In this document: one piece after another, positions 1 through 57,950 of the stretch
How positions within the stretch are numbered: the stretch's first letter is position 1
Layout of the letters: every line of letters starts with the position of its first letter
Source of the DNA: an uncultured Sphingomonadaceae bacterium
Lineage (GTDB): Bacteria > Pseudomonadota > Alphaproteobacteria > Sphingomonadales > Sphingomonadaceae
Length of the DNA: 57,950 nucleotides
Reading direction: 5' to 3'
NCBI GenBank assembly: GCA_903871605.1
Contig: CAIQHF010000023.1
Span: forward strand, 1-57,950
Made by a program: the position numbers and the translations under genes
Notes under the pieces: generated by a model
Told to the model about the DNA's origin: nothing
What the model saw: the letters and a program-made list of their open reading frames with translations, nothing else
The model's database searches: none

Positions 1-52
1 GCCGCAAATCATCCCCATCAAAGTCCGAACGCAGATCGATCGCCGCTGCCAT
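1..52 (-). CDS. IS630-like transposase, N-terminal fragment
   Basis: The first 17 codons of a gene start at ATG 52 and run off the left edge; the peptide begins MAAAIDLRSDFDGDD. A GGAGGAGG ribosome site lies about 6-12 nt upstream inside the element. This N-terminus resembles IS630-family transposases common in sphingomonads (recalled, not searched). An identical copy is at the right edge in the opposite orientation. No catalytic residue is within the visible part. Confidence 0.6.
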   Translation of the reverse strand, partial: MAAAIDLRSDFDGDDLR

Positions 53-138
53 CGCAAGCCTCCTCCAGCCTACGATGTTGAATCAGATCGAACCCGGTTT
101 GGGAATCCCCGACGTGAGTCAGCCTCACGCGGATTTGG
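1..138 (-). mobile_element. Left-end fragment of an IS630-like insertion sequence
   Basis: These bases are the exact reverse complement of the right end of the window. The terminus abuts a TA dinucleotide at 139-140, the target that IS630/Tc1-type elements duplicate. Inside it a strong ribosome site precedes an ATG at 52 that reads outward, off the window. Only the first ~140 bases of the element are present, so neither the second inverted repeat nor the catalytic core can be seen. The family assignment rests on the transposase N-terminus and the TA target and is moderately sure. Confidence 0.7.
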
Positions 139-163
139 TATGATCTACGACTGCGAGGATGGC

Positions 164-1258
164 ATGACCGGGTTTCTGAGAAACGTTTGGCACATGGTTG
201 CGTGGTGCGATGAGATAGGTCAGGACCTGATGTCGAGACGCGTCTGTGGGCAATCGCTGCTCATTTTCCGTCGGGTGGACGGTTCGGCAGTCGTCATGGA
301 CGATCGTTGCCCGCACCGCTTTGCACCTCTCAGCCTCGGCAACCGCGACGGAGATCGCGTCGCCTGCGGCTACCATGGCTTGGTGTTCGACGCGGAGGGT
401 CATTGCGTCGGAAATCCATTTTCGCCGAAGATCCCGTCAGGTGCCGCGGTCCGGACCTATCCCGTGATCGAGCAAGACAGCATCGTCTGGGTCTGGATGG
501 GGAGCGCCGCCGACGCCGATCAGAGCCTCATAGCAGACCTACCCTTTCTCCGGGACTTGCCGGAAGAGCGTCTGTTACGTGGATACACAAGGATGAGAGC
601 CAACTATGAGTATGGCACCGATAATCTGATGGATCTCAGTCATATCGAATTTGTCCATAAAGGCAGCTTCGCGGGCGCCGGAGTGATCTTCGCGGGAAGC
701 CATGAGGTGATCGAGGAAGGCGCAACGCTTCATTCGAATTGGTGGATGCCCGACGTGGCGGCCCCTGGACACACGACCGGGATATACCCCCCCAACATGC
801 GTACCGATCATTGGCTCGATATGCGATGGAATGCCCCTGCCACAATGCAGCTGACCGTCGGGGCGACGCCGTTAGGGGGCCCGCGAGCTGACGGTGTCGT
901 CGTCGAACAAGCGCATGTCCTCACTGCCGAAACCCAGGACACAACTCATTATTTCTGGGCCACAAGCGCAACATTTCCGTTGGCCGACGACGAAGCCACC
1001 GCTGGTTTCAAGGCGCTCTTCGCGAAAGCGTTCGACGAGGAAGATAAGCCGATGATTGAGGCGGCCTACGCGAATCTCGAGGGCGCTGATTTCTGGGATG
1101 CGCGACCGGTGTTCCTGGGCATTGATGCGGGCGGGACGCGCGCGCGCCGTATCCTTCAGAAGATGCGGCGGCTTGAGTTGCAATCTACGCCCGCGATGTC
1201 GCACGACGCGGGCTTCGGGGAGTGCCCACCCGGAGTTGGGGTATCGCCGCATTGTTGA
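164..1258 (+). CDS. VanA-type Rieske non-heme iron oxygenase
   Basis: This 364-residue oxygenase probably O-demethylates or hydroxylates an aromatic or related substrate, taking electrons from a separate reductase not found here. The Rieske [2Fe-2S] ligands are C49, H51, C68 and H71 (CPHR and CGYHG). The mononuclear iron site is the segment DNLMDLSHIEFVH, with H160 and H165. The length suits the vanillate demethylase/PobA-like group. ATG 164 is chosen because GAGGA lies just before it; an in-frame ATG at 140 falls on the IS boundary. The IS insertion has removed whatever promoter stood upstream, so expression may depend on the IS. An SDR gene follows after 2 nt. Confidence 0.85.
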   Translation: MTGFLRNVWHMVAWCDEIGQDLMSRRVCGQSLLIFRRVDGSAVVMDDRCPHRFAPLSLGNRDGDRVACGYHGLVFDAEGHCVGNPFSPKIPSGAAVRTYPVIEQDSIVWVWMGSAADADQSLIADLPFLRDLPEERLLRGYTRMRANYEYGTDNLMDLSHIEFVHKGSFAGAGVIFAGSHEVIEEGATLHSNWWMPDVAAPGHTTGIYPPNMRTDHWLDMRWNAPATMQLTVGATPLGGPRADGVVVEQAHVLTAETQDTTHYFWATSATFPLADDEATAGFKALFAKAFDEEDKPMIEAAYANLEGADFWDARPVFLGIDAGGTRARRILQKMRRLELQSTPAMSHDAGFGECPPGVGVSPHC

Positions 1259-1260
1259 AC

Positions 1261-2025
1261 ATGTTCCGCCTCGATGGGAAAACGGCACTGGTAACGGGTG
1301 GAACGCGCGGTTTGGGTTGGGCGATTGCGAGGCTATTTGGAAGCGTCGGCGCTAATGTCATGATAGCGAGCGAGAACTCCGCGGATTGTGAGGCGGCACA
1401 GCTTCGAGCTCGCGCCGACGGGCTCGAGATCAGTGCCAGAAGATGCAATGTGCGAGATATTGATGAGCAGCGAGCCTTGGTCGCCGCGACACTCGAGCGG
1501 TTCGGTCGGCTGGACATCCTGGTGGCTAATGCAGGAATTACCGGACCTCTAATCGCCACTCCGAACGCGTCGGCGGAGGAACTAGATCTTGTCCTATCAA
1601 CCAACCTGACGAGCGTCGTGAGACTCTGCGACCCGAGTTTGCCCTCGATGCGCGCCGCGGGCGGGGGCAGCATCGTCCTGATGTCCAGCATAGCCGGGAT
1701 CCGCGGCAACCGCGCGCTAGGCGCTTACGCGCTTTCCAAAGCCGCTCTGGCACAGCTCGCGCGAAATCTTGCTGTGGAGTGCGGGCCCGATAACATTCGC
1801 GCGAACGCGATCGCTCCAGGTTTCATCAAGACTGACCTCGCAACTCGCCTCCTAGAAGATCCGACGTTCATGGCGCGACGAATGGCGATGACACCGCTGA
1901 GGCGGCCAGGCGAGCCAGAGGAGATTGCGAGTGCAGCTTTGTACCTCGCTTCGAGGGCCGGTGCGTTTGTCACAGGTCACACGCTTGTCGTTGATGGGGG
2001 CACCACTATCACGGACGGCAACTAA
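1261..2025 (+). CDS. Short-chain dehydrogenase/reductase (SDR)
   Basis: A classical SDR of 254 residues that oxidises or reduces an alcohol/ketone with NAD(P). It shows the cofactor motif GGTRGLG near the N-terminus, NAG after strand 4, the catalytic serine in LMSS and YALSK as the catalytic Tyr/Lys pair. The C-terminal VVDGG pattern is typical of the family. The start at ATG 1261 lies 2 nt after the Rieske stop, so the two are co-transcribed and it probably acts on the oxygenase product. A longer reading from 1222 would overlap the oxygenase gene and adds no domain. Confidence 0.85.
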   Translation: MFRLDGKTALVTGGTRGLGWAIARLFGSVGANVMIASENSADCEAAQLRARADGLEISARRCNVRDIDEQRALVAATLERFGRLDILVANAGITGPLIATPNASAEELDLVLSTNLTSVVRLCDPSLPSMRAAGGGSIVLMSSIAGIRGNRALGAYALSKAALAQLARNLAVECGPDNIRANAIAPGFIKTDLATRLLEDPTFMARRMAMTPLRRPGEPEEIASAALYLASRAGAFVTGHTLVVDGGTTITDGN

Positions 2026-2315
2026 AGACGGTCTCCGAACGGTTCGGACACGCCGCGCAAACTATGTCAGAGCGTCTCTCAATAAAAGAGCAATGAAAGA
2101 ACAGCCGCACAAAATTCTGCGCTTGCGAGCGATGTCAAGCACAATGCGGAAAACCACAATGAGACGTGAAAGACTCGCGGATAGATGACGACATCACATG
2201 ACCCCGTTCGCGTGACACAAGCTATTTCGTTTACATGAAGCTATTGATGCGGCATCGTCGAGTCAACCGGATCGACGGTGATGATATGACGGTTATCGCC
2301 GTGTGGAGGAAAAAG

Positions 2316-3446
2316 ATGACGAGCAATCCAAGCCAAAAAGCGATACGGTCGGCGACAGACTGGCCGGTCAACGCCTGGTATGTTGCAGCCGCTTCGGACG
2401 AAGTCGGAACGTCGGTGCTGGGTCGCCGTATCTGCGGGCTTCCGGTCGCGATGTTCAGGGCGGCCGACGGCGTGGTCGCCGCGATGGAGGACTTCTGCCC
2501 GCATCGCGGCGCGCCACTCTCGCTCGGCTTCGTTCGCGATGGACAGCTGGTGTGTGGCTACCATGGGTTGGCGGCCGAATGTACCGGGCGGGTCGCATCG
2601 ATGCCCGGTCAACGCGTTGGAGGATTTCCACGCATTCGCAGCTTTGCTGTTGTCGAGCGCTTTGGCTTCATTTGGCTATGGCCCGGGGATCCGGATTTCG
2701 CGGATCCCGGAAAGCTGCCGCAGCTCGAATGGGCAGATAGTCCAGATTGGGCCTATGGCGGGAGCCGTTTTCACGTGCTGTGCGACTATCGCCTGATGAT
2801 CGACAATCTGATGGATCTCACCCACGAAACTTATGTGCATGGATCGAGCATCGGCCAGAAGGAAATTGACGAGGCCCCCGTTAAAACGCGGAAAATTGGT
2901 CAAAATATTATTACAAGCCGGTTCATGGATCGCGTAAAGGCTCCGCCGTTCTGGCGTATGGCGCTGAGCGGTGTCGGACTGCCTCAAGACGAAGCGGTTG
3001 ATCGCTGGCAAATTTGTCGATTTTCACTCCCAAGCAGCGTGATGATCGAAGTGGGAGTAGCTCTCGCTGGGCGCGGTGGATATGACGCACCGGACAACGT
3101 CAAGGTCTCGAGTATCGTCGTAGACTTCATGACGCCGGAAACAGAAAAGTCTCATCACTATTTCTGGGGGATGGCCCGGAAGTTTGCCGTTGATGATCCA
3201 TTGTTGACGGACAAGATCCGCGATGGCCAGTTTCAGATTTTTCGGGAAGACCTTGAAGTGCTTGAGCGGCAGCAGGCAAACCTGGACTCTGACCAAGGCC
3301 GACGGCTATTGCTCTTGAATATTGACGCCGGCGGCGCTCGGTCACGCGAGATGATTGAGGCGGCTATCACGAAGGAAACGTTAGGCAACCCCACGCCTGG
3401 CAACGAACACCCTCTAGGCTCAGATCGTGATCGGATGTCGCGCTAG
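2316..3446 (+). CDS. Second VanA-type Rieske oxygenase
   Basis: A 376-residue Rieske oxygenase paralogous to the one at 164. The [2Fe-2S] ligands are C61, H63, C80 and H83 (CPHRG and CGYHG), and the iron-binding segment is DNLMDLTHETYVH. ATG 2316 is preferred over upstream ATGs because GGAGGA stands 6 nt before it. The 290-nt gap from the preceding SDR suggests an independent promoter, but I see no clear -35/-10 pair. Its stop overlaps the stop of the convergent TetR gene by 4 nt. No reductase partner is nearby; substrate unknown. Confidence 0.85.
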   Translation: MTSNPSQKAIRSATDWPVNAWYVAAASDEVGTSVLGRRICGLPVAMFRAADGVVAAMEDFCPHRGAPLSLGFVRDGQLVCGYHGLAAECTGRVASMPGQRVGGFPRIRSFAVVERFGFIWLWPGDPDFADPGKLPQLEWADSPDWAYGGSRFHVLCDYRLMIDNLMDLTHETYVHGSSIGQKEIDEAPVKTRKIGQNIITSRFMDRVKAPPFWRMALSGVGLPQDEAVDRWQICRFSLPSSVMIEVGVALAGRGGYDAPDNVKVSSIVVDFMTPETEKSHHYFWGMARKFAVDDPLLTDKIRDGQFQIFREDLEVLERQQANLDSDQGRRLLLLNIDAGGARSREMIEAAITKETLGNPTPGNEHPLGSDRDRMSR

Positions 3447-4072
3447 CGTTTGAAATCGCTCGTATTCTCTAGAATCGCCGCTGCGACGGTTTGCCTTACC
3501 AATGCGTCACGCCACGTTTGGAAGCTCGTCTCTCCGTCACTGGCTAATGGCTGAAGAAGGCCCTTGCCGACTAAGCTAGCATAGCCGTAAATCGCCGACC
3601 AGAACGCAACGGTTCGGGCGCGAGCTTCGCCGTCGGCCATGCCGGGTATAGCGTCCTCGATTGCCCCACGAAGAAGCGCATAGGCCCGCAACTGCTCGGT
3701 GACGATCAGCGGATCAATGATCGGACGGGTCAATTCGCTTTCGTACATCAGATCGACCAGACGGGGCTTCTCGGCTTGAAAGGCAAAAAAGGCGTAGGCC
3801 AGTTCTGTCAGGACCTCGATAGGACTGCCCGCTTGTGCACGAATGGCGCTGCCACGCTCCCAGAGTTCGTCGAATCCCTCTTTCGCCATTGCGAGCAGAA
3901 AGGTGCGTTTGTCGGGAAAGTGGTGATAGGGCGCGCCAGGCGAAACGCCAGCATGAGCAGCGAGCTTGCGAACTGAGAGCCCTTCGTGGCCGCTGGCCGC
4001 GACATAGGCGTGGCCAACGCGAAGCAGGTCTGCTCGCAAATCTTCCTTATGATATGTCGTTGTGACCGCCAT
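3443..4072 (-). CDS. TetR-family transcriptional regulator
   Basis: A 209-residue repressor-type protein. Residues ~10-60 form the TetR helix-turn-helix, with VRKLAAHAGVSPGAPYHHF carrying the recognition helix. The C-terminal half resembles the WHG-type ligand domain. It is divergent from the FAD monooxygenase at 4152 and convergent with the second Rieske gene, so it most likely controls the monooxygenase and itself through the 79-nt intergenic region. The ligand cannot be inferred. Confidence 0.85.
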   Translation of the reverse strand: MAVTTTYHKEDLRADLLRVGHAYVAASGHEGLSVRKLAAHAGVSPGAPYHHFPDKRTFLLAMAKEGFDELWERGSAIRAQAGSPIEVLTELAYAFFAFQAEKPRLVDLMYESELTRPIIDPLIVTEQLRAYALLRGAIEDAIPGMADGEARARTVAFWSAIYGYASLVGKGLLQPLASDGETSFQTWRDALVRQTVAAAILENTSDFKR

Positions 4073-4092
4073 TTAACCCTTGCCTCGTAATC

Positions 4093-4110
4093 TGATCACT
4101 GCTTAGATCA
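4093..4110. promoter_or_regulatory. Candidate TetR operator
   Basis: An imperfect 18-bp inverted repeat with arms TGATC and GATCA around an 8-nt centre lies in the short divergent gap between the TetR gene and the FAD monooxygenase. Position and symmetry suit a TetR operator, but the arms are short and there is only one copy, so this is tentative. Confidence 0.35.
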
Positions 4111-4151
4111 TATCCAAACGCCGTTCATAGCGTGATGATTGAGGAGAAGGT

Positions 4152-5336
4152 ATGTCCAAAGGACGGATCGGCATCGTCGGCGCAGGGCCGGGCGGTATGG
4201 CAACCGCACTTGCCGCGATCAGGCTCGGTTATGACGTACAGATTTTTGAGCGCGCGTGCGAGATCAAGCCAGCGGGCAATATCCTTAATCTGTGGCCGCC
4301 GCCTCAAAAGGTATTGAAGCTCATTGGCGTAGACGTCAGTGATCTAGGTGCGGCATGCCATACGGTGTTCGCCAATGCCAAAGGTAAGGTCCGCGCCGAC
4401 GTGCTTTTGCCGCCTGAAGTGGTCAGCGAGTATGGCGGCGGCTTCATCGGCCTGCTTCGCTGGGGTCTTTACAAAAGAATGATCGAGGCATTGCCCGAAG
4501 GCGTTCTTTGCCTTGGTCATCAAGTAAACGGAATTGAGGACCTCGGAGATCGAGTTCGCGTCGACTTTGCAGGACAGCCGTCGCAGGAGTTCGATATTCT
4601 TGTCGGTGCCGACGGGCTTCACTCCTTCGTGCGAAAATGGCTATGGGGAGATTCGCCAATCCGTCGTCAGTTTCTGCATTTGATTGGTGGTTATCTTTTC
4701 CTGGACGAGGAAGGTCCGGCTGAAGGTGTAGTCGCGCATGATGCTACTACGCAGTTCAGCTACACCCCGATCCGCCACGAAGGAAAGTGGGGCTATGAAT
4801 GGTGGGTTCTGGAGGCCTTCAAAGAAGACGATCCGATACCGACCGACTTCATGAAATTTGCTAAGGATCGTGTGACCCGGTTTTCACCCTATTTGCAGAG
4901 TCTGGTCGATCAAACTCCGGTTGAGCATATGCAGCGGTGGGAGATCCGCGACCGGCCGCCGCTCAAGCAATGGTCGAAGGGGCGAGTGACATTGGTGGGT
5001 GATGCCGCGCATCCGACTTCGCCTTACGCGGCGTACGGCGCCGGCATGTCTATCGAGGACGGTTATTTTCTAGCACGGCACCTATCGTCGATAGATCTAA
5101 AAGATACTGGACAGGTGCGCGGTGCGCTTCAGGCATTCGAGGAACGGCGGAAACCGCACACCGCGACCGTGACCGAGACCGCGTACAAGACTGGCCGCAT
5201 GTTTCACCACTTGCCGAAGCCTTTGCGACCGCTCCGAGACTTTGTATTCGACAAGACACCCTTCTTGCAGAAGATGATTGGCAACGACACGCCAAAGCAT
5301 ATTTTGTCGCAGCTGGCGGAGATCGAGGACGCCTAA
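4152..5336 (+). CDS. FAD-dependent aromatic-type monooxygenase
   Basis: A 394-residue flavoprotein of the p-hydroxybenzoate hydroxylase/salicylate hydroxylase group, expected to hydroxylate its substrate using NAD(P)H and O2. The N-terminal GIVGAGPGGMA binds the ADP part of FAD, VGADGLHS is the DG motif, and VTLVGDAAHPTSPY is the GD motif near residue 285. A GGAGAAGG ribosome site precedes ATG 4152. It is transcribed away from the TetR gene and is probably its target. It could act after the Rieske enzymes in an aromatic pathway; the substrate is not evident. Confidence 0.85.
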   Translation: MSKGRIGIVGAGPGGMATALAAIRLGYDVQIFERACEIKPAGNILNLWPPPQKVLKLIGVDVSDLGAACHTVFANAKGKVRADVLLPPEVVSEYGGGFIGLLRWGLYKRMIEALPEGVLCLGHQVNGIEDLGDRVRVDFAGQPSQEFDILVGADGLHSFVRKWLWGDSPIRRQFLHLIGGYLFLDEEGPAEGVVAHDATTQFSYTPIRHEGKWGYEWWVLEAFKEDDPIPTDFMKFAKDRVTRFSPYLQSLVDQTPVEHMQRWEIRDRPPLKQWSKGRVTLVGDAAHPTSPYAAYGAGMSIEDGYFLARHLSSIDLKDTGQVRGALQAFEERRKPHTATVTETAYKTGRMFHHLPKPLRPLRDFVFDKTPFLQKMIGNDTPKHILSQLAEIEDA

Positions 5337-5441
5337 GTTATCGCTAAGAGTGGAACGCGTTGTCGCATGTCGCAGAATAGCCTCAGGCTAACGGCGCTCG
5401 TGCGTCCCACTATTTTCTAAGTGTGTCGCAAAAGAACTGCG

Positions 5442-5807
5442 TCATGGCAGCGATCTGGTAGCAATTGAGGACGGTTCCCCCAGCACCAGCGGGTTCTTGG
5501 CGAAGCGTGCGTCCGATAATGCATTTGGCACGACCATGATATCCGTGCCGAGCATCGCGTGCGCGCAAAAGGAGGAACTGCGCGGCGTCTCTCGTGTCGC
5601 CAGCCCAGTCCGCGCCGGAAACCATTGGCAGTCGGTCTCGACCAGACTGATGAGCGCGATCGGCGCTTTGCAAAGGGAAGCTGCAAAATCCGTGATTTTC
5701 GTGAACCTGGAGTCGTCGGTAAGTCCGGCTAGATCAGAGGTCTCGAACACAGTCTGACGCAACGGTTCGCCAGGCGTCGAGATGGCCTGGTCGATCATGT
5801 CCGGCAT
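5442..5807 (-). pseudogene. Truncated GAF-domain sensor gene
   Basis: A 121-codon reading frame matching the first part of a GAF domain as found at the N-terminus of sensor kinases and diguanylate cyclases: LCKAPIALISLVETDCQWF, then a segment ending NPLVLGEP. The fold should continue with the core strands and cofactor pocket, but the frame diverges after GEP and stops. No output domain follows. I read it as a remnant cut by rearrangement next to the IS3 element. A short intact protein is possible but unlikely. Confidence 0.55.
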
Positions 5808-5975
5808 AAGAAGCGCGCTTTCTGTGTGGTGGTCGATGGCGATACCTACCTAAGGTAACGCTGCAATCCGTTTTTTGGTCTCAAAATTATGCTCGCGGGA
5901 TTGGGCGGGTATTGAGGTGCCCCCGTCTGAGTGGTCCATCGACTATGATAGTCTGGACCACGAAAGGGACGACGA

Positions 5976-6254
5976 ATGCCGAGCAAGAAGCACAAGCCGG
6001 AAGAGATCATCGGGAAGCTACGTGAGGTTGAGATCGTGCTGGGCCAAGGCGGCACGACCGCCGAGGCCTGCCGACGGATCGCTTTCAGTGAGCAGACCTA
6101 CTATCGGCGGCGCAAGGAATATGGCGGGCTGAAGACGGACCAGGCTCGCCGGATGAAGGATCTGGAGAAGGAGAACCTACGTCTCCGCCGGGCGATCTCC
6201 GATCTGACCCTCGACAAGCTGATCTTGCAGGAGGCGGCACGGGGAAACTTCTGA
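5976..6254 (+). CDS. IS3-family transposase OrfA
   Basis: A 92-residue helix-turn-helix protein that binds the IS ends. It begins [19 protein letters not shown], has the DNA-binding helices around residues 10-45 ([19 protein letters not shown]), and ends in a leucine-zipper-like segment rich in K, E and L. Translation normally continues into orfB by -1 frameshifting at GGGAAAC just before its stop, giving the active OrfAB transposase; OrfA alone usually acts as an inhibitor. Confidence 0.9.
6242..6248 (+). other. Probable -1 ribosomal frameshift heptamer
   Basis: The heptamer G GGA AAC is positioned in the zero frame two codons before the orfA stop. Slipping back one base enters the orfB frame, which is open from here and reads [11 protein letters not shown], the expected start of the OrfB part in this IS group. 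Confidence 0.65.
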
Positions 6255-6304
6255 GCCCCGCGCGGCGACGTCGATGTATCGATCAACTGCGGCGCGAGCT
6301 GCCG

Positions 6305-7147
6305 GTGTCCGAGCGGCGAATATGCCGTGTTCTCGGGCAACATCGATCGACACATCGCAAGGTGCCGCGCGGGGCGGACGATGAGCAGCGGCTGACCGAC
6401 GACATCATCGCATTGGCGAAACAGTACGGGCGTTACGGTTATCGCCGGGTAACCGCTTTGTTGCGCAATGCTGGTTGGACGGTGAACCGAAAGCGTGTCG
6501 AGCGGATCTGGCGCAAGGAGGGGCTCAAGGTGCCTCAGCGCCAGCCGAAACGGGGTCGGCTATGGCTCAACGACGGATCCTGCATCCGGCTTCGGCCGGA
6601 ATATCCTGGGCACGTCTGGGCGTACGACTTCGTCGAGGGGCGCACCCATGATGGGCGTAAGTTCCGCATCCTCACCATCATCGACGAGGCCAGCCGGGAG
6701 TGCCTCGCGCTCATCGTGGCGCGCCAGCTCAAGCATGAGGACGTGCTGGCGGCGCTCGCTGACCTGTTCATCGCACGAGGGCCGCCAGCCCATATCAGGT
6801 CGGATAATGGCGCGGAGTTCATCGCCACCGCCGTGCAGGTCTGGCTTGCCCAGATCGGGGTGAAGACCCTCTACATCGCACCCGGCTCGCCATGGGAGAA
6901 TGGTTATAATGAGAGCTTCAACGGGTCGCTTCGCGACGAACTGCTCAACGGCGAGATCTTCTACAGCCTCGCCGAGGCCAAGGTGCTGATCGAGGCGTGG
7001 CGGCGACATTACAACACCGTCCGCCCCCACAGCAGCCTGGGCTATCGGCCGCCGGCTCCGGAAACGGTGACACCGCCATTGCCGCCGTCCGGTTCCGCTT
7101 CGCTCCACCTACCGACGGCAATGGCGGCGGAAGCTACGATGCACTAA
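6305..7147 (+). CDS. IS3-family transposase OrfB (DDE integrase core)
   Basis: A 280-residue catalytic half of the transposase, with [19 protein letters not shown] at the start as typical of the IS407 group. The rve integrase fold supplies the acidic triad: D in WAYDFVEG, D in RSDNGAEF and E in [14 protein letters not shown]. The end has the usual IS3 motif [15 protein letters not shown]. The frame stays open upstream to the slippery site, so the functional product is probably the OrfAB fusion. Nothing looks damaged, so the element may be active. Confidence 0.9.
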
Positions 7148-7191
7148 CATTCAAACCGGACCACTCGGTGGGGGCCGATCAGGTCAGCGAA

Positions 7192-7845
7192 ATGGACATG
7201 CTCGGAATGGATGCGAGCACATCGGTGCCGGAGCGTTCGCCGTTTGGCACGCGTGCCGAGCGCGAGGCCGAGCGCGCCGGCAAGCGCGAGGCGGTGCTCC
7301 GCGCCGCGGTGCGAATGTTCAACGCGCGCGGCTTCCAGGCGACGTCGCTCGAGGACGTCGCCTCTAGCCTGCACATCACGAAGCCGACCATCTATCATTA
7401 TCTCGGCAACAAGCAGCAGGTGCTGCTCGAATGCGTGAGTCGCGGGCTCGCGGAGCTTCGGATCGCCGGCGAGGCGGCGCATGCGTCGCCCGGGGGCGGC
7501 CTGGTTCGCCTGCGCAGCTTTTTACGCGAATATGCCCGGATCATCATGGACGATTTCGGCCGCTGCGTGATCCGCACCGGCGATGAACTCCTCTCGGCAG
7601 AAGGGGCGGAACATTTCCGCGCCTTAAAGCGCCGTATCGACGACACGATGCGCACGCTGATCCGTGAAGGGATCGACGATGGCTCGATCGCCGCCGGCGA
7701 CGAGCGGCTGCTCGCCTTCACGTTGGCAGGTGCGCTCAACTGGCCGGCGCGCTGGCATGATCCGGCGGGGCCGCTCGGCTCGCCGGACATCGCGGCACAA
7801 ATGGTCGACATCCTCACCGCGGGGCTTGCGCCTCGACGATCGTGA
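7192..7845 (+). CDS. TetR-family regulator beside IS3
   Basis: A 217-residue TetR protein: the HTH is in VRMFNARGFQATSLEDVASS and ITKPTIYHYLGNKQQ, followed by a helical ligand domain. The start is uncertain: ATGs at 7192, 7198 and 7207 lie 10-25 nt from the IS3 end, so the native promoter and perhaps the first codons were replaced by the IS. Its 3' end overlaps the convergent MFS gene by 32 nt. It may have regulated that transporter or genes now lost on the other side of the IS. Confidence 0.75.
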   Translation: MDMLGMDASTSVPERSPFGTRAEREAERAGKREAVLRAAVRMFNARGFQATSLEDVASSLHITKPTIYHYLGNKQQVLLECVSRGLAELRIAGEAAHASPGGGLVRLRSFLREYARIIMDDFGRCVIRTGDELLSAEGAEHFRALKRRIDDTMRTLIREGIDDGSIAAGDERLLAFTLAGALNWPARWHDPAGPLGSPDIAAQMVDILTAGLAPRRS

Positions 7846-9199
7846 CCGCGGCGGGGACTGCTTCCGCTGTCGCGACGAGGTCGAGACGCCGACGCGCATG
7901 TTCGCGCACGACGACGAGCAGCATCAGGATCACGATTGGCGTGCAGATAGCGCCGATGCCCGCCAGCGCCACTGACAACGGATGGCGGACGCCCACCAGG
8001 CAATCGCTCACCACGCCCGCGACGATCGGCCCGAGCCCGGTGCCGAACAGCGCCGCGACCATCGCCATCAGCGCGATCGCCTGCGCGCGCAGATGGCGCG
8101 GCGTTATATATTGGAAGGGAAGCGAGGAGAGGCTGGTCACCGAACTGATCAGGAACAGCGCTGCCCCCATCAGCCACAGCTCGGCCGTGAGCGACGACGT
8201 CGACAGCCCAATCACCGCCGTGGGCCAGAGCAAGGCGAGCATGACCAACATGTAACGAAGCACGGTGCGGACCGGATCGTTGCCTGCGAACAGCATCACG
8301 ATCGCGCCTGCGGAAAGCGTACCGGCAGCGCCGCATATGAGATAGATCGGCCCGAACAGCGCGCCGATCCGCGTTTCGTCGATCCCCTTGGAGCGCATGA
8401 TCGCGCTCGGCAACCAAGTCACATAGCCCGCAAGGATGATCATCACGATCGCCATTGCGAACTGGAACAGCATGAAGATCTTCCAGTCTCTGTGGAACAG
8501 GGCAAAAATTTCTCCCAAGCCGGCTCCGACTACCGCAGCGGACTTCGCCTTCCTGTCGCGAATCAGCAGCAGCAGGATCGCGGGTACGAGCCCCGCCGCG
8601 CCGACGACGAGGAAGACGATCTGCCAATCCTCGACATGGACGAGCAGAGGCATGGCTGAGCGATTGAGCCCCTTCGCCCAGGCGTAGGCCGCGCCGCCTC
8701 CTGCCAGCGCAAGGCCGCCGCCGACATAGGGGGCGAGCATATAAAACGAGGTCGCGACCGCCAATTGGCGGCGGTTGAACCGGTCCGACAAGGTGGCGAG
8801 TGCAGCCGGCGTTAGCCCGGCCTCGCCGATCGCGATTCCGATCCGGGCGAGCATCATCTGCCAGAAGACGCTGGTTAGGCCACAGGCCATCGTCATCGCC
8901 GTCCAGAAGGCGACGCAGCCGCTCATCACGCGTGACCGTCGCGTGCGATCCGCTAGCCATGCGAGCGGCAGCGCGGCAGCGACGTAGAACAGCGAGAAGC
9001 TGACTCCCTGAAGTAGCCCGACCTGCGTATCGCTGATGTGGAGGCTGGCCTCGATCGGCCGGATCAGGAGGCTGATCACCTGCCGATCAACATAGGCGAC
9101 GGTGTAGCAGACCGCCAATAGGATCGCGACGAGCCAGCTGCGCCATGACGCACCCGAGGCCCCAACCTGCTGCGTCAGATCGATCGAGCCTGCCTCCAT
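7814..9199 (-). CDS. MFS transporter (spinster/hexuronate-like)
   Basis: A 461-residue inner-membrane permease with about 12 hydrophobic segments. After TM1 it has YTVAYVDRQVISLLIRPIE, and the loop between TM2 and TM3 holds LADRTRRSRV, the MFS motif-A region. It probably imports or exports an organic acid related to the pathway. A GGAGCGGGAAA ribosome site stands before ATG 9199. Degenerate IclR-type half-sites lie 43-57 nt upstream. The end is convergent with, and overlaps, the TetR gene at 7192. Confidence 0.85.
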   Translation of the reverse strand: MEAGSIDLTQQVGASGASWRSWLVAILLAVCYTVAYVDRQVISLLIRPIEASLHISDTQVGLLQGVSFSLFYVAAALPLAWLADRTRRSRVMSGCVAFWTAMTMACGLTSVFWQMMLARIGIAIGEAGLTPAALATLSDRFNRRQLAVATSFYMLAPYVGGGLALAGGGAAYAWAKGLNRSAMPLLVHVEDWQIVFLVVGAAGLVPAILLLLIRDRKAKSAAVVGAGLGEIFALFHRDWKIFMLFQFAMAIVMIILAGYVTWLPSAIMRSKGIDETRIGALFGPIYLICGAAGTLSAGAIVMLFAGNDPVRTVLRYMLVMLALLWPTAVIGLSTSSLTAELWLMGAALFLISSVTSLSSLPFQYITPRHLRAQAIALMAMVAALFGTGLGPIVAGVVSDCLVGVRHPLSVALAGIGAICTPIVILMLLVVVREHARRRLDLVATAEAVPAAVTIVEAQAPR

Positions 9200-9241
9200 T
9201 TTCCCGCTCCATTATCTTTTGTGGAACAATATGGCACGAGG

Positions 9242-9256
9242 GAGCGATAATCAACG
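9242..9256. promoter_or_regulatory. Degenerate IclR-type operator upstream of the MFS gene
   Basis: The site reads GAGCG ATAAT CAACG. The left half fits the GNNCG-N5-CGNNC pattern seen elsewhere, while the right half has two mismatches. It lies 43 nt before the MFS start on the minus strand. Confidence 0.4.
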
Positions 9257-9315
9257 ATCTCGTTTAAGGTTGCCGAGCAACGCCAGGCAGTGGCACGAAG
9301 CGATATTGTGACATA

Positions 9316-9345
9316 TTGACTCAGACGTTCGATATTGTCACTTAT
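9316..9345 (+). promoter_or_regulatory. Candidate promoter with degenerate operator
   Basis: A TTGACT box at 9316-9321 and ACTTAT 18 nt later form a weak sigma-70-type promoter for the oxidase at 9446. The degenerate operator GTTCG ATATT GTCAC (9327-9341) lies inside the spacer. A related sequence sharing CGATATTGT lies 26 nt upstream. Confidence 0.4.
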
Positions 9346-9445
9346 TCCAATGTCACGAGTTGGGATATTCCGGCTCGCGCGACGGAGCGGACGGCGTGAA
9401 CGGATATAGTCTCGGAGAACGACGGATTCTGCCGACAGGGCGCTC

Positions 9446-10639
9446 GTGATCTCCTTCGGTAGCGTCGACGAGGCGCGTGCGATTGCGCGGCGCCGGCTTC
9501 CCGCCCCGGTTTATCATTATGTCGAGGGCGGTAAGGAATCCGAGGCGACCGCGGCAATGAACGAACTGGCGTTCGGGCGGGTGCTGTTTGATGCGCCGAC
9601 CTGCCCTACGGCGATCGCACCCACTTGCGGGACGACGTTGCTCGGGCGCGAAGTCGGCATGCCGCTTGCGATCGCGCCGACCGGATTCGTCCGCATCATC
9701 CATCGCGACGGCGAACTGGGCGCGGCGCGCGCCGCGGCGCGCGCCAATGTGCCGATCGCGATCAGTACATGGTGCGGCGCGCCCGCGGGCGACGTCGTCG
9801 CGGCAAACCCCGATACCTGGTTCCAGCTTTACGTCATCAACGGGCGCGAGGGCGCGGGCTGGTGTATCGATCTGGCGCGAGAGGCCGGATGCCGCGTGCT
9901 CGTCGTCACCGCCGATATTGCGGGTGTGGTGCCCGCCGATCGCCGCTCGGCACCGCTGCCCGAGACGATGAGCCTCAAGGCCGCGCTGGCGTTCGCGCCC
10001 GAGGCGTGGAACCGGCCGCGCTGGCTGTGGTCGCTGCTCCGCGGCGGGCTCGCCATGCCCGCCCCCAATGCGCCACGGCGCCCGGACGGCGCGATGCTGC
10101 AGGTGCAGGATGCCGGCAAGCTGCTGGCGGCGACGCCGGTGAACTGGGAGGATCTCGCCTGGATCCGCGCGCGCTGGCCAGGGCCGCTCGTGCTCAAGAG
10201 CGTGATGCGCGCAGCCGATGCGCGCCGTGCGGTAGAGATCGGCGTCGACGGCGTGATCGTCTCGAACCACGGCGGCAAGGTGCTCGACGGCGTCCCCTCG
10301 ACGCTGTCCGTCCTGCCCGAAATCGTCGATGCCGTCGCGGATCGTGCCGAGGTCCTGCTCGACGGCGGGGTGCGGCGCGGCGCGGACATCGTCAAGGCGC
10401 GGGCACTCGGCGCCCGCGGGGTGCTGATCGGGCGTCCCTATCTCTGGGGTCTGGCGGCGGGCGGGGAAGCGGGCGTGTCGCGCGTGCTGTCGCTGTTCCG
10501 TCGCAGCATGGCCGGAACACTCGCCAATCTTGATCGGGCCGGAATCGATGCGATCGATCGCTCGGTGCTGCGGCCACTGCCCGATCCGGTCGCCTGGAAC
10601 ATGTTCGGTCGCGACGATCTGGCGCGGCGGCTCGCCTGA
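9446..10639 (+). CDS. FMN-dependent alpha-hydroxy-acid oxidase/dehydrogenase
   Basis: A 397-residue TIM-barrel flavoprotein of the glycolate oxidase/lactate dehydrogenase (LldD) family, oxidising a 2-hydroxy acid to a 2-keto acid. Seen are FQLYV near residue 130, the active-site block IVSNHGGK with the catalytic His near residue 274, and LLDGGVRRG for FMN phosphate. The family normally has Arg where this protein has Lys right after SNHGG; that Arg binds the substrate carboxylate. The start is GTG 9446. An SDR follows after 14 nt. The substrate may be a hydroxylated acid made by the neighbouring P450. Confidence 0.85.
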   Translation: MISFGSVDEARAIARRRLPAPVYHYVEGGKESEATAAMNELAFGRVLFDAPTCPTAIAPTCGTTLLGREVGMPLAIAPTGFVRIIHRDGELGAARAAARANVPIAISTWCGAPAGDVVAANPDTWFQLYVINGREGAGWCIDLAREAGCRVLVVTADIAGVVPADRRSAPLPETMSLKAALAFAPEAWNRPRWLWSLLRGGLAMPAPNAPRRPDGAMLQVQDAGKLLAATPVNWEDLAWIRARWPGPLVLKSVMRAADARRAVEIGVDGVIVSNHGGKVLDGVPSTLSVLPEIVDAVADRAEVLLDGGVRRGADIVKARALGARGVLIGRPYLWGLAAGGEAGVSRVLSLFRRSMAGTLANLDRAGIDAIDRSVLRPLPDPVAWNMFGRDDLARRLA

Positions 10640-10653
10640 GGAAGAAGCGGATC

Positions 10654-11412
10654 ATGCGGTTCGCGGGCAAGACGGTGCTGGTGACGGGGGCCGCTTCGGC
10701 ACGGGGGATCGGTTTCGCTACCGCCAAGCGGGTCAGCGAGGAGGGGGGGAAATTGATCCTGACCGATCTCGACGAGGATGGCCTCGCCGCGCGCGTCGCC
10801 GATCTCGCCGCGTTCGGCGTGGAGGCGCTTAGCGTGCGACACAACGTCACTGATGCAAGAGATTGGGACGCGGTGCTTGCGGAGGGGATCAATCGGTTCG
10901 GCCGGATCGACGGGCTGGTCAACAATGCCGGCATCACCATCCTAGCGCGGGTCGAGGATCTGGATCCGATCCAATGGCACCGGCAGATCGAGGTGAACCT
11001 CACCAGCGTCTATCTCGGTTGCCGGCTGCTGATCGCGCACTTTCGCGATCGAGGCGGCGGCGCGATCGTCAACGTCTCCTCTGCGGCCGGACTGGTCGGC
11101 ATGCGGCGCTGCACCGCCTATTCGGCAAGCAAGGGCGGTGTTAGGCTGATGACCAAGACGCTCGCGCTCGAATGCGGCCCCGACAATATCCGCGTGAATT
11201 CGGTGCATCCTGGGGTGACCGAAACCGACATGCAGAAGGTCGCGCGAGCCGACGCTTCGGGCGATTCGAAGGCTACCGCTGCCGCGGTCCCTCTCGGCCG
11301 GACCGCCGAACCGTACGAGCTGGGGGCGGCGATCGCATTCCTCCTCTCGGACGACGCGAGCTATATCACCGGTACCGAACTGATCGTGGACGGCGGCCTG
11401 ACAGCGCAGTGA
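10654..11412 (+). CDS. Short-chain dehydrogenase/reductase
   Basis: A 252-residue classical SDR. The nucleotide motif is GAASARGIG with two extra residues compared with the usual GxxxGxG loop. NNAG, serine in VNVSSAAG and the YSASK Tyr/Lys pair are intact, and IVDGG closes the sequence. It follows the FMN oxidase closely and precedes the P450 promoter. It most likely oxidises a secondary alcohol produced by P450 hydroxylation; this is inferred from context. Confidence 0.85.
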   Translation: MRFAGKTVLVTGAASARGIGFATAKRVSEEGGKLILTDLDEDGLAARVADLAAFGVEALSVRHNVTDARDWDAVLAEGINRFGRIDGLVNNAGITILARVEDLDPIQWHRQIEVNLTSVYLGCRLLIAHFRDRGGGAIVNVSSAAGLVGMRRCTAYSASKGGVRLMTKTLALECGPDNIRVNSVHPGVTETDMQKVARADASGDSKATAAAVPLGRTAEPYELGAAIAFLLSDDASYITGTELIVDGGLTAQ

Positions 11413-11478
11413 AGGCGGTGACGGGTCGCGCTTGACAAAGCGGCACCATATGGCAAATCGTGCGCATAAGAAACGGAT

Positions 11479-11493
11479 GTTCGAATATCGAAC
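11479..11493. promoter_or_regulatory. IclR-type operator before P450 operon
   Basis: GTTCGAATATCGAAC is a palindrome with perfect 6-bp arms, ending 22 nt before the P450 start. An AAAC half-site sits 4 nt upstream, forming the three-part arrangement seen at other promoters here. A TTGACA box lies at 11432-11437, with only a weak -10. Confidence 0.7.
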
Positions 11494-11515
11494 CCTTATA
11501 AGCGCGAGGATGCCG

Positions 11516-12697
11516 ATGGTCCAGAACCTGGAAAGCTTCGACATTCATGCGCCGAACGCACGCGAAGGGGCCGAGTGCTTGTGGGCACAGATGCGAGAGA
11601 TGGATGGGCTCCATCATAGCGACGCCTACGGCGGCTTTTACGTCGCGGCGCGCTACGAGGATACCATGGCGGTGCTGCTCAAGCCGACGCTCTACGCGTC
11701 CGGCGCAGGGATCACGTTGCCGCCACCTGATGGCGTGCGCAGCTTCCATATCCCCGCCGAGATCGATCCGCCCGCGCACCGTGAATATCGTGGACTTATG
11801 GCGCCTTTGCTCACCGCCAATCACGCCCGCGCGATGGAACCCGACATCCGGGCGCTCGCCGTCGATCTGATCGCGCGCATCCCGGCCGGCGAGAGCGTAG
11901 ATTTCGTCCGCGCTTTCGCCCGGCCTCTGCCGATCCTCGTTACGCTGGCGCTGATGGGATGCCCGCAAGGCGATGCCGACGCACTCGAGCAGATGGTCGA
12001 GGATCTGCATCACGAGATCGGGACCGGTGTCGCGACGGGCGCACCCGCGCGGCTGAAGGCCTATGCCGAGCAGGTCGTCGCCGAGCGCAGGAAGACCGCG
12101 ACCGATCCCGCTGCCGACATCGTTTCGTCGATCGTGCTCGGCCACGCCTTCGGCCGGCCGCTGACTCCGGACGAGCAGATGTCGATGGTGCGGCAGGTGC
12201 TGGTCGGCGGGTTCGACACGACCTCGATTGCGCTCGCGACGATGATGTGGTGGCTCGCCGGGCATCCGGACGAGGTCGCACGGTTGCGCGGCGACCCGGC
12301 CGCGATCGAGCTTGCCTGCGAGGAGATCGTCCGTTTCGCGTCGCCCTCGACCTATCTCAGGCGCGAGGTCACCGACGACACGGTGCTCGGTGGAACACTG
12401 CTCGCCAGGGGCGAGTCCGTGCTGGTGGCGTTCGGCGCCGCCAACCGCGATCCCGCCAAATTCGCCTGCCCCGAAGAGATTGTGGCGACGCGTAAGCCCA
12501 ATCCGCATCTCGGCTTCGGCGCTGGCCATCATCGCTGCGTCGGCTCATTCGTCGCCAAGGCGCAACTGCGTGTCGCGTTCGAGGAGATACTCGGCGCCTT
12601 CGCCGGCTTCTGCCTCGACACCGATCAACCGATCGAACATTCCACCGGGCTCGGCCAGGGGATCATGCGCTTGCCCATGATCTTCACCCGAGCCTGA
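11516..12697 (+). CDS. Cytochrome P450, CYP101-like
   Basis: A 393-residue soluble bacterial P450 expected to hydroxylate a hydrophobic substrate with electrons from the ferredoxin gene two genes downstream. Seen are the I-helix GGFDTTS, ExxR in EEIVR, and the heme loop FGAGHHRCVG with Cys near residue 341. The C-terminal pattern resembles P450cam. ATG 11516 is chosen because GCGAGG lies at the right distance; an ATG at 11510 is too close to it, and readings from 11432 would run through the promoter. It is first in the P450-crotonase-ferredoxin operon. Confidence 0.9.
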   Translation: MVQNLESFDIHAPNAREGAECLWAQMREMDGLHHSDAYGGFYVAARYEDTMAVLLKPTLYASGAGITLPPPDGVRSFHIPAEIDPPAHREYRGLMAPLLTANHARAMEPDIRALAVDLIARIPAGESVDFVRAFARPLPILVTLALMGCPQGDADALEQMVEDLHHEIGTGVATGAPARLKAYAEQVVAERRKTATDPAADIVSSIVLGHAFGRPLTPDEQMSMVRQVLVGGFDTTSIALATMMWWLAGHPDEVARLRGDPAAIELACEEIVRFASPSTYLRREVTDDTVLGGTLLARGESVLVAFGAANRDPAKFACPEEIVATRKPNPHLGFGAGHHRCVGSFVAKAQLRVAFEEILGAFAGFCLDTDQPIEHSTGLGQGIMRLPMIFTRA

Positions 12698-12718
12698 CCT
12701 CTCGCAAAGGATAGCCGC

Positions 12719-13525
12719 GTGCCTGCGATCGACCCCAGCCGATATGAATGGATCAAGATCGAGAAGAGCGACGATGGCATCGCCACGCTCACGCTCAACA
12801 ATCCGCGCCGCAAGAATGCGGTGTCGCGCCCGATGCACCGCGAGATCGAACGCATCTGGGACGATGTCGATATGGACGACGACATCCGCGTCGTCATCCT
12901 GACCGGCGAGGGCGGGGCGTTCTGCGCCGGCACCGATCTTTCGGTGCAGGACAAGGAGAATGAGAGCGGGCGCAAGGGGCGACCGCCCTTCCGTAGCGCG
13001 CGGCGGCTGTTCTGGGGGATGATGGACAGCGAAAAGCCGATCATCGCCAAGGTGCGCGGGCCGGCGTACGGCGTCGGCGTCAACATCGCGCTCGCCTGCG
13101 ACATGGTGATCGCCGCGGAGGGCGCGAAATTTTGCGATTCGCACGTCCGCATGGGGATCGCGCCGGGCGACGGTGGAGCCGCGTTCTTTCCGCTGCTGCT
13201 CGGCTTCCACCGGGCCAAGGAGTATCTGATGCTCGGCGAACCGATCGAGGCCTCCAAGGCGGCACAGATCGGGCTGATCAACTATTGCGTGCCGGATGCC
13301 GAACTCGACGATTTCGTCGATGGCTACGCCAAGCGGCTTGCGGCCGGGCCGCCGCTCGCCATTTCCTACGGCAAGATGTCGGTCAACCTGCTGCTCAAGC
13401 AGATGACTGCGGGCGCGTTCGAGGCGTCGCTCGCCTATGACCAGCTGACGCTGTTCACCGACGATCACGCCGAGGGCGCGCGCGCCTTCCTCGAGAAGCG
13501 CCAGCCCACCTTCAAGGGATCGTGA
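12719..13525 (+). CDS. Enoyl-CoA hydratase/isomerase-family protein (crotonase)
   Basis: A 268-residue crotonase starting at GTG 12719 behind AAAGGA. The oxyanion-hole block is [10 protein letters not shown] near residue 75. Where classical hydratases have Glu in a PExxLG motif this protein reads SHVRMG, so the first catalytic Glu is replaced by His; the second Glu position looks kept (AKEYLML). It may be an isomerase, hydrolase or C-C lyase rather than a simple hydratase. Sandwiched between P450 and ferredoxin, it belongs to the same operon. Confidence 0.85.
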
Positions 13526-13530
13526 TCGCG

Positions 13531-13848
13531 ATGGCAACGCTCAACGTCGTCCAGCGCGACGGCACGACAGTGGCTCTGGAAGGGGCGGCCGGGCATTCGG
13601 TGATGGAGATCATCCGCGACGGCGGTGTCGACGAGCTGCTGGCGCTGTGCGGTGGTTGTTGCAGCTGCGCCACCTGCCACGTCTATGTCGATCCCGGCTT
13701 CGCCGATCTCCTGCCCCCGATGGGCGAGGACGAGAACGACCTGCTTGACTCGACCGACCACCGCAGCGCGCGGTCGAGACTGTCGTGCCAGCTCGCCTTT
13801 TCGGCGGAGCTCAACGGCCTTACCGTCGAGATCGCGCCGGAGGACTGA
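13531..13848 (+). CDS. [2Fe-2S] ferredoxin, putidaredoxin type
   Basis: A 105-residue ferredoxin whose iron-sulfur ligands lie in [10 protein letters not shown] (C-x5-C-x2-C) with the fourth Cys in SCQLAF. It is the likely electron donor to the P450s here. Two additional cysteines sit inside the cluster loop where putidaredoxin has other residues. ATG 13531 gives a better ribosome-site spacing than GTG 13522. No ferredoxin reductase gene is in the window, so reduction must rely on one encoded elsewhere. Confidence 0.9.
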
Positions 13849-13859
13849 TGAACCGCCCG

Positions 13860-14678
13860 TTAGGGCAGGATCTCCGCGAGTTGGCCCTGCAGGTCGTACA
13901 AGGCCGGCAGGATCTCGCTCTCGATCCTCTGCTCCGAACTGCGCGAGACGTGCAGGCCGACGGTCACGGCCGCGACCGTCTTGCCGTCGAAGTTGCGGAT
14001 CGGCACCGCGACCGAACGCGAATTTGGCGCGACCTCTTGGTCGACGAACGAGAAACCCTGCCCACGAATGCGATTGAGCTCGGCGAGCAGCGCTTTCGTC
14101 GTGGTGAGCGTCTTGTCGGTCAGCTTCTGCCGATCGCTCGCGTCGATGATCTCTTTCGCCTGGTCCGACGGCAGGGCCGCGAGCAGGACTCGCCCGAGCG
14201 ATGTGCAATAGGCGGGAAGACGGCTGCCCGGATGCAATCCCGTGCCCATGATGTGATGGTGCGAGGAGCGCGCGATATAGACCACCTCGGTGCCGTCGAG
14301 CACGGCGGCCGAGCAGCTTTCGCGCAACCGGTCGGCAAGGGCGTCCAGCGCCGGCCGGATCAGTCGCGGCAGCGATGCGGCAAGATAGGACTGGCCGAGC
14401 TTGAGGATGCGCGGGGTGAGTTCAAAATAGCGATCGTCGGTCGTCGCATAGCGCCGTTCCACGAGCGTCAGCAGACAACGGCGCGCCGATGCGCGATCCA
14501 GTCCGCTCAGTCTTGCGACTTCGGCGATGGTCAAGCGGTCTCGACCTTGACCGAACGCTTCGATGACGGATAGCCCCTTGCCGAAGCCGCCCATCTTGTC
14601 GACATCGCGCAACACGCGGACCTCGGGCTTCGCCATTTCCGTTTCCGCTGCCGTTACAACCTGGACACCGCGGGCCAT
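13860..14678 (-). CDS. IclR-family regulator, PcaR/PcaU-like
   Basis: A 272-residue regulator: an N-terminal winged helix (LTIAEVARLSGLDRASARRC, residues ~49-68) and a C-terminal effector domain with GFSFVDQEVAPNSRSVAVPI as in PcaR/PcaU/PobR relatives. A GAGGGGG ribosome site precedes ATG 14678. The palindrome GTGCGATTATTGCAC lies 23 nt before the start, so it probably controls itself. The same palindrome type recurs before most operons of the island, making this protein the best candidate for the cluster-wide regulator. The effector is probably a pathway acid or CoA ester (inference). Confidence 0.85.
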   Translation of the reverse strand: MARGVQVVTAAETEMAKPEVRVLRDVDKMGGFGKGLSVIEAFGQGRDRLTIAEVARLSGLDRASARRCLLTLVERRYATTDDRYFELTPRILKLGQSYLAASLPRLIRPALDALADRLRESCSAAVLDGTEVVYIARSSHHHIMGTGLHPGSRLPAYCTSLGRVLLAALPSDQAKEIIDASDRQKLTDKTLTTTKALLAELNRIRGQGFSFVDQEVAPNSRSVAVPIRNFDGKTVAAVTVGLHVSRSSEQRIESEILPALYDLQGQLAEILP

Positions 14679-14701
14679 TTATCCCCCTCGCATTACAATC
14701 C

Positions 14702-14716
14702 GTGCGATTATTGCAC
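14702..14716. promoter_or_regulatory. IclR-type operator before the IclR gene
   Basis: GTGCGATTATTGCAC lies 23 nt before the start of the IclR gene on the minus strand, between it and the GMC oxidoreductase stop. One half-site differs by one base from GNNCG-N5-CGNNC. Suggests autoregulation. Confidence 0.65.
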
Positions 14717-14750
14717 GTGATTGCGTGACTGTATAGCGGCGGCGCCGCGA

Positions 14751-16355
14751 TCAGGATTTGGTGTTGCGCCTGAGCAGGTCGGCAGCGCGCCAGGCGATCG
14801 CCATCGCGGGCGCCTGCGTGTTGCCGGCCAGCATGAAGGGGAAGACCGACGTATCGACGACGCGCACATGCTGCACGCCGCGGACGCTCAATTCGGGATC
14901 GACCGCGGAGGCGGCATCCTTGCCCATGCGGCAGGTGCCGGCGGCATGGTAGTTCGCATAGCCATATTCGAGATAGGCGCTCGCGATCTGTTCGTCGCTG
15001 GCGTAGCGCGCGCCGGGACGGGTTTCCTCCTCGATCAACGGTGCGAGCGGCGCCTGACCGACATAGCGGCGCGCATAGGCGATCATTTTGCCGATCATAG
15101 CGCGGTCGTCGTCATGGCTGCCGTAATTGGGAACGATATCGGGCAGCGTGGAGGGATCGCGCGTGGTGATGCGGAGATGTCCTCGCGCCGCCGGTCGGAT
15201 TGCGTATATGCAGAAATTGAGGCCGCCATGCTTTTCGACGCGGATCGGGAGCGCGGTGAAATCGAAGGTGAAGGGCGCCATCAGGATCTGGAGGTCGGGC
15301 CGATCGAGCGACGGATCCGACTTAGCGTAGGCGGCCATGTCGTAAGCGCCGCCGGCCATCACGCCCTTGCCTTGGAATCGGTAGCGCAGCACGCTCGCGA
15401 CCAGTCGGGCCCCCCGGAACAGGCGGTTCATCGAGAGCCGGTCGGGCACGCGCCACTGGAAGACGATGCCGCGATGCTCGAACAGGTTCGCTCCGATCGC
15501 GGGATTGTCGGCGACGATGGGGATGTCGAGCGCGCGCAGCGTATCTGCGGGGCCGACGCCCGATCGCTGGAGCAGCGCGGGGCTGGCGAGCGCACCGGCT
15601 GCGACGAGGGTCTCGTCGGCGGCATAGGTGACTGGCTTGCCGTCCCGTGTCCCAGTAACGCCGGTCGCACGCGTGCCGTCGAACAGGATGCGGTCGATCA
15701 GCACGCCGGTGTGGACGGTGAGGTTGGGGCGCTTCATCGCCGGTCGCAGGAAGGCGACAGCGGCGCTCTGGCGCTTGCCCTTGAAGATGGTGCGCGGCGC
15801 ATAGCCGACGCGCTCGCGATCGGCCGGATCGTTGATGTCGTCCATCCGCACGAGCCCCATGGCCTCGCCCGCCGCGATCACCTTCTCGGCGAGCGCGGGG
15901 CGGTCCTCGGGCAGGGTGATCCTGAGCGGGCCCCGGCCACCGCGGGTGGCGGCGGCGCCCAGCTCGTGCGCCTCCATCGCGCGATAGGCCTCGCCGATAT
16001 GCGCCCAGTTCCAATCGTCGCTACTGAGTTCGGCAAGCGCGTCGAAATCGGGCGCCGCGCCGCGGACATAGACCATGCCGTTGACCGCGCTCGATCCGCC
16101 GAGCGTGCGGCCGCGCGCCCAGCTTTCTGCTACATTATTCGACCCCGGCTCGGCCTTGGTCATGTAAGGCCAGATATAACGCAGGTTCGACATCACCCTC
16201 GCGAGACCGCGGGGCATGTGGATGAAGGGGTGACTGTCCTTGCCTCCCGCCTCGAGCAGCAGAACGCGGATGTTCGGATCCTCGCTTAAGCGGTAGGCGA
16301 GGACGCAGCCGGCGGAACCCGCGCCGACAATCACATAGTCGTAGTCGGCCATCAT
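14751..16355 (-). CDS. GMC-family FAD alcohol oxidoreductase
   Basis: A 534-residue flavoprotein of the choline dehydrogenase/alcohol dehydrogenase type, oxidising a primary alcohol to an aldehyde. It begins with the FAD motif VIVGAGSAGCVLAYRL, shows GRTLGGSSAVNGMVYVRG (GMC signature 1) around residue 80, and ends with NYHAAGTCRMG carrying the catalytic His and NTQAPAMAI as the last active-site block. Its start overlaps the aldehyde dehydrogenase stop by 4 nt, so the pair likely converts alcohol to acid. It is last in the minus-strand operon from 19585. Confidence 0.9.
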   Translation of the reverse strand: MMADYDYVIVGAGSAGCVLAYRLSEDPNIRVLLLEAGGKDSHPFIHMPRGLARVMSNLRYIWPYMTKAEPGSNNVAESWARGRTLGGSSAVNGMVYVRGAAPDFDALAELSSDDWNWAHIGEAYRAMEAHELGAAATRGGRGPLRITLPEDRPALAEKVIAAGEAMGLVRMDDINDPADRERVGYAPRTIFKGKRQSAAVAFLRPAMKRPNLTVHTGVLIDRILFDGTRATGVTGTRDGKPVTYAADETLVAAGALASPALLQRSGVGPADTLRALDIPIVADNPAIGANLFEHRGIVFQWRVPDRLSMNRLFRGARLVASVLRYRFQGKGVMAGGAYDMAAYAKSDPSLDRPDLQILMAPFTFDFTALPIRVEKHGGLNFCIYAIRPAARGHLRITTRDPSTLPDIVPNYGSHDDDRAMIGKMIAYARRYVGQAPLAPLIEEETRPGARYASDEQIASAYLEYGYANYHAAGTCRMGKDAASAVDPELSVRGVQHVRVVDTSVFPFMLAGNTQAPAMAIAWRAADLLRRNTKS

Positions 16356-17869
16356 TCAATTTCCGCGGGCAGTGCTCCGGGGCGGCTCTGCAGGATCACG
16401 GTCTTGGTCTCCAAATAGGGTCTCAGCCCCTCTACGCCGCCTTCGCGCCCGACGCCCGACTGCTTGAAGCCCCCGAATGCTATCGTGAAATCGAGCCGCA
16501 GCCCATTATGCCCGACCGTGCCCGAGCGCAGCGCGCGGGCAACTTGGTAGGCGCGCTCGGCATCGTTGGTGAACACCGCATTGTTGAGCCCGAACGCGCT
16601 GTCGTTGGCGATGCGAACCGCGTCGGCCTCGTCTTTGGCGGCGATCACCGAGAGCACGGGCCCGAACACCTCCTCGCGGGCTAGGCGCGAGGCGGGATCG
16701 ACGTGGCCGAAGACGGTGGGCTCGACGAAGAAGCCGCGGTTCAGCCCTGCGGGGCGGCCGCCGCCGGTGCCGAGCGTCGCGCCCGCGTCACGCGCGCCGG
16801 CGATATACCCTTCGACGCGGTCGCGCTGGCGCGCTGTTGCCAGCGGCCCCATGCGCGTCGCGGGATCGAATGGATCGCCGACCCTGACTTGGCCGAACGC
16901 GGCGCTGAGCGCATCGAACATCGCGTCGTGGCGTTCCTGGGAGACGACCACGCGGGTCAGCGCGGCGCAGACCTGCCCGGTCATGTCGGCGGCGCGCTTG
17001 GCGAGCGCGGTCGCCGCCGTCGCGACATCATAGTCGTCAAGGATCACCGCAGCGGACTTGCCGCCTAGTTCCATCGTGTAGCGCGCCATGCGGCCGCCCA
17101 GTATCGAGGCGATCTGGGTGCCTGCCGCGGTCGATCCGGTGAAGCTGATCTTGTCTACCCGCTCATCCCGCACCATTGTCTCGCCCGCTGCGCGATCGGC
17201 GGTGAAGACGTTGAGCACGCCCGCCGGCAGCCCGATCTCCTCGGCGATCTCGGCGAGCAGCAGCGCGTGGCCCGGCGCTTCCGGCGAGGCCTTGAGGATG
17301 ACGGTGCAGCCGGCGGCGAGCGCGGGTGCGACCTTAAGTGCGATCAGCATTGCGGGCGCGTTCCACGGCACGATCGCTCCGACCACGCCGACTGGTTCGC
17401 GGACGAGCAGCCCGAATTTGCCTTGGAAGACGGTCGAATGCTCCTGGACGAAGGGGAAGCGCTCGATGATGTCGGCATAGCTGCGATAGGTGTAGGAGAT
17501 GCCCTTCGACATCGCCTCCGCCATGCCGAAGATGATCCCCATCTCGTTGGGCCAGACCTGTGCGAAATCGGCGGCGCGCGCGTCGATCGCGTCGGAGAGC
17601 CGGCGCAGCCACGTGGCGCGCTCAGCGGCGCTCAATCGCGGCCAGGGCCCATTGTCGAACGCGTCGCGCGCGGCAGCGACGGCGCGGCGGACATCCTCCT
17701 CCACCGCCTCGGCGACGGTGGCATAGGGTTCTTCGGTTGCCGGGCTGATGACGGTGAATGTCCGGTCGGTCGAGGGCGCTACCCAGGCGCCGCCGATGAA
17801 CAGCTTGTCGGGGTGCGTCAGCGGCGCGGGCTTCATGGCGGTGTCGGTGGTCATGCGGTCCTCGTTCAT
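16352..17869 (-). CDS. NAD(P)-dependent aldehyde dehydrogenase
   Basis: A 505-residue ALDH-superfamily enzyme converting an aldehyde to a carboxylate. The Asn of the oxyanion site is in VPWNAP, the general-base Glu in MELGGKSAAV, and the nucleophilic Cys in GQVCAALTR. Length and motifs are complete. ATG 17869 overlaps the crotonase stop by 4 nt and its own stop overlaps the GMC start, so translation is coupled. It is a paralogue of the ALDH at 50742, probably handling a different aldehyde of the pathway. Confidence 0.9.
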   Translation of the reverse strand: MNEDRMTTDTAMKPAPLTHPDKLFIGGAWVAPSTDRTFTVISPATEEPYATVAEAVEEDVRRAVAAARDAFDNGPWPRLSAAERATWLRRLSDAIDARAADFAQVWPNEMGIIFGMAEAMSKGISYTYRSYADIIERFPFVQEHSTVFQGKFGLLVREPVGVVGAIVPWNAPAMLIALKVAPALAAGCTVILKASPEAPGHALLLAEIAEEIGLPAGVLNVFTADRAAGETMVRDERVDKISFTGSTAAGTQIASILGGRMARYTMELGGKSAAVILDDYDVATAATALAKRAADMTGQVCAALTRVVVSQERHDAMFDALSAAFGQVRVGDPFDPATRMGPLATARQRDRVEGYIAGARDAGATLGTGGGRPAGLNRGFFVEPTVFGHVDPASRLAREEVFGPVLSVIAAKDEADAVRIANDSAFGLNNAVFTNDAERAYQVARALRSGTVGHNGLRLDFTIAFGGFKQSGVGREGGVEGLRPYLETKTVILQSRPGALPAEIE

Positions 17870-18606
17870 CTGTCGGCGCGTGCTTCGCGATCGAACAGAT
17901 CGAGCGCGGCGGTTTCGATGGCAACGGCCGGCAACTGCGCGTCAATGGCGCGCAGCATCCGGTCGTGAAGCCGATAAGGCAAGGGGTGCGCGCTGGCCTG
18001 CGTCGCCATGGCGCGGGCCAGCGATACGGCGCGATTGAACAGGTCGTCGCTCGACACGATCTCGTTGACGAGGCCCCAGGCGAAAGCGGTGTCGGCATCG
18101 ATGAAGCTCCCAGTGAGCATCATCTGCCGCGCGCGCCGCGTACCGATCGCGGCCGTCAGCAGGGTGCCGCCGCCCCAGCGGGGGAAAAGCCCGACCTTGC
18201 AATGCGTATCGGCAAAGCGGGCCTGTGGTGTCGCGATCGCGAAGCTGCAGGACAGCGCCATTTCGAGCGCGCCGGTGACACAGGCACCGTCGATCGCCGC
18301 GACGATCGGCTTGTCGAGCGCGCGGAGCGCCACGCCGGGATTGGGCTCGACCGGCGGCGCACCCGCTATGCGGTCCTTGAGATCGACGCCCGCGCTGAAC
18401 ACGCCCGCGGCGCCGGTCAGCACCAGCGCCGCGATCCGCTCGTCGCCATCGGCTTCGGCGAGCAGACGGGCGAAATCGGCGCGCATGGCGCGGGTCAGCG
18501 CGTTGCGCGCTTCGGGCCGGTTGAGGATGACGAACCGCACCTCGCCATCGTCGGCGACGACGATCGGCGTGGTCGAACCGGCGACGAGCGCTGCCACGTC
18601 AGCCAC
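17866..18606 (-). CDS. Crotonase-family protein, hydratase residues not kept
   Basis: A 246-residue crotonase starting at GTG 18606, which overlaps the upstream flavoprotein stop; GGGAGG lies upstream. The oxyanion block is GVFSAGVDLKD. The two glutamates of classical enoyl-CoA hydratases are replaced (THCKVG and ARQMML at those positions), so another crotonase chemistry such as isomerisation or thioester hydrolysis is likely. It lies between the nitronate-monooxygenase-type flavoprotein and ALDH in one operon. Confidence 0.8.
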   Translation of the reverse strand: MADVAALVAGSTTPIVVADDGEVRFVILNRPEARNALTRAMRADFARLLAEADGDERIAALVLTGAAGVFSAGVDLKDRIAGAPPVEPNPGVALRALDKPIVAAIDGACVTGALEMALSCSFAIATPQARFADTHCKVGLFPRWGGGTLLTAAIGTRRARQMMLTGSFIDADTAFAWGLVNEIVSSDDLFNRAVSLARAMATQASAHPLPYRLHDRMLRAIDAQLPAVAIETAALDLFDREARADR

Positions 18607-19585
18607 GGGCCGCGACCGCCTCCCGCGCGATGTCGGCCATGTCGGGGATCGCGCAGGCCTGGACGTATTCGCGGCGTAGGCGGGCGACCATCGTCTCGAC
18701 ATCGGGGACATCATCGATCAGGTCGATCCCCTGGCCCGCGCTCCACAGATCGCGCCACGGGCGGACCCCCTCGGGCAGATGATCGTAGCCCGGGGTCGGT
18801 GGGGAGAGTGTCTCGAGGTCAATTCCCTGCGACGCGAGCGACGGCCGCAGCCAGTTCGCCGACACGCCCGTCAGCCGCGGGGTGAAGATGAGATCGCCCG
18901 AGCCATGCTCGACCAGCATTGTCTTATACGCATCGGGCGCGCGGGACTCGCGTGTCGCGATGAAACGCGTGCCGAGATAGACGAGATCGGCACCGAGGAT
19001 CTCGGCGGCGCGGATCCCGGCGCCGGTCGACACGCTGCCGGCGAAGACGATCGTCCCGTCCCACATTGCGCGCACCTTGGGCAGGAAGGCGAGGGCGTTG
19101 AGCGTTCCCGAATGGCCACCGCCGCCGCTACCGATGCAGATCAGCCCGTCGACCCTGGCGGCGATCGCCTTCTCGGCGAAGCGCAGGCTGGTAACGTCGT
19201 GATAAATCGTGCCACCGCGATCGTGGATCGCCTTTGCGATGTCGGTCGGGTTGCCCAACGCGGTGATGAAATGGGTGATCCCATGGGCCACGCAGAGATC
19301 GAGATCCGGCAGGATCTCGGCGAGCGGCCGCTTGGTGGTGATGTTGACCGCGAAGGGGCCGACGACTGCGCCCGGATGGCGTTGACGATGCGCGTCGAGC
19401 GCGGTGCGGAGATAGACGAGCCAGTCCGCAAATTCGGCCTGGCTTCGCGCATTATGGCGCGGAAGGGCGGCCATCAGACCGGCGCGGCATGCCGCGAGAA
19501 CGAGCTCCGGCCCGGAGGCGAGCATCATAGGCGCGCAGATCGCGGGCAGCACCAATTGGTCACGCAATTCGGGATCCAAGCTCAT
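18599..19585 (-). CDS. Nitronate monooxygenase-family FMN protein
   Basis: A 328-residue TIM-barrel flavoprotein. It begins with LPAICAPMMLASGPELVLA and has GLICIGSGGGGHSG and VYLGTRFIATRES, the FMN-phosphate region. Family members include 2-nitropropane dioxygenases, enoyl reductases and the IpdC-type enzymes of steroid ring degradation. With CoA-pathway neighbours, a double-bond or ring dehydrogenation role fits better than nitroalkane oxidation (inference). ATG 19585 is the first gene of a five-gene minus-strand group; an operator lies 30 nt upstream. A paralogue is at 48021. Confidence 0.85.
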   Translation of the reverse strand: MSLDPELRDQLVLPAICAPMMLASGPELVLAACRAGLMAALPRHNARSQAEFADWLVYLRTALDAHRQRHPGAVVGPFAVNITTKRPLAEILPDLDLCVAHGITHFITALGNPTDIAKAIHDRGGTIYHDVTSLRFAEKAIAARVDGLICIGSGGGGHSGTLNALAFLPKVRAMWDGTIVFAGSVSTGAGIRAAEILGADLVYLGTRFIATRESRAPDAYKTMLVEHGSGDLIFTPRLTGVSANWLRPSLASQGIDLETLSPPTPGYDHLPEGVRPWRDLWSAGQGIDLIDDVPDVETMVARLRREYVQACAIPDMADIAREAVAARG

Positions 19586-19615
19586 CCGGTCTCCAGCTCC
19601 AACGGCGACGATATC

Positions 19616-19630
19616 GTGCGTTAATCGCTC
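19616..19630. promoter_or_regulatory. IclR-type operator in divergent promoter
   Basis: GTGCGTTAATCGCTC lies between the divergent genes starting at 19585 (minus) and 19712 (plus). Read on the minus strand, a GAAC half-site sits 4 nt upstream, giving the same three-part layout as other sites. A weaker copy may overlap 19635-19649. Confidence 0.7.
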
Positions 19631-19711
19631 GACTGTTCTTTTATCGACTTGTGACTTGTCCGAGGGGTGGGCGTCAAGTAGGTTCGCGGCCTTGGCGGGA
19701 AAGAGGAACAA

Positions 19712-21229
19712 ATGAGCGTGGCTGACGAGATATACCGCTATCGCGTCGAGGGCGGCGTGGCCGTGCTCACGATCGATTCGCCGCCCGTCAATGCGCTCGG
19801 ACACAAGGTGCGGATCGCCTTGTGCGACGGTGTTGCCCGCGCGCTCGCCGACGACTCCGCCGCCGCACTCGTGTTGATCTGCGCGGGGCGTACCTTCTTC
19901 GCGGGTGCCGACGTTACCGAGATCGGCAAACCCATCCTGCCACCTCTGCTCGCCGACGTGATGGCGCAGTTCGAGGCCTCCACCAAGCCGATCGTCTCGG
20001 CGATGCACGGCACCGGGCTCGGCGGCGGTCTCGAACTCGCGCTCGCGGGCCATTATCGGGTGGCGGTGCCCTCGGCAGTGGTCGGCCTTCCCGAGGTCGC
20101 GCTCGGCCTGCTCCCCGGTGCCGGCGGCACGCAACGTGTACCGCGGCTGATCGGCGTTGCCGCGGCGATCGAAATGATCGGACTCGGACGCCATGTGAAG
20201 GCACCCGAGGCGCTTGATCTCGGTCTGATCGACGCGCTGGTGCCCGAAGGCGAGTTGGAGGCGTCTGCCATCGCATTCGCGCAGAAGGTCGTCCGGGACC
20301 GCGCACCGCTCCGCCGGCTGCGAGACCTGACGACGGATATCGGGCTCGACGAGGCGCGCGCGGTGTTCGAGCATTTCCGTGCCGCGCATCCCGAACTCTT
20401 CATAGGGGTGAAGGCGGCGGCCGGCGTGTTCGAGGCGATCGAGGCGGCGGTCGCGCTGCCGTTCGACGAGGGGCTGGAGCGCGAGCGCGCGATCTCGCGC
20501 AGGCTCGTCGCGAGTCCCGAATCTGCGGCACAGCGCCACCTCTTCTTCGCCGAGCGCACCGCCGCCAAATTCCCCGGGGCGGAGAAGGAGAAGCCACGCG
20601 CGGGGGTGGTCGAGATCGTCGAGGCCGCAGGCGACCGCGTCGCTTACGGCGCTGCGCTGGCGACCAGCGGAGCCGAGGTCGTCGTGGCGACGCGTTTCGT
20701 CGAGGCGCTCGACGAACTCGCGGCGGCAACGGGGCGGGCCGATGCGCTCGTCGGGATGGTCGTGACCGGGGGCATCGCCGAAATCGTCGTCGGTGCGAAG
20801 ACGGCACCGGCGGCAGCCCTTGCGGCCGCGGCCGCGGCCCGCAAGTCGGGGTATGCCACGATCTTCGTGTCGTCGGGACCGGGCTTGGTGGTCGGGCGTC
20901 TGGAGGCGGCGCTCGCCGTCAGCGTCGCGGCGCTGCAAGGCGAAGGCGTCGCACCGAGCGACATCGCCGCGACCGGGCGCGCCTTCGGCTTCCGCGACGC
21001 GTTGCTGCCCGTCGCCGACGGGGGCGCCAGCGAAGTGATAGAAGAAAGGCTGCTGCGGCCGATCCTCGCAGAAGCGCAGGCGATCGTCGCAGAGGGTGTC
21101 GCCAAGCGCGCGTCCGATGTCGATTTCGCGATGGTTCGTGCGGGTCTCTGGCCGCTGTGGCGCGGCGGTCCGGCGTTCATGGCGGAGCGCGTCGAGGCCA
21201 GCCCGGCCGCCCCCCCAATTCCCGCCTGA
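19712..21229 (+). CDS. FadJ-like protein: hydratase domain plus degenerate dehydrogenase part
   Basis: A 505-residue protein. Residues 1-190 are a crotonase domain with both glutamates in place (GLPEVALG E128, AAIEMI E154), so enoyl-CoA hydratase activity is plausible. The linker ending in FFAERTAAKFP matches FadB/FadJ. There the 3-hydroxyacyl-CoA dehydrogenase domain should start with GxGxxG; instead the sequence has VVEIVEAAGDRVAYGAAL, no such loop, and the domain is ~200 residues too short. The last 40 residues (WPLWRGGPAFMAE) again match FadJ. Probably a hydratase with a non-catalytic tail. A metallophosphoesterase gene follows. Confidence 0.8.
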   Translation: MSVADEIYRYRVEGGVAVLTIDSPPVNALGHKVRIALCDGVARALADDSAAALVLICAGRTFFAGADVTEIGKPILPPLLADVMAQFEASTKPIVSAMHGTGLGGGLELALAGHYRVAVPSAVVGLPEVALGLLPGAGGTQRVPRLIGVAAAIEMIGLGRHVKAPEALDLGLIDALVPEGELEASAIAFAQKVVRDRAPLRRLRDLTTDIGLDEARAVFEHFRAAHPELFIGVKAAAGVFEAIEAAVALPFDEGLERERAISRRLVASPESAAQRHLFFAERTAAKFPGAEKEKPRAGVVEIVEAAGDRVAYGAALATSGAEVVVATRFVEALDELAAATGRADALVGMVVTGGIAEIVVGAKTAPAAALAAAAAARKSGYATIFVSSGPGLVVGRLEAALAVSVAALQGEGVAPSDIAATGRAFGFRDALLPVADGGASEVIEERLLRPILAEAQAIVAEGVAKRASDVDFAMVRAGLWPLWRGGPAFMAERVEASPAAPPIPA

Positions 21230-21236
21230 CCGGTGG

Positions 21237-21800
21237 ATGCGACTCGGTATCGTCTCGGACATCCACGGCCAGACCGATGCGCTCGGTAGGGCGATCGGCG
21301 CGATGGGCGCGGTCGATCGGCTGTTGTGCCTGGGTGACAGCATCCAGCAGGGACAGTTCTGCAACGAAACCGTGGCGCTGCTGCGCGGGTCCGATGCGCT
21401 GACGATCCGTGGCAATCATGAGGAGGCGTTTTTCGCCGGCACGGGCCGGAGGATGCGCGGCGTCGATCCGCTGCTGGCGGATTGGCTCGCAGCCCGGCCG
21501 GCCTCCATCGCGTTCGAGGCGACAGGGCGGCGTGTGCTGCTGGTCCACTCCACGCCCTGGTGGTCGAACCACGCCTACGTCTCGCAGCTGCATCCCGATT
21601 TCGCACGGTTCGCTGCGGCCGAGGCGGATGTGGTCCTCTACGGACATACGCATCAGCCCGTGGTGCAGCAGGTAGGCGACGTATTGGTCGTCAATCCGGG
21701 TTCGGTAGGCGAAGGACGTCCGACCAGGGCCGGCTTCGTGCGCAGTTTCGCCATCCTCGATCTGGTGGCGATGGCCGCCGAGATTATCGACCTCGATTGA
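21237..21800 (+). CDS. Metallophosphoesterase, YfcE/MJ0936-like
   Basis: A 187-residue calcineurin-like phosphodiesterase. Metal ligands are seen in order: SDIHG near the N-terminus, LGDS near residue 33, GNHE near residue 60, and LYGHTHQP near residue 140. It lies 7 nt after the FadJ-like gene, apparently in the same transcript, although its link to catabolism is unclear; it may remove phosphate from an intermediate. ATG 21237 is chosen because it sits right before the first motif strand; longer in-frame readings overlap the FadJ-like gene. Confidence 0.8.
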   Translation: MRLGIVSDIHGQTDALGRAIGAMGAVDRLLCLGDSIQQGQFCNETVALLRGSDALTIRGNHEEAFFAGTGRRMRGVDPLLADWLAARPASIAFEATGRRVLLVHSTPWWSNHAYVSQLHPDFARFAAAEADVVLYGHTHQPVVQQVGDVLVVNPGSVGEGRPTRAGFVRSFAILDLVAMAAEIIDLD

Positions 21801-21803
21801 GGA

Positions 21804-22580
21804 TCATCGGCCGTGAAAGGTTGGTTTGCGCTTATCGACCCACGCGCTGAACGCCTCGATGCGATCGTCCGTGCCGAGCAGGCGGATATGGCGTTCGGCC
21901 TCGATCGTGACGAAACTGCGCAGATCGGTGCGCTCGGCCTCGACGAAATTGGCCTTCATCGCACCGAGAGCCAGCGGGGCGGCGCCTGCCAGACTGGCCG
22001 TCATCGCCGTTAGTTCCGCCTCGAAGCTGTCTGTCGCCCAGACGCGTTGGACCAAGCCGATGTCAAGGGCGTCGACCGAACCGAGTTTGCGGGGAAAGAA
22101 CATCAGGTCGCGCGCATGCCCCGGCCCGACGAGGCGGGGCAGCGACCACGGGACGCCCATATCGCCCGCCACGCCGACGTCGAGGAAGGCGGCGTTAATC
22201 CGGGCGTCGTCGTCGGCGACGCGCAGGTCGCACGCAGCGGCATAGCCCAGCCCCGCACCCGCGCAGGCGCCGCGGATCGCGGCGATCGTCACCTGCGGCA
22301 TTTCGTGGAGCAGCACGGTGACCTGATAGGCGTCGAAATCGGGCGGAGGGGGGCGGTCGCCGGCGTTTGTTTTTGCCTTCATGTCCGCGCCTGCGCAAAA
22401 ATCCCGGCCCGCGCCGCGCAGCACGAGTATCCGAACGTCGCGGTCCGCGGCGACCTCGCGGAGCTTGGCGTATATCTCCCCGCCCATGCCGCGCAGCAGG
22501 CTGTTGCGCGCCTCCGGGCGGTTGATCGTGACGGTCGCGACCGCGCCGTCGACCGCGAGCAGGACGCGGTCCTCGGTCAT
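21804..22580 (-). CDS. Crotonase-family protein
   Basis: A 258-residue crotonase, with RDFCAGADMKAK as the oxyanion/CoA-binding block near residue 65 and GACAGAGLGYAAACD around residue 100. Classical hydratase glutamates are not at the expected places (NAAFLDVG and HARDLMF), so its reaction is uncertain. Its start overlaps the upstream crotonase stop by 4 nt (ATGA) and it is the last gene of the minus-strand operon starting at 26595. It ends 3 nt from the convergent phosphoesterase gene. Confidence 0.85.
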   Translation of the reverse strand: MTEDRVLLAVDGAVATVTINRPEARNSLLRGMGGEIYAKLREVAADRDVRILVLRGAGRDFCAGADMKAKTNAGDRPPPPDFDAYQVTVLLHEMPQVTIAAIRGACAGAGLGYAAACDLRVADDDARINAAFLDVGVAGDMGVPWSLPRLVGPGHARDLMFFPRKLGSVDALDIGLVQRVWATDSFEAELTAMTASLAGAAPLALGAMKANFVEAERTDLRSFVTIEAERHIRLLGTDDRIEAFSAWVDKRKPTFHGR

Positions 22581-23395
22581 GCCCCCGCCCAGGGCTGGAA
22601 ATGCGGCGGGCGCTTCTCGACGAAGGCGCGGGCACCTTCGCGGATGTCGGGATGGGCGAGGCCGGCCATCGCACGCGCGAACGAATCCTCGACCGCGTCG
22701 CCGAACGACAGATCGAGATGCCCGTAGACTTGCTGTTTGATCATCGCGATCGCGCGCGGCGAGCAACGGGCCCTCAGATCGGCGACATAAGCCTTGATCG
22801 CGTCGAGTTCGGTCCCGGCCGGCACGACGCGATCGACCAGCCCGAGATCGAGCGCCTCAGCCGCTCCCACCTTGCGCGACGTCCACATCAGGTCGAGCGA
22901 ACGGGCGACGCCGATGCGGCGCGGTAGTAGCCAGCTGGTACCGTGCTCGGCGGGCAGCCCGCGCGTACTGAAGCCGGGAACGAGGCTGGCGGTGTCGGCG
23001 GCGAAGCGCAGGTCGCACATCATCGCCAGCACGAAGCCGCCTACTGCCGCCACGCCATTCAGCGCGCACAGCACGGGCTTCGAGCAGGCGAGGAGGTGGA
23101 CAAACATGCCAGGAGGCTCGCCGTCGGGAAAACGCCGCACTGCGGCGCCACCGGATTCCGCCGCCGCCGTGAGCAGCGAGACATCGAGGCCCGAGCAGAA
23201 GGCACGGCCCGTACCGGTGATCGCAATCGCGAAAATCTCGAGATCCGTCTCCGCCAGGTCGGCGATCCGTCGGAGCTCGTCGGTCATCTCGCGGGTGACC
23301 GCGTTGAGCACCTCCGGCCGGTTCAGCGTGAGGATCAGCAGCCCGTCCTCGATCCGCGCTTCGATGCCCTCGGCACGGCTGGCGAGCACGCTCAC
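22577..23395 (-). CDS. Crotonase-family protein
   Basis: A 272-residue crotonase, with RAFCSGLDVSLL as the CoA/oxyanion block and NGVAAVGGFVLAMMCD around residue 115. The usual Glu region reads FSTRGLPAEHGTSW, as in proteins annotated as enoyl-CoA hydratases of uncertain specificity. Start and stop each overlap neighbours by 4 nt, so it is translationally coupled with the CoA ligase upstream and the next crotonase downstream. It probably acts on the CoA ester made by that ligase. Confidence 0.85.
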   Translation of the reverse strand: MSVLASRAEGIEARIEDGLLILTLNRPEVLNAVTREMTDELRRIADLAETDLEIFAIAITGTGRAFCSGLDVSLLTAAAESGGAAVRRFPDGEPPGMFVHLLACSKPVLCALNGVAAVGGFVLAMMCDLRFAADTASLVPGFSTRGLPAEHGTSWLLPRRIGVARSLDLMWTSRKVGAAEALDLGLVDRVVPAGTELDAIKAYVADLRARCSPRAIAMIKQQVYGHLDLSFGDAVEDSFARAMAGLAHPDIREGARAFVEKRPPHFQPWAGA

Positions 23396-24906
23396 CGCAC
23401 CTTCTCTAGGAAGTTCGCGGCCTCCTTGTACTTCTCGCGCAGCAGCACCTTGTTGATCTTCGTAGAGGGCAGTCGAGGCAGTGGCTCGCGCTCGAACGCG
23501 ACGTAGCGGGGGACCTTGTAGCTCGCCAACGCGGTGCGGCAGTGGCGAACGATCGTCTGCGGATCGAGCTGGTCGACGTCGCCGTGGATCACCGCCAAAG
23601 GGGTCTCGCCGTAATCGTCGTCCTGCGCCGCGATCACGACCACCTCCTCAACGCCGTCGATCTCAGCGATCGCGCCTTCGACCTCCATGGCGGAGATGTT
23701 GAGGCCGCCCGAGATGATAATGTCCTTGATCCGGTCGATGAAGGTGAGATTGCCCGCCGCATCCATCACACCGCGGTCGCCGGTGTGGAGCCAGCCGTCC
23801 TTATAGGCTTCGGCGGTCTGTTCCGGGTTGTTCCAATAACCGGCCGTCAGCCCGTCGCTCTTGATCAGGATTTCGCCCGCCTCGCCAGATGCGGCAACCG
23901 AACCGTCGGGCAGCATGATCTTATATTCGGTGAACATCGCGCCAGGGCCGCACATTTCAGGTGCGCTCGTTGCGGTGCTGTCTCGTGCGGCCCAGGCACC
24001 GCCAGCCTCGGTGCAGCCATAGGCCTGTCGCAAGACCAAGCCTTTTGCGCGGTAGCGCGCGAGGAGCGCCGGATTGACCCGGGCGCCACTGATCTGCGCG
24101 AAGCGGATCGTCGAGAGGTCGGCAGTCTCAAATGCGGGCAGTGCGGCGATCCGCTCCCAGAAGATCACGGAGGCGAGGAAGGTGGTGATCTTCTTTTCCT
24201 GTAGCATCGCAAGCGCGATCTCGGGCGTGAACTTGTTCTGCGCATGGATGGTCGTGCCGACCGACAGGAATTGCATCAGCAGCAGTGTACCAGAGGACGA
24301 GCTATAGGGGCCTGCGGCGAGGATGCTGCCGCCGTTCCCTGTCGCGGGCTCCATGATCGCGAACTCGGCGGAATAGGTCATCGTCGAACCGTGCGTGTAA
24401 ACGACCCCCTTGGGAAAGCCCGTCGAACCGCTGGTGCCGATGATGAATAGGGGGTCCTCGGATTTTGCCTCATACGGAGCCGGCGGCTCCGATGCGTCGC
24501 GAAGCGGTCGGATCACGTCGAGCGACCGCAATTTGCGCTGCTCGGCTTCACCGAGCGCCTCGTTGGCGCAATCTTGCCGCTCGTCGTCGCAAAACAACAG
24601 CGTGGGGCTGAGCAGATCGAGCGAGCGGCGTAGATCGCGCGCACTCGCGCGGAATGTAAGAGGCGCGTTGATGCCGCCGGCCAACATGATCCCGACGATC
24701 AGCACGGCGTAGTCGAGCGAATTCGCCGCGACGGTCGAGACGCGGTCGCCCGGTTTTACACCCTGTTCGGCCAGCCACGCGGCAACGCGCGAGGCCCAGG
24801 CGTAGAGCTCGGCATAGCTGAGCGGCTCGCCCTCATAGTCGAGCGCCAGTCGGTCAGGCCTATCGATCGACCACCATTTCAGGGCGCGGCTGACGGTAAA
24901 AGCCAT
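23392..24906 (-). CDS. Acyl-CoA synthetase (AMP-forming ligase)
   Basis: A 504-residue ANL-superfamily ligase that activates a carboxylic acid to its CoA ester using ATP. The P-loop is GTSGSTGFPKG near residue 155, YGCTEAGG is the adenine/substrate block, WLHTGDRG and FIDRIKDIIISGG are the hinge motifs, and the C-terminal catalytic Lys is in LPSTKINK. It is the only CoA ligase in the island, so it should catalyse the entry into the CoA-bound part of the pathway. The gap to the upstream thiolase-fold gene is 42 nt. Confidence 0.9.
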   Translation of the reverse strand: MAFTVSRALKWWSIDRPDRLALDYEGEPLSYAELYAWASRVAAWLAEQGVKPGDRVSTVAANSLDYAVLIVGIMLAGGINAPLTFRASARDLRRSLDLLSPTLLFCDDERQDCANEALGEAEQRKLRSLDVIRPLRDASEPPAPYEAKSEDPLFIIGTSGSTGFPKGVVYTHGSTMTYSAEFAIMEPATGNGGSILAAGPYSSSSGTLLLMQFLSVGTTIHAQNKFTPEIALAMLQEKKITTFLASVIFWERIAALPAFETADLSTIRFAQISGARVNPALLARYRAKGLVLRQAYGCTEAGGAWAARDSTATSAPEMCGPGAMFTEYKIMLPDGSVAASGEAGEILIKSDGLTAGYWNNPEQTAEAYKDGWLHTGDRGVMDAAGNLTFIDRIKDIIISGGLNISAMEVEGAIAEIDGVEEVVVIAAQDDDYGETPLAVIHGDVDQLDPQTIVRHCRTALASYKVPRYVAFEREPLPRLPSTKINKVLLREKYKEAANFLEKVR

Positions 24907-24948
24907 AAGCGATTTCGATCCCGGGAAAAGTGTCGACTGGAAGGGAGT

Positions 24949-26115
24949 CTAGAGCGTCTCGGCGGCACCGAGCAGCGCGGTGCTGCTCATCAGGTCGCCC
25001 GGCCCGCCGGTGACGAGCGACAGCTTGGCACCGGGCACCTGATTGGTCGAGGCGCCGCGAATCTGGCGGACCGCCTCGGGGATCAGGCCCATGCCGTGGA
25101 TGAAGCCCTCGCCGAGATCGCCGCCCGACGTGTTGATCGGCAGCTTTCCCGATGGCGCGGTGAGGTTCTCGAAGGTGCAGAACGCGCCGGCCTCCTCCAT
25201 CGCGAAGAAGCCGTGATCGACCATCGCGCCGATCCCCATCGAGTTCATGTTCATGTAGATTTGCGCGACGTCGACGTCCTTGGGCCCGTAGCCGGATTCG
25301 CGCCACAGCCGCTCGGCGAGTTCGGTCTGGCCGGCGGTCGCGTAATAAGGGCGCCAATTCTCCTCGAGCGCGCCGCCGCCCTCCATCGTGCCCATCGGCG
25401 CGGAGAGGATGTAGGCGGGCTTCTGCTTGAGATCCTTGGCGCGCTCGGCGGACACGACGAGGATGCACGCGGCGGCGTCGTTCTCGCGCGAACAATCGAA
25501 CAGGCGGTAGGGCTCGGAGATCATCCGAGCATGCTCGTAGACCTCGTCGTTCATCGTGACGGTGCGGCCATAGGCGTTGGGATTGTTCGAGGCGTGATAA
25601 TAGCTCGCGCGCACCGTGGCATAGAGCGCCGACTGCGGCACGCCGTGATATTCCATCAGCCGCTGCGCACGCAGCGCGAGGATCTGCGCGGGCGAATCGA
25701 GCCCGTTGACGAGATATTGCGACGAGGTGTCGTCCTGAGCCACGATGACGCGCAGCCGCTGGTTGCTGCCCTCCGCCATCGAGCGATAGACGGCGACGAT
25801 GTCGGCCTGGCCGGTCATGATCGCCTGTGATGCGATGTTGAGCGTCGCGGGCAGGCCGCCCCCGTGGAACCAGACCAGCGAGGCGAAGCTGCACTCGCGC
25901 GTGCCGAGCGCCGGCATCAGCTTGGCGGGATCGCTTCGCTCGGATGCGTAGGAGACGAAGCCGTCGATGTCGCGCACGTCGATTCCGGCATCGTCCGCCG
26001 CCTGCGTGATCGCGCGGATCGCCAGCTTGAGTTCGGGTTCCGGCGAGGTGCCGCGCTTATAATAGGGCGTCTGCCCGATGCCGACGATCGCCGCGGCGCC
26101 ACGCATCTTACTCAC
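24949..26115 (-). CDS. Thiolase-fold lipid-transfer protein, likely retro-aldolase (Ltp2-like)
   Basis: A 388-residue member of the SCP-x/thiolase superfamily. The position of the thiolase nucleophile carries Gly (WFHGGGLPATLNIASQAI) instead of Cys, so it should not be a thiolase. Ltp2-type members with this lack cleave beta-hydroxyacyl-CoA side chains by retro-aldol reaction, using a Tyr in a segment like DVDVAQIYMNMN here. Ltp2 enzymes need a DUF35 partner, and one is encoded directly upstream. The C-terminal INTSGGDLGEG and GASTNQVPGA blocks are complete. Confidence 0.8.
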   Translation of the reverse strand: MSKMRGAAAIVGIGQTPYYKRGTSPEPELKLAIRAITQAADDAGIDVRDIDGFVSYASERSDPAKLMPALGTRECSFASLVWFHGGGLPATLNIASQAIMTGQADIVAVYRSMAEGSNQRLRVIVAQDDTSSQYLVNGLDSPAQILALRAQRLMEYHGVPQSALYATVRASYYHASNNPNAYGRTVTMNDEVYEHARMISEPYRLFDCSRENDAAACILVVSAERAKDLKQKPAYILSAPMGTMEGGGALEENWRPYYATAGQTELAERLWRESGYGPKDVDVAQIYMNMNSMGIGAMVDHGFFAMEEAGAFCTFENLTAPSGKLPINTSGGDLGEGFIHGMGLIPEAVRQIRGASTNQVPGAKLSLVTGGPGDLMSSTALLGAAETL

Positions 26116-26160
26116 TGGTCCGTCTCTCCCTTATATTATGGCATCGTCGCGGCATCTCGA

Positions 26161-26595
26161 TCAGAGGTCGAGTTCCCAGCGGATCGATGGGTAATTTTTG
26201 GTCTTGGGGCTCGGGGGTTCGATCGAGCCCTTCACGCGTGCGCCGATCTTCAGCCCGGCTTCGTCGCCCTTCATCACGCCCATGACGCGGACATTGCCCG
26301 CCTCGGGGATTTCGGCGACGATCGTCACATAGGGAACGTCGTCCTTGCGCTCGAGCACGCGGTCGAAGGCGTAGCGGCTGCGGGTGTAGGTGAACACATT
26401 GCCCTTGGGCTCGAGCGTGACCCACTCGAATTCCCACGATCCGCACTTGCCGCAGCGGAAATGCGCGGGCCATGTCCAGTTCCGGCAGGACGAGCAGCGC
26501 GAAAGCTGGAACGTGCCATCTTCCAGCGCGCGCCAAAACTGATCGTCGGCTCCGATCGCGCCGCTGATCTTGTGCTGCTCGAAGCTGTACGCCAT
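26161..26595 (-). CDS. DUF35 OB-fold/zinc-ribbon protein, aldolase partner
   Basis: A 144-residue protein with a rubredoxin-like zinc ribbon (CSSC near residue 34 and CGKCGS near 48) followed by an OB fold (FTYTRSRYAF, VMGVMKGDEAG). Such proteins bind acyl-CoA and form complexes with thiolase-fold aldolases or HMG-CoA synthase-type enzymes. ATG 26595 is favoured by GAGGGG just upstream; an ATG at 26607 would leave no ribosome site. It is the first gene of the minus-strand operon, with operator half-sites about 21 nt upstream. No MaoC-like hydratase is fused or adjacent. Confidence 0.8.
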   Translation of the reverse strand: MAYSFEQHKISGAIGADDQFWRALEDGTFQLSRCSSCRNWTWPAHFRCGKCGSWEFEWVTLEPKGNVFTYTRSRYAFDRVLERKDDVPYVTIVAEIPEAGNVRVMGVMKGDEAGLKIGARVKGSIEPPSPKTKNYPSIRWELDL

Positions 26596-26616
26596 CGATC
26601 CCCTCATTTCACATTT

Positions 26617-26650
26617 GTGCGAATATGTAACGTATGTACGATCTACGACA
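26617..26650. promoter_or_regulatory. Four alternating IclR half-sites
   Basis: Four half-sites follow each other with 5-, 4- and 5-nt gaps: GTGCG, GTAAC, GTACG, CGACA. This ends 21 nt before the DUF35 start on the minus strand. The best fit to the island operator is the outer GTGCG and the GTACG/CGACA pair. Confidence 0.5.
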
Positions 26651-26696
26651 GGTCTGCGGCTTTGACAACCCGGTTTCCCGGTCTCCGCGGAGCTGC

Positions 26697-26738
26697 TTGA
26701 CAGACGCAGCGGTGCGGAAGATTGATCGAATAACGACG
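26697..26738 (+). promoter_or_regulatory. Promoter and operator candidate for the kinase operon
   Basis: TTGACA lies at 26697-26702 with a poor -10 17 nt later. GATCG AATAA CGACG at 26724-26738 fits the operator pattern with one mismatch; it is 32 nt before the kinase start. Confidence 0.4.
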
Positions 26739-26770
26739 GTACGAGCTATATCCGAACGAATGGGAGAGCG

Positions 26771-27805
26771 ATGGCGGACGAAGCGTGGCGGCACGGAGTC
26801 GATCTCGACACGCTGGCGGCGTGGATGGACGGCAAGGGACTGGGGAGTGGCGCGATCGAGCGGCCGCGATTGCTCGCGGGCGGCACGCAGAATCTGATCC
26901 TGGCTTTTGAGCGCGATGGTCGCGGTTTCGTGCTGCGTCGTCCGTCGCTTCAACACCGCCCGGCGGCGAACGAGACGATGCGCCGCGAGATGCGCATGCT
27001 TGGCGCGATCGCCGGAACCGACGTGCCGCATCCCCGCTTGATCGCCGCGTCACCCGCAGAGGATGTGCTCGGCACGGCCTTCTACCTGATGGAGCCGATT
27101 GACGGCTTCAACGTCACGGTGGGGATGCCAGCGCTCCATGCCGGGGATCCCGCGATCAGGCGCGCCATGGGCTTCGCGCTGGTCGACGGGATCGCGCGGC
27201 TCGCGCGGGTCGATCATGCGGCGGTCGGGCTAGCCGATTTCGGTCGCACCGAAGGCTATCTCGAGCGCCAGGTCGGCCGCTGGCGGAGGCAGCTCGACTC
27301 CTATGTCGAGCATGTCGGCTGGCCCGGCCCGGGCGTCCTGCCCGGCGTCGAGGCGGTGGGCGCCTGGCTCGAAGCGAACCGACCGGGCAGCTTCACGCCG
27401 GGCATCCCGCACGGCGACTATCATCTCGCCAACGTGCTCTATCGCAACGACGGGCCGCAGCTCGGCGCGATCGTCGATTGGGAGTTGGCGACGATCGGCG
27501 ATCCCCTGATCGATCTCGGCTGGGTGCTTACCACATGGCCGCGCGCGGGCGATCCGACCTCGATGAAGATCGAGCTGTGGGACGGCTTCCCCGCCGCCGA
27601 CGAACTGCTCGCTTATTATCGCGACCACAGCGACCGCGATCTCTCGGCGATCGACTGGTACGTCATGCTCGCCTGCTACAAGCTCGGCATCCTCCTCGAG
27701 GGCACGCATGCGCGGTCGTTCGCGGGCAAGGCCGACAAGGCGATGGGCGCGCGATTCCATGCCCGCTCGGTCGCGCTGTTCGAACGCGCGCAGACGCTTA
27801 TTTGA
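26771..27805 (+). CDS. APH-family phosphotransferase (ACAD10/11- or LvaA-like acyl-CoA kinase)
   Basis: A 344-residue kinase-fold protein: ATP-binding strands with FVLRRPS near residue 57, the catalytic loop HGDYHLANVLY near 215, and the metal-binding IVDWELATIGDP near 235. Relatives are the kinase domain of ACAD10/ACAD11 and LvaA of levulinate catabolism, which phosphorylate 4-hydroxyacyl-CoA so that a dedicated acyl-CoA dehydrogenase-like enzyme can remove the phosphate. An ACAD11-like protein is encoded at 39455. An SDR and a thioesterase follow in the same operon. Antibiotic resistance is unlikely in this setting. Confidence 0.75.
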   Translation: MADEAWRHGVDLDTLAAWMDGKGLGSGAIERPRLLAGGTQNLILAFERDGRGFVLRRPSLQHRPAANETMRREMRMLGAIAGTDVPHPRLIAASPAEDVLGTAFYLMEPIDGFNVTVGMPALHAGDPAIRRAMGFALVDGIARLARVDHAAVGLADFGRTEGYLERQVGRWRRQLDSYVEHVGWPGPGVLPGVEAVGAWLEANRPGSFTPGIPHGDYHLANVLYRNDGPQLGAIVDWELATIGDPLIDLGWVLTTWPRAGDPTSMKIELWDGFPAADELLAYYRDHSDRDLSAIDWYVMLACYKLGILLEGTHARSFAGKADKAMGARFHARSVALFERAQTLI

Positions 27806-27830
27806 CGAGCGCTGATCTGAGGGGAGCGGC

Positions 27831-28574
27831 ATGACAGATATGTTCGATCTGACCGGAAAGGTCGCGCTGGTCACTGGCGGATCGCGCGGGCTTGGGCTCG
27901 AAATGGCGTTGGCGTTTGCCGATGCCGGTGCCGACGTGATCGTCGCCAGCCGAAAGATCGAGGGCTGCGAGGCGGCGGCGGAGGCGATCCGCGCCAGAGG
28001 CAGGCGGGCGCTCGCGCTGTCGGTCCACGCCGGCAGGTGGGAGGAGGTGGAGCGGCTCGTCGAGCGCACCTATGCCGACTTCGGCTGCGTCGACATCCTC
28101 GTCAACAATGCCGGCATGGGCCCGTCGCACCCCTCGCACGAGATGACCGAGGCCCTGTTCGACAAGGTCGTCGCGCTCAATTTCAAGGGGCCGTTCCGCC
28201 TCGCCTCCTTGATCGGCCACCGCATGGCGCAGGGTGAGGGGGGCAGCATCATCAACATCTCGTCGGGCGCGTCGTGGAAGGCGATGCCGCGCGTCGTCGC
28301 CTATGCCGGCGCCAAGGCCGCGCTCAACGCGATGACGATCGCGCTCGCGCAGGAATATGCCCCGAAGGTGCGCGTCAACGCGATCGCCGCCGGCCCCTTC
28401 CTCACCGACATCGCCAAGGCGTGGAGCGAGGCGCAACGCGAGACCGCACCCAATGCCGCGGGCCGCCCCGGTCGCGCCGACGAGATCGTCACCAGCGCGC
28501 TCTATCTGGCGAGCCCGCATTCGAGCTATGTCAGCGGCACCGTAATCCGCTGCGACGGAGGACTGCGCGGATGA
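27831..28574 (+). CDS. Short-chain dehydrogenase/reductase
   Basis: A 247-residue classical SDR: GGSRGLG cofactor loop, LVNNAGMG, serine in NISSGASW and YAGAK as the Tyr/Lys pair. It lies 25 nt after the kinase gene and overlaps the thioesterase start by 4 nt. Likely a hydroxyacyl-CoA or alcohol dehydrogenase of the pathway; coenzyme preference is not determined by inspection. Confidence 0.85.
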   Translation: MTDMFDLTGKVALVTGGSRGLGLEMALAFADAGADVIVASRKIEGCEAAAEAIRARGRRALALSVHAGRWEEVERLVERTYADFGCVDILVNNAGMGPSHPSHEMTEALFDKVVALNFKGPFRLASLIGHRMAQGEGGSIINISSGASWKAMPRVVAYAGAKAALNAMTIALAQEYAPKVRVNAIAAGPFLTDIAKAWSEAQRETAPNAAGRPGRADEIVTSALYLASPHSSYVSGTVIRCDGGLRG

Positions 28575-29020
28575 CCGACTTGCCCGATGACGGCCGCCGC
28601 TGGGAGCCGGTGACCGATTGCGGCCCGTTCGCCGATCTGGTGGGCGCGATCTATTCGACCACCGACCGGCTCGACGATAGCGAGGGCGTCCGCTTCGGCT
28701 TCCGCGTCGCCCCGCATCAGTGCAATCCGCGCCCGGTCTGCCATGGGGGAATGCTCGCGACGTTCCTCGACATCGCGCTCGCGCGTGGCATCCGCATGGT
28801 CAAGGATCTGCCCGCGCCGATGCCGACGATCACCATGTCGCTGGACTATCTCGCGCCCGCGATGCTCGGCGACTGGATCGACGCGCGCGTGACCGTGACG
28901 CGCGCGGGCGGCACCTGCTTCGCGCAGGCGCTGCTCCATGGTCCGACGCATCCGGTGCTGCGCGGCAGCGGCGTCTACAAGCGGCTCAGGCCCGGCGGGA
29001 GCGGCCCGCACGACGGTTGA
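28571..29020 (+). CDS. PaaI-type hotdog thioesterase
   Basis: A 149-residue hotdog-fold acyl-CoA thioesterase. The active-site region CHGGMLATFLDIALA around residue 58 has the HGG loop and the acidic residue on the following helix; the central strand TITMSLDYLAPA is typical. It could release CoA from dead-end intermediates or hydrolyse a pathway thioester. It is the last gene of the kinase operon; a convergent BKACE gene ends 9 nt later. Confidence 0.8.
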   Translation: MTDLPDDGRRWEPVTDCGPFADLVGAIYSTTDRLDDSEGVRFGFRVAPHQCNPRPVCHGGMLATFLDIALARGIRMVKDLPAPMPTITMSLDYLAPAMLGDWIDARVTVTRAGGTCFAQALLHGPTHPVLRGSGVYKRLRPGGSGPHDG

Positions 29021-29029
29021 GGGCGGCTG

Positions 29030-29932
29030 TCAGGCGTCTATGGCGCGCGCCGCGTTCGACGGTCGCAGCCCGAGTTGCGCGCGCGTTTCGCCGGCACTCG
29101 CGATGTCGGCGCCGAGATCCTCCGCGATGCGCTTCGCCTTGGTGACGAGCGCCGCGTTCGAGGGCGCGAGCTCGCCACGCGAAATATAGATAGCGTCTTC
29201 CAACCCGACACGGAGATTGCCGCCCGACAATACGGCCTGCGCAAGCAGCGGATAGGCGTGCCGACCCGTCCCGAACCCCGTCCAGGTCGATCCCTGCGGC
29301 AGCAGCGTCCGCGCGAGCAGCATCATCTCGATCGTCGGCGCGAAGCCGTATTTGATCCCCATCACCAGCGAGCAGAGCGGCGCAGGATCAAGGGTGCCAT
29401 CGGCGATCAGATCGTGGAGCAACATGATGTCGCCAGTGTCGAACAATTCGATTTCCGGCCTCGCGCCTGCGTCGCGCATCACCTGCGCCATGCGCCGGAC
29501 GTTGGCGGGCAGGTTGATCACCACCTCGCGGCCGAACACCATCGTGTTGAGATCGAGCGTCGCGATATCGGGCGCGAGCGCCGCGATATGCTCCACGCGC
29601 TTTTCGGGCACGAGCAGGTTCGTGCGCGGCCCGGGCACGACGGGATCATGCTCGCTCGGCTGGAAGCGGCCGCCCGGACCGGTGGTGAGGTTGATGATGA
29701 GCGCGGGATCATGGCGCCGGATCTGCTCGACGACCGCGGCATAGAGTTCGACCTTCATCGACGGAGCGCCCGTTTCCGGATCGCGGACGTGGATGTGGAC
29801 AATCGCGGCCCCCGCCTCGCTTGCGCTCAGGCACGACTCGGCGATCTCCACGGGCGTGACGGGCAGGCCGGGATGCTGATCACGCGACGTGTGGTTGCCG
29901 GTGACCGCGCAGGTGATGAAGAGTTTGGGCAT
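29030..29932 (-). CDS. BKACE-family (DUF849) beta-keto acid cleavage enzyme
   Basis: A 300-residue TIM-barrel zinc enzyme. Zinc ligands are His-x-His in IVHIHVRDP near residue 46, the C-terminal VGLEDAIY motif provides the Glu, and LNLTTG-like INLTTGPGG lies around residue 80. Characterised members condense a beta-keto acid with acetyl-CoA and exchange the acyl groups, giving acetoacetate and a new acyl-CoA. It stands alone on the minus strand, divergent from the SDR at 30024, with two operators in the 91-nt gap. Its beta-keto acid substrate is unknown. Confidence 0.85.
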   Translation of the reverse strand: MPKLFITCAVTGNHTSRDQHPGLPVTPVEIAESCLSASEAGAAIVHIHVRDPETGAPSMKVELYAAVVEQIRRHDPALIINLTTGPGGRFQPSEHDPVVPGPRTNLLVPEKRVEHIAALAPDIATLDLNTMVFGREVVINLPANVRRMAQVMRDAGARPEIELFDTGDIMLLHDLIADGTLDPAPLCSLVMGIKYGFAPTIEMMLLARTLLPQGSTWTGFGTGRHAYPLLAQAVLSGGNLRVGLEDAIYISRGELAPSNAALVTKAKRIAEDLGADIASAGETRAQLGLRPSNAARAIDA

Positions 29933-29944
29933 TACTCACCTTAT

Positions 29945-29978
29945 GAACGATATTCGCCGTAATGAGCGACTATCGAAC
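29945..29978. promoter_or_regulatory. Tandem IclR-type operators, divergent promoter
   Basis: Two operators 4 nt apart: GAACGATATTCGCCG (29945-29959, one mismatch) and GAGCGACTATCGAAC (29964-29978, full match). They lie between the BKACE gene and the SDR at 30024 and may serve one direction each. Confidence 0.65.
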
Positions 29979-30023
29979 CATTAGCGAAGCGGCTATGCCC
30001 GCGCAACCAGCGAGGAGGAACGG

Positions 30024-30794
30024 ATGATGGATCGGCAGAAGCGTGCGGTCGTGCTCGGCGCGTCGGAAGAGGGCGGCACCGGCTGGGCGATCGCCGAGGC
30101 TTTCGCGGCGCGGGGGTTCTTGGTCACCGTCGGTGCGAGACGGCGCGAAGGGATTGAGAGGCTGGCCGCCGCGATCGGGGGGCGTGCGCTGCCGTGCGAT
30201 GCCACCGTCGAGGAGGATGTTGCGCGCTTCATGGAACAGGCCGCCGTAGATGACGGGATCGACGCTGCGGTGCTCGTCGCCGGAGCAGGCGTCCAGGGCA
30301 CGATCGACGCGATCTCGCTCGATACGCTCGCTGACTGCATGCGGCTCAATTTCGATGCGCCCTTCCTCTTCGTCCGCCACGCGGCACGACATATGAACGA
30401 CGGTGGGTCGATCGTGTTGATGAGCTCGATCGCCGCCAACAATCCCTGGCACGGCTATGTCGGCTACGGCTGCGCCAAGTCTGCGGTGCAGACGCTGGTC
30501 CGCTACGCCGCGCTCGAATATGGACCGCGCGGAATCCGCGTGAACGCGGTCTGCCCTGGTCCGATCTCGACGCCTGCGGCAGGTCATTTGATTAATCATC
30601 CGCATGCTGGGCCGATCGTCGCTGCCGAAGTGCCGCTGGGGCGCGTCGCTAGCCCCGCCGACGTCGCCGAAGCCGTCGCCTGGCTCGGCACTTCGCCCGG
30701 CTGGATCACCGGCGAGACGATCCATACCGATGGCGGCATGTTCCTCCGCCGGCCCCCCAACGTCTCGGACATCAAGGCAGCCATGGCCAAGTGA
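30024..30794 (+). CDS. Short-chain dehydrogenase/reductase, atypical cofactor loop
   Basis: A 256-residue SDR. The nucleotide loop reads GASEEGGTGWAIA, longer than GxxxGxG, so the fold start resembles enoyl reductase-like or divergent SDRs. VAGAG stands at the NNAG position. The catalytic block is intact: LMSSIAA and YGCAK. GAGGAGGAA precedes ATG 30024. It starts the plus-strand operon running to 33596. Confidence 0.8.
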   Translation: MMDRQKRAVVLGASEEGGTGWAIAEAFAARGFLVTVGARRREGIERLAAAIGGRALPCDATVEEDVARFMEQAAVDDGIDAAVLVAGAGVQGTIDAISLDTLADCMRLNFDAPFLFVRHAARHMNDGGSIVLMSSIAANNPWHGYVGYGCAKSAVQTLVRYAALEYGPRGIRVNAVCPGPISTPAAGHLINHPHAGPIVAAEVPLGRVASPADVAEAVAWLGTSPGWITGETIHTDGGMFLRRPPNVSDIKAAMAK

Positions 30795-30798
30795 GCGC

Positions 30799-30827
30799 TT
30801 GACCGCCCCACGCGCTCCGCTCAATAA
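30799..30827 (+). promoter_or_regulatory. Candidate internal promoter before MFS gene
   Basis: TTGACC at 30799 and CAATAA after 17 nt. An operator begins 10 nt downstream of the -10, so binding there would block transcription. Confidence 0.45.
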
Positions 30828-30836
30828 AGAACAAAC

Positions 30837-30851
30837 GTGCGATAAACGCTC
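30837..30851. promoter_or_regulatory. IclR-type operator before MFS gene
   Basis: GTGCGATAAACGCTC, a full match, ends 25 nt before the MFS start. A GAAC half-site lies 4 nt upstream, as at other promoters of the island. Confidence 0.7.
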
Positions 30852-30876
30852 GAATGAGGATGAGGAGATCGTCGTG

Positions 30877-32085
30877 ATGACCGCGATCCGCGAAAGTCGC
30901 GCGCAGGCTGTCGTCAGCGTCGCAGCGATCTGCTGCGGCAATGCCGGGCCGGCGCTAGTCTATGACGCGCTGGCGCCCGTCCTGCCTCATATCGCGGCAC
31001 ATTTTGGTGGAGGCTCAAGCGGCGAGGGGATCGCGCAGGCCTCCGTCGGCTTGGCGGTCGTCGGTATGGGATTGGCGGGGCTGTTCGCGGCGCCGGCGGT
31101 AGCGAGATTTGGGTTCCGATCGACGTTGAACGCCGGCTGGCTCCTGTTCGGGATCGCCGGATCGGCCGGGCTGGCGCTCGATTCCGCGCCGTTGCTGCTG
31201 GCCACTCGTCTGCTGCTCGGCCTCATGGGCGGGATGCTGATGGCGGCGGCCGGCCTGGGCATCGCCGCGCGATACGAGCCGGCACGCCGCCCGCGAATGA
31301 TGGGGGTCAATCTTGCGGTCGGGGCCTTCACCGCGATCCTGTTCCTCTTCGTCGCGGCCGCCGTGGCCAAGATATCGTGGCGCGCGCCGTTTGCATTGCA
31401 CGGGGGGCTCGCATTGGTCGGCCTGCTGCTGGTCGCTGGCGCGCGGCTACCCGACAGCGCAACGGCGCCGAGCGTCGCGGCTACACGGGAAGGCTTATGG
31501 CGCGCGTTGCTGCCGGCCTTGCCGGCTTACGGACTGCTGCTGGTGATGGTCGTCACGGGTAATCTCTTCAACGTCCAGATCGTCTTCCTGCTCGCCTCGC
31601 GCGGGATCGCCGACCCTGGAGAACTGGCAACGATCTGCGCGATCATGCCGATGGCGCTCGGCGTGACGAACATGGTGTTCGGCAACGTCGAGGCTCGGCT
31701 CGGCCTCGCCCGGACGATCATCGTCGCATTCGCGATGTTCGTCGTCGGCACGACCTTGTGTGCGATATTGCCATCTCTGGTGACGACGGGCGCGGGCATG
31801 ATAGCGGGCGGTATCGCGCTCGGGCTGTGCACGCCGTCTGCGATGACCCTCATCATGCGCGGCGTCGCGCCCGATCGGATGCCGACCGCGCTCAGCTTCG
31901 CGACGACGCTCATCTATGTCGGCGGTGGCGCGGCGCCGCTCGTCTATGTGCTGCTACGCGGTGTCGTCGGGTATGGCGGCATCTATCTTTGCGCCGGCGG
32001 CGTCATCTTTGCCGGTCTCGTCGTCTGGTCTATGTCGCGGCTTGTCCCGCATACCCGTCCCCCGATCTATCGAAGGAGTGCTTGA
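30877..32085 (+). CDS. MFS transporter
   Basis: A 402-residue inner-membrane transporter with about 12 hydrophobic helices and short loops rich in Arg. The N-terminal part reads AICCGNAGPALVYDALAPVL, which suits the MFS_1 group. ATG 30877 follows GAGGAG at 10 nt and lies downstream of a promoter and operator, which argues against any longer form. Its stop overlaps the next ATG (TGATG). It probably carries the pathway substrate or an acid derived from it. Confidence 0.8.
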   Translation: MTAIRESRAQAVVSVAAICCGNAGPALVYDALAPVLPHIAAHFGGGSSGEGIAQASVGLAVVGMGLAGLFAAPAVARFGFRSTLNAGWLLFGIAGSAGLALDSAPLLLATRLLLGLMGGMLMAAAGLGIAARYEPARRPRMMGVNLAVGAFTAILFLFVAAAVAKISWRAPFALHGGLALVGLLLVAGARLPDSATAPSVAATREGLWRALLPALPAYGLLLVMVVTGNLFNVQIVFLLASRGIADPGELATICAIMPMALGVTNMVFGNVEARLGLARTIIVAFAMFVVGTTLCAILPSLVTTGAGMIAGGIALGLCTPSAMTLIMRGVAPDRMPTALSFATTLIYVGGGAAPLVYVLLRGVVGYGGIYLCAGGVIFAGLVVWSMSRLVPHTRPPIYRRSA

Positions 32086-32858
32086 TGAAGCTCGACGGAA
32101 TTTCTGCGGTCGTCACCGGTGGCGCCAGCGGGCTGGGCGAGGCGACCGCGCGCGCTCTGGCCGGGCAAGGTGTGAAGGTCGCGATCTTCGATCTGAACCG
32201 CGAGAAGGGGGAAGCGGTGGCCTCCGCGCTCGGCGGCGTGTTCTGCGAGGTCGACATCACCAGCGACGCCTCGGTTGATGCCGGTCTTGCCGCGGCGCGC
32301 GCCGCGAACGGGCAGGAGCGCATTCTCGTCGGTTGCGCGGGGCGCGGCAACACCTTCAAGACCGCGCAGCGCGACCGTGAGACGGGTGCGATCACCCATT
32401 TCCCAATCGACCAGTTCGAGAAGGTCGTGCTGCTCAACCTCGTCGGCACCTTCCGCATGATCGCCAAGTCGGCGGCAGGGATGATGACGCTCGATCCGCT
32501 CAACGACGACGGCGAGCGCGGCGCGATCGTCAACACCGCGTCGGTCGCAGCGGTCGATGGGCAGGCGGGGCAGGCGGCCTATGCCTCGTCCAAGGCGGGG
32601 ATTGTCGGGTTGACGCTGCCGATCGCCCGCGATCTCCGGCGCGAGGGCATCCGCGTCAACACCATCCTGCCCGGCATCATGGACACGCCGCTCTTCGCCA
32701 CCGCCAAGCCCGAATTACGCAAGCAACTCGGCGACAGCGTGCCTTTCCCCCGCCGCCTGGGCCACGCAGAGGAATTTGCCAGCCTCGCGATCGAGATGTG
32801 CCGCAACAGCTATTTCAACGGCGAGCATGTCCGCCTCGACGGCGCGATCCGCATGTGA
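32085..32858 (+). CDS. 3-hydroxyacyl-CoA dehydrogenase-like SDR (HSD10 type)
   Basis: A 257-residue SDR resembling type-2 3-hydroxyacyl-CoA dehydrogenases (HSD17B10): GGASGLG loop, VGCAGRG in place of NNAG, a long insertion before helix 5 that includes PLNDDGERGAIVNTASVAA, and the YASSK pair. Such enzymes oxidise 3-hydroxy-2-methylacyl-CoA or steroid-like alcohols. ATG 32085 is coupled to the MFS stop and GGAGTG lies just upstream. The next frame, a broken crotonase, overlaps its stop. Confidence 0.85.
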   Translation: MKLDGISAVVTGGASGLGEATARALAGQGVKVAIFDLNREKGEAVASALGGVFCEVDITSDASVDAGLAAARAANGQERILVGCAGRGNTFKTAQRDRETGAITHFPIDQFEKVVLLNLVGTFRMIAKSAAGMMTLDPLNDDGERGAIVNTASVAAVDGQAGQAAYASSKAGIVGLTLPIARDLRREGIRVNTILPGIMDTPLFATAKPELRKQLGDSVPFPRRLGHAEEFASLAIEMCRNSYFNGEHVRLDGAIRM

Positions 32859-33596
32859 GCGACCGCGCGTTCGTCTCCGTGCGGCGCGAAGGACCGCTGC
32901 TGATCGTCACGATCGAGCGGCCCCAGGTGATGAACGCGCTGCATGCGCCTGCGCATCACGAGATGGCGGCGATATTCGACGCCTTCGCTGACAACGATGG
33001 GCTCTGGGTCGCGATCGTCATCGGCGCCGGGCGATCGCGCTTTCTGCGCGGGCAATGATCTCAGGTATCAGGCCGCGCACGGTCTGGAAGAACTGCCGCC
33101 GTCGGGCTTTGCCGGGCTGGCGCGGCGGTTCGAGCTTGCCAAGCCGGTGATCGCGGCGGTCAACGGCGTCGCGATTGGGGGGCAGGTTCGAGACCGCGCT
33201 CGCCTGCGACATCGTCGTCGCGGGCGAACAGGCGCGCTTCGCGCTGCCCGAGCCCAAGGTGTGCATGGCCGCGCTCGCCGGAGGGCTGCTGCGCCTTCGC
33301 GCGACGATCGGACTCAAGCGCGCGATGCCGCTGATCCTGACCGGCCGCGCGGTCTCGGCCGCCGAAGGCGCACGGCTCGGCTTCGTGTCCGAGGTCGTCG
33401 GATCGGGAGCCGAACTGGAGCACGCGTCCGTGCCGCCAAGCAGGTCGCGCAGCGCGGTATGGACTTGCCGCTGGTCGAGGCGATGACGGCGCAATTCGGC
33501 TGGCCCGCGGTCGTCGCGATGCGCGCGTCCCCCGATTGTGTCGAAGGTCCACGCGCCTTCGCCGAAAAGCGGCCGCCCCGCTGGAGCGACCGCTAG
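32855..33596 (+). pseudogene. Frameshifted crotonase (enoyl-CoA hydratase) gene
   Basis: The three frames together spell one crotonase of ~245 residues starting at GTG 32855: LLIVTIERPQVMNALHAP, then AFCAGNDLRYQ in a second frame, FETALACDIVVAGE and LPEPKVCMAALAGG in a third, and AAKQVAQRGMDLPL back in the second. At least three indels are needed: near 33030 (GGG), near 33178 (six G), and near 33425. The first two are in G runs, so sequencing error is possible; three in one gene argues for decay or poor local accuracy. Confidence 0.75.
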
Positions 33597-33600
33597 CGCG

Positions 33601-34815
33601 TTACTTGTCCGCCGGCCATTCGATGTGGACGTTATGGAGTGCCGCGACGCCGCCTGTGCGCCACTCCGGGCGCGTACCGGCCTTGAGGCGGAAGCTCGGG
33701 ATGCGACGAATCCATTCTTCCGTCATCACGCGCATCTCGGCGCGCGCGAGGAAATTGCCGAGGCAGGTGTGCGCGCCCGTCGAGAAGGCGACATGGCCGC
33801 GATCCTTGCGATCGATATCGAATTTCTCGGGCTCGGGATTACGCTCCGGGTCCATGCCACCGAGGTAGAGCGGGCAGGCGATCATGTCGCCTTGCCGGAA
33901 CGCGATGCCCTCGTAATCGAAATCCTTCTTCACGATCCGCGTCTGCGAGACGATCGAGAAACGACGCAGCGCCTCTTCGACGAAATCGACATAGGAATTT
34001 GGATCGGTGCGCAGCCTCTCCTGCAGTGCGGGGCTCTCGGCGAGATAGCGGAAGGTGAAGGTCATCGTGTTGGCGACGGTGTCGAGCCCGGCGATGAACA
34101 ACAGGAAGCCGATCGATTCGAGCTCGTGATCGGTCAGCGGACGGCCCTTGACCGTCTCGTTGACCAGCTTGGTCATCAGGTCGTCCTGCGGATCGGTGCG
34201 GCGCTTGAGGAAGTATTCGCGCATCGAGCCGATGATATAGTCCTGCATCTCGATGCGGCGTTCGAGCGTGGTCTCGCTGAAATATTCGAGCACCACCTCG
34301 CGAAACGGCTCGAGCTTGTCGAGCGGCAGCCCCATCAGCTCCATGAATACCGAAACGGGGAAGCCGGCACCGACCTCCTCGGCGAATTCGCACTCGCCCT
34401 GATCGATCACCTTGTCGATCATCCGGTTCGCCCAGATGCGCAGCTTGGGTTCCATCGCGGCGATCTGCTTGCGGTCGAAGTGCCGCATCAGCGCCATGCG
34501 GTAGCCGAGATGCTCGGGCGGATCGAGATTGAGCGGGATCATCACGTTGGGCGAATTGGACGGCGGGATGTCGAGCTCGCGGTTGGAGAAATGATCGGTG
34601 TCCTTGAGCAGTTTCGACATGTCGTCGAAGCGGGTCACCACCCAATGGCCACCGTTGCAGGGCGAATAGAAGATGTCGGGGGATTCGCCGTGCAGCTTAT
34701 GGGTATCGAGCTGAACGTCGTCGACGATCCGCTCGTCGTCGAAGCGATCGTAAAACAGGATCTGATCGTCCCGCACATGATCGGGCACGTTCGCCGGTCT
34801 TGCTATCGTAGCCAT
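33601..34815 (-). CDS. Cytochrome P450, P450cam-like (CYP101 relative)
   Basis: A 404-residue P450. It has CNGGHWVVTRFDD near the B helix, matching the CNGGHW stretch of P450cam, MIPLNLDPPEHLGYR for the substrate/F-G area, AGLDTVANTMTF for the I helix, ExxR in EALRR, and FSTGAHTCLG with the heme Cys near residue 351. ATG 34815 fits GGAGAAG at 9 nt. It likely hydroxylates a cyclic terpenoid-like compound with the ferredoxin at 13531. It is downstream of the SDR at 34850 in one operon and ends next to the broken crotonase. Confidence 0.9.
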   Translation of the reverse strand: MATIARPANVPDHVRDDQILFYDRFDDERIVDDVQLDTHKLHGESPDIFYSPCNGGHWVVTRFDDMSKLLKDTDHFSNRELDIPPSNSPNVMIPLNLDPPEHLGYRMALMRHFDRKQIAAMEPKLRIWANRMIDKVIDQGECEFAEEVGAGFPVSVFMELMGLPLDKLEPFREVVLEYFSETTLERRIEMQDYIIGSMREYFLKRRTDPQDDLMTKLVNETVKGRPLTDHELESIGFLLFIAGLDTVANTMTFTFRYLAESPALQERLRTDPNSYVDFVEEALRRFSIVSQTRIVKKDFDYEGIAFRQGDMIACPLYLGGMDPERNPEPEKFDIDRKDRGHVAFSTGAHTCLGNFLARAEMRVMTEEWIRRIPSFRLKAGTRPEWRTGGVAALHNVHIEWPADK

Positions 34816-34849
34816 TTTCATCTTCTCCAAAATCGGCGGTGCGATCGTC

Positions 34850-35656
34850 TTACGCGGTCGCGATCCGGCCTCCGTCCACATGAATCACCTGGCCGGTTAC
34901 GAAGCTCGACGCCTCGCTTGCCAGAAACGGTGCGGCACCGGCAACCTCGTCCGGAAGGCCCATGCGCCGCATCGGAAACCGTTGCGCCGCCGCGTGTAGC
35001 GCCTCGGGGCGGCCGGGCACTTCGATGTTGGAAGGGGCGATCGCGTTGACGCGCACCGTCGGCGCGCAAGCCTTGGCAAGGTAGGTGGTCATCGTCGTCA
35101 GCCCCGCCTTGGTTGCTCCATAGGCCATCGCCGGTAGGATCGGGGTGTAAGCGGCGGCGGCGAGACAGTGAACGATGCTACCCCGGCCGCGCGCGACCAT
35201 TCCTGGGACGACCGCCTTGGCGAGCGCGAAGGGTGCGAGCATGTTGGTGCGGAAGCAGGCCTCCCAATCAGCCTCGCTGGCATCGAGCGGCGAGGCGAGA
35301 TCGAAAGTCGGCGTGCCGCCGGCGTCGATCGCATAGGCATTATAATAGATATTGATCGGTCCCGCCGCCTCGATCAGCGCGGCGCGGGAGGCCGGATCGG
35401 CGATGTCGCACGGACGGGCATCGGCCATGTCGCCATCGCTGCGGATTGTCTCCGCCAGCAACTCGGCGTCGGCACGGCGGGCGGTCAGAATGGTTTGAGC
35501 GCCTGCGCCGGCAAAGGCGCGCGCGACGGCCTCGCCGATCGCCGGCCCGGTGCCGACCACCAGCGCGGTCATCCCGTCGTGCCGGAATCGCCGTTCGGGC
35601 GCTCCTGCAGGAGAAGCACGCTTGTCATGGATCTCGGTGATAGGGTCGCCCGGCAA
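34850..35656 (-). CDS. Divergent SDR lacking the catalytic serine
   Basis: A 268-residue SDR-fold protein. The cofactor loop is VVGTGPAIG, YNAYAID replaces the NNAG motif, and the residue 13 before the active Tyr (YGATK) is Ala instead of Ser (HCLAAAAYTPILPA). The C-terminal HVDGG is intact. TTG 35656 is preferred because AGGAGG is 7 nt upstream and the operator 24 nt upstream, giving a 28-residue N-terminal extension; ATG 35572 is the alternative. Activity as a normal dehydrogenase is doubtful. The P450 gene follows. Confidence 0.7.
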   Translation of the reverse strand: MPGDPITEIHDKRASPAGAPERRFRHDGMTALVVGTGPAIGEAVARAFAGAGAQTILTARRADAELLAETIRSDGDMADARPCDIADPASRAALIEAAGPINIYYNAYAIDAGGTPTFDLASPLDASEADWEACFRTNMLAPFALAKAVVPGMVARGRGSIVHCLAAAAYTPILPAMAYGATKAGLTTMTTYLAKACAPTVRVNAIAPSNIEVPGRPEALHAAAQRFPMRRMGLPDEVAGAAPFLASEASSFVTGQVIHVDGGRIATA

Positions 35657-35680
35657 CACCGTCCCTCCTGAATTCACTGT

Positions 35681-35695
35681 GTGCGTTAAGCGACC
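35681..35695. promoter_or_regulatory. IclR-type operator for SDR-P450 operon
   Basis: GTGCGTTAAGCGACC is a full match. On the minus strand a CGAGC half-site lies 4 nt upstream. It ends 24 nt before the TTG start chosen for the SDR. Confidence 0.65.
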
Positions 35696-35862
35696 ATAAG
35701 CTCGTACTTCGCGCATTAATAGAATGGACGACGATCCTGTCAATCAACCGGCTGCGAGCGGGGGCGGGGCGCGGTCGCCGGCGAACCATCCGTGCGACCG
35801 GCCGGCCGCCACGCGCTTGACATCGGCCCGAACATTGGCAACGGAGTATATATAGAACGGAT

Positions 35863-35877
35863 GGGCGATTATCGCCC
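35863..35877. promoter_or_regulatory. IclR-type operator before thiolase operon
   Basis: GGGCGATTATCGCCC, extendable to a 19-bp palindrome, ends 24 nt before the thiolase GTG. A GAAC half-site lies 4 nt upstream. TTGACA stands at 35817 and TATATA at 35847, but the spacing between them is too long for a standard promoter. Confidence 0.75.
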
Positions 35878-35901
35878 ATTAATGATCGAGAGGATGGAGT
35901 C

Positions 35902-37128
35902 GTGGCCGAAGTCTGGATCATCGACAGCGTGCGCACGCCGCGGGGAGCCGGGAAGGCAGAGGGCGCGATCGCGTCGGTTCATCCGCAAAGGCTTTTCTCG
36001 CAGCTTCTCGTCGCGCTCGCCGAGCGGACCGGCCTCGATCCGGTGGACGTCGACGACGTGATCGCGGGCGTCAACACGCAGCAGGGCAAGCAGGGGCTCA
36101 ACCTCGCCCGGATGGCGCTGCTCGACGCTGGCTATCCGGCGACGGTGCCTGGCTTCTCGCTCGATCGTTTCTGTGGATCGGGGCTGACCGCCATGAACCT
36201 CGCGGCGATGGGCATCCTGTCGGGCGCGCAGGACGTCGTCGTCGCGGGCGGCGCCGAAATGATGTCGCACACGCGCACACTTTCGCGCGAATTCATGATG
36301 GACTCGAACAATCTCGCGCTCCGCAAGAAGATCCCGCAACCGCATCAAGGGCTTTGCGCCGACCTGATCGCGACGCTCGAAGGTTTTACGCGCGAGGAGA
36401 TGGATGCTCTCGCGCTTGCAAGCCAGCAGCGCGCTGACCGGGCGATCCGCGAGGGGCGCTTCGCCAGGTCGCTGATACCCGTCAAGGATGAGAATGGCGC
36501 GACGCTGCTCGATCGTGAGCAATTCCCGCGCCCGCAGACGACCGCGGAAGGGCTCGCGAACCTCAAACCCGCCTTTGCGAGCTTCATGGACCGCGAGATC
36601 GACGGCGAGGGGACCACCTATGGCTCTCTGCTGCGCCTGGTCTATCCCGATACTGCGATCGACTATGTCCACACCGCCGCGACCAGCTCGGGCGTGGTCG
36701 ACGGCGCAGGGGCGCTGCTGCTCGCTTCGCCCGCTTATGCCAAGGCGCACGGGCTCAAACCCCGCGCGCGTATACGCGGCGTGGCGACCGTCGGCGACGA
36801 TCCGACGCTGATGCTCAACGGCCCGGTGCCGGCAGCGCGAAAGGTTCTTGAAAAAGCAGGAATGACGATCGACGACATCGATCTGTTCGAGGTGAACGAG
36901 GCGTTCGCGGTTGTCCCCGCCAAGTTCATGCGCGATCTCGATCTCGATCCCGAGACGGTCAACGTCAATGGCGGCGCGATGGCGCTCGGCCATCCGATTG
37001 GCGCGACCGGTGCGATCCTCGCAGGCACGCTGCTCGACGAACTCGAGCGGCAGGACAAGAGCGTTGGCCTCGTCACCATGTGCGCCGCGGGCGGCCTTGC
37101 ACCCGCCGTGATCATCGAGCGCGTCTGA
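35902..37128 (+). CDS. Acetyl-CoA acetyltransferase-type thiolase
   Basis: A 408-residue thiolase cleaving 3-ketoacyl-CoA with CoA. The nucleophile is in DRFCGSGLTAM near residue 90, the His in GHPIGATGA near 360, and the second Cys in TMCAAGG near 390, so all catalytic residues are present. GTG 35902 follows GAGAGGATGGAG. It leads the plus-strand operon thiolase, hydrolase, broken SDR, SDR, ACAD and is the only Cys-containing thiolase in the window. Confidence 0.9.
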   Translation: MAEVWIIDSVRTPRGAGKAEGAIASVHPQRLFSQLLVALAERTGLDPVDVDDVIAGVNTQQGKQGLNLARMALLDAGYPATVPGFSLDRFCGSGLTAMNLAAMGILSGAQDVVVAGGAEMMSHTRTLSREFMMDSNNLALRKKIPQPHQGLCADLIATLEGFTREEMDALALASQQRADRAIREGRFARSLIPVKDENGATLLDREQFPRPQTTAEGLANLKPAFASFMDREIDGEGTTYGSLLRLVYPDTAIDYVHTAATSSGVVDGAGALLLASPAYAKAHGLKPRARIRGVATVGDDPTLMLNGPVPAARKVLEKAGMTIDDIDLFEVNEAFAVVPAKFMRDLDLDPETVNVNGGAMALGHPIGATGAILAGTLLDELERQDKSVGLVTMCAAGGLAPAVIIERV

Positions 37129-37983
37129 TTGCGCGAGACGCGCTTCACGGTCTCGGGTGGGCTGACGCTGGCGGGCGAAGTCGGCGGGGAAGCGGGCTCG
37201 CGCTGCGTCGTGCTGATGCACGGCGGCGGGCAGACGCGCTTTTCGTGGATGAATGCGGGCAAGGCCTTGGTCGCAGCGGGCTACCGCGTCGTCAATTTCG
37301 ACGCGCGGGGCCACGGCGAGAGCGAATGGGCGGGCCCAGGGGGGTATTCGCTCGCGCACCATGCCGCCGATCTCCGCGACATCGTTGCGGCTATGGAGGG
37401 ACCGGTCGCGCTGGTCGGCGCCTCGCTGGGGGGCGCTACTGCTCTCCGTGCTATGGCGGAGGGGCTTCAACCCGCCGCGGTGGTGCTCGTCGATATCGTC
37501 CCCAATCCCGATCCGCGCGGCGTCGCGCGCATCCGGGCTTTCATGCAGGCGAAACCCGATGGGTTCGACAGTCTGGAGGAGGTGGCCGATGCGATCGCCG
37601 CCTATAATCCGCATCGCCGCCGCCCGTCCGATCTCGATGGGCTCAAGCGCAACCTCCGGCAGCAATCCGATGGCCGCTATCGCTGGCACTGGGATCCGGC
37701 CTTTCTAGGCCGCGAGGTCGATGTGGAACTGATCGAGCTGGCCGAGACGATCGAGGGCGCGCGCCGAGCCGGCGATACGCCGGTGCTGCTGATCCGCGGT
37801 CTGAGCAGCGACGTCGTCAGCGACACGGGCGCCACGATCCTGAAGAACGTCCTGCCCCGGCTCGAGACGTTCGATGTGGCAGGCGCCGGGCACATGGTGG
37901 CGGGCGACCGCAACGACGCCTTCAACGACGGGATGCTGCACTTCCTCGCGCGGCATTTTCCGGCCGACGCTGTAGCGCGCTGA
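37129..37983 (+). CDS. Alpha/beta-hydrolase
   Basis: A 284-residue hydrolase. The oxyanion strand is LMHGGGQTRFSW, the nucleophile elbow GASLGG near residue 103, and the catalytic His in AGAGHMVAGD near residue 262. It begins at a TTG directly after the thiolase stop, with only a weak ribosome site, suggesting translational coupling. Epoxide, enol-lactone or beta-diketone hydrolysis are all possible for this fold; beta-diketone or lactone opening would suit ring cleavage in a pathway lacking a dioxygenase. Confidence 0.8.
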   Translation: MRETRFTVSGGLTLAGEVGGEAGSRCVVLMHGGGQTRFSWMNAGKALVAAGYRVVNFDARGHGESEWAGPGGYSLAHHAADLRDIVAAMEGPVALVGASLGGATALRAMAEGLQPAAVVLVDIVPNPDPRGVARIRAFMQAKPDGFDSLEEVADAIAAYNPHRRRPSDLDGLKRNLRQQSDGRYRWHWDPAFLGREVDVELIELAETIEGARRAGDTPVLLIRGLSSDVVSDTGATILKNVLPRLETFDVAGAGHMVAGDRNDAFNDGMLHFLARHFPADAVAR

Positions 37984-37984
37984 G

Positions 37985-38699
37985 ATGACGCTCGCCGGAC
38001 GGACCATTCTTGTCACCGGCGGCAATTCGGGGATCGGGCTGGCGACGGCGCTCCGCTTCGCGCGGATCGCAATGCAGCCGCTTGCGAGGCGATCGAGGCG
38101 CTGGGTGTCCGCTGCACCACCTTCGCAGGGGACGTCACCGACGAGCATGACGTGCGCGAGGCGGTGGCGGGCACGGTCGCGGCATTCGGTGGCCTCGATT
38201 ATGCCTTCAATTGCGCGGCCTGTCACAATTGGTGACTCCGATCGGGGCGCTGTCGATCGACGAATATGCCGCGCTGATGGACGTCAACGCGCGCGGCACC
38301 TCCCTTGCGATGAAGCATGAGATACCGGCGATGCGCGCCCGGGGCGGCGGGGCGATCTGCAACTGTGCGTCCGCCGCCGGGCTGATCCCCAGCGCGCTCC
38401 AGGTCGCCTATGCCGGCGCGAAGTTCGCGGTCGTCGGCCTGACACGCGGGGCGGCGCTCGAAGTGGCGAAGTACAATATCCGCGTCAACGTCGTCTGCCC
38501 GGCGCGACGACCGGCGAGATGTGGCTGGACTTTGCCGCTGCGCATCCCGACCGCGCGGCGACTGCGCTCTCCAAGCACCCGCTCGGCCGAGTTGGCGAGA
38601 AGGAGGGAGGTCGCGGACGCGGTGCTGTTCCTCTGCCGCGACGCGACCTTCACCACCGGCCATGCCTTCCCCGTCGATGGGGGGCGGACGGCGGGATGA
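37985..38699 (+). pseudogene. Broken SDR gene with several indels
   Basis: An SDR reading frame split over several frames: LVTGGNSGIGLATALRFAR (37985 frame), then ACEAIEALGVRCTTFAGDV in a second, then IDEYAALMDVNARGTS and VAYAGAKFAVVGL in a third, EMWLDFAAAHPDRAA in a fourth segment and FTTGHAFPVDGG at the end. About eight residues after the first segment are missing altogether. This is more than simple sequencing error at one site, so the gene is probably dead unless local read quality is poor. Confidence 0.75.
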
Positions 38700-39433
38700 A
38701 CGGCGCGCTATCCGGCAAGGTGGTGATCGTCACCGGCGCATCGGGCGGGCAGGGGCGTATTGCCGCGCAGCTGATCGTGGAGGCCGGCGGGACGCTGGTC
38801 ATGACCGATCGCGACACAGGCGGCGCCGACATCGCCACGATGATCGGCGAGTCGGCACTGTTCGTCGAGCACGACGTGACCGATCGCGTCGCGTGGGACC
38901 GCGTCGTCGCGGCGGCGACCGAACGCTTCGGCGGCGTCGACGTCCTTATCAACAACGCCGCGATCGCCGGACGCGACACGATCGAAGGCATGCCACCCGA
39001 ACGGCTGGCGCGGTATTTCGAGGTCAATGTGATCGGCGCCCTTAATGGTATCCAGGCGGTGCTGCCGGCGATGCGGACACGAGGCGCCGGCGCGATCGTC
39101 AACATCGCCTCGATCTCCGCTCTGCGCGCGACTCCGGGGCTCGTCGGCTACGGCACGAGCAAATGGGCATTGGGCGGGCTGACCCGCAATGCCGCGGCCG
39201 AACTCGCGCCCGATCAGGTGCGCGTCAATCTCGTGCTGCCGGGCGCGGTCGACGTACCGATGATCCGCGACGCCGCCGCGCCCGCCGGCAAGCAGTACGT
39301 CGCGGCGCAGGTGCCGCTCGGTCGTGTCGCGGAGCCGCATGAGATCGCGCGCATCGCGATTTTCCTGGCCTCCGACGCGGCAAGCTACGTCACCGGTGCC
39401 GAACTGAGAGCCGACGGCGGCTGGTGCGTCTGA
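38696..39433 (+). CDS. Short-chain dehydrogenase/reductase
   Basis: A 245-residue SDR: GASGGQG cofactor loop, LINNAAIAG, serine in VNIASISA, and YGTSK. The C-terminal RADGGW is typical. ATG 38696 overlaps the stop of the broken SDR by 4 nt and the ACAD gene follows after 21 nt. It may have taken over the job of the broken gene just upstream. Confidence 0.85.
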   Translation: MNGALSGKVVIVTGASGGQGRIAAQLIVEAGGTLVMTDRDTGGADIATMIGESALFVEHDVTDRVAWDRVVAAATERFGGVDVLINNAAIAGRDTIEGMPPERLARYFEVNVIGALNGIQAVLPAMRTRGAGAIVNIASISALRATPGLVGYGTSKWALGGLTRNAAAELAPDQVRVNLVLPGAVDVPMIRDAAAPAGKQYVAAQVPLGRVAEPHEIARIAIFLASDAASYVTGAELRADGGWCV

Positions 39434-39454
39434 ACGGCGAGAGGGAGCGAAGAC

Positions 39455-40813
39455 GTGGTGGATTTCTCGATCGAACCCGCATTCCAGGCGAAACTCGACT
39501 GGATGGAAGGCTTCGTCCGCGAAAAAGTCTATCCGCTCGAATATCTCTACGACTACGACAAGGATGCTCCTTACGACATCACCAATGCGGGCCTGCGCAA
39601 GATCATCCGCCATCTCCAGAAGGAGGTGAAGGCGCAGGGCATGTGGGCGGCGCATCTGCCCGAGCATCTCGGCGGCCAGGGCTTTGGCGCGGTCAAGCTC
39701 ACCTATATCAACGAGCGTTTCGGCTTCACGGGCTTCGGGCCGGTCGTTTTCGGTTGCCAGGGGCCGGATAGCGGCAACAGCGAGATCCTCGCGATGTTCG
39801 CCACCGACGAACAGCGCGAGCGCTTTCTCGCCCCGCTGCTCACGCAGGATGTCTTCTCCTGCTACGCGATGACCGAACCGCAAGGCGGCTCGGACCCCAC
39901 CAATTTCCGCACCACCGCCGTCCGGGACGGTGACGATTGGGTGCTCAACGGCGACAAATGGTTCGCCTCGAGCGCCAACAACGCCGCCTTCCTGATCGTG
40001 ATGGCGGTCACCGACCCCGACGCGCCGCCCCATGGTCGTGCGACGATGTTCATCGTGCCGACCGATACGCCGGGCTTCGAGGTCGTCCGCCATATCGGTC
40101 TGTTCTGCGATCGGCGCGGCGAGGGTGGCCATCCCTGGATCCGGCTCACCGACGTACGCATTCCCGACAGCCAGCGGCTCGGGCCCGTCGGCGAGGGCTT
40201 CAAGGTCGCGCAGTCTCGGCTTGGTGGCGGGAGGCTCCACCATGCGCAGCGCACGGTCGGGCGCGTGAAGCAGATGATCGACATGATGGGCGAACGTGCG
40301 CTCAGCCGCTCATCCTACGGCGAGACGATCGCCACGCGGCAGGCGGTGCAGATGGACATCGCCAATAGCTACGTCGAATATTGCCAGTTTCGCCTGCTCG
40401 TGCTCCACGTCGCCTGGATGTTCGACCAGCAGCTCGAACATGGCCGCGAGGGCCGCAAGATGATCTCCGCGGTGAAGGCGGCGATGGCCAAGATTGCGCA
40501 GGAGGTGACGCTGCGCGCGCTCCATCTTCACGGCTCGATTGGCCTGTCGAGCGAGATGCATTTCGGACGTCACCTCGCCATCGCGCTGCACGAGGGCGTC
40601 GCGGACGGCGTGACCGAAATCCACCTCGCCAACGTCGCCAAGGTGTTGCTGCGTGGCTACAAGGCTGCCGAGGGCCATTTCCCGACGGACACGCTGTTCA
40701 AGCGCAAGGCTTGGGCTGCGGAACGGATCGCGCCGCTGCTTGCCGAGGTCGGCACGACGCTCGAGGAGAGCCGTGCCGATATGGACCATCTGCAACCCGC
40801 CGAGAAATTCTAG
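39455..40813 (+). CDS. ACAD10/11-like acyl-CoA dehydrogenase-family protein
   Basis: A 452-residue acyl-CoA dehydrogenase-fold flavoprotein, longer than usual because of an extended N-terminus. The flavin/substrate block is CYAMTEPQGGSDPTNFR near residue 135, and SRLGGGRLHHAQRTVGRVKQ near 250 is the signature of the ACAD10/ACAD11 group. In that group the enzyme removes phosphate from 4-phosphoacyl-CoA made by a fused or separate kinase. The kinase at 26771 could be its partner. GTG 39455 follows GAGAGGGAG. It is the last gene of the thiolase operon. Confidence 0.8.
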   Translation: MVDFSIEPAFQAKLDWMEGFVREKVYPLEYLYDYDKDAPYDITNAGLRKIIRHLQKEVKAQGMWAAHLPEHLGGQGFGAVKLTYINERFGFTGFGPVVFGCQGPDSGNSEILAMFATDEQRERFLAPLLTQDVFSCYAMTEPQGGSDPTNFRTTAVRDGDDWVLNGDKWFASSANNAAFLIVMAVTDPDAPPHGRATMFIVPTDTPGFEVVRHIGLFCDRRGEGGHPWIRLTDVRIPDSQRLGPVGEGFKVAQSRLGGGRLHHAQRTVGRVKQMIDMMGERALSRSSYGETIATRQAVQMDIANSYVEYCQFRLLVLHVAWMFDQQLEHGREGRKMISAVKAAMAKIAQEVTLRALHLHGSIGLSSEMHFGRHLAIALHEGVADGVTEIHLANVAKVLLRGYKAAEGHFPTDTLFKRKAWAAERIAPLLAEVGTTLEESRADMDHLQPAEKF

Positions 40814-41592
40814 AACAATCCCTGGAATGCACCGCCGTCGTTGATGATGTTCTGGCCGGTGACGTAGCCCATCTGCGCTGCACACAGCATCGCGATCAGG
40901 TCACCCACCTCCTGTGGATCGGCGATGCGGTCGGCGGCGGCGCGTGTGCGGACCTCCTTTTCGATCTGCTCGTAGGGGACGTTGCGGGCGTCGGCACGAC
41001 CCTTGAGCGAGGCCTGCAGCGCTTCGGTGTCGATCAGCCCGGGAAGGACACTGTTGATCGTAACGTTGTGGGGCGCGACTTCACGGACCAAGGCGGCGAT
41101 CGCGCCCGCCAGCGCCAAGCGTGCAGCATGCGAATGGCCGACGCCGACCTGCGGGAATTTGATGAAATTGGCGGAGACGTTGACGATCCGGCCGAACCCG
41201 CGATCGCACATGCCGGGCGCGTAGGCGTAGATCAGGTCGATCGCCGAGTGGAAATGGGCCTCGAACCACCAGGTCCAATCGTCGCGGGTCACGTCCTGAT
41301 AGCGGATCGATCGCTGCGGCACGCCGGCATTGGCGACGAGGATGTCGGGCGCTGGATGCGCGGCGATCAGCGCGGCGCGGCCCTCGGGCGTGGTGAGGTC
41401 GGTCGCGAAGTGCTCGACGGATACGCCGCTCTCATCGGAGATCGCCCGCGCGGTCGATGCCAGCGTCTCGGCGGTGCGCGCCACGATCACCACCTGGGCC
41501 TCCTCGAGCGACAGACGCCGCGCTGCTGCTCGGCTCATTCCCTTGCTTCCGCCGCAGACGATCGCGCGGCGCCCCTTCACTCCGATGTCCAT
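40810..41592 (-). CDS. SDR-fold protein with SxxxR in place of YxxxK
   Basis: A 260-residue SDR. The cofactor loop CGGSKGMS has Ser for the last Gly, VANAGV is near-normal, and the active-site segment VGVGHSHAARLALAG has Ser and Arg where Tyr and Lys are expected. SDRs of this SNxxR-like subgroup are known in bacteria. ATG 41592 follows GGAGAGAGC. It is downstream of the SnoaL gene with a 24-nt gap. It may have a changed mechanism or a non-redox role. Confidence 0.75.
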   Translation of the reverse strand: MDIGVKGRRAIVCGGSKGMSRAAARRLSLEEAQVVIVARTAETLASTARAISDESGVSVEHFATDLTTPEGRAALIAAHPAPDILVANAGVPQRSIRYQDVTRDDWTWWFEAHFHSAIDLIYAYAPGMCDRGFGRIVNVSANFIKFPQVGVGHSHAARLALAGAIAALVREVAPHNVTINSVLPGLIDTEALQASLKGRADARNVPYEQIEKEVRTRAAADRIADPQEVGDLIAMLCAAQMGYVTGQNIINDGGAFQGLF

Positions 41593-41616
41593 GCTCTCTC
41601 CTTCAGCGCTTATGAT

Positions 41617-42102
41617 TCAGAGACGTTCGCCATCGCCGCGGATGATCGCCAGCCGCGTCAGGCGCGTGGTCGCGATCCGCCAGTCATCTTCGGTGCGACG
41701 ATATGTGTCTTCGTAATGGCCGCGCCCCGCCAGGATCAGCCGGCCGCGGCGATCGCGCAATTCGTCGCTCATCGCCCAGATCGCGCTGGCCTGATTGGGG
41801 CCGGTCACCGTGATTTCAGCGGTGTGGCCGTGATGCACCGTCGCGATATCGGCGACCGCATGGCGGACCATCGCGACGATCGCGTCGCGGCCGTGGACGA
41901 GCAGCGGCTCCGGCGGCAGCGGCGGCGTCCATTCGCCCGTCCAGGAATCGCGCACGGCATGGCCGTAGCTGCGATCGAAAACCGCATCGACCGCAAAAAG
42001 ATCGTGCAATGCATTCCAATCCTTGGTGTCGACGCAGCGGAAATAGCGGGCCTTGAGAGTACGGATCGCTTCGATCGCCAAAAGGCTTTCGGTGTCGTGC
42101 AT
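41617..42102 (-). CDS. SnoaL-like/NTF2-fold protein
   Basis: A 161-residue alpha+beta cone protein: the N-terminal helix AIEAIRTLKARYFRCVDTKDW is followed by DLFAVDAVFD and HHGHTAEITV, typical of SnoaL-type polyketide cyclases, ketosteroid isomerase-like enzymes and dehydratases. Putative acid-base residues are D and H in those segments. GAGAGGA lies 8 nt before ATG 42102. It could isomerise or dehydrate a ring intermediate. It heads the two-gene minus-strand operon. Confidence 0.75.
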   Translation of the reverse strand: MHDTESLLAIEAIRTLKARYFRCVDTKDWNALHDLFAVDAVFDRSYGHAVRDSWTGEWTPPLPPEPLLVHGRDAIVAMVRHAVADIATVHHGHTAEITVTGPNQASAIWAMSDELRDRRGRLILAGRGHYEDTYRRTEDDWRIATTRLTRLAIIRGDGERL

Positions 42103-42154
42103 AGGCTGATCCTCTCAAAGTCTCGGCTACCGGATGTTGCGATAAAGCGCAAAC

Positions 42155-42169
42155 GAGCGATAAACGCAC
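42155..42169. promoter_or_regulatory. IclR-type operator, divergent region
   Basis: GAGCGATAAACGCAC is a full match, located 52 nt before the SnoaL start on the minus strand; a GCGC half-site lies 4 nt upstream on the plus strand. Confidence 0.65.
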
Positions 42170-42244
42170 AATGTTATCGTGAAGCCGGGCTTTCTGTGTT
42201 GACAGGTCCAGACAATATGAGCACTGTTGCCATATGGAACAACC

Positions 42245-42259
42245 GAGCGTTAATCGCAC
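42245..42259. promoter_or_regulatory. IclR-type operator before ACAD operon
   Basis: GAGCGTTAATCGCAC is a full match with GAAC 4 nt upstream. It ends 24 nt before a TTG with a very good ribosome site (GAGAGGAGGG) and 97 nt before the first ACAD start. TTGACA stands at 42199. Confidence 0.7.
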
Positions 42260-42283
42260 GAATTGAATGCGAGAGGAGGGACG

Positions 42284-42355
42284 TTGAATAAATCGGCATC
42301 TTGGGGCGATTTGGGCATGGCGGTCGTTCTGGTCCCGACGAGGGTGCACGCCTAG
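42284..42355 (+). CDS. Possible 23-residue leader peptide
   Basis: A TTG codon with GAGAGGAGGG 3-13 nt upstream opens a 23-codon frame ending TAG one base before the ACAD ATG 42357. The distance from the operator (24 nt) equals the operator-to-start distance at other first genes here, while the ACAD ATG has only a weak ribosome site. The peptide could couple translation into the ACAD gene. It has no run of one amino acid that would suggest attenuation. It may instead be the remnant of an earlier start lost by frameshift. Confidence 0.35.
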   Translation: MNKSASWGDLGMAVVLVPTRVHA

Positions 42356-42356
42356 A

Positions 42357-43568
42357 ATGCTCGACGACCTTAATCGACTGGAGCCGTTTCGCGCCGAGAT
42401 ACGGTCGTGGCTGGCGGCCAATCTTCCGAGCGACTGGCAGCAGGGCATGCTGGGCGCGGCGGAAGCGGACCATGTCGCCTTCCAGAAATGGTGGTTCGCC
42501 AAGCTCATGGAAGGTGGCTACGGCGCGCCGCACTGGCCGAAGGAGTGGGGTGGCAGCGGCTTCTCCTTCGCCGAACAGATCGTCCTCTACGAGGAGATTG
42601 CGCGCGCCGGTGCGCCCCGGCTGATCCTCTATTTCATTGCGCTGCATCACGTCCTCGGCACGCTGCTCCATTGGGGCACCGAGGAGCAGCGCCGCCGTCA
42701 TCTGCCTGCGGTGCTCGCAGGCGACGAGATCTGGTGCCAGGGCTTTTCCGAACCCAATGCTGGATCGGACCTTGCGAATTTGCGGGCGCGCGCCGAGCGG
42801 CGGGGCGATCATTATGTCGTCAACGGCCAGAAGACGTGGTCGTCCAACGCGCATCATGCGCGCTACTGCCTGCTGCTCGCGCGGACCGATCCCGATGCCT
42901 CCAAGACCAAGGGCATCTCCTATTTCATCCTCGATTTGCAGACGCCGGGCGTATCTCTGCGCCCGATCAAGCAGATGACCGGGGCTTCGCATTTCAACGA
43001 GATTTTTCTCGACGACGTGCTGATCCCGGCCGAAAATTTGATCGGGCCGGAAAATGGCGGCTGGGCAGTCGCGCAGTCCACGCTGTCCTCCGAGCGGGGG
43101 CTTTCGGTGCTCGAACTCGCCGAACGTATGCGGCAGGGGTTCGGTCTGCTGCTCGACGATGCGCGCAAGGTGCGGAGCGACGGACGCTTGCCCTATGAGG
43201 ACGACGAGATCCGGCGCCGGCTGGTCGATGTCCATAGCCGCATCGAAGCGTTGCGGCTGCTCGTCAACCAGCAGCTCACCAGCATTCTGAAGGACGAGGC
43301 GATCGGCGTCGAGCCTTCGATGATCAAGCTCTATTACAGCGATCTGCTGCGCGACTTCACCGAGCTCGGGGTCGCGGTCGGCGGGATCGACGCACAATAT
43401 CTCCAAGCCGTACTGATGGGGAGCGCCAACGAGACCGGCTATTGGATGCAGGACTATCTCTATTCGTGGGCGTGGACGATCTCGGGCGGCAGCTCGGAAA
43501 TCCAGCGCAACATTATCGCCGAACGCGGCTTGGGTCTGCCGCGCGAACCGCAGGCGCGGGCGGCATGA
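42357..43568 (+). CDS. Acyl-CoA dehydrogenase
   Basis: A 403-residue acyl-CoA dehydrogenase. WCQGFSEPNAGSDLANLRARA near residue 125 is the FAD/substrate loop, TISGGSSEIQRNIIAERGLG the C-terminal FAD block. At the MCAD Glu position before GGSSEIQ it has Ser, so the base must come from elsewhere or from a partner subunit. First of four consecutive ACAD-type genes, which suggests hetero-oligomeric enzymes as in steroid side-chain degradation. Confidence 0.88.
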   Translation: MLDDLNRLEPFRAEIRSWLAANLPSDWQQGMLGAAEADHVAFQKWWFAKLMEGGYGAPHWPKEWGGSGFSFAEQIVLYEEIARAGAPRLILYFIALHHVLGTLLHWGTEEQRRRHLPAVLAGDEIWCQGFSEPNAGSDLANLRARAERRGDHYVVNGQKTWSSNAHHARYCLLLARTDPDASKTKGISYFILDLQTPGVSLRPIKQMTGASHFNEIFLDDVLIPAENLIGPENGGWAVAQSTLSSERGLSVLELAERMRQGFGLLLDDARKVRSDGRLPYEDDEIRRRLVDVHSRIEALRLLVNQQLTSILKDEAIGVEPSMIKLYYSDLLRDFTELGVAVGGIDAQYLQAVLMGSANETGYWMQDYLYSWAWTISGGSSEIQRNIIAERGLGLPREPQARAA

Positions 43569-43590
43569 TCCTTCGCCGACGGAAAATCTG

Positions 43591-44733
43591 ATGGAATTTG
43601 CCTGGAGCCCCGAACAGCGGCGATATCGCGATCGCGTCCGCGTCGCGCTCGACGAACTGCTGCCCGACGATTGGGACGAGGCCTATGTCCCCGAAAGCTA
43701 TGCCTCGGACCGGCAGGTCGAATTCTCGCGCCATTTTTGCGCGGCGCTTGCCGAACGCGGTCTTCTCGTACCGCACTGGCCCAAAGATTTCGGCGGCAAC
43801 GAGAGCGCGGACTGGGATCATTTCATCCTCGGCGAGGAAATGAAAGGTGCGGGCGAGCCCCGCGGTCCGCAATATATGAACGTCAACTGGATCGGGCCGA
43901 CGCTGATGCGCTACGGCACGGCCGAGCAGCAGAAGCAGCACGTCAACGGCATCGCCAGTGGCAAGGTGATCTGGTGCCAGGGCTTTTCCGAGCCCAACGC
44001 CGGCACCGACCTCGCCGCACTCAGGACGCGCGCCGAGCTCGAAGGCGATCATTATGTCGTCAACGGATCGAAGATCTGGACGAGCTATGCGCGTACTGCG
44101 GACTGGTGCTTCCTGCTTGCGCGCACGGGGACGGCCCGCAAGGACGTGTCGATCTTCCTGATCCCGATGGACACGCCGGGCATCTCGGTCACGAGCTTTC
44201 CCGGCCTCATCAAGCCGGGCCACCTCAACGAGGTCTTCTTCACCGACGTCCGCGTTCCCGTCGCGAACCGCGTCGGCGCGGAGGGGCAGGCCTGGGAGAT
44301 CGTCACGCATGCGCTCGCTTATGAGCGGGTCGGCGTGCCGCGCTACCACACCGGCCTCGATGCGCTCGACCTCGCGGTCTCGCAACTCCGGCGCGAGGGA
44401 CGGTGGGATGACGATCCGATCGTCCGCGCGGCGGCCGGGCGCATCGTGGCGAAGTTCGAGGCGGCGCGGCTGATGACCTATCTGGTCGTCGACCAGCGTG
44501 TGAAGCAGATGCCGCCTAGCACCGACGCGAACCTGTCGCGGGTCGTCGCGCTCGATGCGGTGTCGGATCTGATGAACTTCATCGCCGAGCATGTTCCGGA
44601 CTGCCTGGCGGGCGGCGACGTGCTGCTCGAAGACTATTACCGCATCAATGTGCCGGCGGGTATTACCGGCGGCACCAACGAAATACAGCTGGACCTGGTC
44701 GCGCAACGCGGGCTGGGCCTGCCGAGGGTTTGA
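43591..44733 (+). CDS. Acyl-CoA dehydrogenase, likely subunit of a heteromer
   Basis: A 380-residue acyl-CoA dehydrogenase. WCQGFSEPNAGTDLAALRTR is the flavin loop near residue 133, and GITGGTNEIQLDLVAQRGLG the C-terminal block. The next gene starts 1 nt after its stop and encodes a shorter, degenerate ACAD, so the two probably form an alpha2beta2 complex. It is the second gene of the operon, 22 nt after the first ACAD. Confidence 0.85.
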   Translation: MEFAWSPEQRRYRDRVRVALDELLPDDWDEAYVPESYASDRQVEFSRHFCAALAERGLLVPHWPKDFGGNESADWDHFILGEEMKGAGEPRGPQYMNVNWIGPTLMRYGTAEQQKQHVNGIASGKVIWCQGFSEPNAGTDLAALRTRAELEGDHYVVNGSKIWTSYARTADWCFLLARTGTARKDVSIFLIPMDTPGISVTSFPGLIKPGHLNEVFFTDVRVPVANRVGAEGQAWEIVTHALAYERVGVPRYHTGLDALDLAVSQLRREGRWDDDPIVRAAAGRIVAKFEAARLMTYLVVDQRVKQMPPSTDANLSRVVALDAVSDLMNFIAEHVPDCLAGGDVLLEDYYRINVPAGITGGTNEIQLDLVAQRGLGLPRV

Positions 44734-44734
44734 T

Positions 44735-45703
44735 ATGGATCTGCAGCTGACCGAAGAACAGCAGGCGCTGGTCGCCGCGCTGCAGGATATAATGCAGGAT
44801 CATGCCGAACTGCCTCAGGAGCGGCGGCTGAGCTACGCCTGGCATGATGCAGGGCTGCAGACACTGCTCGGCGAAAGCGGATTTCTCGACGCCGCGCGCG
44901 AGATCGGCCCGCTGGAGGCGGCGCTCGTCGTGTTTGAGGCGGGGAAGGGGATTGCCGCGCTCGATACGATCGGATGCGGACTCGTCGCGCCGTTGCTGCT
45001 CCCCGATCTGCGCATCGAGGGTCCCGTTGCGCTCGTTGATCGGCGCGACCTCGGAAAGGCGATCCGAAACTTGTCGATCTCGGGCACGCTGCTCGTCGAT
45101 TGCGGCGAGGACGTCGCGTTGCTGCCGCTCGCCGGCTTCGCGATAGACTCGGTCGATAGCATCTTCGCTTTCCCTTATGGCCGTTTCGCCGAACGCCCGG
45201 ATCTGTCGTCTGCGCGGCGTCTGCCGGGCGCGGGCGCGGCAATGCGGCAATGGTGGCGTGTCGGTATTGCCGCCGAGATGGCAGGCGCCGCCGACGCCGC
45301 GATCGCCTTCACCATCGATTATGTGAAGCAACGTCATGTGTTCGGCCGCCCGGTCGGTTCGTTCCAATCGGTCCAGCACCGGCTGGTTCAGCGCCATGGT
45401 TGGGCCAAGTCGCTCTATTATCTGACGATGAAAGCGGCCTGGAGCGGAGCCGAGAGCGACGCCGCGATCGCCGCCTGCTTCGCGCAGACGGGCATCCAGT
45501 CGCTGATGTTCGATCTCCACCAATTCCATGGCGGGATGGGCGTCACCATCGAACATCTGCTGCATTTCTGGACCTACCGGATCCGGGCGCTTCAAGCGGA
45601 GGCGGGCGGGCTGTCGGCTTCGGCATTGGCGATCGCCGAGCGGCGCTGGACGGAAGCTGGATCTGAGGTGGATGCCGTGCCCGCGCGGGTGGCCGGGCTG
45701 TGA
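44735..45703 (+). CDS. Short, degenerate acyl-CoA dehydrogenase (partner subunit)
   Basis: A 322-residue ACAD-like protein, 60-80 residues shorter than a normal subunit. The middle domain is compressed and lacks the usual EPxAGSD flavin loop, while the C-terminal domain is clear: VKQRHVFGRPVGSFQSVQHR and HQFHGGMGVTIEHLLHFW. In FadE-type heterotetramers (as FadE28/FadE29-type pairs) one subunit is likewise incomplete in its FAD site. It starts 1 nt after the ACAD at 43591 and overlaps the next gene by 4 nt. Confidence 0.8.
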   Translation: MDLQLTEEQQALVAALQDIMQDHAELPQERRLSYAWHDAGLQTLLGESGFLDAAREIGPLEAALVVFEAGKGIAALDTIGCGLVAPLLLPDLRIEGPVALVDRRDLGKAIRNLSISGTLLVDCGEDVALLPLAGFAIDSVDSIFAFPYGRFAERPDLSSARRLPGAGAAMRQWWRVGIAAEMAGAADAAIAFTIDYVKQRHVFGRPVGSFQSVQHRLVQRHGWAKSLYYLTMKAAWSGAESDAAIAACFAQTGIQSLMFDLHQFHGGMGVTIEHLLHFWTYRIRALQAEAGGLSASALAIAERRWTEAGSEVDAVPARVAGL

Positions 45704-46833
45704 CGGCGCCCCTGACCGAAATGCTCGATCTCGCCGAATTGCGCGGGGCGGTGCGCGATGTGCTTGCAGATCGTCGCGGCGACGCGTTTGCAATTCCGGG
45801 CGAGGAGGGGCGCGGGCTCGATCGCGCGCTATGGGCCGAAATGGCTGCACTCGGCTGGCTCGGTCTCGCGATCCCCGAGGTGCAGGGCGGGCTTGACCAG
45901 GGTGTCGCGCATCTCGGTGTGCTCTACGAAGAACTCGGCCGCGAACTCGCTCCGGTGCCGGTGCTTCCGACCATGCTCGCGGCGGTCGTGATCGGGCGCT
46001 ATGGCGACACGGCCGTTCGCGATCAGTGGCTGCCGGCGATCGCGGCGGGCGATTGCCTCGCTGCGCTCTCGCTTCCGAGCGATGGCGGCGTGGCGACGCT
46101 CGACGCCGGCGGGCGCCTCTCCGGCACGATCGATCATGTCGCCTTCGCCGATGTCGCGAACCTGCTGCTGCTGCCCGTGCGCAGCGCCGACGGCATCGCC
46201 CTGGCGCTTGTTCCCGCCGGTTCGCCTGGCGTCACGGTCGTCCCGCGTCCGATCGTCGATCTGACGCGCAGCATCGGCCGTATCGAGCTCAAAGGCGTGC
46301 CGCTGCCGCCCGCTGCACTGTTGTCGCTTGATCTTGCTGATTGGGACATGCTCGACGATCACGCCGCGATGGCGCTCGCGTGCGACGCCGTCGGCGCGTC
46401 TGCCGCGCTGCTCGATCGCACCGTCGAGTATCTGAAGATCCGCGAGCAGTTCGGTCGCCCGATCGGCTCGTTCCAGGCGCTCAAGCACCGGGTGGCGGAC
46501 TGGAAGGTCAAGATCGAGGCAGCGACGGCGCTCTCTCGCCATGTCGCGGCGCTGCTCGCCTCGGGCGACGGAGGGCCGGCGGCATCGGCGGCCGCGTCCG
46601 AGGCCAAGGCCTATGCGTGCGACATCTTCGCCGCATTCGCGGGCGACGCGGTGCAGTTGCACGGCGGAATCGGCTTCACCTGGGAGCATCCCTGTCATCT
46701 CTTCCTGAAGCGCGCAAAGCTCGGTCAGCAGCTTCACGGTAGTTCGACCGCGCACAAGGAACGTGCGGGCCGTTATGCCTTCGGCGAGCGCGATCGGGCG
46801 GTGGCGCCCGAACCAAAGCCGATTACCGTTTGA
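45700..46833 (+). CDS. Acyl-CoA dehydrogenase, likely heteromer subunit
   Basis: A 377-residue ACAD starting at GTG 45700 (4-nt overlap). The flavin loop is weak (ALSLPSDGG), while the C-terminal domain is well kept: YLKIREQFGRPIGSFQALKH near residue 245 and QLHGGIGFTWEHPCHLFLKRA near 325. It resembles the FadE27/FadE29 side of heteromeric ACADs and probably pairs with the ACAD at 42357. A Rieske oxygenase gene follows after 12 nt. Confidence 0.82.
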   Translation: MTAPLTEMLDLAELRGAVRDVLADRRGDAFAIPGEEGRGLDRALWAEMAALGWLGLAIPEVQGGLDQGVAHLGVLYEELGRELAPVPVLPTMLAAVVIGRYGDTAVRDQWLPAIAAGDCLAALSLPSDGGVATLDAGGRLSGTIDHVAFADVANLLLLPVRSADGIALALVPAGSPGVTVVPRPIVDLTRSIGRIELKGVPLPPAALLSLDLADWDMLDDHAAMALACDAVGASAALLDRTVEYLKIREQFGRPIGSFQALKHRVADWKVKIEAATALSRHVAALLASGDGGPAASAAASEAKAYACDIFAAFAGDAVQLHGGIGFTWEHPCHLFLKRAKLGQQLHGSSTAHKERAGRYAFGERDRAVAPEPKPITV

Positions 46834-46845
46834 GTGGAGGATAAT

Positions 46846-48018
46846 ATGGATCAGATCGTCGACGACCGCGCCTCCGTCGCGGGTGAGGTCACGCCGGGCC
46901 AGGCACGCTTGCTTGACGCGATGCCCGAGCTGGCAGATTGCCACTATCCCGAGGTTCGCGACGCGATTCCGGCGTCCAACTATACCGATCCGACCCGCTA
47001 CGAGGCCGAACTGAAGGCGGTGTGGAAGGGCGTTCCCGTGATCGCTGCACCGTCGGCATTGCTGCCCGAGGCCAAATCCTATCATCAGGTGACGATCGCC
47101 GGCATGCCCGTGCTGCTCACCCGTAACAAGGCAGGGGTCGCCAAGGCCTTCGCCAATGTCTGCCGTCATCGCGGGATGAAGCTGTGCACCTCGGACAAGA
47201 CCGAGAAGGCACCGCGGATTGTCTGCCCCTATCACGCCTGGACCTACGATCTCGACGGCAAGCTGATCGGTCTGCCGCGTTCGGAAACCTTTCCAGGCCT
47301 GCCCAAGTCCGAACTCGGCCTGCTCGAACTGCCCTCGCGCGAGGCGGGCGGTCTCATCTGGGTCGGTCTCGATCCCGAGAAGTCGTATGATTTCTCGACC
47401 GTCGATGGCGAACTCGCCGAGGATTTGTCCGCGCTCGGTCTTGATCGCGCCTGGCTCTACGACCATGCCAGCTTCCCGGTGAAGGCGAACTGGAAGCTGG
47501 TCATGGACTCGATGCTCGACAGTTATCACGTCACCCGGCTGCACAAGGATTCGCTCGCGCAGTTCTCGGTCGATTCCGAAAACCAGATCGACCGCATAGG
47601 GTCGCACATCCGTAACGCCGCGCACCGTGCCAATTTCGAGCGCAAGCTGATCACGCGTCGGCATGACGAACTACGCTGGATCATGGTGTTTTCGTATATC
47701 GGCTTTCCTAACGGCATCATCGTCGTCAGCCCGCATTATACGAGCCTGGGCGTAGTCCGCCCGATCTCGGTCGACGAATGTGTCGTCGATTATTACCTGC
47801 TGGCGCACGACAAGCCGACCACCGAACGCGCCGAGGACCGGCTCAAGCGCTCGCTCGAACTGATGACCCAGGTGTTCGCCGAGGAGGATTATTGGGCGGC
47901 TGCGATGTGTCATGCGGGACTGGCTTCGGGAACGCTCAAGGAGGTGCAGATCGGCGGCATGGAGGTCCAGATCCGCATGTTTCAGGATGCCGTAACCGAC
48001 TGCCTGGAGCGCCAATAA
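46846..48018 (+). CDS. Rieske ring-hydroxylating oxygenase, alpha subunit type
   Basis: A 390-residue oxygenase of the aromatic-ring-hydroxylating family. Rieske ligands are C106, H108, C127, H130 (CRHRG and CPYHAW). The iron site is DSMLDSYHVTRLHKD with the His pair. It differs from the VanA-type proteins at the left end. ATG 46846 follows GTGGAGG at 5 nt. No beta subunit, ferredoxin or reductase of its own is adjacent, so it is a single-component terminal oxygenase or uses shared electron carriers. It lies inside a beta-oxidation operon, suggesting hydroxylation of a CoA-linked or ring intermediate. Confidence 0.87.
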   Translation: MDQIVDDRASVAGEVTPGQARLLDAMPELADCHYPEVRDAIPASNYTDPTRYEAELKAVWKGVPVIAAPSALLPEAKSYHQVTIAGMPVLLTRNKAGVAKAFANVCRHRGMKLCTSDKTEKAPRIVCPYHAWTYDLDGKLIGLPRSETFPGLPKSELGLLELPSREAGGLIWVGLDPEKSYDFSTVDGELAEDLSALGLDRAWLYDHASFPVKANWKLVMDSMLDSYHVTRLHKDSLAQFSVDSENQIDRIGSHIRNAAHRANFERKLITRRHDELRWIMVFSYIGFPNGIIVVSPHYTSLGVVRPISVDECVVDYYLLAHDKPTTERAEDRLKRSLELMTQVFAEEDYWAAAMCHAGLASGTLKEVQIGGMEVQIRMFQDAVTDCLERQ

Positions 48019-48020
48019 GC

Positions 48021-48947
48021 ATGACTTTCGACGATTTGAAGGCGAGGTTGCGGCTGCCTGTGGTGGCTGCGCCGATGTTCCTCGTCTCCGGCCCCGATCT
48101 TGTGATCGCGGCGGGGTGCGCCGGTATTCTCGGCGCGTTCCCCGCGCTCAATGCGCGTTCTACCGATGAACTCAGGGAATGGCTTGGGAGGATCGAGGGC
48201 GCGCTCGCCGATTTTCCCTACGCAGTCAATCTCATCGTCCAGGGCACGGGATCGCCGCGCTATCTCGACGACTTGGCACTAATTCAGGCGGTCAAACCGC
48301 CTGTCGTCATAACTAGCGTTGGTCAGCCCGCCGAAGCCGTTGCCCGCGTCCACGCCTTCGGCGGGCTGGTCTTTCACGACGTCACAACGGTCCGCCACGC
48401 CCGCAAGGCGATTGAGGCCGGGGTCGACGGCCTGATCCTGGTCACGGCGGGGGCGGGTGGCCATACCGGCGTCGCCAATCCATTCGCGTTCGTGTCCCAA
48501 CTGCGCGAATTTTGGAACGGGCCAATCCTGCTCGGCGGCGGGATATCCGACGGTCGCGGGGTGTTGGCAGCGCGCGCGCTCGGTGCGGACCTCGTCTATA
48601 TGGGGACACGTTTTGCCGCCTCGCGAGAGTCGTTAGCGTCCGACGCTTATAAGCAGCTTCTCGTGTCTGAGACGATGGCGGACGTCGTCACCACCGAGCG
48701 CGTTTCGGGTCTGCCCGCGAACTTCCTGCGCGGTTCGATTGCGCGCGCCGGGCTTGACCCCGATGCGCTCCCCGAGCGGCTCGGCGTTTTCAAGCCCGAT
48801 TTGCCCGAGGGCCTCAAGCCGTGGCGCGACATCTGGAGCGGAGGGCATGGCGTCGGCTCTATCGTCGATGCGCCACCCGTTGCTGAGATCGTCGAGCGAC
48901 TGGTGGCCGGATATGACGCAGCGCGTGCCGCCGCCAAGGCGCTGTAG
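48021..48947 (+). CDS. Nitronate monooxygenase-family FMN protein
   Basis: A 308-residue TIM-barrel flavoprotein paralogous to the one at 18599. LPVVAAPMFLVSGPDLVIA opens the barrel, ILVTAGAGGHTG and LLGGGISDGRGV bind FMN, and VYMGTRFAASRES is the phosphate region. It lies 2 nt after the Rieske gene and 23 nt before the CitE-like gene. In this CoA pathway a dehydrogenation or double-bond shift on a ring intermediate, as for IpdC in steroid degradation, is more plausible than nitroalkane oxidation. Confidence 0.83.
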   Translation: MTFDDLKARLRLPVVAAPMFLVSGPDLVIAAGCAGILGAFPALNARSTDELREWLGRIEGALADFPYAVNLIVQGTGSPRYLDDLALIQAVKPPVVITSVGQPAEAVARVHAFGGLVFHDVTTVRHARKAIEAGVDGLILVTAGAGGHTGVANPFAFVSQLREFWNGPILLGGGISDGRGVLAARALGADLVYMGTRFAASRESLASDAYKQLLVSETMADVVTTERVSGLPANFLRGSIARAGLDPDALPERLGVFKPDLPEGLKPWRDIWSGGHGVGSIVDAPPVAEIVERLVAGYDAARAAAKAL

Positions 48948-48970
48948 GCTCACAACACAGGATCGAAGCG

Positions 48971-49783
48971 ATGCCCCAGCTGCTCAGCCCGCTCGCACCG
49001 CGTTCGGCGCTCTATCTACCTGCTTCGAATGCGCGCGCGCTGGCTAAGGCGCGGACGCTCCCGACCGACATGGTGATCCTTGATCTCGAGGATGCGGTGC
49101 GCGATGCCGACAAGGATGCGGCGCGCGGCGCCGCGGTTGCCGCCATGGAAGAGGGATTCGGCAAGCGCATCGCTACGATCCGCATCAATGCAGCCGACAG
49201 CGCCTTCCACGCGGCCGACGTCGCAGCCACATCTGGTTGCGCCGCGGCCGCGATCGTCATTCCTAAGGTCGAAAGCGTGGAAGCCGTCTCGCGCGTCGTT
49301 GCGGCGATCGGAAAGCCGGTGTTGGCGATGATCGAGACTCCGGCGGGACTGCTTGCGGCCGCCGCGATCGCAGCAGCGCCGGGTGTCGCGGGGCTGATCG
49401 CGGGGACCAACGACATCGCGCACGCGCTGCGTCTGCCGCCGGCCTCCGGGCGCGGTGGGTTGTCGCTGGCTCTGCAGACGATCGTGCTCGCCGCGCGCGC
49501 TGCCGACATCTTCGTGCTCGATGGCGTCTGGAACCGGCTTGAGGACCCTGAGGGGCTGGCGGCGGAGTGCCGCGAGGGCCGCGCGTGGGGATTTGACGGC
49601 AAGACGCTGATCCATCCTAGCCAAGTCGAAATCGCCAACCGCGCCTTCAGTCCCGACGAAATGGAGATTGAGGACGCGCGCGCGCTGATCGCGGCGGCGA
49701 GCGGCGGCGCGGTCCGCTTCCGCGATCGCATGGTCGAGGACATGCACGTCGCAACGGCCCTCGCGCTATTGGCCCGGGCCTAG
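48971..49783 (+). CDS. HpcH/HpaI (CitE-like) lyase
   Basis: A 270-residue TIM-barrel protein of the CitE/malyl-CoA lyase family: RSALYLPASNARAL near the start binds CoA phosphate, DMVILDLEDAV the metal-proximal Asp, IPKVESVEAV the Glu, and GFDGKTLIHPSQ the C-terminal motif. Members cleave or hydrolyse hydroxyacyl-CoA esters such as citramalyl- or malyl-CoA. It is the last gene of the operon from 42357 and is followed by a strong terminator. Confidence 0.87.
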   Translation: MPQLLSPLAPRSALYLPASNARALAKARTLPTDMVILDLEDAVRDADKDAARGAAVAAMEEGFGKRIATIRINAADSAFHAADVAATSGCAAAAIVIPKVESVEAVSRVVAAIGKPVLAMIETPAGLLAAAAIAAAPGVAGLIAGTNDIAHALRLPPASGRGGLSLALQTIVLAARAADIFVLDGVWNRLEDPEGLAAECREGRAWGFDGKTLIHPSQVEIANRAFSPDEMEIEDARALIAAASGGAVRFRDRMVEDMHVATALALLARA

Positions 49784-49840
49784 ATCTTCCAATCGAGCGG
49801 GATCACTTGACGCCTCCGAAAACGGGTAAGACCAAAGTTT

Positions 49841-49881
49841 CTGAGCCAAGATCCGATCCTGACGATCGGGTCTTGGCTCAG
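49841..49881. terminator. Bidirectional terminator hairpin
   Basis: An 18-bp stem with a single G-T wobble around a 5-nt loop: left arm begins CTGAGCCAAGA and the right arm ends TCTTGGCTCAG. It sits between the convergent ends at 49783 and 49888. Only short T tracts flank it. Confidence 0.75.
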
Positions 49882-49887
49882 CAGCGG

Positions 49888-50631
49888 CTAGGCAATCACC
49901 ATACCGCCGTCGACGGGCATCGAAATGCCCGTGGTAAAGGTCGCGCCGTCGGACAGCATCCAGATTGCCGCGGACGCAATCTCGGACGGGTCCGCCATCC
50001 GCCCCATTGGCCGCGTTCGCGTCTTGGCAAGCGCGGGGTTGGCGTTGCTCGATCCCATCGCAAGCGGGGTCACGGTCGCGCCGGGCAGGATTGCGTTGAC
50101 GCGGATATTCTGCTCGGCGCAGTCCATCGCCGCGCCGCGGACCATGCCGTCGACGCCGGCTTTCGAGCCGCAATAGTCCGAGCTCCAGGGCAGCCCCTTG
50201 ATCGCCGCCGCGGACGAGATCGCCACCACCGATCCATGCTTGTGCGGCCACATCGCCGCCACCTCATATTTCAGGCAGAAGAACATGCCGCGCAGGTTGA
50301 TACGATGGACGCGGTCCCATTCGTCGATCGAAATCTCGTGAATTGGCTTGGAACAGCCGGCGATCCCAGCACAATTGATCGCACCATGGAGCTGGCCGTA
50401 AGTGGAGACCGCTGCCTCGACCATCGCGCGCACACTGTCCTCTTCCGAAACGTCCGTTCTGACGAACTGCGCTTCGCCGCCTGAGTTGCGGATCGACGCG
50501 GCCATCGTCTCGCCCGCGTCGCTCAGGTCGGCGATCGTCACCGACCAACCATCTGCCACCAGCCCTTCGACGCAGGCCTTGCCGATCCCGCTTGCTCCGC
50601 CCGTTACGATTGCGGATCGTGTTGTGCTCAT
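49888..50631 (-). CDS. Short-chain dehydrogenase/reductase
   Basis: A 247-residue classical SDR: GGASGIG cofactor loop, INCAGIAG in place of NNAG, serine in AISSAAA, YCGSK. ATG 50631 follows GGAGAACGCG and is 48 nt from the operator pair shared with the divergent ALDH; a reading from 50658 lacks a ribosome site. It may oxidise an alcohol whose product is used by the adjacent ALDH or by the ACAD operon. Confidence 0.85.
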   Translation of the reverse strand: MSTTRSAIVTGGASGIGKACVEGLVADGWSVTIADLSDAGETMAASIRNSGGEAQFVRTDVSEEDSVRAMVEAAVSTYGQLHGAINCAGIAGCSKPIHEISIDEWDRVHRINLRGMFFCLKYEVAAMWPHKHGSVVAISSAAAIKGLPWSSDYCGSKAGVDGMVRGAAMDCAEQNIRVNAILPGATVTPLAMGSSNANPALAKTRTRPMGRMADPSEIASAAIWMLSDGATFTTGISMPVDGGMVIA

Positions 50632-50679
50632 CGCGTTCTCCAGTTCAGCTCTTGCCACCTGTGATGCGATGGCTAAAGA

Positions 50680-50713
50680 TGGCGATAATTGAACGCAAGG
50701 GCGATTATCGAAC
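50680..50713. promoter_or_regulatory. Four alternating IclR half-sites, divergent promoter
   Basis: Two operators 4 nt apart: TGGCGATAATTGAAC (50680-50694) and GGGCGATTATCGAAC (50699-50713). Together they give four half-sites with 5-, 4- and 5-nt gaps. They lie between the SDR at 50631 and the ALDH at 50742. A weak TTGCCA/TAAAGA promoter for the ALDH ends at 50679. Confidence 0.7.
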
Positions 50714-50741
50714 TTCTACGCCCGCAGCCCCGGAGAGGCAG

Positions 50742-52235
50742 ATGGCCAGCAAGCTTCACGTTCCGCTCAAGGACCCGCGCCGCATATTCATCGCGGGCGA
50801 ATGGGTCGATCCTTCGTCCGACGCGCTGATTGACGTCTTCTCCCCTGGCACAGAAGAACTTTACGTCCAGGTGGCCAATGCCCAAGGGGCGGACGTCAAT
50901 CGGGCCGTGGCGGCCGCTCGTGAGGCATTCGATGCCGGCCCTTGGCCGCGGATGAGCCACAAGGAGCGGGCCGTCTGGATGAACCGTCTCGCCGATGAAC
51001 TGACCAGGCGCGCCGCCGATATCGCGCAGATCTGGCCCAATGAAATGGGCATCCTCCATTCGATCGCGAGCGCGGTCGCGCCGGGCGCCGGAGATTTCTA
51101 CCGTTATTATGCCGGCCTCGCTGAGACTTTTCCCTTCGAGGAAGAGCGGAAGACCGTTTCGGGCGCGAAGCTGGGTCTGCTGGTGCGCGAGCCGGTCGGC
51201 GTGGTCGGCGCGATCATCCCGTGGAACGGGCCGATCATGATCACCGCGTTCAAGGTTGCGCCGGCGCTGATCGCGGGCTGCACGGTGGTGATCAAGGGCT
51301 CGCCCGAAGCTCCAGGACACGCGCTGCTCATGGCGGAAGCCGCAGAGGCTATCGGGCTGCCCAAGGGCGTCATCAACGTCGTCATCGCGGATCGCGAGGC
51401 GTCCGAGGCGCTGGTCAACAATGCGGGAATCGACAAGATCAGCTTTACCGGCTCTTCGGCGACCGGCTGCCGCATCGCCTCGATTTTGGGCGGACGGATG
51501 GCGCGCTATACGCTCGAACTGGGCGGCAAATCGGCGGCGATCATCCTCGACGATTACGACGTCGAGGCGGCGGCAAAGGAGCTTGCCGCACGTGCCTGCG
51601 ACATGACGGGGCAGGTCTGCGCGGCGCTGACGCGCATCGTCGTGCCCGTGCATCGCGCAGATCAGATGGCAAATGCTCTCGCGGCGGCCTTCGCGCAGGT
51701 GGTGGTCGGTGATCCTTTCGACCCGGTGACGCAGATGGGGCCAGTCGCGACGCGGGGACAGCGCGACCGTGTCCAGGCCTACATCGATCGCGGCAAGGCC
51801 GACGGCTATCGCGTCGCCGGCGGCGGCGGCCGGCCGGCACATCTCGACCGCGGCTTTTTCATCGAGCCGACCGTGTTTGCAGGGGTGGATAACAGCGCGG
51901 CGATCGCGCAGGAGGAGATCTTCGGCCCCGTCGTGTCGGTGATCCCGGCCAAGGACGAAGCCGATGCGGTGCGCATCGCCAATGATTCTCAATTCGGGCT
52001 CAACGGTGCCGTGTTCACCAACGACGTCGACCGCGCCTATGCAGTCGCACGCGAACTGCGTACCGGCACGGTGGGGCATAATGGCCATCTCACCGACTTT
52101 TCGATCGCCTTTGGTGGCTTCAAGCAATCGGGTGTCGGGCGAGAAGGTGGGGTCGAGGGTCTCTATCCCTATCTCGAGACCAAGACGATCCTACTCGGCG
52201 GTCGGCCCGATCACTTGCCTCCCGCGGCGGCCTGA
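50742..52235 (+). CDS. NAD(P)-dependent aldehyde dehydrogenase
   Basis: A 497-residue ALDH-superfamily enzyme. IIPWNGP contains the catalytic Asn, LELGGKSAAII the Glu, and GQVCAALTR the nucleophilic Cys. ATG 50742 follows GGAGAGGCAG and the operator 28 nt upstream; longer frames from 50592 pass through the operator. Close to the ALDH at 16352 in every motif, so the two probably arose by duplication. It is a single-gene unit divergent from the SDR. Confidence 0.9.
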   Translation: MASKLHVPLKDPRRIFIAGEWVDPSSDALIDVFSPGTEELYVQVANAQGADVNRAVAAAREAFDAGPWPRMSHKERAVWMNRLADELTRRAADIAQIWPNEMGILHSIASAVAPGAGDFYRYYAGLAETFPFEEERKTVSGAKLGLLVREPVGVVGAIIPWNGPIMITAFKVAPALIAGCTVVIKGSPEAPGHALLMAEAAEAIGLPKGVINVVIADREASEALVNNAGIDKISFTGSSATGCRIASILGGRMARYTLELGGKSAAIILDDYDVEAAAKELAARACDMTGQVCAALTRIVVPVHRADQMANALAAAFAQVVVGDPFDPVTQMGPVATRGQRDRVQAYIDRGKADGYRVAGGGGRPAHLDRGFFIEPTVFAGVDNSAAIAQEEIFGPVVSVIPAKDEADAVRIANDSQFGLNGAVFTNDVDRAYAVARELRTGTVGHNGHLTDFSIAFGGFKQSGVGREGGVEGLYPYLETKTILLGGRPDHLPPAAA

Positions 52236-52365
52236 TACTGGGAGGCGCCCAGCGTTCGTCCTCTTTGCGCCACTTTGCGGGCCATGCATTCGAATGGAAC
52301 GCGCCGGCTATAGAGCGGCGCGCTCTGTGGTACTGCGCCTGTAGGACCAATACCAAATTAGCGTT

Positions 52366-52380
52366 GTGCGTATACCGCAC
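52366..52380. promoter_or_regulatory. IclR-type operator upstream of TonB receptor
   Basis: GTGCGTATACCGCAC is a perfect 15-bp palindrome followed after 4 nt by a GATCG half-site. It lies in the 376-nt gap between the ALDH and the TonB receptor, 231 nt before the receptor start. The rest of the gap holds the promoter at 52528 and no gene. Confidence 0.6.
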
Positions 52381-52527
52381 ACAAGATCGTTATTGCACAT
52401 TCGTGGTCGACCGTGTCGTCGCGGACACACCATTGCTGAGCCCCGCAGTGACAATCGTCGATAATTAGGGCGACATATCAGTAAGATAGGCCTGATGTGC
52501 GTGACGTCCAGTGCGGACATCGAGTAA

Positions 52528-52556
52528 TTGACAGTATCCGACACTAAGAATATCAA
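52528..52556 (+). promoter_or_regulatory. Strong sigma-70-like promoter of TonB receptor
   Basis: TTGACA, a 17-nt spacer and TATCAA make the best promoter in the window. The predicted start of transcription is about 52563, so the operator at 52578 is just downstream and would block elongation or initiation. Confidence 0.7.
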
Positions 52557-52577
52557 GTGGACGCACAACGAACGGAT

Positions 52578-52592
52578 GGGCGAATACCGCCC
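52578..52592. promoter_or_regulatory. IclR-type operator in TonB receptor leader
   Basis: GGGCGAATACCGCCC is a full match, preceded by GAAC 4 nt upstream and ending 19 nt before the receptor start. The surrounding AACGGATG also occurs before the thiolase and P450 operators. Confidence 0.7.
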
Positions 52593-52611
52593 ACATCATC
52601 GAGGAGGGGTT

Positions 52612-54894
52612 ATGAAGAATATCAGCGCCGGGCGGGCTTGCTCGCTTCGAAACCAGCTGCTGGTTGGCGGTAGCCTCTCTGCATTCGTAGCACTTCTCCC
52701 TACCGCTGCCTTTGCGCAGGCTAACAGCAACCAGGTTCCGCTGACCGCCGCTCAGCCGGCAGCGGCGGCAGCGGCGGCAACGTCGGCAACGTCGGGAAAC
52801 GATGTACAGGATGCCGCCCCGGCGGCGACCGGATCGGCCGGCGGCGAGATCGTCGTGACGGCACAGAAGCGCTCGGAAAAGCTCCAGAACGTCCCGATCT
52901 CGATTTCGGCAGTGACGGCGGCGCAGTTGTCGCAGCGCAGCATCGCGCAGGTCTCCCAGCTGTCGCAAAGTGTGCCCGCGCTGCGCATCGACTATTCGGG
53001 GAACACCATCCAACCGACGATCCGTGGTGTCGGCAGCGAAGTGGCAGGCCCCGGCTTCATCTCCAACATCCCGATCTATGTTGACGGCTTTTATATTCCG
53101 AGCCCGACCGCGTCAGACATCAACCTGGTCGACCTCGAGAGCGTCAACGTCCTCAAGGGGCCGCAGGGTACACTATTCGGCTACAACGCGACCGGCGGCG
53201 CGATCCAGATCAACACCAGGCAGCCGGAACAAGAGACGTCCGGTCTTTTTCGCGCCGGCTATGGCTCCTACGATCACGTTAGCACCGCCTTTTACGGGAC
53301 GACCGGGCTGACCGATACGCTGGCGGTGAGCCTGGGTGCGGCTTATGAGTACGGCAACGGCTATATCCGGAACATCGTGACGGGCGACAAGGATGCGGGG
53401 CAGTTCCGCGATTATTCCTTCCGTCCCAAGCTGCTCTGGAAACCAGCCAACGGCGTCAGCTTCCTGCTTGCCTATTCTCACAGCTATACCAACGACCCGA
53501 CCGTCAACGAGACGGTCGCACGCGATGGCCACACGATCGGCAGCATTGTTCCCGGCAACGTGATTGCGACCGGCCGCGGAGAGATTTCGAACAACGCGCC
53601 CGACTTCATGCGCCTGAAGTCAGATTCGATCACGCTGACGAGTCGCGCCGACCTCGGCTTCGCGGACATCACCTCCTATACGGGCTATCGTAAGGACAGC
53701 GTATCCCAGGGTCTGGAATATGACGACACGCCTGCGAACATCTATGGGGCGCAGTGGAAGATTCCCGACAAGACCTTCACGCAGGAGATCGATCTGTCGT
53801 CGAAGAGCGGTGGCCGGTTCAACTGGGTCGTCGGCGGTTTCTACATGCACCTCACCGACGTCTACGATTACAACACCAATACGGCGACCTCGACACAGTT
53901 TGACGGCGGTCCGTACAATCCCTTGTTCACGTCGAAGAACACGCTCGATTCCTACGCAGTCTTCGCGGATGGCACCTACGAGATTGTCGACAATCTCTTC
54001 CTCACCGCCGGTGGCCGCTACAGCATCGATCATCCAAAGCTCGCCTATGATCTGTTTCCGGCGGATCTGATCAGCGGAACTAAGGTCAGCTTCCACAACT
54101 TTTCCGCGCGCGGCGTCGTCCGCTATCAATTGAACCCGCAGTCCAACGTCTACGCTTCCTTTACCCAGGGATACAAAGCAGGAACGTTGCCAGGCTCTGC
54201 ATTCAACAATCTTCCTGTAAAGCCTGAGCATATCGATGCTTACGAAGCGGGATACAAGATCGCCAATCGGATCCTGCGCTTCAACGTCGCCGGCTATTAT
54301 TACAATTACCGGGACATCCAGGTCACCTCTTATGGCGCAAATGGCGTTAGCATCACGCGGAACGCTGCGGCGGCCCATATCTACGGCGTCGACGGCGATC
54401 TTAGTCTGCAGCTAACGCGAAGCTTCAGCGTTAATGCCAGCGCTGCCTACACGCACGCCAAATATTCGAACTTCACCAACGCGATCGGTTTCCAGCAGGA
54501 TCTCAATCCGACCAGCGCGACCTATGGTGAGTTCAACACGATCAACGTCAATGCTAACGGCTTCCCCGTCGCGCGCACGCCGCGTTTTGCCGGCAGTGTC
54601 GGCGGCGACTATGGGATCGATCTCGCAGGCGGCCGGCTCGCTCTCGATGCGAACCTGTTCTACACCTCGCACTTCTACTTCGACTCGGTCGAGGAGCTTC
54701 CCCAGAAGCGCTACATTCTCCTCAATCTGAAGGCGACATGGACAGATCCGTCGAAGAAGCTGGACCTGTCGGTTTACGGAACCAATGTCACGAACACGAA
54801 ATATTTTACTCAAAACTTCACGGATACGTTTGCGAGCCGAGCCGTGTACGGCGCGCCTTCGGAATTCGGAGGGTCGGTAACCTACCATTTCTAA
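52612..54894 (+). CDS. TonB-dependent outer-membrane receptor
   Basis: A 760-residue receptor that imports a substrate across the outer membrane with TonB/ExbBD energy. Residues 1-36 are a signal peptide ending AFA. An Ala-rich linker (40-75) precedes the TonB-box-like EIVVTAQKR and the plug domain with NVPISISAVTAAQL and VNVLKGPQGTLFGYNATGGAI. The barrel ends in the C-terminal aromatic SVTYHF. GAGGAGGGG stands before ATG 52612. Such receptors in sphingomonads often take up hydrophobic carbon sources. No siderophore-specific neighbour is present. Confidence 0.92.
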   Translation: MKNISAGRACSLRNQLLVGGSLSAFVALLPTAAFAQANSNQVPLTAAQPAAAAAAATSATSGNDVQDAAPAATGSAGGEIVVTAQKRSEKLQNVPISISAVTAAQLSQRSIAQVSQLSQSVPALRIDYSGNTIQPTIRGVGSEVAGPGFISNIPIYVDGFYIPSPTASDINLVDLESVNVLKGPQGTLFGYNATGGAIQINTRQPEQETSGLFRAGYGSYDHVSTAFYGTTGLTDTLAVSLGAAYEYGNGYIRNIVTGDKDAGQFRDYSFRPKLLWKPANGVSFLLAYSHSYTNDPTVNETVARDGHTIGSIVPGNVIATGRGEISNNAPDFMRLKSDSITLTSRADLGFADITSYTGYRKDSVSQGLEYDDTPANIYGAQWKIPDKTFTQEIDLSSKSGGRFNWVVGGFYMHLTDVYDYNTNTATSTQFDGGPYNPLFTSKNTLDSYAVFADGTYEIVDNLFLTAGGRYSIDHPKLAYDLFPADLISGTKVSFHNFSARGVVRYQLNPQSNVYASFTQGYKAGTLPGSAFNNLPVKPEHIDAYEAGYKIANRILRFNVAGYYYNYRDIQVTSYGANGVSITRNAAAAHIYGVDGDLSLQLTRSFSVNASAAYTHAKYSNFTNAIGFQQDLNPTSATYGEFNTINVNANGFPVARTPRFAGSVGGDYGIDLAGGRLALDANLFYTSHFYFDSVEELPQKRYILLNLKATWTDPSKKLDLSVYGTNVTNTKYFTQNFTDTFASRAVYGAPSEFGGSVTYHF

Positions 54895-54931
54895 GGGCGT
54901 AGGATTCTCCGCACCCGACCTGTTGGGCACT

Positions 54932-54974
54932 GAGCTCGCCCGGCCTTCCATTCGGCTGGTCGAGCTCGCTTTTT
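54932..54974 (+). terminator. Rho-independent terminator after TonB receptor
   Basis: A 14-bp stem (arms GAGCTCGCCCGGCC and GGCTGGTCGAGCTC, with two non-canonical pairs) around an 8-nt loop is followed by GCTTTTTC, 37 nt after the receptor stop. Confidence 0.75.
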
Positions 54975-55115
54975 CGGTGAGGAATTGGCCTTTCAAACAC
55001 TTGCGACTGGTTAAGCAAGTTGTGTCGGTTGGCGATCGCATTCGCTCATCGACCGCGCCGACGGTCAACACATCGGTCCCGGTCAGCAAGGTCATGCCGA
55101 TCTCGATGCTGGTAA

Positions 55116-55526
55116 ATCCTTGGCAAGCAGGCGATCGACGACGACAGCAACCAGACCGGCCAGATGCTCGCCGCGTTGATGGGCCGCCCGCAGGGCACCT
55201 TCGCTTCCAAGGTCGAGGTCGAGGGTGACTCGGTCACCGTGACGCGCGAGGTCGACGGCGGGCTCGAGACGGTCAAGCTGGCAATCCCCGCGATCGTCAC
55301 CACCGACCTGCGCCTCAACGAGCCGCGCTACGCCTCGCTGCCCAACATCATGAAGGCGAAATCCAAGCCGCTCGCGAACAAGACGCCCGCCGACTACGGC
55401 GTCGACACCACGCCGCGGATCGAGACGGTCAAGGTCTCCGAGCCGCCCAAGCGCGTCGCGGGTATCAAGGTCGCCGACGTCGACGAGCTGATGGCCAAAC
55501 TCAAGGCGATGGGAGTCGCAGCATGA
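55116..55526 (+). pseudogene. etfB: 5'-truncated electron-transfer flavoprotein beta subunit
   Basis: About 135 codons match the C-terminal half of Etf[21 protein letters not shown], the FAD/AMP-proximal region, then [20 protein letters not shown] at the end. The N-terminal ~110 residues, including the start and AMP-binding strands, are missing; a TAA precedes the first matching codon. The 216 nt before it show no EtfB sequence and no gene. So the gene was cut by a rearrangement that joined the island to an etf locus. It still overlaps etfA by 4 nt. Confidence 0.8.
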
Positions 55527-56452
55527 AGACGCTGGTGTGGGTCGAGCATGACGCTGGCCAGGTCAAGGATGCGACGCTGGCTTGCGTGACCGCCGCGAGC
55601 AAGCTCGGCGAGGTCCATCTGCTGGTCGCCGGCGAAGGCGTCGGCCCGGTCGCCGAGGCCGCCGCCAAGATCGCCGGCGTCGGCAAGGTGCATGTCGCCG
55701 AGGGCGCCACCTATGCATATGCGCTGCCCGAGGCGGTCGCGACGCTGGTGGTCGAGCTGATGGGACATCACGACGCCTTCCTCGCGCCCGCCACCGCCAA
55801 CGGCAAGAATATCGCACCGCGCGTGGCCGCCCTGCTCGACGTGATGCAGATCAGCGAGATCCTGTCGGTCGAGGGCGACGCCACCTTCACCCGCCCGATC
55901 TATGCGGGCAATGCGATCGCGACGGTCAAATCGAGCGAGGCCAAGCTGGTCATCACGGTCCGCGGCACGAGCTTCGAGAAGGCCGCGCGCGAGGGTGGCA
56001 CCGGCGAGATCGAGGCGGTGTCGTCGGCGGGCGATGCCGGCGGCGCGACCTTCATTGGCCAGGAGATCAGCAAGTCCGAGCGGCCCGAGCTGACCTCGGC
56101 CAAGATCATCGTCTCGGGTGGCCGCGCGCTGCAGAACAGCGAGAACTTCCATTCGATCATCGAGCCGCTCGCCGACAAGCTCGGTGCCGGTGTCGGCGCG
56201 TCGCGCGCCGCGGTCGACGCGGGCTATGTGCCCAACGACTATCAGGTCGGCCAGACCGGCAAGATCGTCGCACCCGAAGTCTATATGGCAGTCGGCATTT
56301 CGGGAGCGATCCAGCATCTCGCGGGCATGAAGGACTCGAAGACGATCATCGCGATCAACAAGGATGAGGATGCGCCGATCTTCCAGGTCGCCGACATCGG
56401 CTTGGTCGGTGACCTGTTCAAGATCGTCCCCGAGCTGACGTCCAAGCTCTAA
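55523..56452 (+). CDS. etfA: Electron-transfer flavoprotein alpha subunit
   Basis: A 309-residue EtfA that accepts electrons from acyl-CoA dehydrogenases and passes them to ETF-ubiquinone oxidoreductase. The FAD domain is complete: IVSGGRALQ near residue 197, [20 protein letters not shown] near 228, and [12 protein letters not shown] near 265. Its EtfB partner is truncated just upstream, so this locus alone cannot make ETF; a second etfBA copy is expected in the genome. It may be transcribed only from whatever promoter the rearrangement supplied. Confidence 0.93.
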
Positions 56453-57174
56453 AAAACTCTTCTAGATAAATTTCGAAACGCTTCCGGTCCTGTGGCACAT
56501 GATCAGATGACAGGACGATTTGACCTTGGTCGTTCCGACTAAATGGGGCTTTGTGTATCCGCTGCCTCGCTCAGCCTTCCGTTCGAGATTTTCCTCGACC
56601 TATACCTTCTCGCCTTGGCCGGCGGAACTTGCCACCACGAAGGCCGCAGAAATACAGCACAAGGTTGCCACGAGGACCCGGGTCACTGGTCCGTAGGTCT
56701 ATATGCTTCTCCGGCGTCCCGCAGCGATTCAAACAACCTGATGTATCGCTGCAGACCTTTGCTTCGGGCGGCTGGTAGACGGTGGCCAGCCAGGTCCGCC
56801 GCCAACATCGTCCGCGGCCAAACCTGTTCGCCCTGCTTGGGATATCGGCAGCAACGGAGATGCCTGAATATCCAGCCGATTCCTCGGTGCTGAGAGGGAA
56901 ACTATTGGTGAAGAGAAAGCTGCTTCGGCGGCCTGATTCCGCTCACCAAAACACAAAATCTTGCGTTCTTACCGCATCGGTCTCGAATGGCGATCCAAAT
57001 TCGCGCGAGATGGGCGCACGAATGAAAATTGCGGTCTCCGCCTATCTTCGCGAAGAGTTGCCAACATTCGCTCGGATCGAGACGGCCGACCAGCTATCCG
57101 CTGTACCATTTACGAGCTAGGCAAAGGGCGGGGAATGAAACGCCCGAGGTAACGCCCGGCGCGATCGCTCTAGT
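56453..57174. other. 722-nt region with no recognisable gene
   Basis: Frames here are short, lack ribosome sites and match no family I recognise; base composition is less GC-rich than the island. I see no tRNA, operator or long repeat. It may be decayed sequence at the edge of the rearrangement. Confidence 0.5.
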
Positions 57175-57582
57175 CTACGCGCTGTCGCAAGCCTGCTTGT
57201 CCTTGCCCGGCATCGTGATGGCGACCGACTTGTCGTTAGGCCCACCCGACACCGTGTAGGCCCCGTCGGCGGTCGTCATTGGCTGCCCGGAGGCGTCTGC
57301 CTTAGCGACTGTCGCACGGGTGCCGGGCTTTGGATGGACGCCTACGCTTTTACCGTCGGAATAGAAGTCGAGCGTTATGACGCTATTGTCTTTGCATCGG
57401 AACGTTTTGGCCAACAGGATCGACGGTGGCAGCTCGACTGGTTTCGCTTTGGCGAGCTGCGTTTTCATGTCGTCACTGTCATCAGCGCCGATGTTGGTCG
57501 GGCGATTGTTGCAGCTGGTCAGCACAAGAAGGAGGAATCCAGCGAGCGCCGGGGCGGTGTGAAATCTATGGGGCCACTGCAT
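57175..57582 (-). CDS. Putative lipoprotein, unknown function
   Basis: A 135-residue protein with a lipoprotein signal: MQWPHRF, then a hydrophobic stretch, then the lipobox LTSC near residue 24. The rest is hydrophilic with Gly, Asp and Thr, including TFRCKDNSVITLDFYSDGK. Similar small lipoproteins occur in sphingomonads (recalled). The start at 57582 is chosen because it sits right before the signal; the ribosome site is poor. It does not appear linked to catabolism. Confidence 0.6.
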   Translation of the reverse strand: MQWPHRFHTAPALAGFLLLVLTSCNNRPTNIGADDSDDMKTQLAKAKPVELPPSILLAKTFRCKDNSVITLDFYSDGKSVGVHPKPGTRATVAKADASGQPMTTADGAYTVSGGPNDKSVAITMPGKDKQACDSA

Positions 57583-57632
57583 GAAGAAAGATTGATCGGG
57601 TCGCAGGCAGACGTCAAGCACGTTGTGGGCTG

Positions 57633-57812
57633 CGTCATTCCTCGGTCGGCGAAAGCCAAGCGATCCCCGATCCGGCGGGGCAACTGGCTCATGCGGTGGA
57701 CAGGGCGAAGGCTACCCAGGCCGCGACTGTCATGGAAGGTGGCGAAATCCGAGCGCCGCTCTTCCTCGTCGATGCCAAGGGGACGGCGCATTTGGTCAAC
57801 TACCAGGTAATA
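57633..57812 (+). pseudogene. Gene fragment cut by the right-hand IS
   Basis: An open frame of about 60 codons, reading AHAVDRAKATQAATVMEGG and APLFLVDAKGTAHLVNYQ, has coding-like composition and runs directly into the IS terminus. No clear start or family is visible upstream. It is probably the 5' or middle part of a host gene disrupted by IS insertion; I do not recognise it. Confidence 0.35.
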
Positions 57813-57950
57813 CCAAATCCGCGTGAGGCTGACTCACGTCGGGGATTCCCAAACCGGGTTCGATCTGATTCAACATCGTAGGCTGGAGGAGGCTTGCGAT
57901 GGCAGCGGCGATCGATCTGCGTTCGGACTTTGATGGGGATGATTTGCGGC
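57813..57950 (+). mobile_element. Right-end fragment of the same IS630-like element
   Basis: Exact inverted copy of bases 1-138, beginning after TA at 57811-57812 and reading outward off the window. It carries the element's tip, a ribosome site and the first 17 codons of the transposase. Confidence 0.7.
57899..57950 (+). CDS. IS630-like transposase, N-terminal fragment (second copy)
   Basis: Same 17 codons as at the left end, running off the right edge. GGAGGAGG precedes ATG 57899. Identity with the left copy is complete over the visible part, which fits either two recent IS copies or assembler overlap. Confidence 0.6.
   Translation, partial: MAAAIDLRSDFDGDDLR

Follow-up and report, generated by a model that had tools for sequence, protein, structure and literature searches.

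The window analysed here, a 57,950-nucleotide stretch of DNA from an uncultured Sphingomonadaceae bacterium, carries a gene for an IclR-family regulator together with the catabolic genes and operons listed below, before which putative operators recur (strand in brackets; TTGAC and partner positions are relative to the operator).

9242..9341 (no strand assigned): doubtful weak sites 9242 and 9327 between an MFS gene (minus) and an FMN dehydrogenase gene (plus); PWM 9.2 and 9.8, partner and placed TTGAC both absent
11479..11493 (plus): putative operator of the P450-ECH-ferredoxin operon (11516-13848); TTGAC at -47
13860..14678 (minus): iclR regulator gene, 272 aa, PcaR/PcaU/PobR subfamily, Pfam HTH_IclR and IclR_C
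14702..14716 (minus): putative operator GTGCAATAATCGCAC before iclR, 23 nt before the ATG; no partner
19616..19630 (minus): putative operator of the NMO-ECH-ALDH-GMC operon (19585-14751); partner at -19 (8.3), TTGAC at -47
26617..26650 (minus): weak tandem operator 26617 + 26636 of the DUF35-Ltp-CoA ligase-ECH-ECH operon; PWM 9.8 and 1.8
26724..26757 (plus): weak tandem operator 26724 + 26743 of the APH-SDR-thioesterase operon; PWM 9.6 and 10.4, TTGAC at -46 of 26743
29945..29978 (no strand assigned): shared tandem operator (29945 weak, 29964 strong) of a BKACE gene (minus) and an SDR gene (plus)
30837..30851 (plus): putative operator of the MFS-SDR operon, 25 nt before ATG 30877; TTGAC at -38 (outlier), no partner
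35681..35695 (minus): putative operator of the SDR-P450 (CYP101-like) operon, about 21 nt before GTG 35659; TTGAC at -48
35863..35877 (plus): putative operator of the thiolase-hydrolase-SDR-ACAD operon, 24 nt before GTG 35902; TTGAC at -46
42155..42169 (minus): putative operator of the SnoaL-SDR operon; no partner, no TTGAC
42245..42259 (plus): putative operator of the ACADx4-Rieske-NMO-HpcH operon; TTGAC at -46
50680..50713 (no strand assigned): tandem operator (50680 weak, 50699 strong) between an SDR gene (minus) and an ALDH gene (plus)
52366..52380 (no strand assigned): isolated palindrome, 231 nt ahead of the TonB gene; PWM 16.6, no partner
52578..52592 (plus): putative operator of the TonB-dependent receptor gene, 19 nt before ATG 52612; TTGAC at -50

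Site 19616 also precedes the divergent ECH/HAD gene at 19712, and GTG 35659 of the SDR-P450 operon is preceded by AGGAGGG. The position of the site at 14702 before iclR suggests autoregulation.

The iclR product belongs to the IclR family (HTH_IclR, E-value: 6.8e-14; IclR_C, E-value: 1.7e-35) and, within it, to the NCBIfam PcaR/PcaU/PobR subfamily TIGR02431 (297.9 bits against a cut-off of 284.75). A sequence-only reading of this DNA had described it as the only IclR gene, which is correct for the window but not for the genome, where 11 HTH_IclR matches were found; a second protein above the TIGR02431 cut-off was not found in the genome, the next best scoring 99.1 bits. In the presumed recognition helix, the window protein shares D61, R62, A63, R66 and R67 without variation with three orthologues and three rhizobial proteins. 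The same reading had called the regulator PcaR-like, and this description fits its protein lineage and DNA code but does not extend to its pathway. No protocatechuate/beta-ketoadipate (pca) enzymes occur among the families found in the window, and on this ground we rejected the protein as PcaR proper, the regulator of beta-ketoadipate genes. The window thiolase scored 278.6 with the pcaF profile, below the cut-off of 597.

Eleven sites had been reported to fit GNNCG-N5-CGNNC in full and eight others with one or two mismatches, and all of them were recovered at their positions. The bare pattern itself is not enriched in the window (113 found, 124 expected). Only 14 of the 113 matches have four or five A/T in the middle, and on a hand-set gene map 12 of these lie in gaps and two in coding sequence; shuffled gap sequence gave an expectation of 0.28 for the former. 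The signal of the motif is thus its AT-rich centre rather than the bare pattern, and the degenerate form of the operator here is GDKCG-N5-CGMHC. One of the 12 gap matches, 35700, was absent from the earlier list. The placement of the full sites in promoter gaps holds on the hand-set map (starts trimmed, among others, at 11514, 19590, 30870, 35650, 50742 and 52640), whereas an automatic caller agrees for 35681, 50699 and 52578 but, choosing longer starts or reading an antisense frame, places 11479, 19616 and 30837 within ORFs. Seven of the eleven full sites end 19-30 nt before a start codon, as had been said of most of them, the exceptions being 29964 (45 nt), 42155 (52 nt), 42245 (97 nt) and 52366 (231 nt).

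Sites were compared with those in fetched stretches of the orthologous clusters of three other sphingomonads, Novosphingobium sp. ERN07, Sphingobium jiangsuense and Sphingomonas formosensis, which contain 16 distinct sites with PWM ≥ 14, all in gaps. Together with 12 window sites, and after omission of 29964 and 52366 (orientation unclear), L082:19964 (a tandem partner) and L083:15456 (between divergent genes), these give a set of 24. Excluded as scoring under PWM 14 were the weak sites of the window and those before iclR in two relatives. Where overlapping loci repeated the same place (L082:20, L162), it entered the count only once, and L053 and L132 are one genome. In 16 of the 24, the strong 15-bp palindrome has a degraded, positive-scoring copy exactly 19 bp upstream, while no other offset tried between -30 and -15 gave more than two positives among the 24. 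With the gap set at exactly 4 bp, the upstream half-box scores 1.29 on average, compared with -6.7 at the next best gap and a maximum of -6.16 in 500 flank shuffles, and this holds separately in the window (10) and the relatives' (14) sites. The functional unit seems to be a pair of palindromes in tandem, spaced 19 bp; the palindrome of the proposed single 15-bp operator is present, but as one member of a pair. Such a partner also agrees with a trait of TIGR02431 proteins, a palindromic operator with a tandem at 18-22 bp or an external half-site. Two of the reported partial sites, 29945 and 50680, each lie 19 bp from a strong site as its degraded upstream partner, for the right-hand genes. Likewise, 26636 and 26724 are upstream members of weak 19-bp pairs, and 26743, the main member for the gene at 26771, had been missed. 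By contrast, 9242 and 9327, for which no partner and no well-placed -35 box were found, are doubtful and unsupported members of the proposed regulon.

TTGAC is present in 16 of the 24 promoters, and in 15 of these it lies 45-51 bp upstream of the operator; eight promoters lack TTGAC, eight lack a positive partner at -19, and -10 boxes are poorly conserved. With the transcription start placed from the TTGAC -35 box, this spacing would put the operator at or just after the start, an arrangement that suits a repressor.

Genome-wide, the motif is not equally common in coding DNA, an outcome that favours the sequence-only reading, which had named such equality as its refutation. A stricter pattern, GDKCGNWWWNCGMHC, has 47 matches, 10 of them inside the window, which is 1.4% of the genome (P = 7e-10, a count biased toward the window because the pattern was derived from its sites). 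All 10 lie in gaps on the hand map and seven of 10 by the automatic caller, which assigns 28 of the 37 outside matches to coding sequence and nine to gaps. None of these nine shows a positive gap-4 box, or TTGAC within 60 bp on either side, so a scan with the exact pattern, which weaker sites could escape, gave no regulon outside the window. Three coding matches outside the window carry a gap-4 box or TTGAC, which we put down to chance. Since six same-genus genomes without a close IclR each have 20-36 strict-pattern matches, raw genome counts say little, and the argument is carried by position and context.

In the sphingomonad relatives, the ACAD2 homologue is preceded by a site in three of three (L163:1294, L083:4916, L172:9126) and the TonB homologue in two (L163:10490, L172:18302). 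Further sites precede homologues of the thiolase (L172:18106), NMO (L132:6542) and SnoaL (L172:15514) genes in S. formosensis and of ALDH2 in ERN07 (L163:6647). The iclR gene itself is preceded by a site in all three, strong in one (20.6) and weak in two (10.6 and 8.5). The cluster of S. jiangsuense has only two strong sites, and its genome shows no excess (25 matches vs 37 for a reversed-pattern control). In rhizobia, 41 of 47 orthologue loci have a site with PWM ≥ 12 in the 400 bp preceding the gene, against an expectation of 0.016 per locus, and most of these sites are paired with a second one 18 bp away. Of the other six, four have a site 572-1821 bp upstream, one has a weak site only and one has none; the 47 were drawn from 51 loci, and the remaining four (L133, L135, L138, L140) also carry a site. 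Distant Pseudonocardiaceae IclR relatives (36-39% identity), used as negative controls, had no site of at least 9 bits in 350 bp upstream (four of four). Several other PcaR-like relatives do carry such a site, which makes the palindrome a family trait.

The rhizobial PcaR-type regulators resemble the window IclR in identity (47-55%), in forming its sister group (100/99 in the 18-row set), in their recognition-helix residues and in having a similar palindrome before the gene, although their pairs are spaced 18 bp rather than 19 bp apart. At the one rhizobial locus with typed neighbours (L090, Rhizobium tropici), the regulator gene lies beside pcaIJF among pca and pob genes; the window, in contrast, has 11-13 operator regions and no pca enzymes were found there. 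In the available text of PMC8222616, the palindromes are WWWRKTCGATWATCGSAYRRW for PcaR of P. putida and TTTGTTCGATWATCGMACAMA for PcaU of Acinetobacter, the family consensus is GTNCG-N5-6-CGNAC, tandem sites lie 18-22 bp apart, and PcaU, PobR and HmgR have an extra external direct half-site. In that text, the half-site of PcaR, PcaU and PobR, which serve a different pathway from the window cluster, always has T as its second base (GTNCG), where the window has A, G or T (and G or T at position 3). From the accessible part of PMC13273656, PheR of Sphingobium sp. SHPJ-2 is likewise a sphingomonad IclR-family protein, a repressor whose footprint spans the transcription start (-21 to +23), but its core motif is GCAACG and the direct target described is one phenanthrene operon. 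EdcR of Caenibius tardaugens, the repressor of a sphingomonad estrogen-degradation cluster in the accessible part of PMC8700777, was rejected as the nearest steroid regulator because it is a TetR protein with another operator. No description of the regulon was found in the literature searched, including the available text of PMC8222616, its predicted-regulon supplements aside.

As to the substrate, a 9,10-seco steroid cluster was rejected, as no match to KshA_C (3-ketosteroid 9alpha-hydroxylase KshA) was found in the bacterium's own genome; all three sphingomonad relatives have KshA_C matches above the cut-off. The resin-acid dit cluster has an IclR regulator, and a literature search on it returned nothing usable. 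Plasmid relatives of the Ltp aldolase from Delftia and Burkholderia (two of 12 records) lie in CoA-transferase/Rieske neighbourhoods that do not indicate a substrate. The regulated cluster is perhaps an accessory catabolic cluster for terpenoid-like or steroid-side-chain-like compounds.

The sites, their spacing, their placement in promoters and their co-conservation with iclR are established by the sequence. One PcaR-like regulator very probably turns the catabolic operons of this 43-kb set on and off, by way of a repeated, paired operator lying just past each promoter. Its cousins govern the degradation of aromatic acids in much this manner, but the pathway here is another. Control of about eleven units by one regulator, as the sequence-only reading had proposed, is supported by the single protein above the TIGR02431 cut-off and by an operator that appears to follow the regulator in three sphingomonads and in rhizobia. 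We infer, with a probability of roughly 0.8, that the IclR encoded at 13860-14678 is a repressor acting through the repeated tandem operator. The palindrome would be its operator, and two IclR dimers would bind two palindromes with centres 19 bp apart, the strong one downstream and the degraded one upstream. The pair would span approximately the transcription start to +27 of promoters with a TTGAC -35 box, so that bound IclR may block initiation or promoter escape. A pathway compound acting as inducer would bind the C-terminal domain and release the protein from DNA, and the 11 strong and two weaker operator regions would then open together, for uptake (TonB receptor, MFS carrier), oxidation (P450/Rieske/SDR/GMC/ALDH) and CoA-dependent breakdown. 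IclR probably also represses its own gene.

Some IclR proteins activate: PobR and PcaU are activators, and PbaR of Sphingobium is named an activator in the title of a listed reference. That the window IclR is itself an activator, bound at these operators and required for expression, is unlikely: it shares the subfamily of PcaU and PobR, and an extra half-site occurs here as in PcaU, PobR and HmgR, but the TTGAC spacing in 15 of the 24 promoters places the operator where a repressor would sit. A case could also be made for another regulator, either a window TetR or one encoded elsewhere, with iclR merely a neighbour. TetR genes lie nearby (3443-4072 and 7168-7845), palindromes are used by TetR proteins too, the genome has ten further HTH_IclR matches, and the motif, being common to other PcaR-like proteins, does not by itself name its regulator. 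We consider this very improbable, as neither TetR protein was matched in the 11 fetched stretches of relatives, in which IclR was matched, the same motif stands at rhizobial iclR orthologues, the window IclR alone exceeds the TIGR02431 cut-off, and the motif fits the PcaR/PcaU consensus in the available text of PMC8222616. It is scarcely credible that the motif is a by-product of composition or promoter sequence with no regulator. The chance frequency of the bare pattern speaks for it; palindromy, 19-bp phasing, restriction to gaps and recurrence across genera speak against it, as do 12 shuffles of the window with a mean of one match at PWM ≥ 14 compared with 12 real ones, which had trained the matrix.

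Returning to IclR as a repressor, the kind of regulator is already known and the regulon is new. On balance, we slightly favour a history in which a regulator of PcaR lineage kept its ancestral DNA code (palindrome, tandem and recognition helix), exchanged an aromatic-pathway acid as effector for a compound from an alicyclic, terpenoid-like or steroid-side-chain-like pathway, and so took over a travelling cluster (11-13 operator regions, several sphingomonad genera) with one fixed cassette before each operon: TTGAC at about -47, a degraded palindrome at -19 and the strong palindrome. The rhizobial pca-linked orthologue and the window IclR would then be a clean pair for an effector change with the DNA code kept. 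The analysis assigns one putative switch to a large catabolic cluster common to four sphingomonads (that of the window, ERN07, S. jiangsuense and S. formosensis), and the promoter cassette is a testable basis for a biosensor. The inducer, if found, would also point to the substrate.

The palindromic sites of the window occur in tandem with a recurrent phasing, hold a recurrent position relative to TTGAC and to start codons, and travel with iclR. The sequence-only reading had listed eleven full and eight partial sites of the pattern GNNCG-N5-CGNNC, and all were recovered as described. Taken alone, this pattern is no commoner in the window than chance predicts (113 matches against 124 expected); when an AT-rich centre is required, 14 matches are kept, 12 of them in gaps against 0.28 expected, the gaps totalling 2,235 bp of the cluster. 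The status of three window sites as gap or coding depends on the gene starts chosen: the longest starts, or an antisense frame, would place them within ORFs, but shortly beyond them there are starts preceded by fair ribosome-binding sequences. Across the 4.28-Mb draft genome (54 contigs), GDKCGNWWWNCGMHC occurs at 47 places against 24 for a reversed-pattern control, and 10 of the 47 are in the window (P 7e-10), a count that is favoured because GDKCGNWWWNCGMHC was derived from window sites. The surroundings of all 37 places outside the window were inspected: 28 are coding and 9 in gaps according to a gene caller that uses codon usage learned from the window; the same caller assigns 7 of 10 window sites to gaps. 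None of these gaps has the operator layout (upstream half-box or palindrome, TTGAC). The comparisons free of window bias are the behaviour of the flanks and the other genomes.

The window IclR is the only protein of its genome to score above the cut-off of TIGR02431, the NCBIfam PcaR/PcaU/PobR subfamily model. Its close kin are sphingomonad proteins, with orthologues of 71-76% identity in Novosphingobium sp. ERN07, Sphingobium jiangsuense and Sphingomonas formosensis (G011 and G300 are apparently one genome and were counted once). Eleven stretches around these orthologues hold 16 distinct sites with a score of at least 14, all 16 in gaps. Such sites precede the ACAD2 homologue in all three relatives, TonB homologues in two, the thiolase, NMO and SnoaL homologues in S. 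formosensis and the ALDH2 homologue in ERN07. Four stretches further out, where cluster genes are few or missing (L164, L169, L170 and L174), have none. The S. jiangsuense cluster has only two strong sites, and its genome shows no excess of the motif (25 matches against 37 for the control). Neither of the window's two TetR proteins finds a match in the stretches from the relatives. Sites before iclR in the relatives score 20.6, 10.6 and 8.5, and predicted autoregulation is therefore clear in two of four genomes (window included) and weak in two. S. formosensis encodes one more protein that passes the TIGR02431 cut-off (L184, G300:C4:117044-117772); GTACGATTATCGATC lies some 58 bp upstream of it, which leaves room for cross-talk in that species. 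Elsewhere in the family, genome G238 carries an IclR gene of 38% identity (L056) that is preceded, at about 125 bp, by the palindrome GTGCGATAATCGCAC, with a weaker palindrome 19 bp on from it.

Rhizobial orthologues form the sister group (47-row tree, support 100/99). At 41 of 47 rhizobial loci, which are kin and not independent counts, the 400 bp preceding the gene hold a site of at least 12 bits (expectation 0.016 per locus); among the other six, four have a site 572-1821 bp upstream, one a weak site and one none. The sites are mostly paired, 18 bp apart (41 pairs). The one rhizobial locus typed, L090, neighbours pcaI, pcaJ, pcaF, pobA, pcaD and both protocatechuate dioxygenase subunits. 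Presumed recognition-helix residues agree between the groups. No site was found for the Pseudonocardiaceae IclR relatives (4 of 4).

Twenty-four strong sites (10 from the window, 14 from the relatives) were oriented towards their genes; their flanks had played no part in finding them. A half-box with a consensus like ATA-GAAC (GAAC at -8 in 11/24) is separated from the site by exactly 4 bp, on the upstream side only, with none downstream, and scores 1.29 against a maximum of -6.16 over 500 flank shuffles. At -19, a complete though degraded palindrome has a positive score in 16/24, compared with at most 2/24 at the other offsets tried (-30 to -15). TTGAC is present in 16 of the 24 upstream flanks, at -45 to -51 in 15 and at -38 in one. 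Given the usual promoter spacing of 17 bp, transcription would start near the upstream palindrome, and the strong one would then cover roughly +12 to +27. In the divergent gaps, a single tandem can serve both genes. The regions are listed below; the sites at 9242 and 9327 are doubtful.

Predicted operator regions of the window
11479, 14702, 19616, 29945/29964 (divergent), 30837, 35681, 35863, 42155, 42245, 50680/50699 (divergent), 52578: eleven strong regions
26724/26743: weaker region, TTGAC at -46
26617/26636: weaker region
52366: strong palindrome standing alone, 231 nt before the TonB receptor gene, with neither a partner nor TTGAC; it might serve DNA looping or a second promoter

IclR would bind the palindromes, with two dimers per operator, and would repress the operons, its own gene included, until released by a pathway compound. 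The main rival is that IclR acts as an activator; the position predicted for the strong palindrome is one that a repressor would occupy. PheR of Sphingobium illustrates a comparable arrangement: its 44-bp footprint covers -21 to +23, and phenanthrene releases the protein (PMC13273656).

The catabolic cluster spans 7.8-54.9 kb and encodes the following.

Enzymes and transporters of the catabolic cluster
Two P450s (best solved relatives P450cin and the CYP101 group)
Ferredoxin, many SDRs, GMC and aldehyde dehydrogenases, CoA ligase
DUF35/lipid-transfer-protein pair (best solved relative of the latter, 6ok1)
Five acyl-CoA dehydrogenases (best relatives 6wy9, 6wy8 and 4x28, for the one of five tested)
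Enoyl-CoA hydratases, thiolase, BKACE, HpcH, MFS, TonB receptor

With these enzymes, the substrate may be alicyclic, terpenoid-like or similar to a steroid side chain; KshA_C has no match in the genome. An enoyl-CoA hydratase (32855-33596) and an SDR (37985-38699) within regulated operons seem split across reading frames, by frameshift or assembly error. An inverted repeat resembling a two-way terminator was read by eye at 49800-49880, between the convergent HpcH and SDR genes. The cluster is probably accessory. A close IclR (>70% identity) is present in one other among 298 family genomes and absent from all 6 same-genus genomes searched, and GC is 0.645 in the window against 0.667 in 206 kb sampled elsewhere. 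An IS3-type transposase pair (HTH_Tnp_1 and rve domains) lies at the left edge of the cluster (5976-7147); together with the missing close IclR in the six congeners, it fits an acquired cluster.

No description of the regulon itself was found in the paper texts searched. Its regulator family, the class of operator and the tandem grammar are already known: PMC8222616 describes tandem sites 18-22 bp apart for this regulator family and an external half-site for PcaU, PobR and HmgR, so that the grammar is not new and is met here in a new place. A PcaR-lineage protein may have been redeployed to a pathway that does not look aromatic, while retaining its DNA code.
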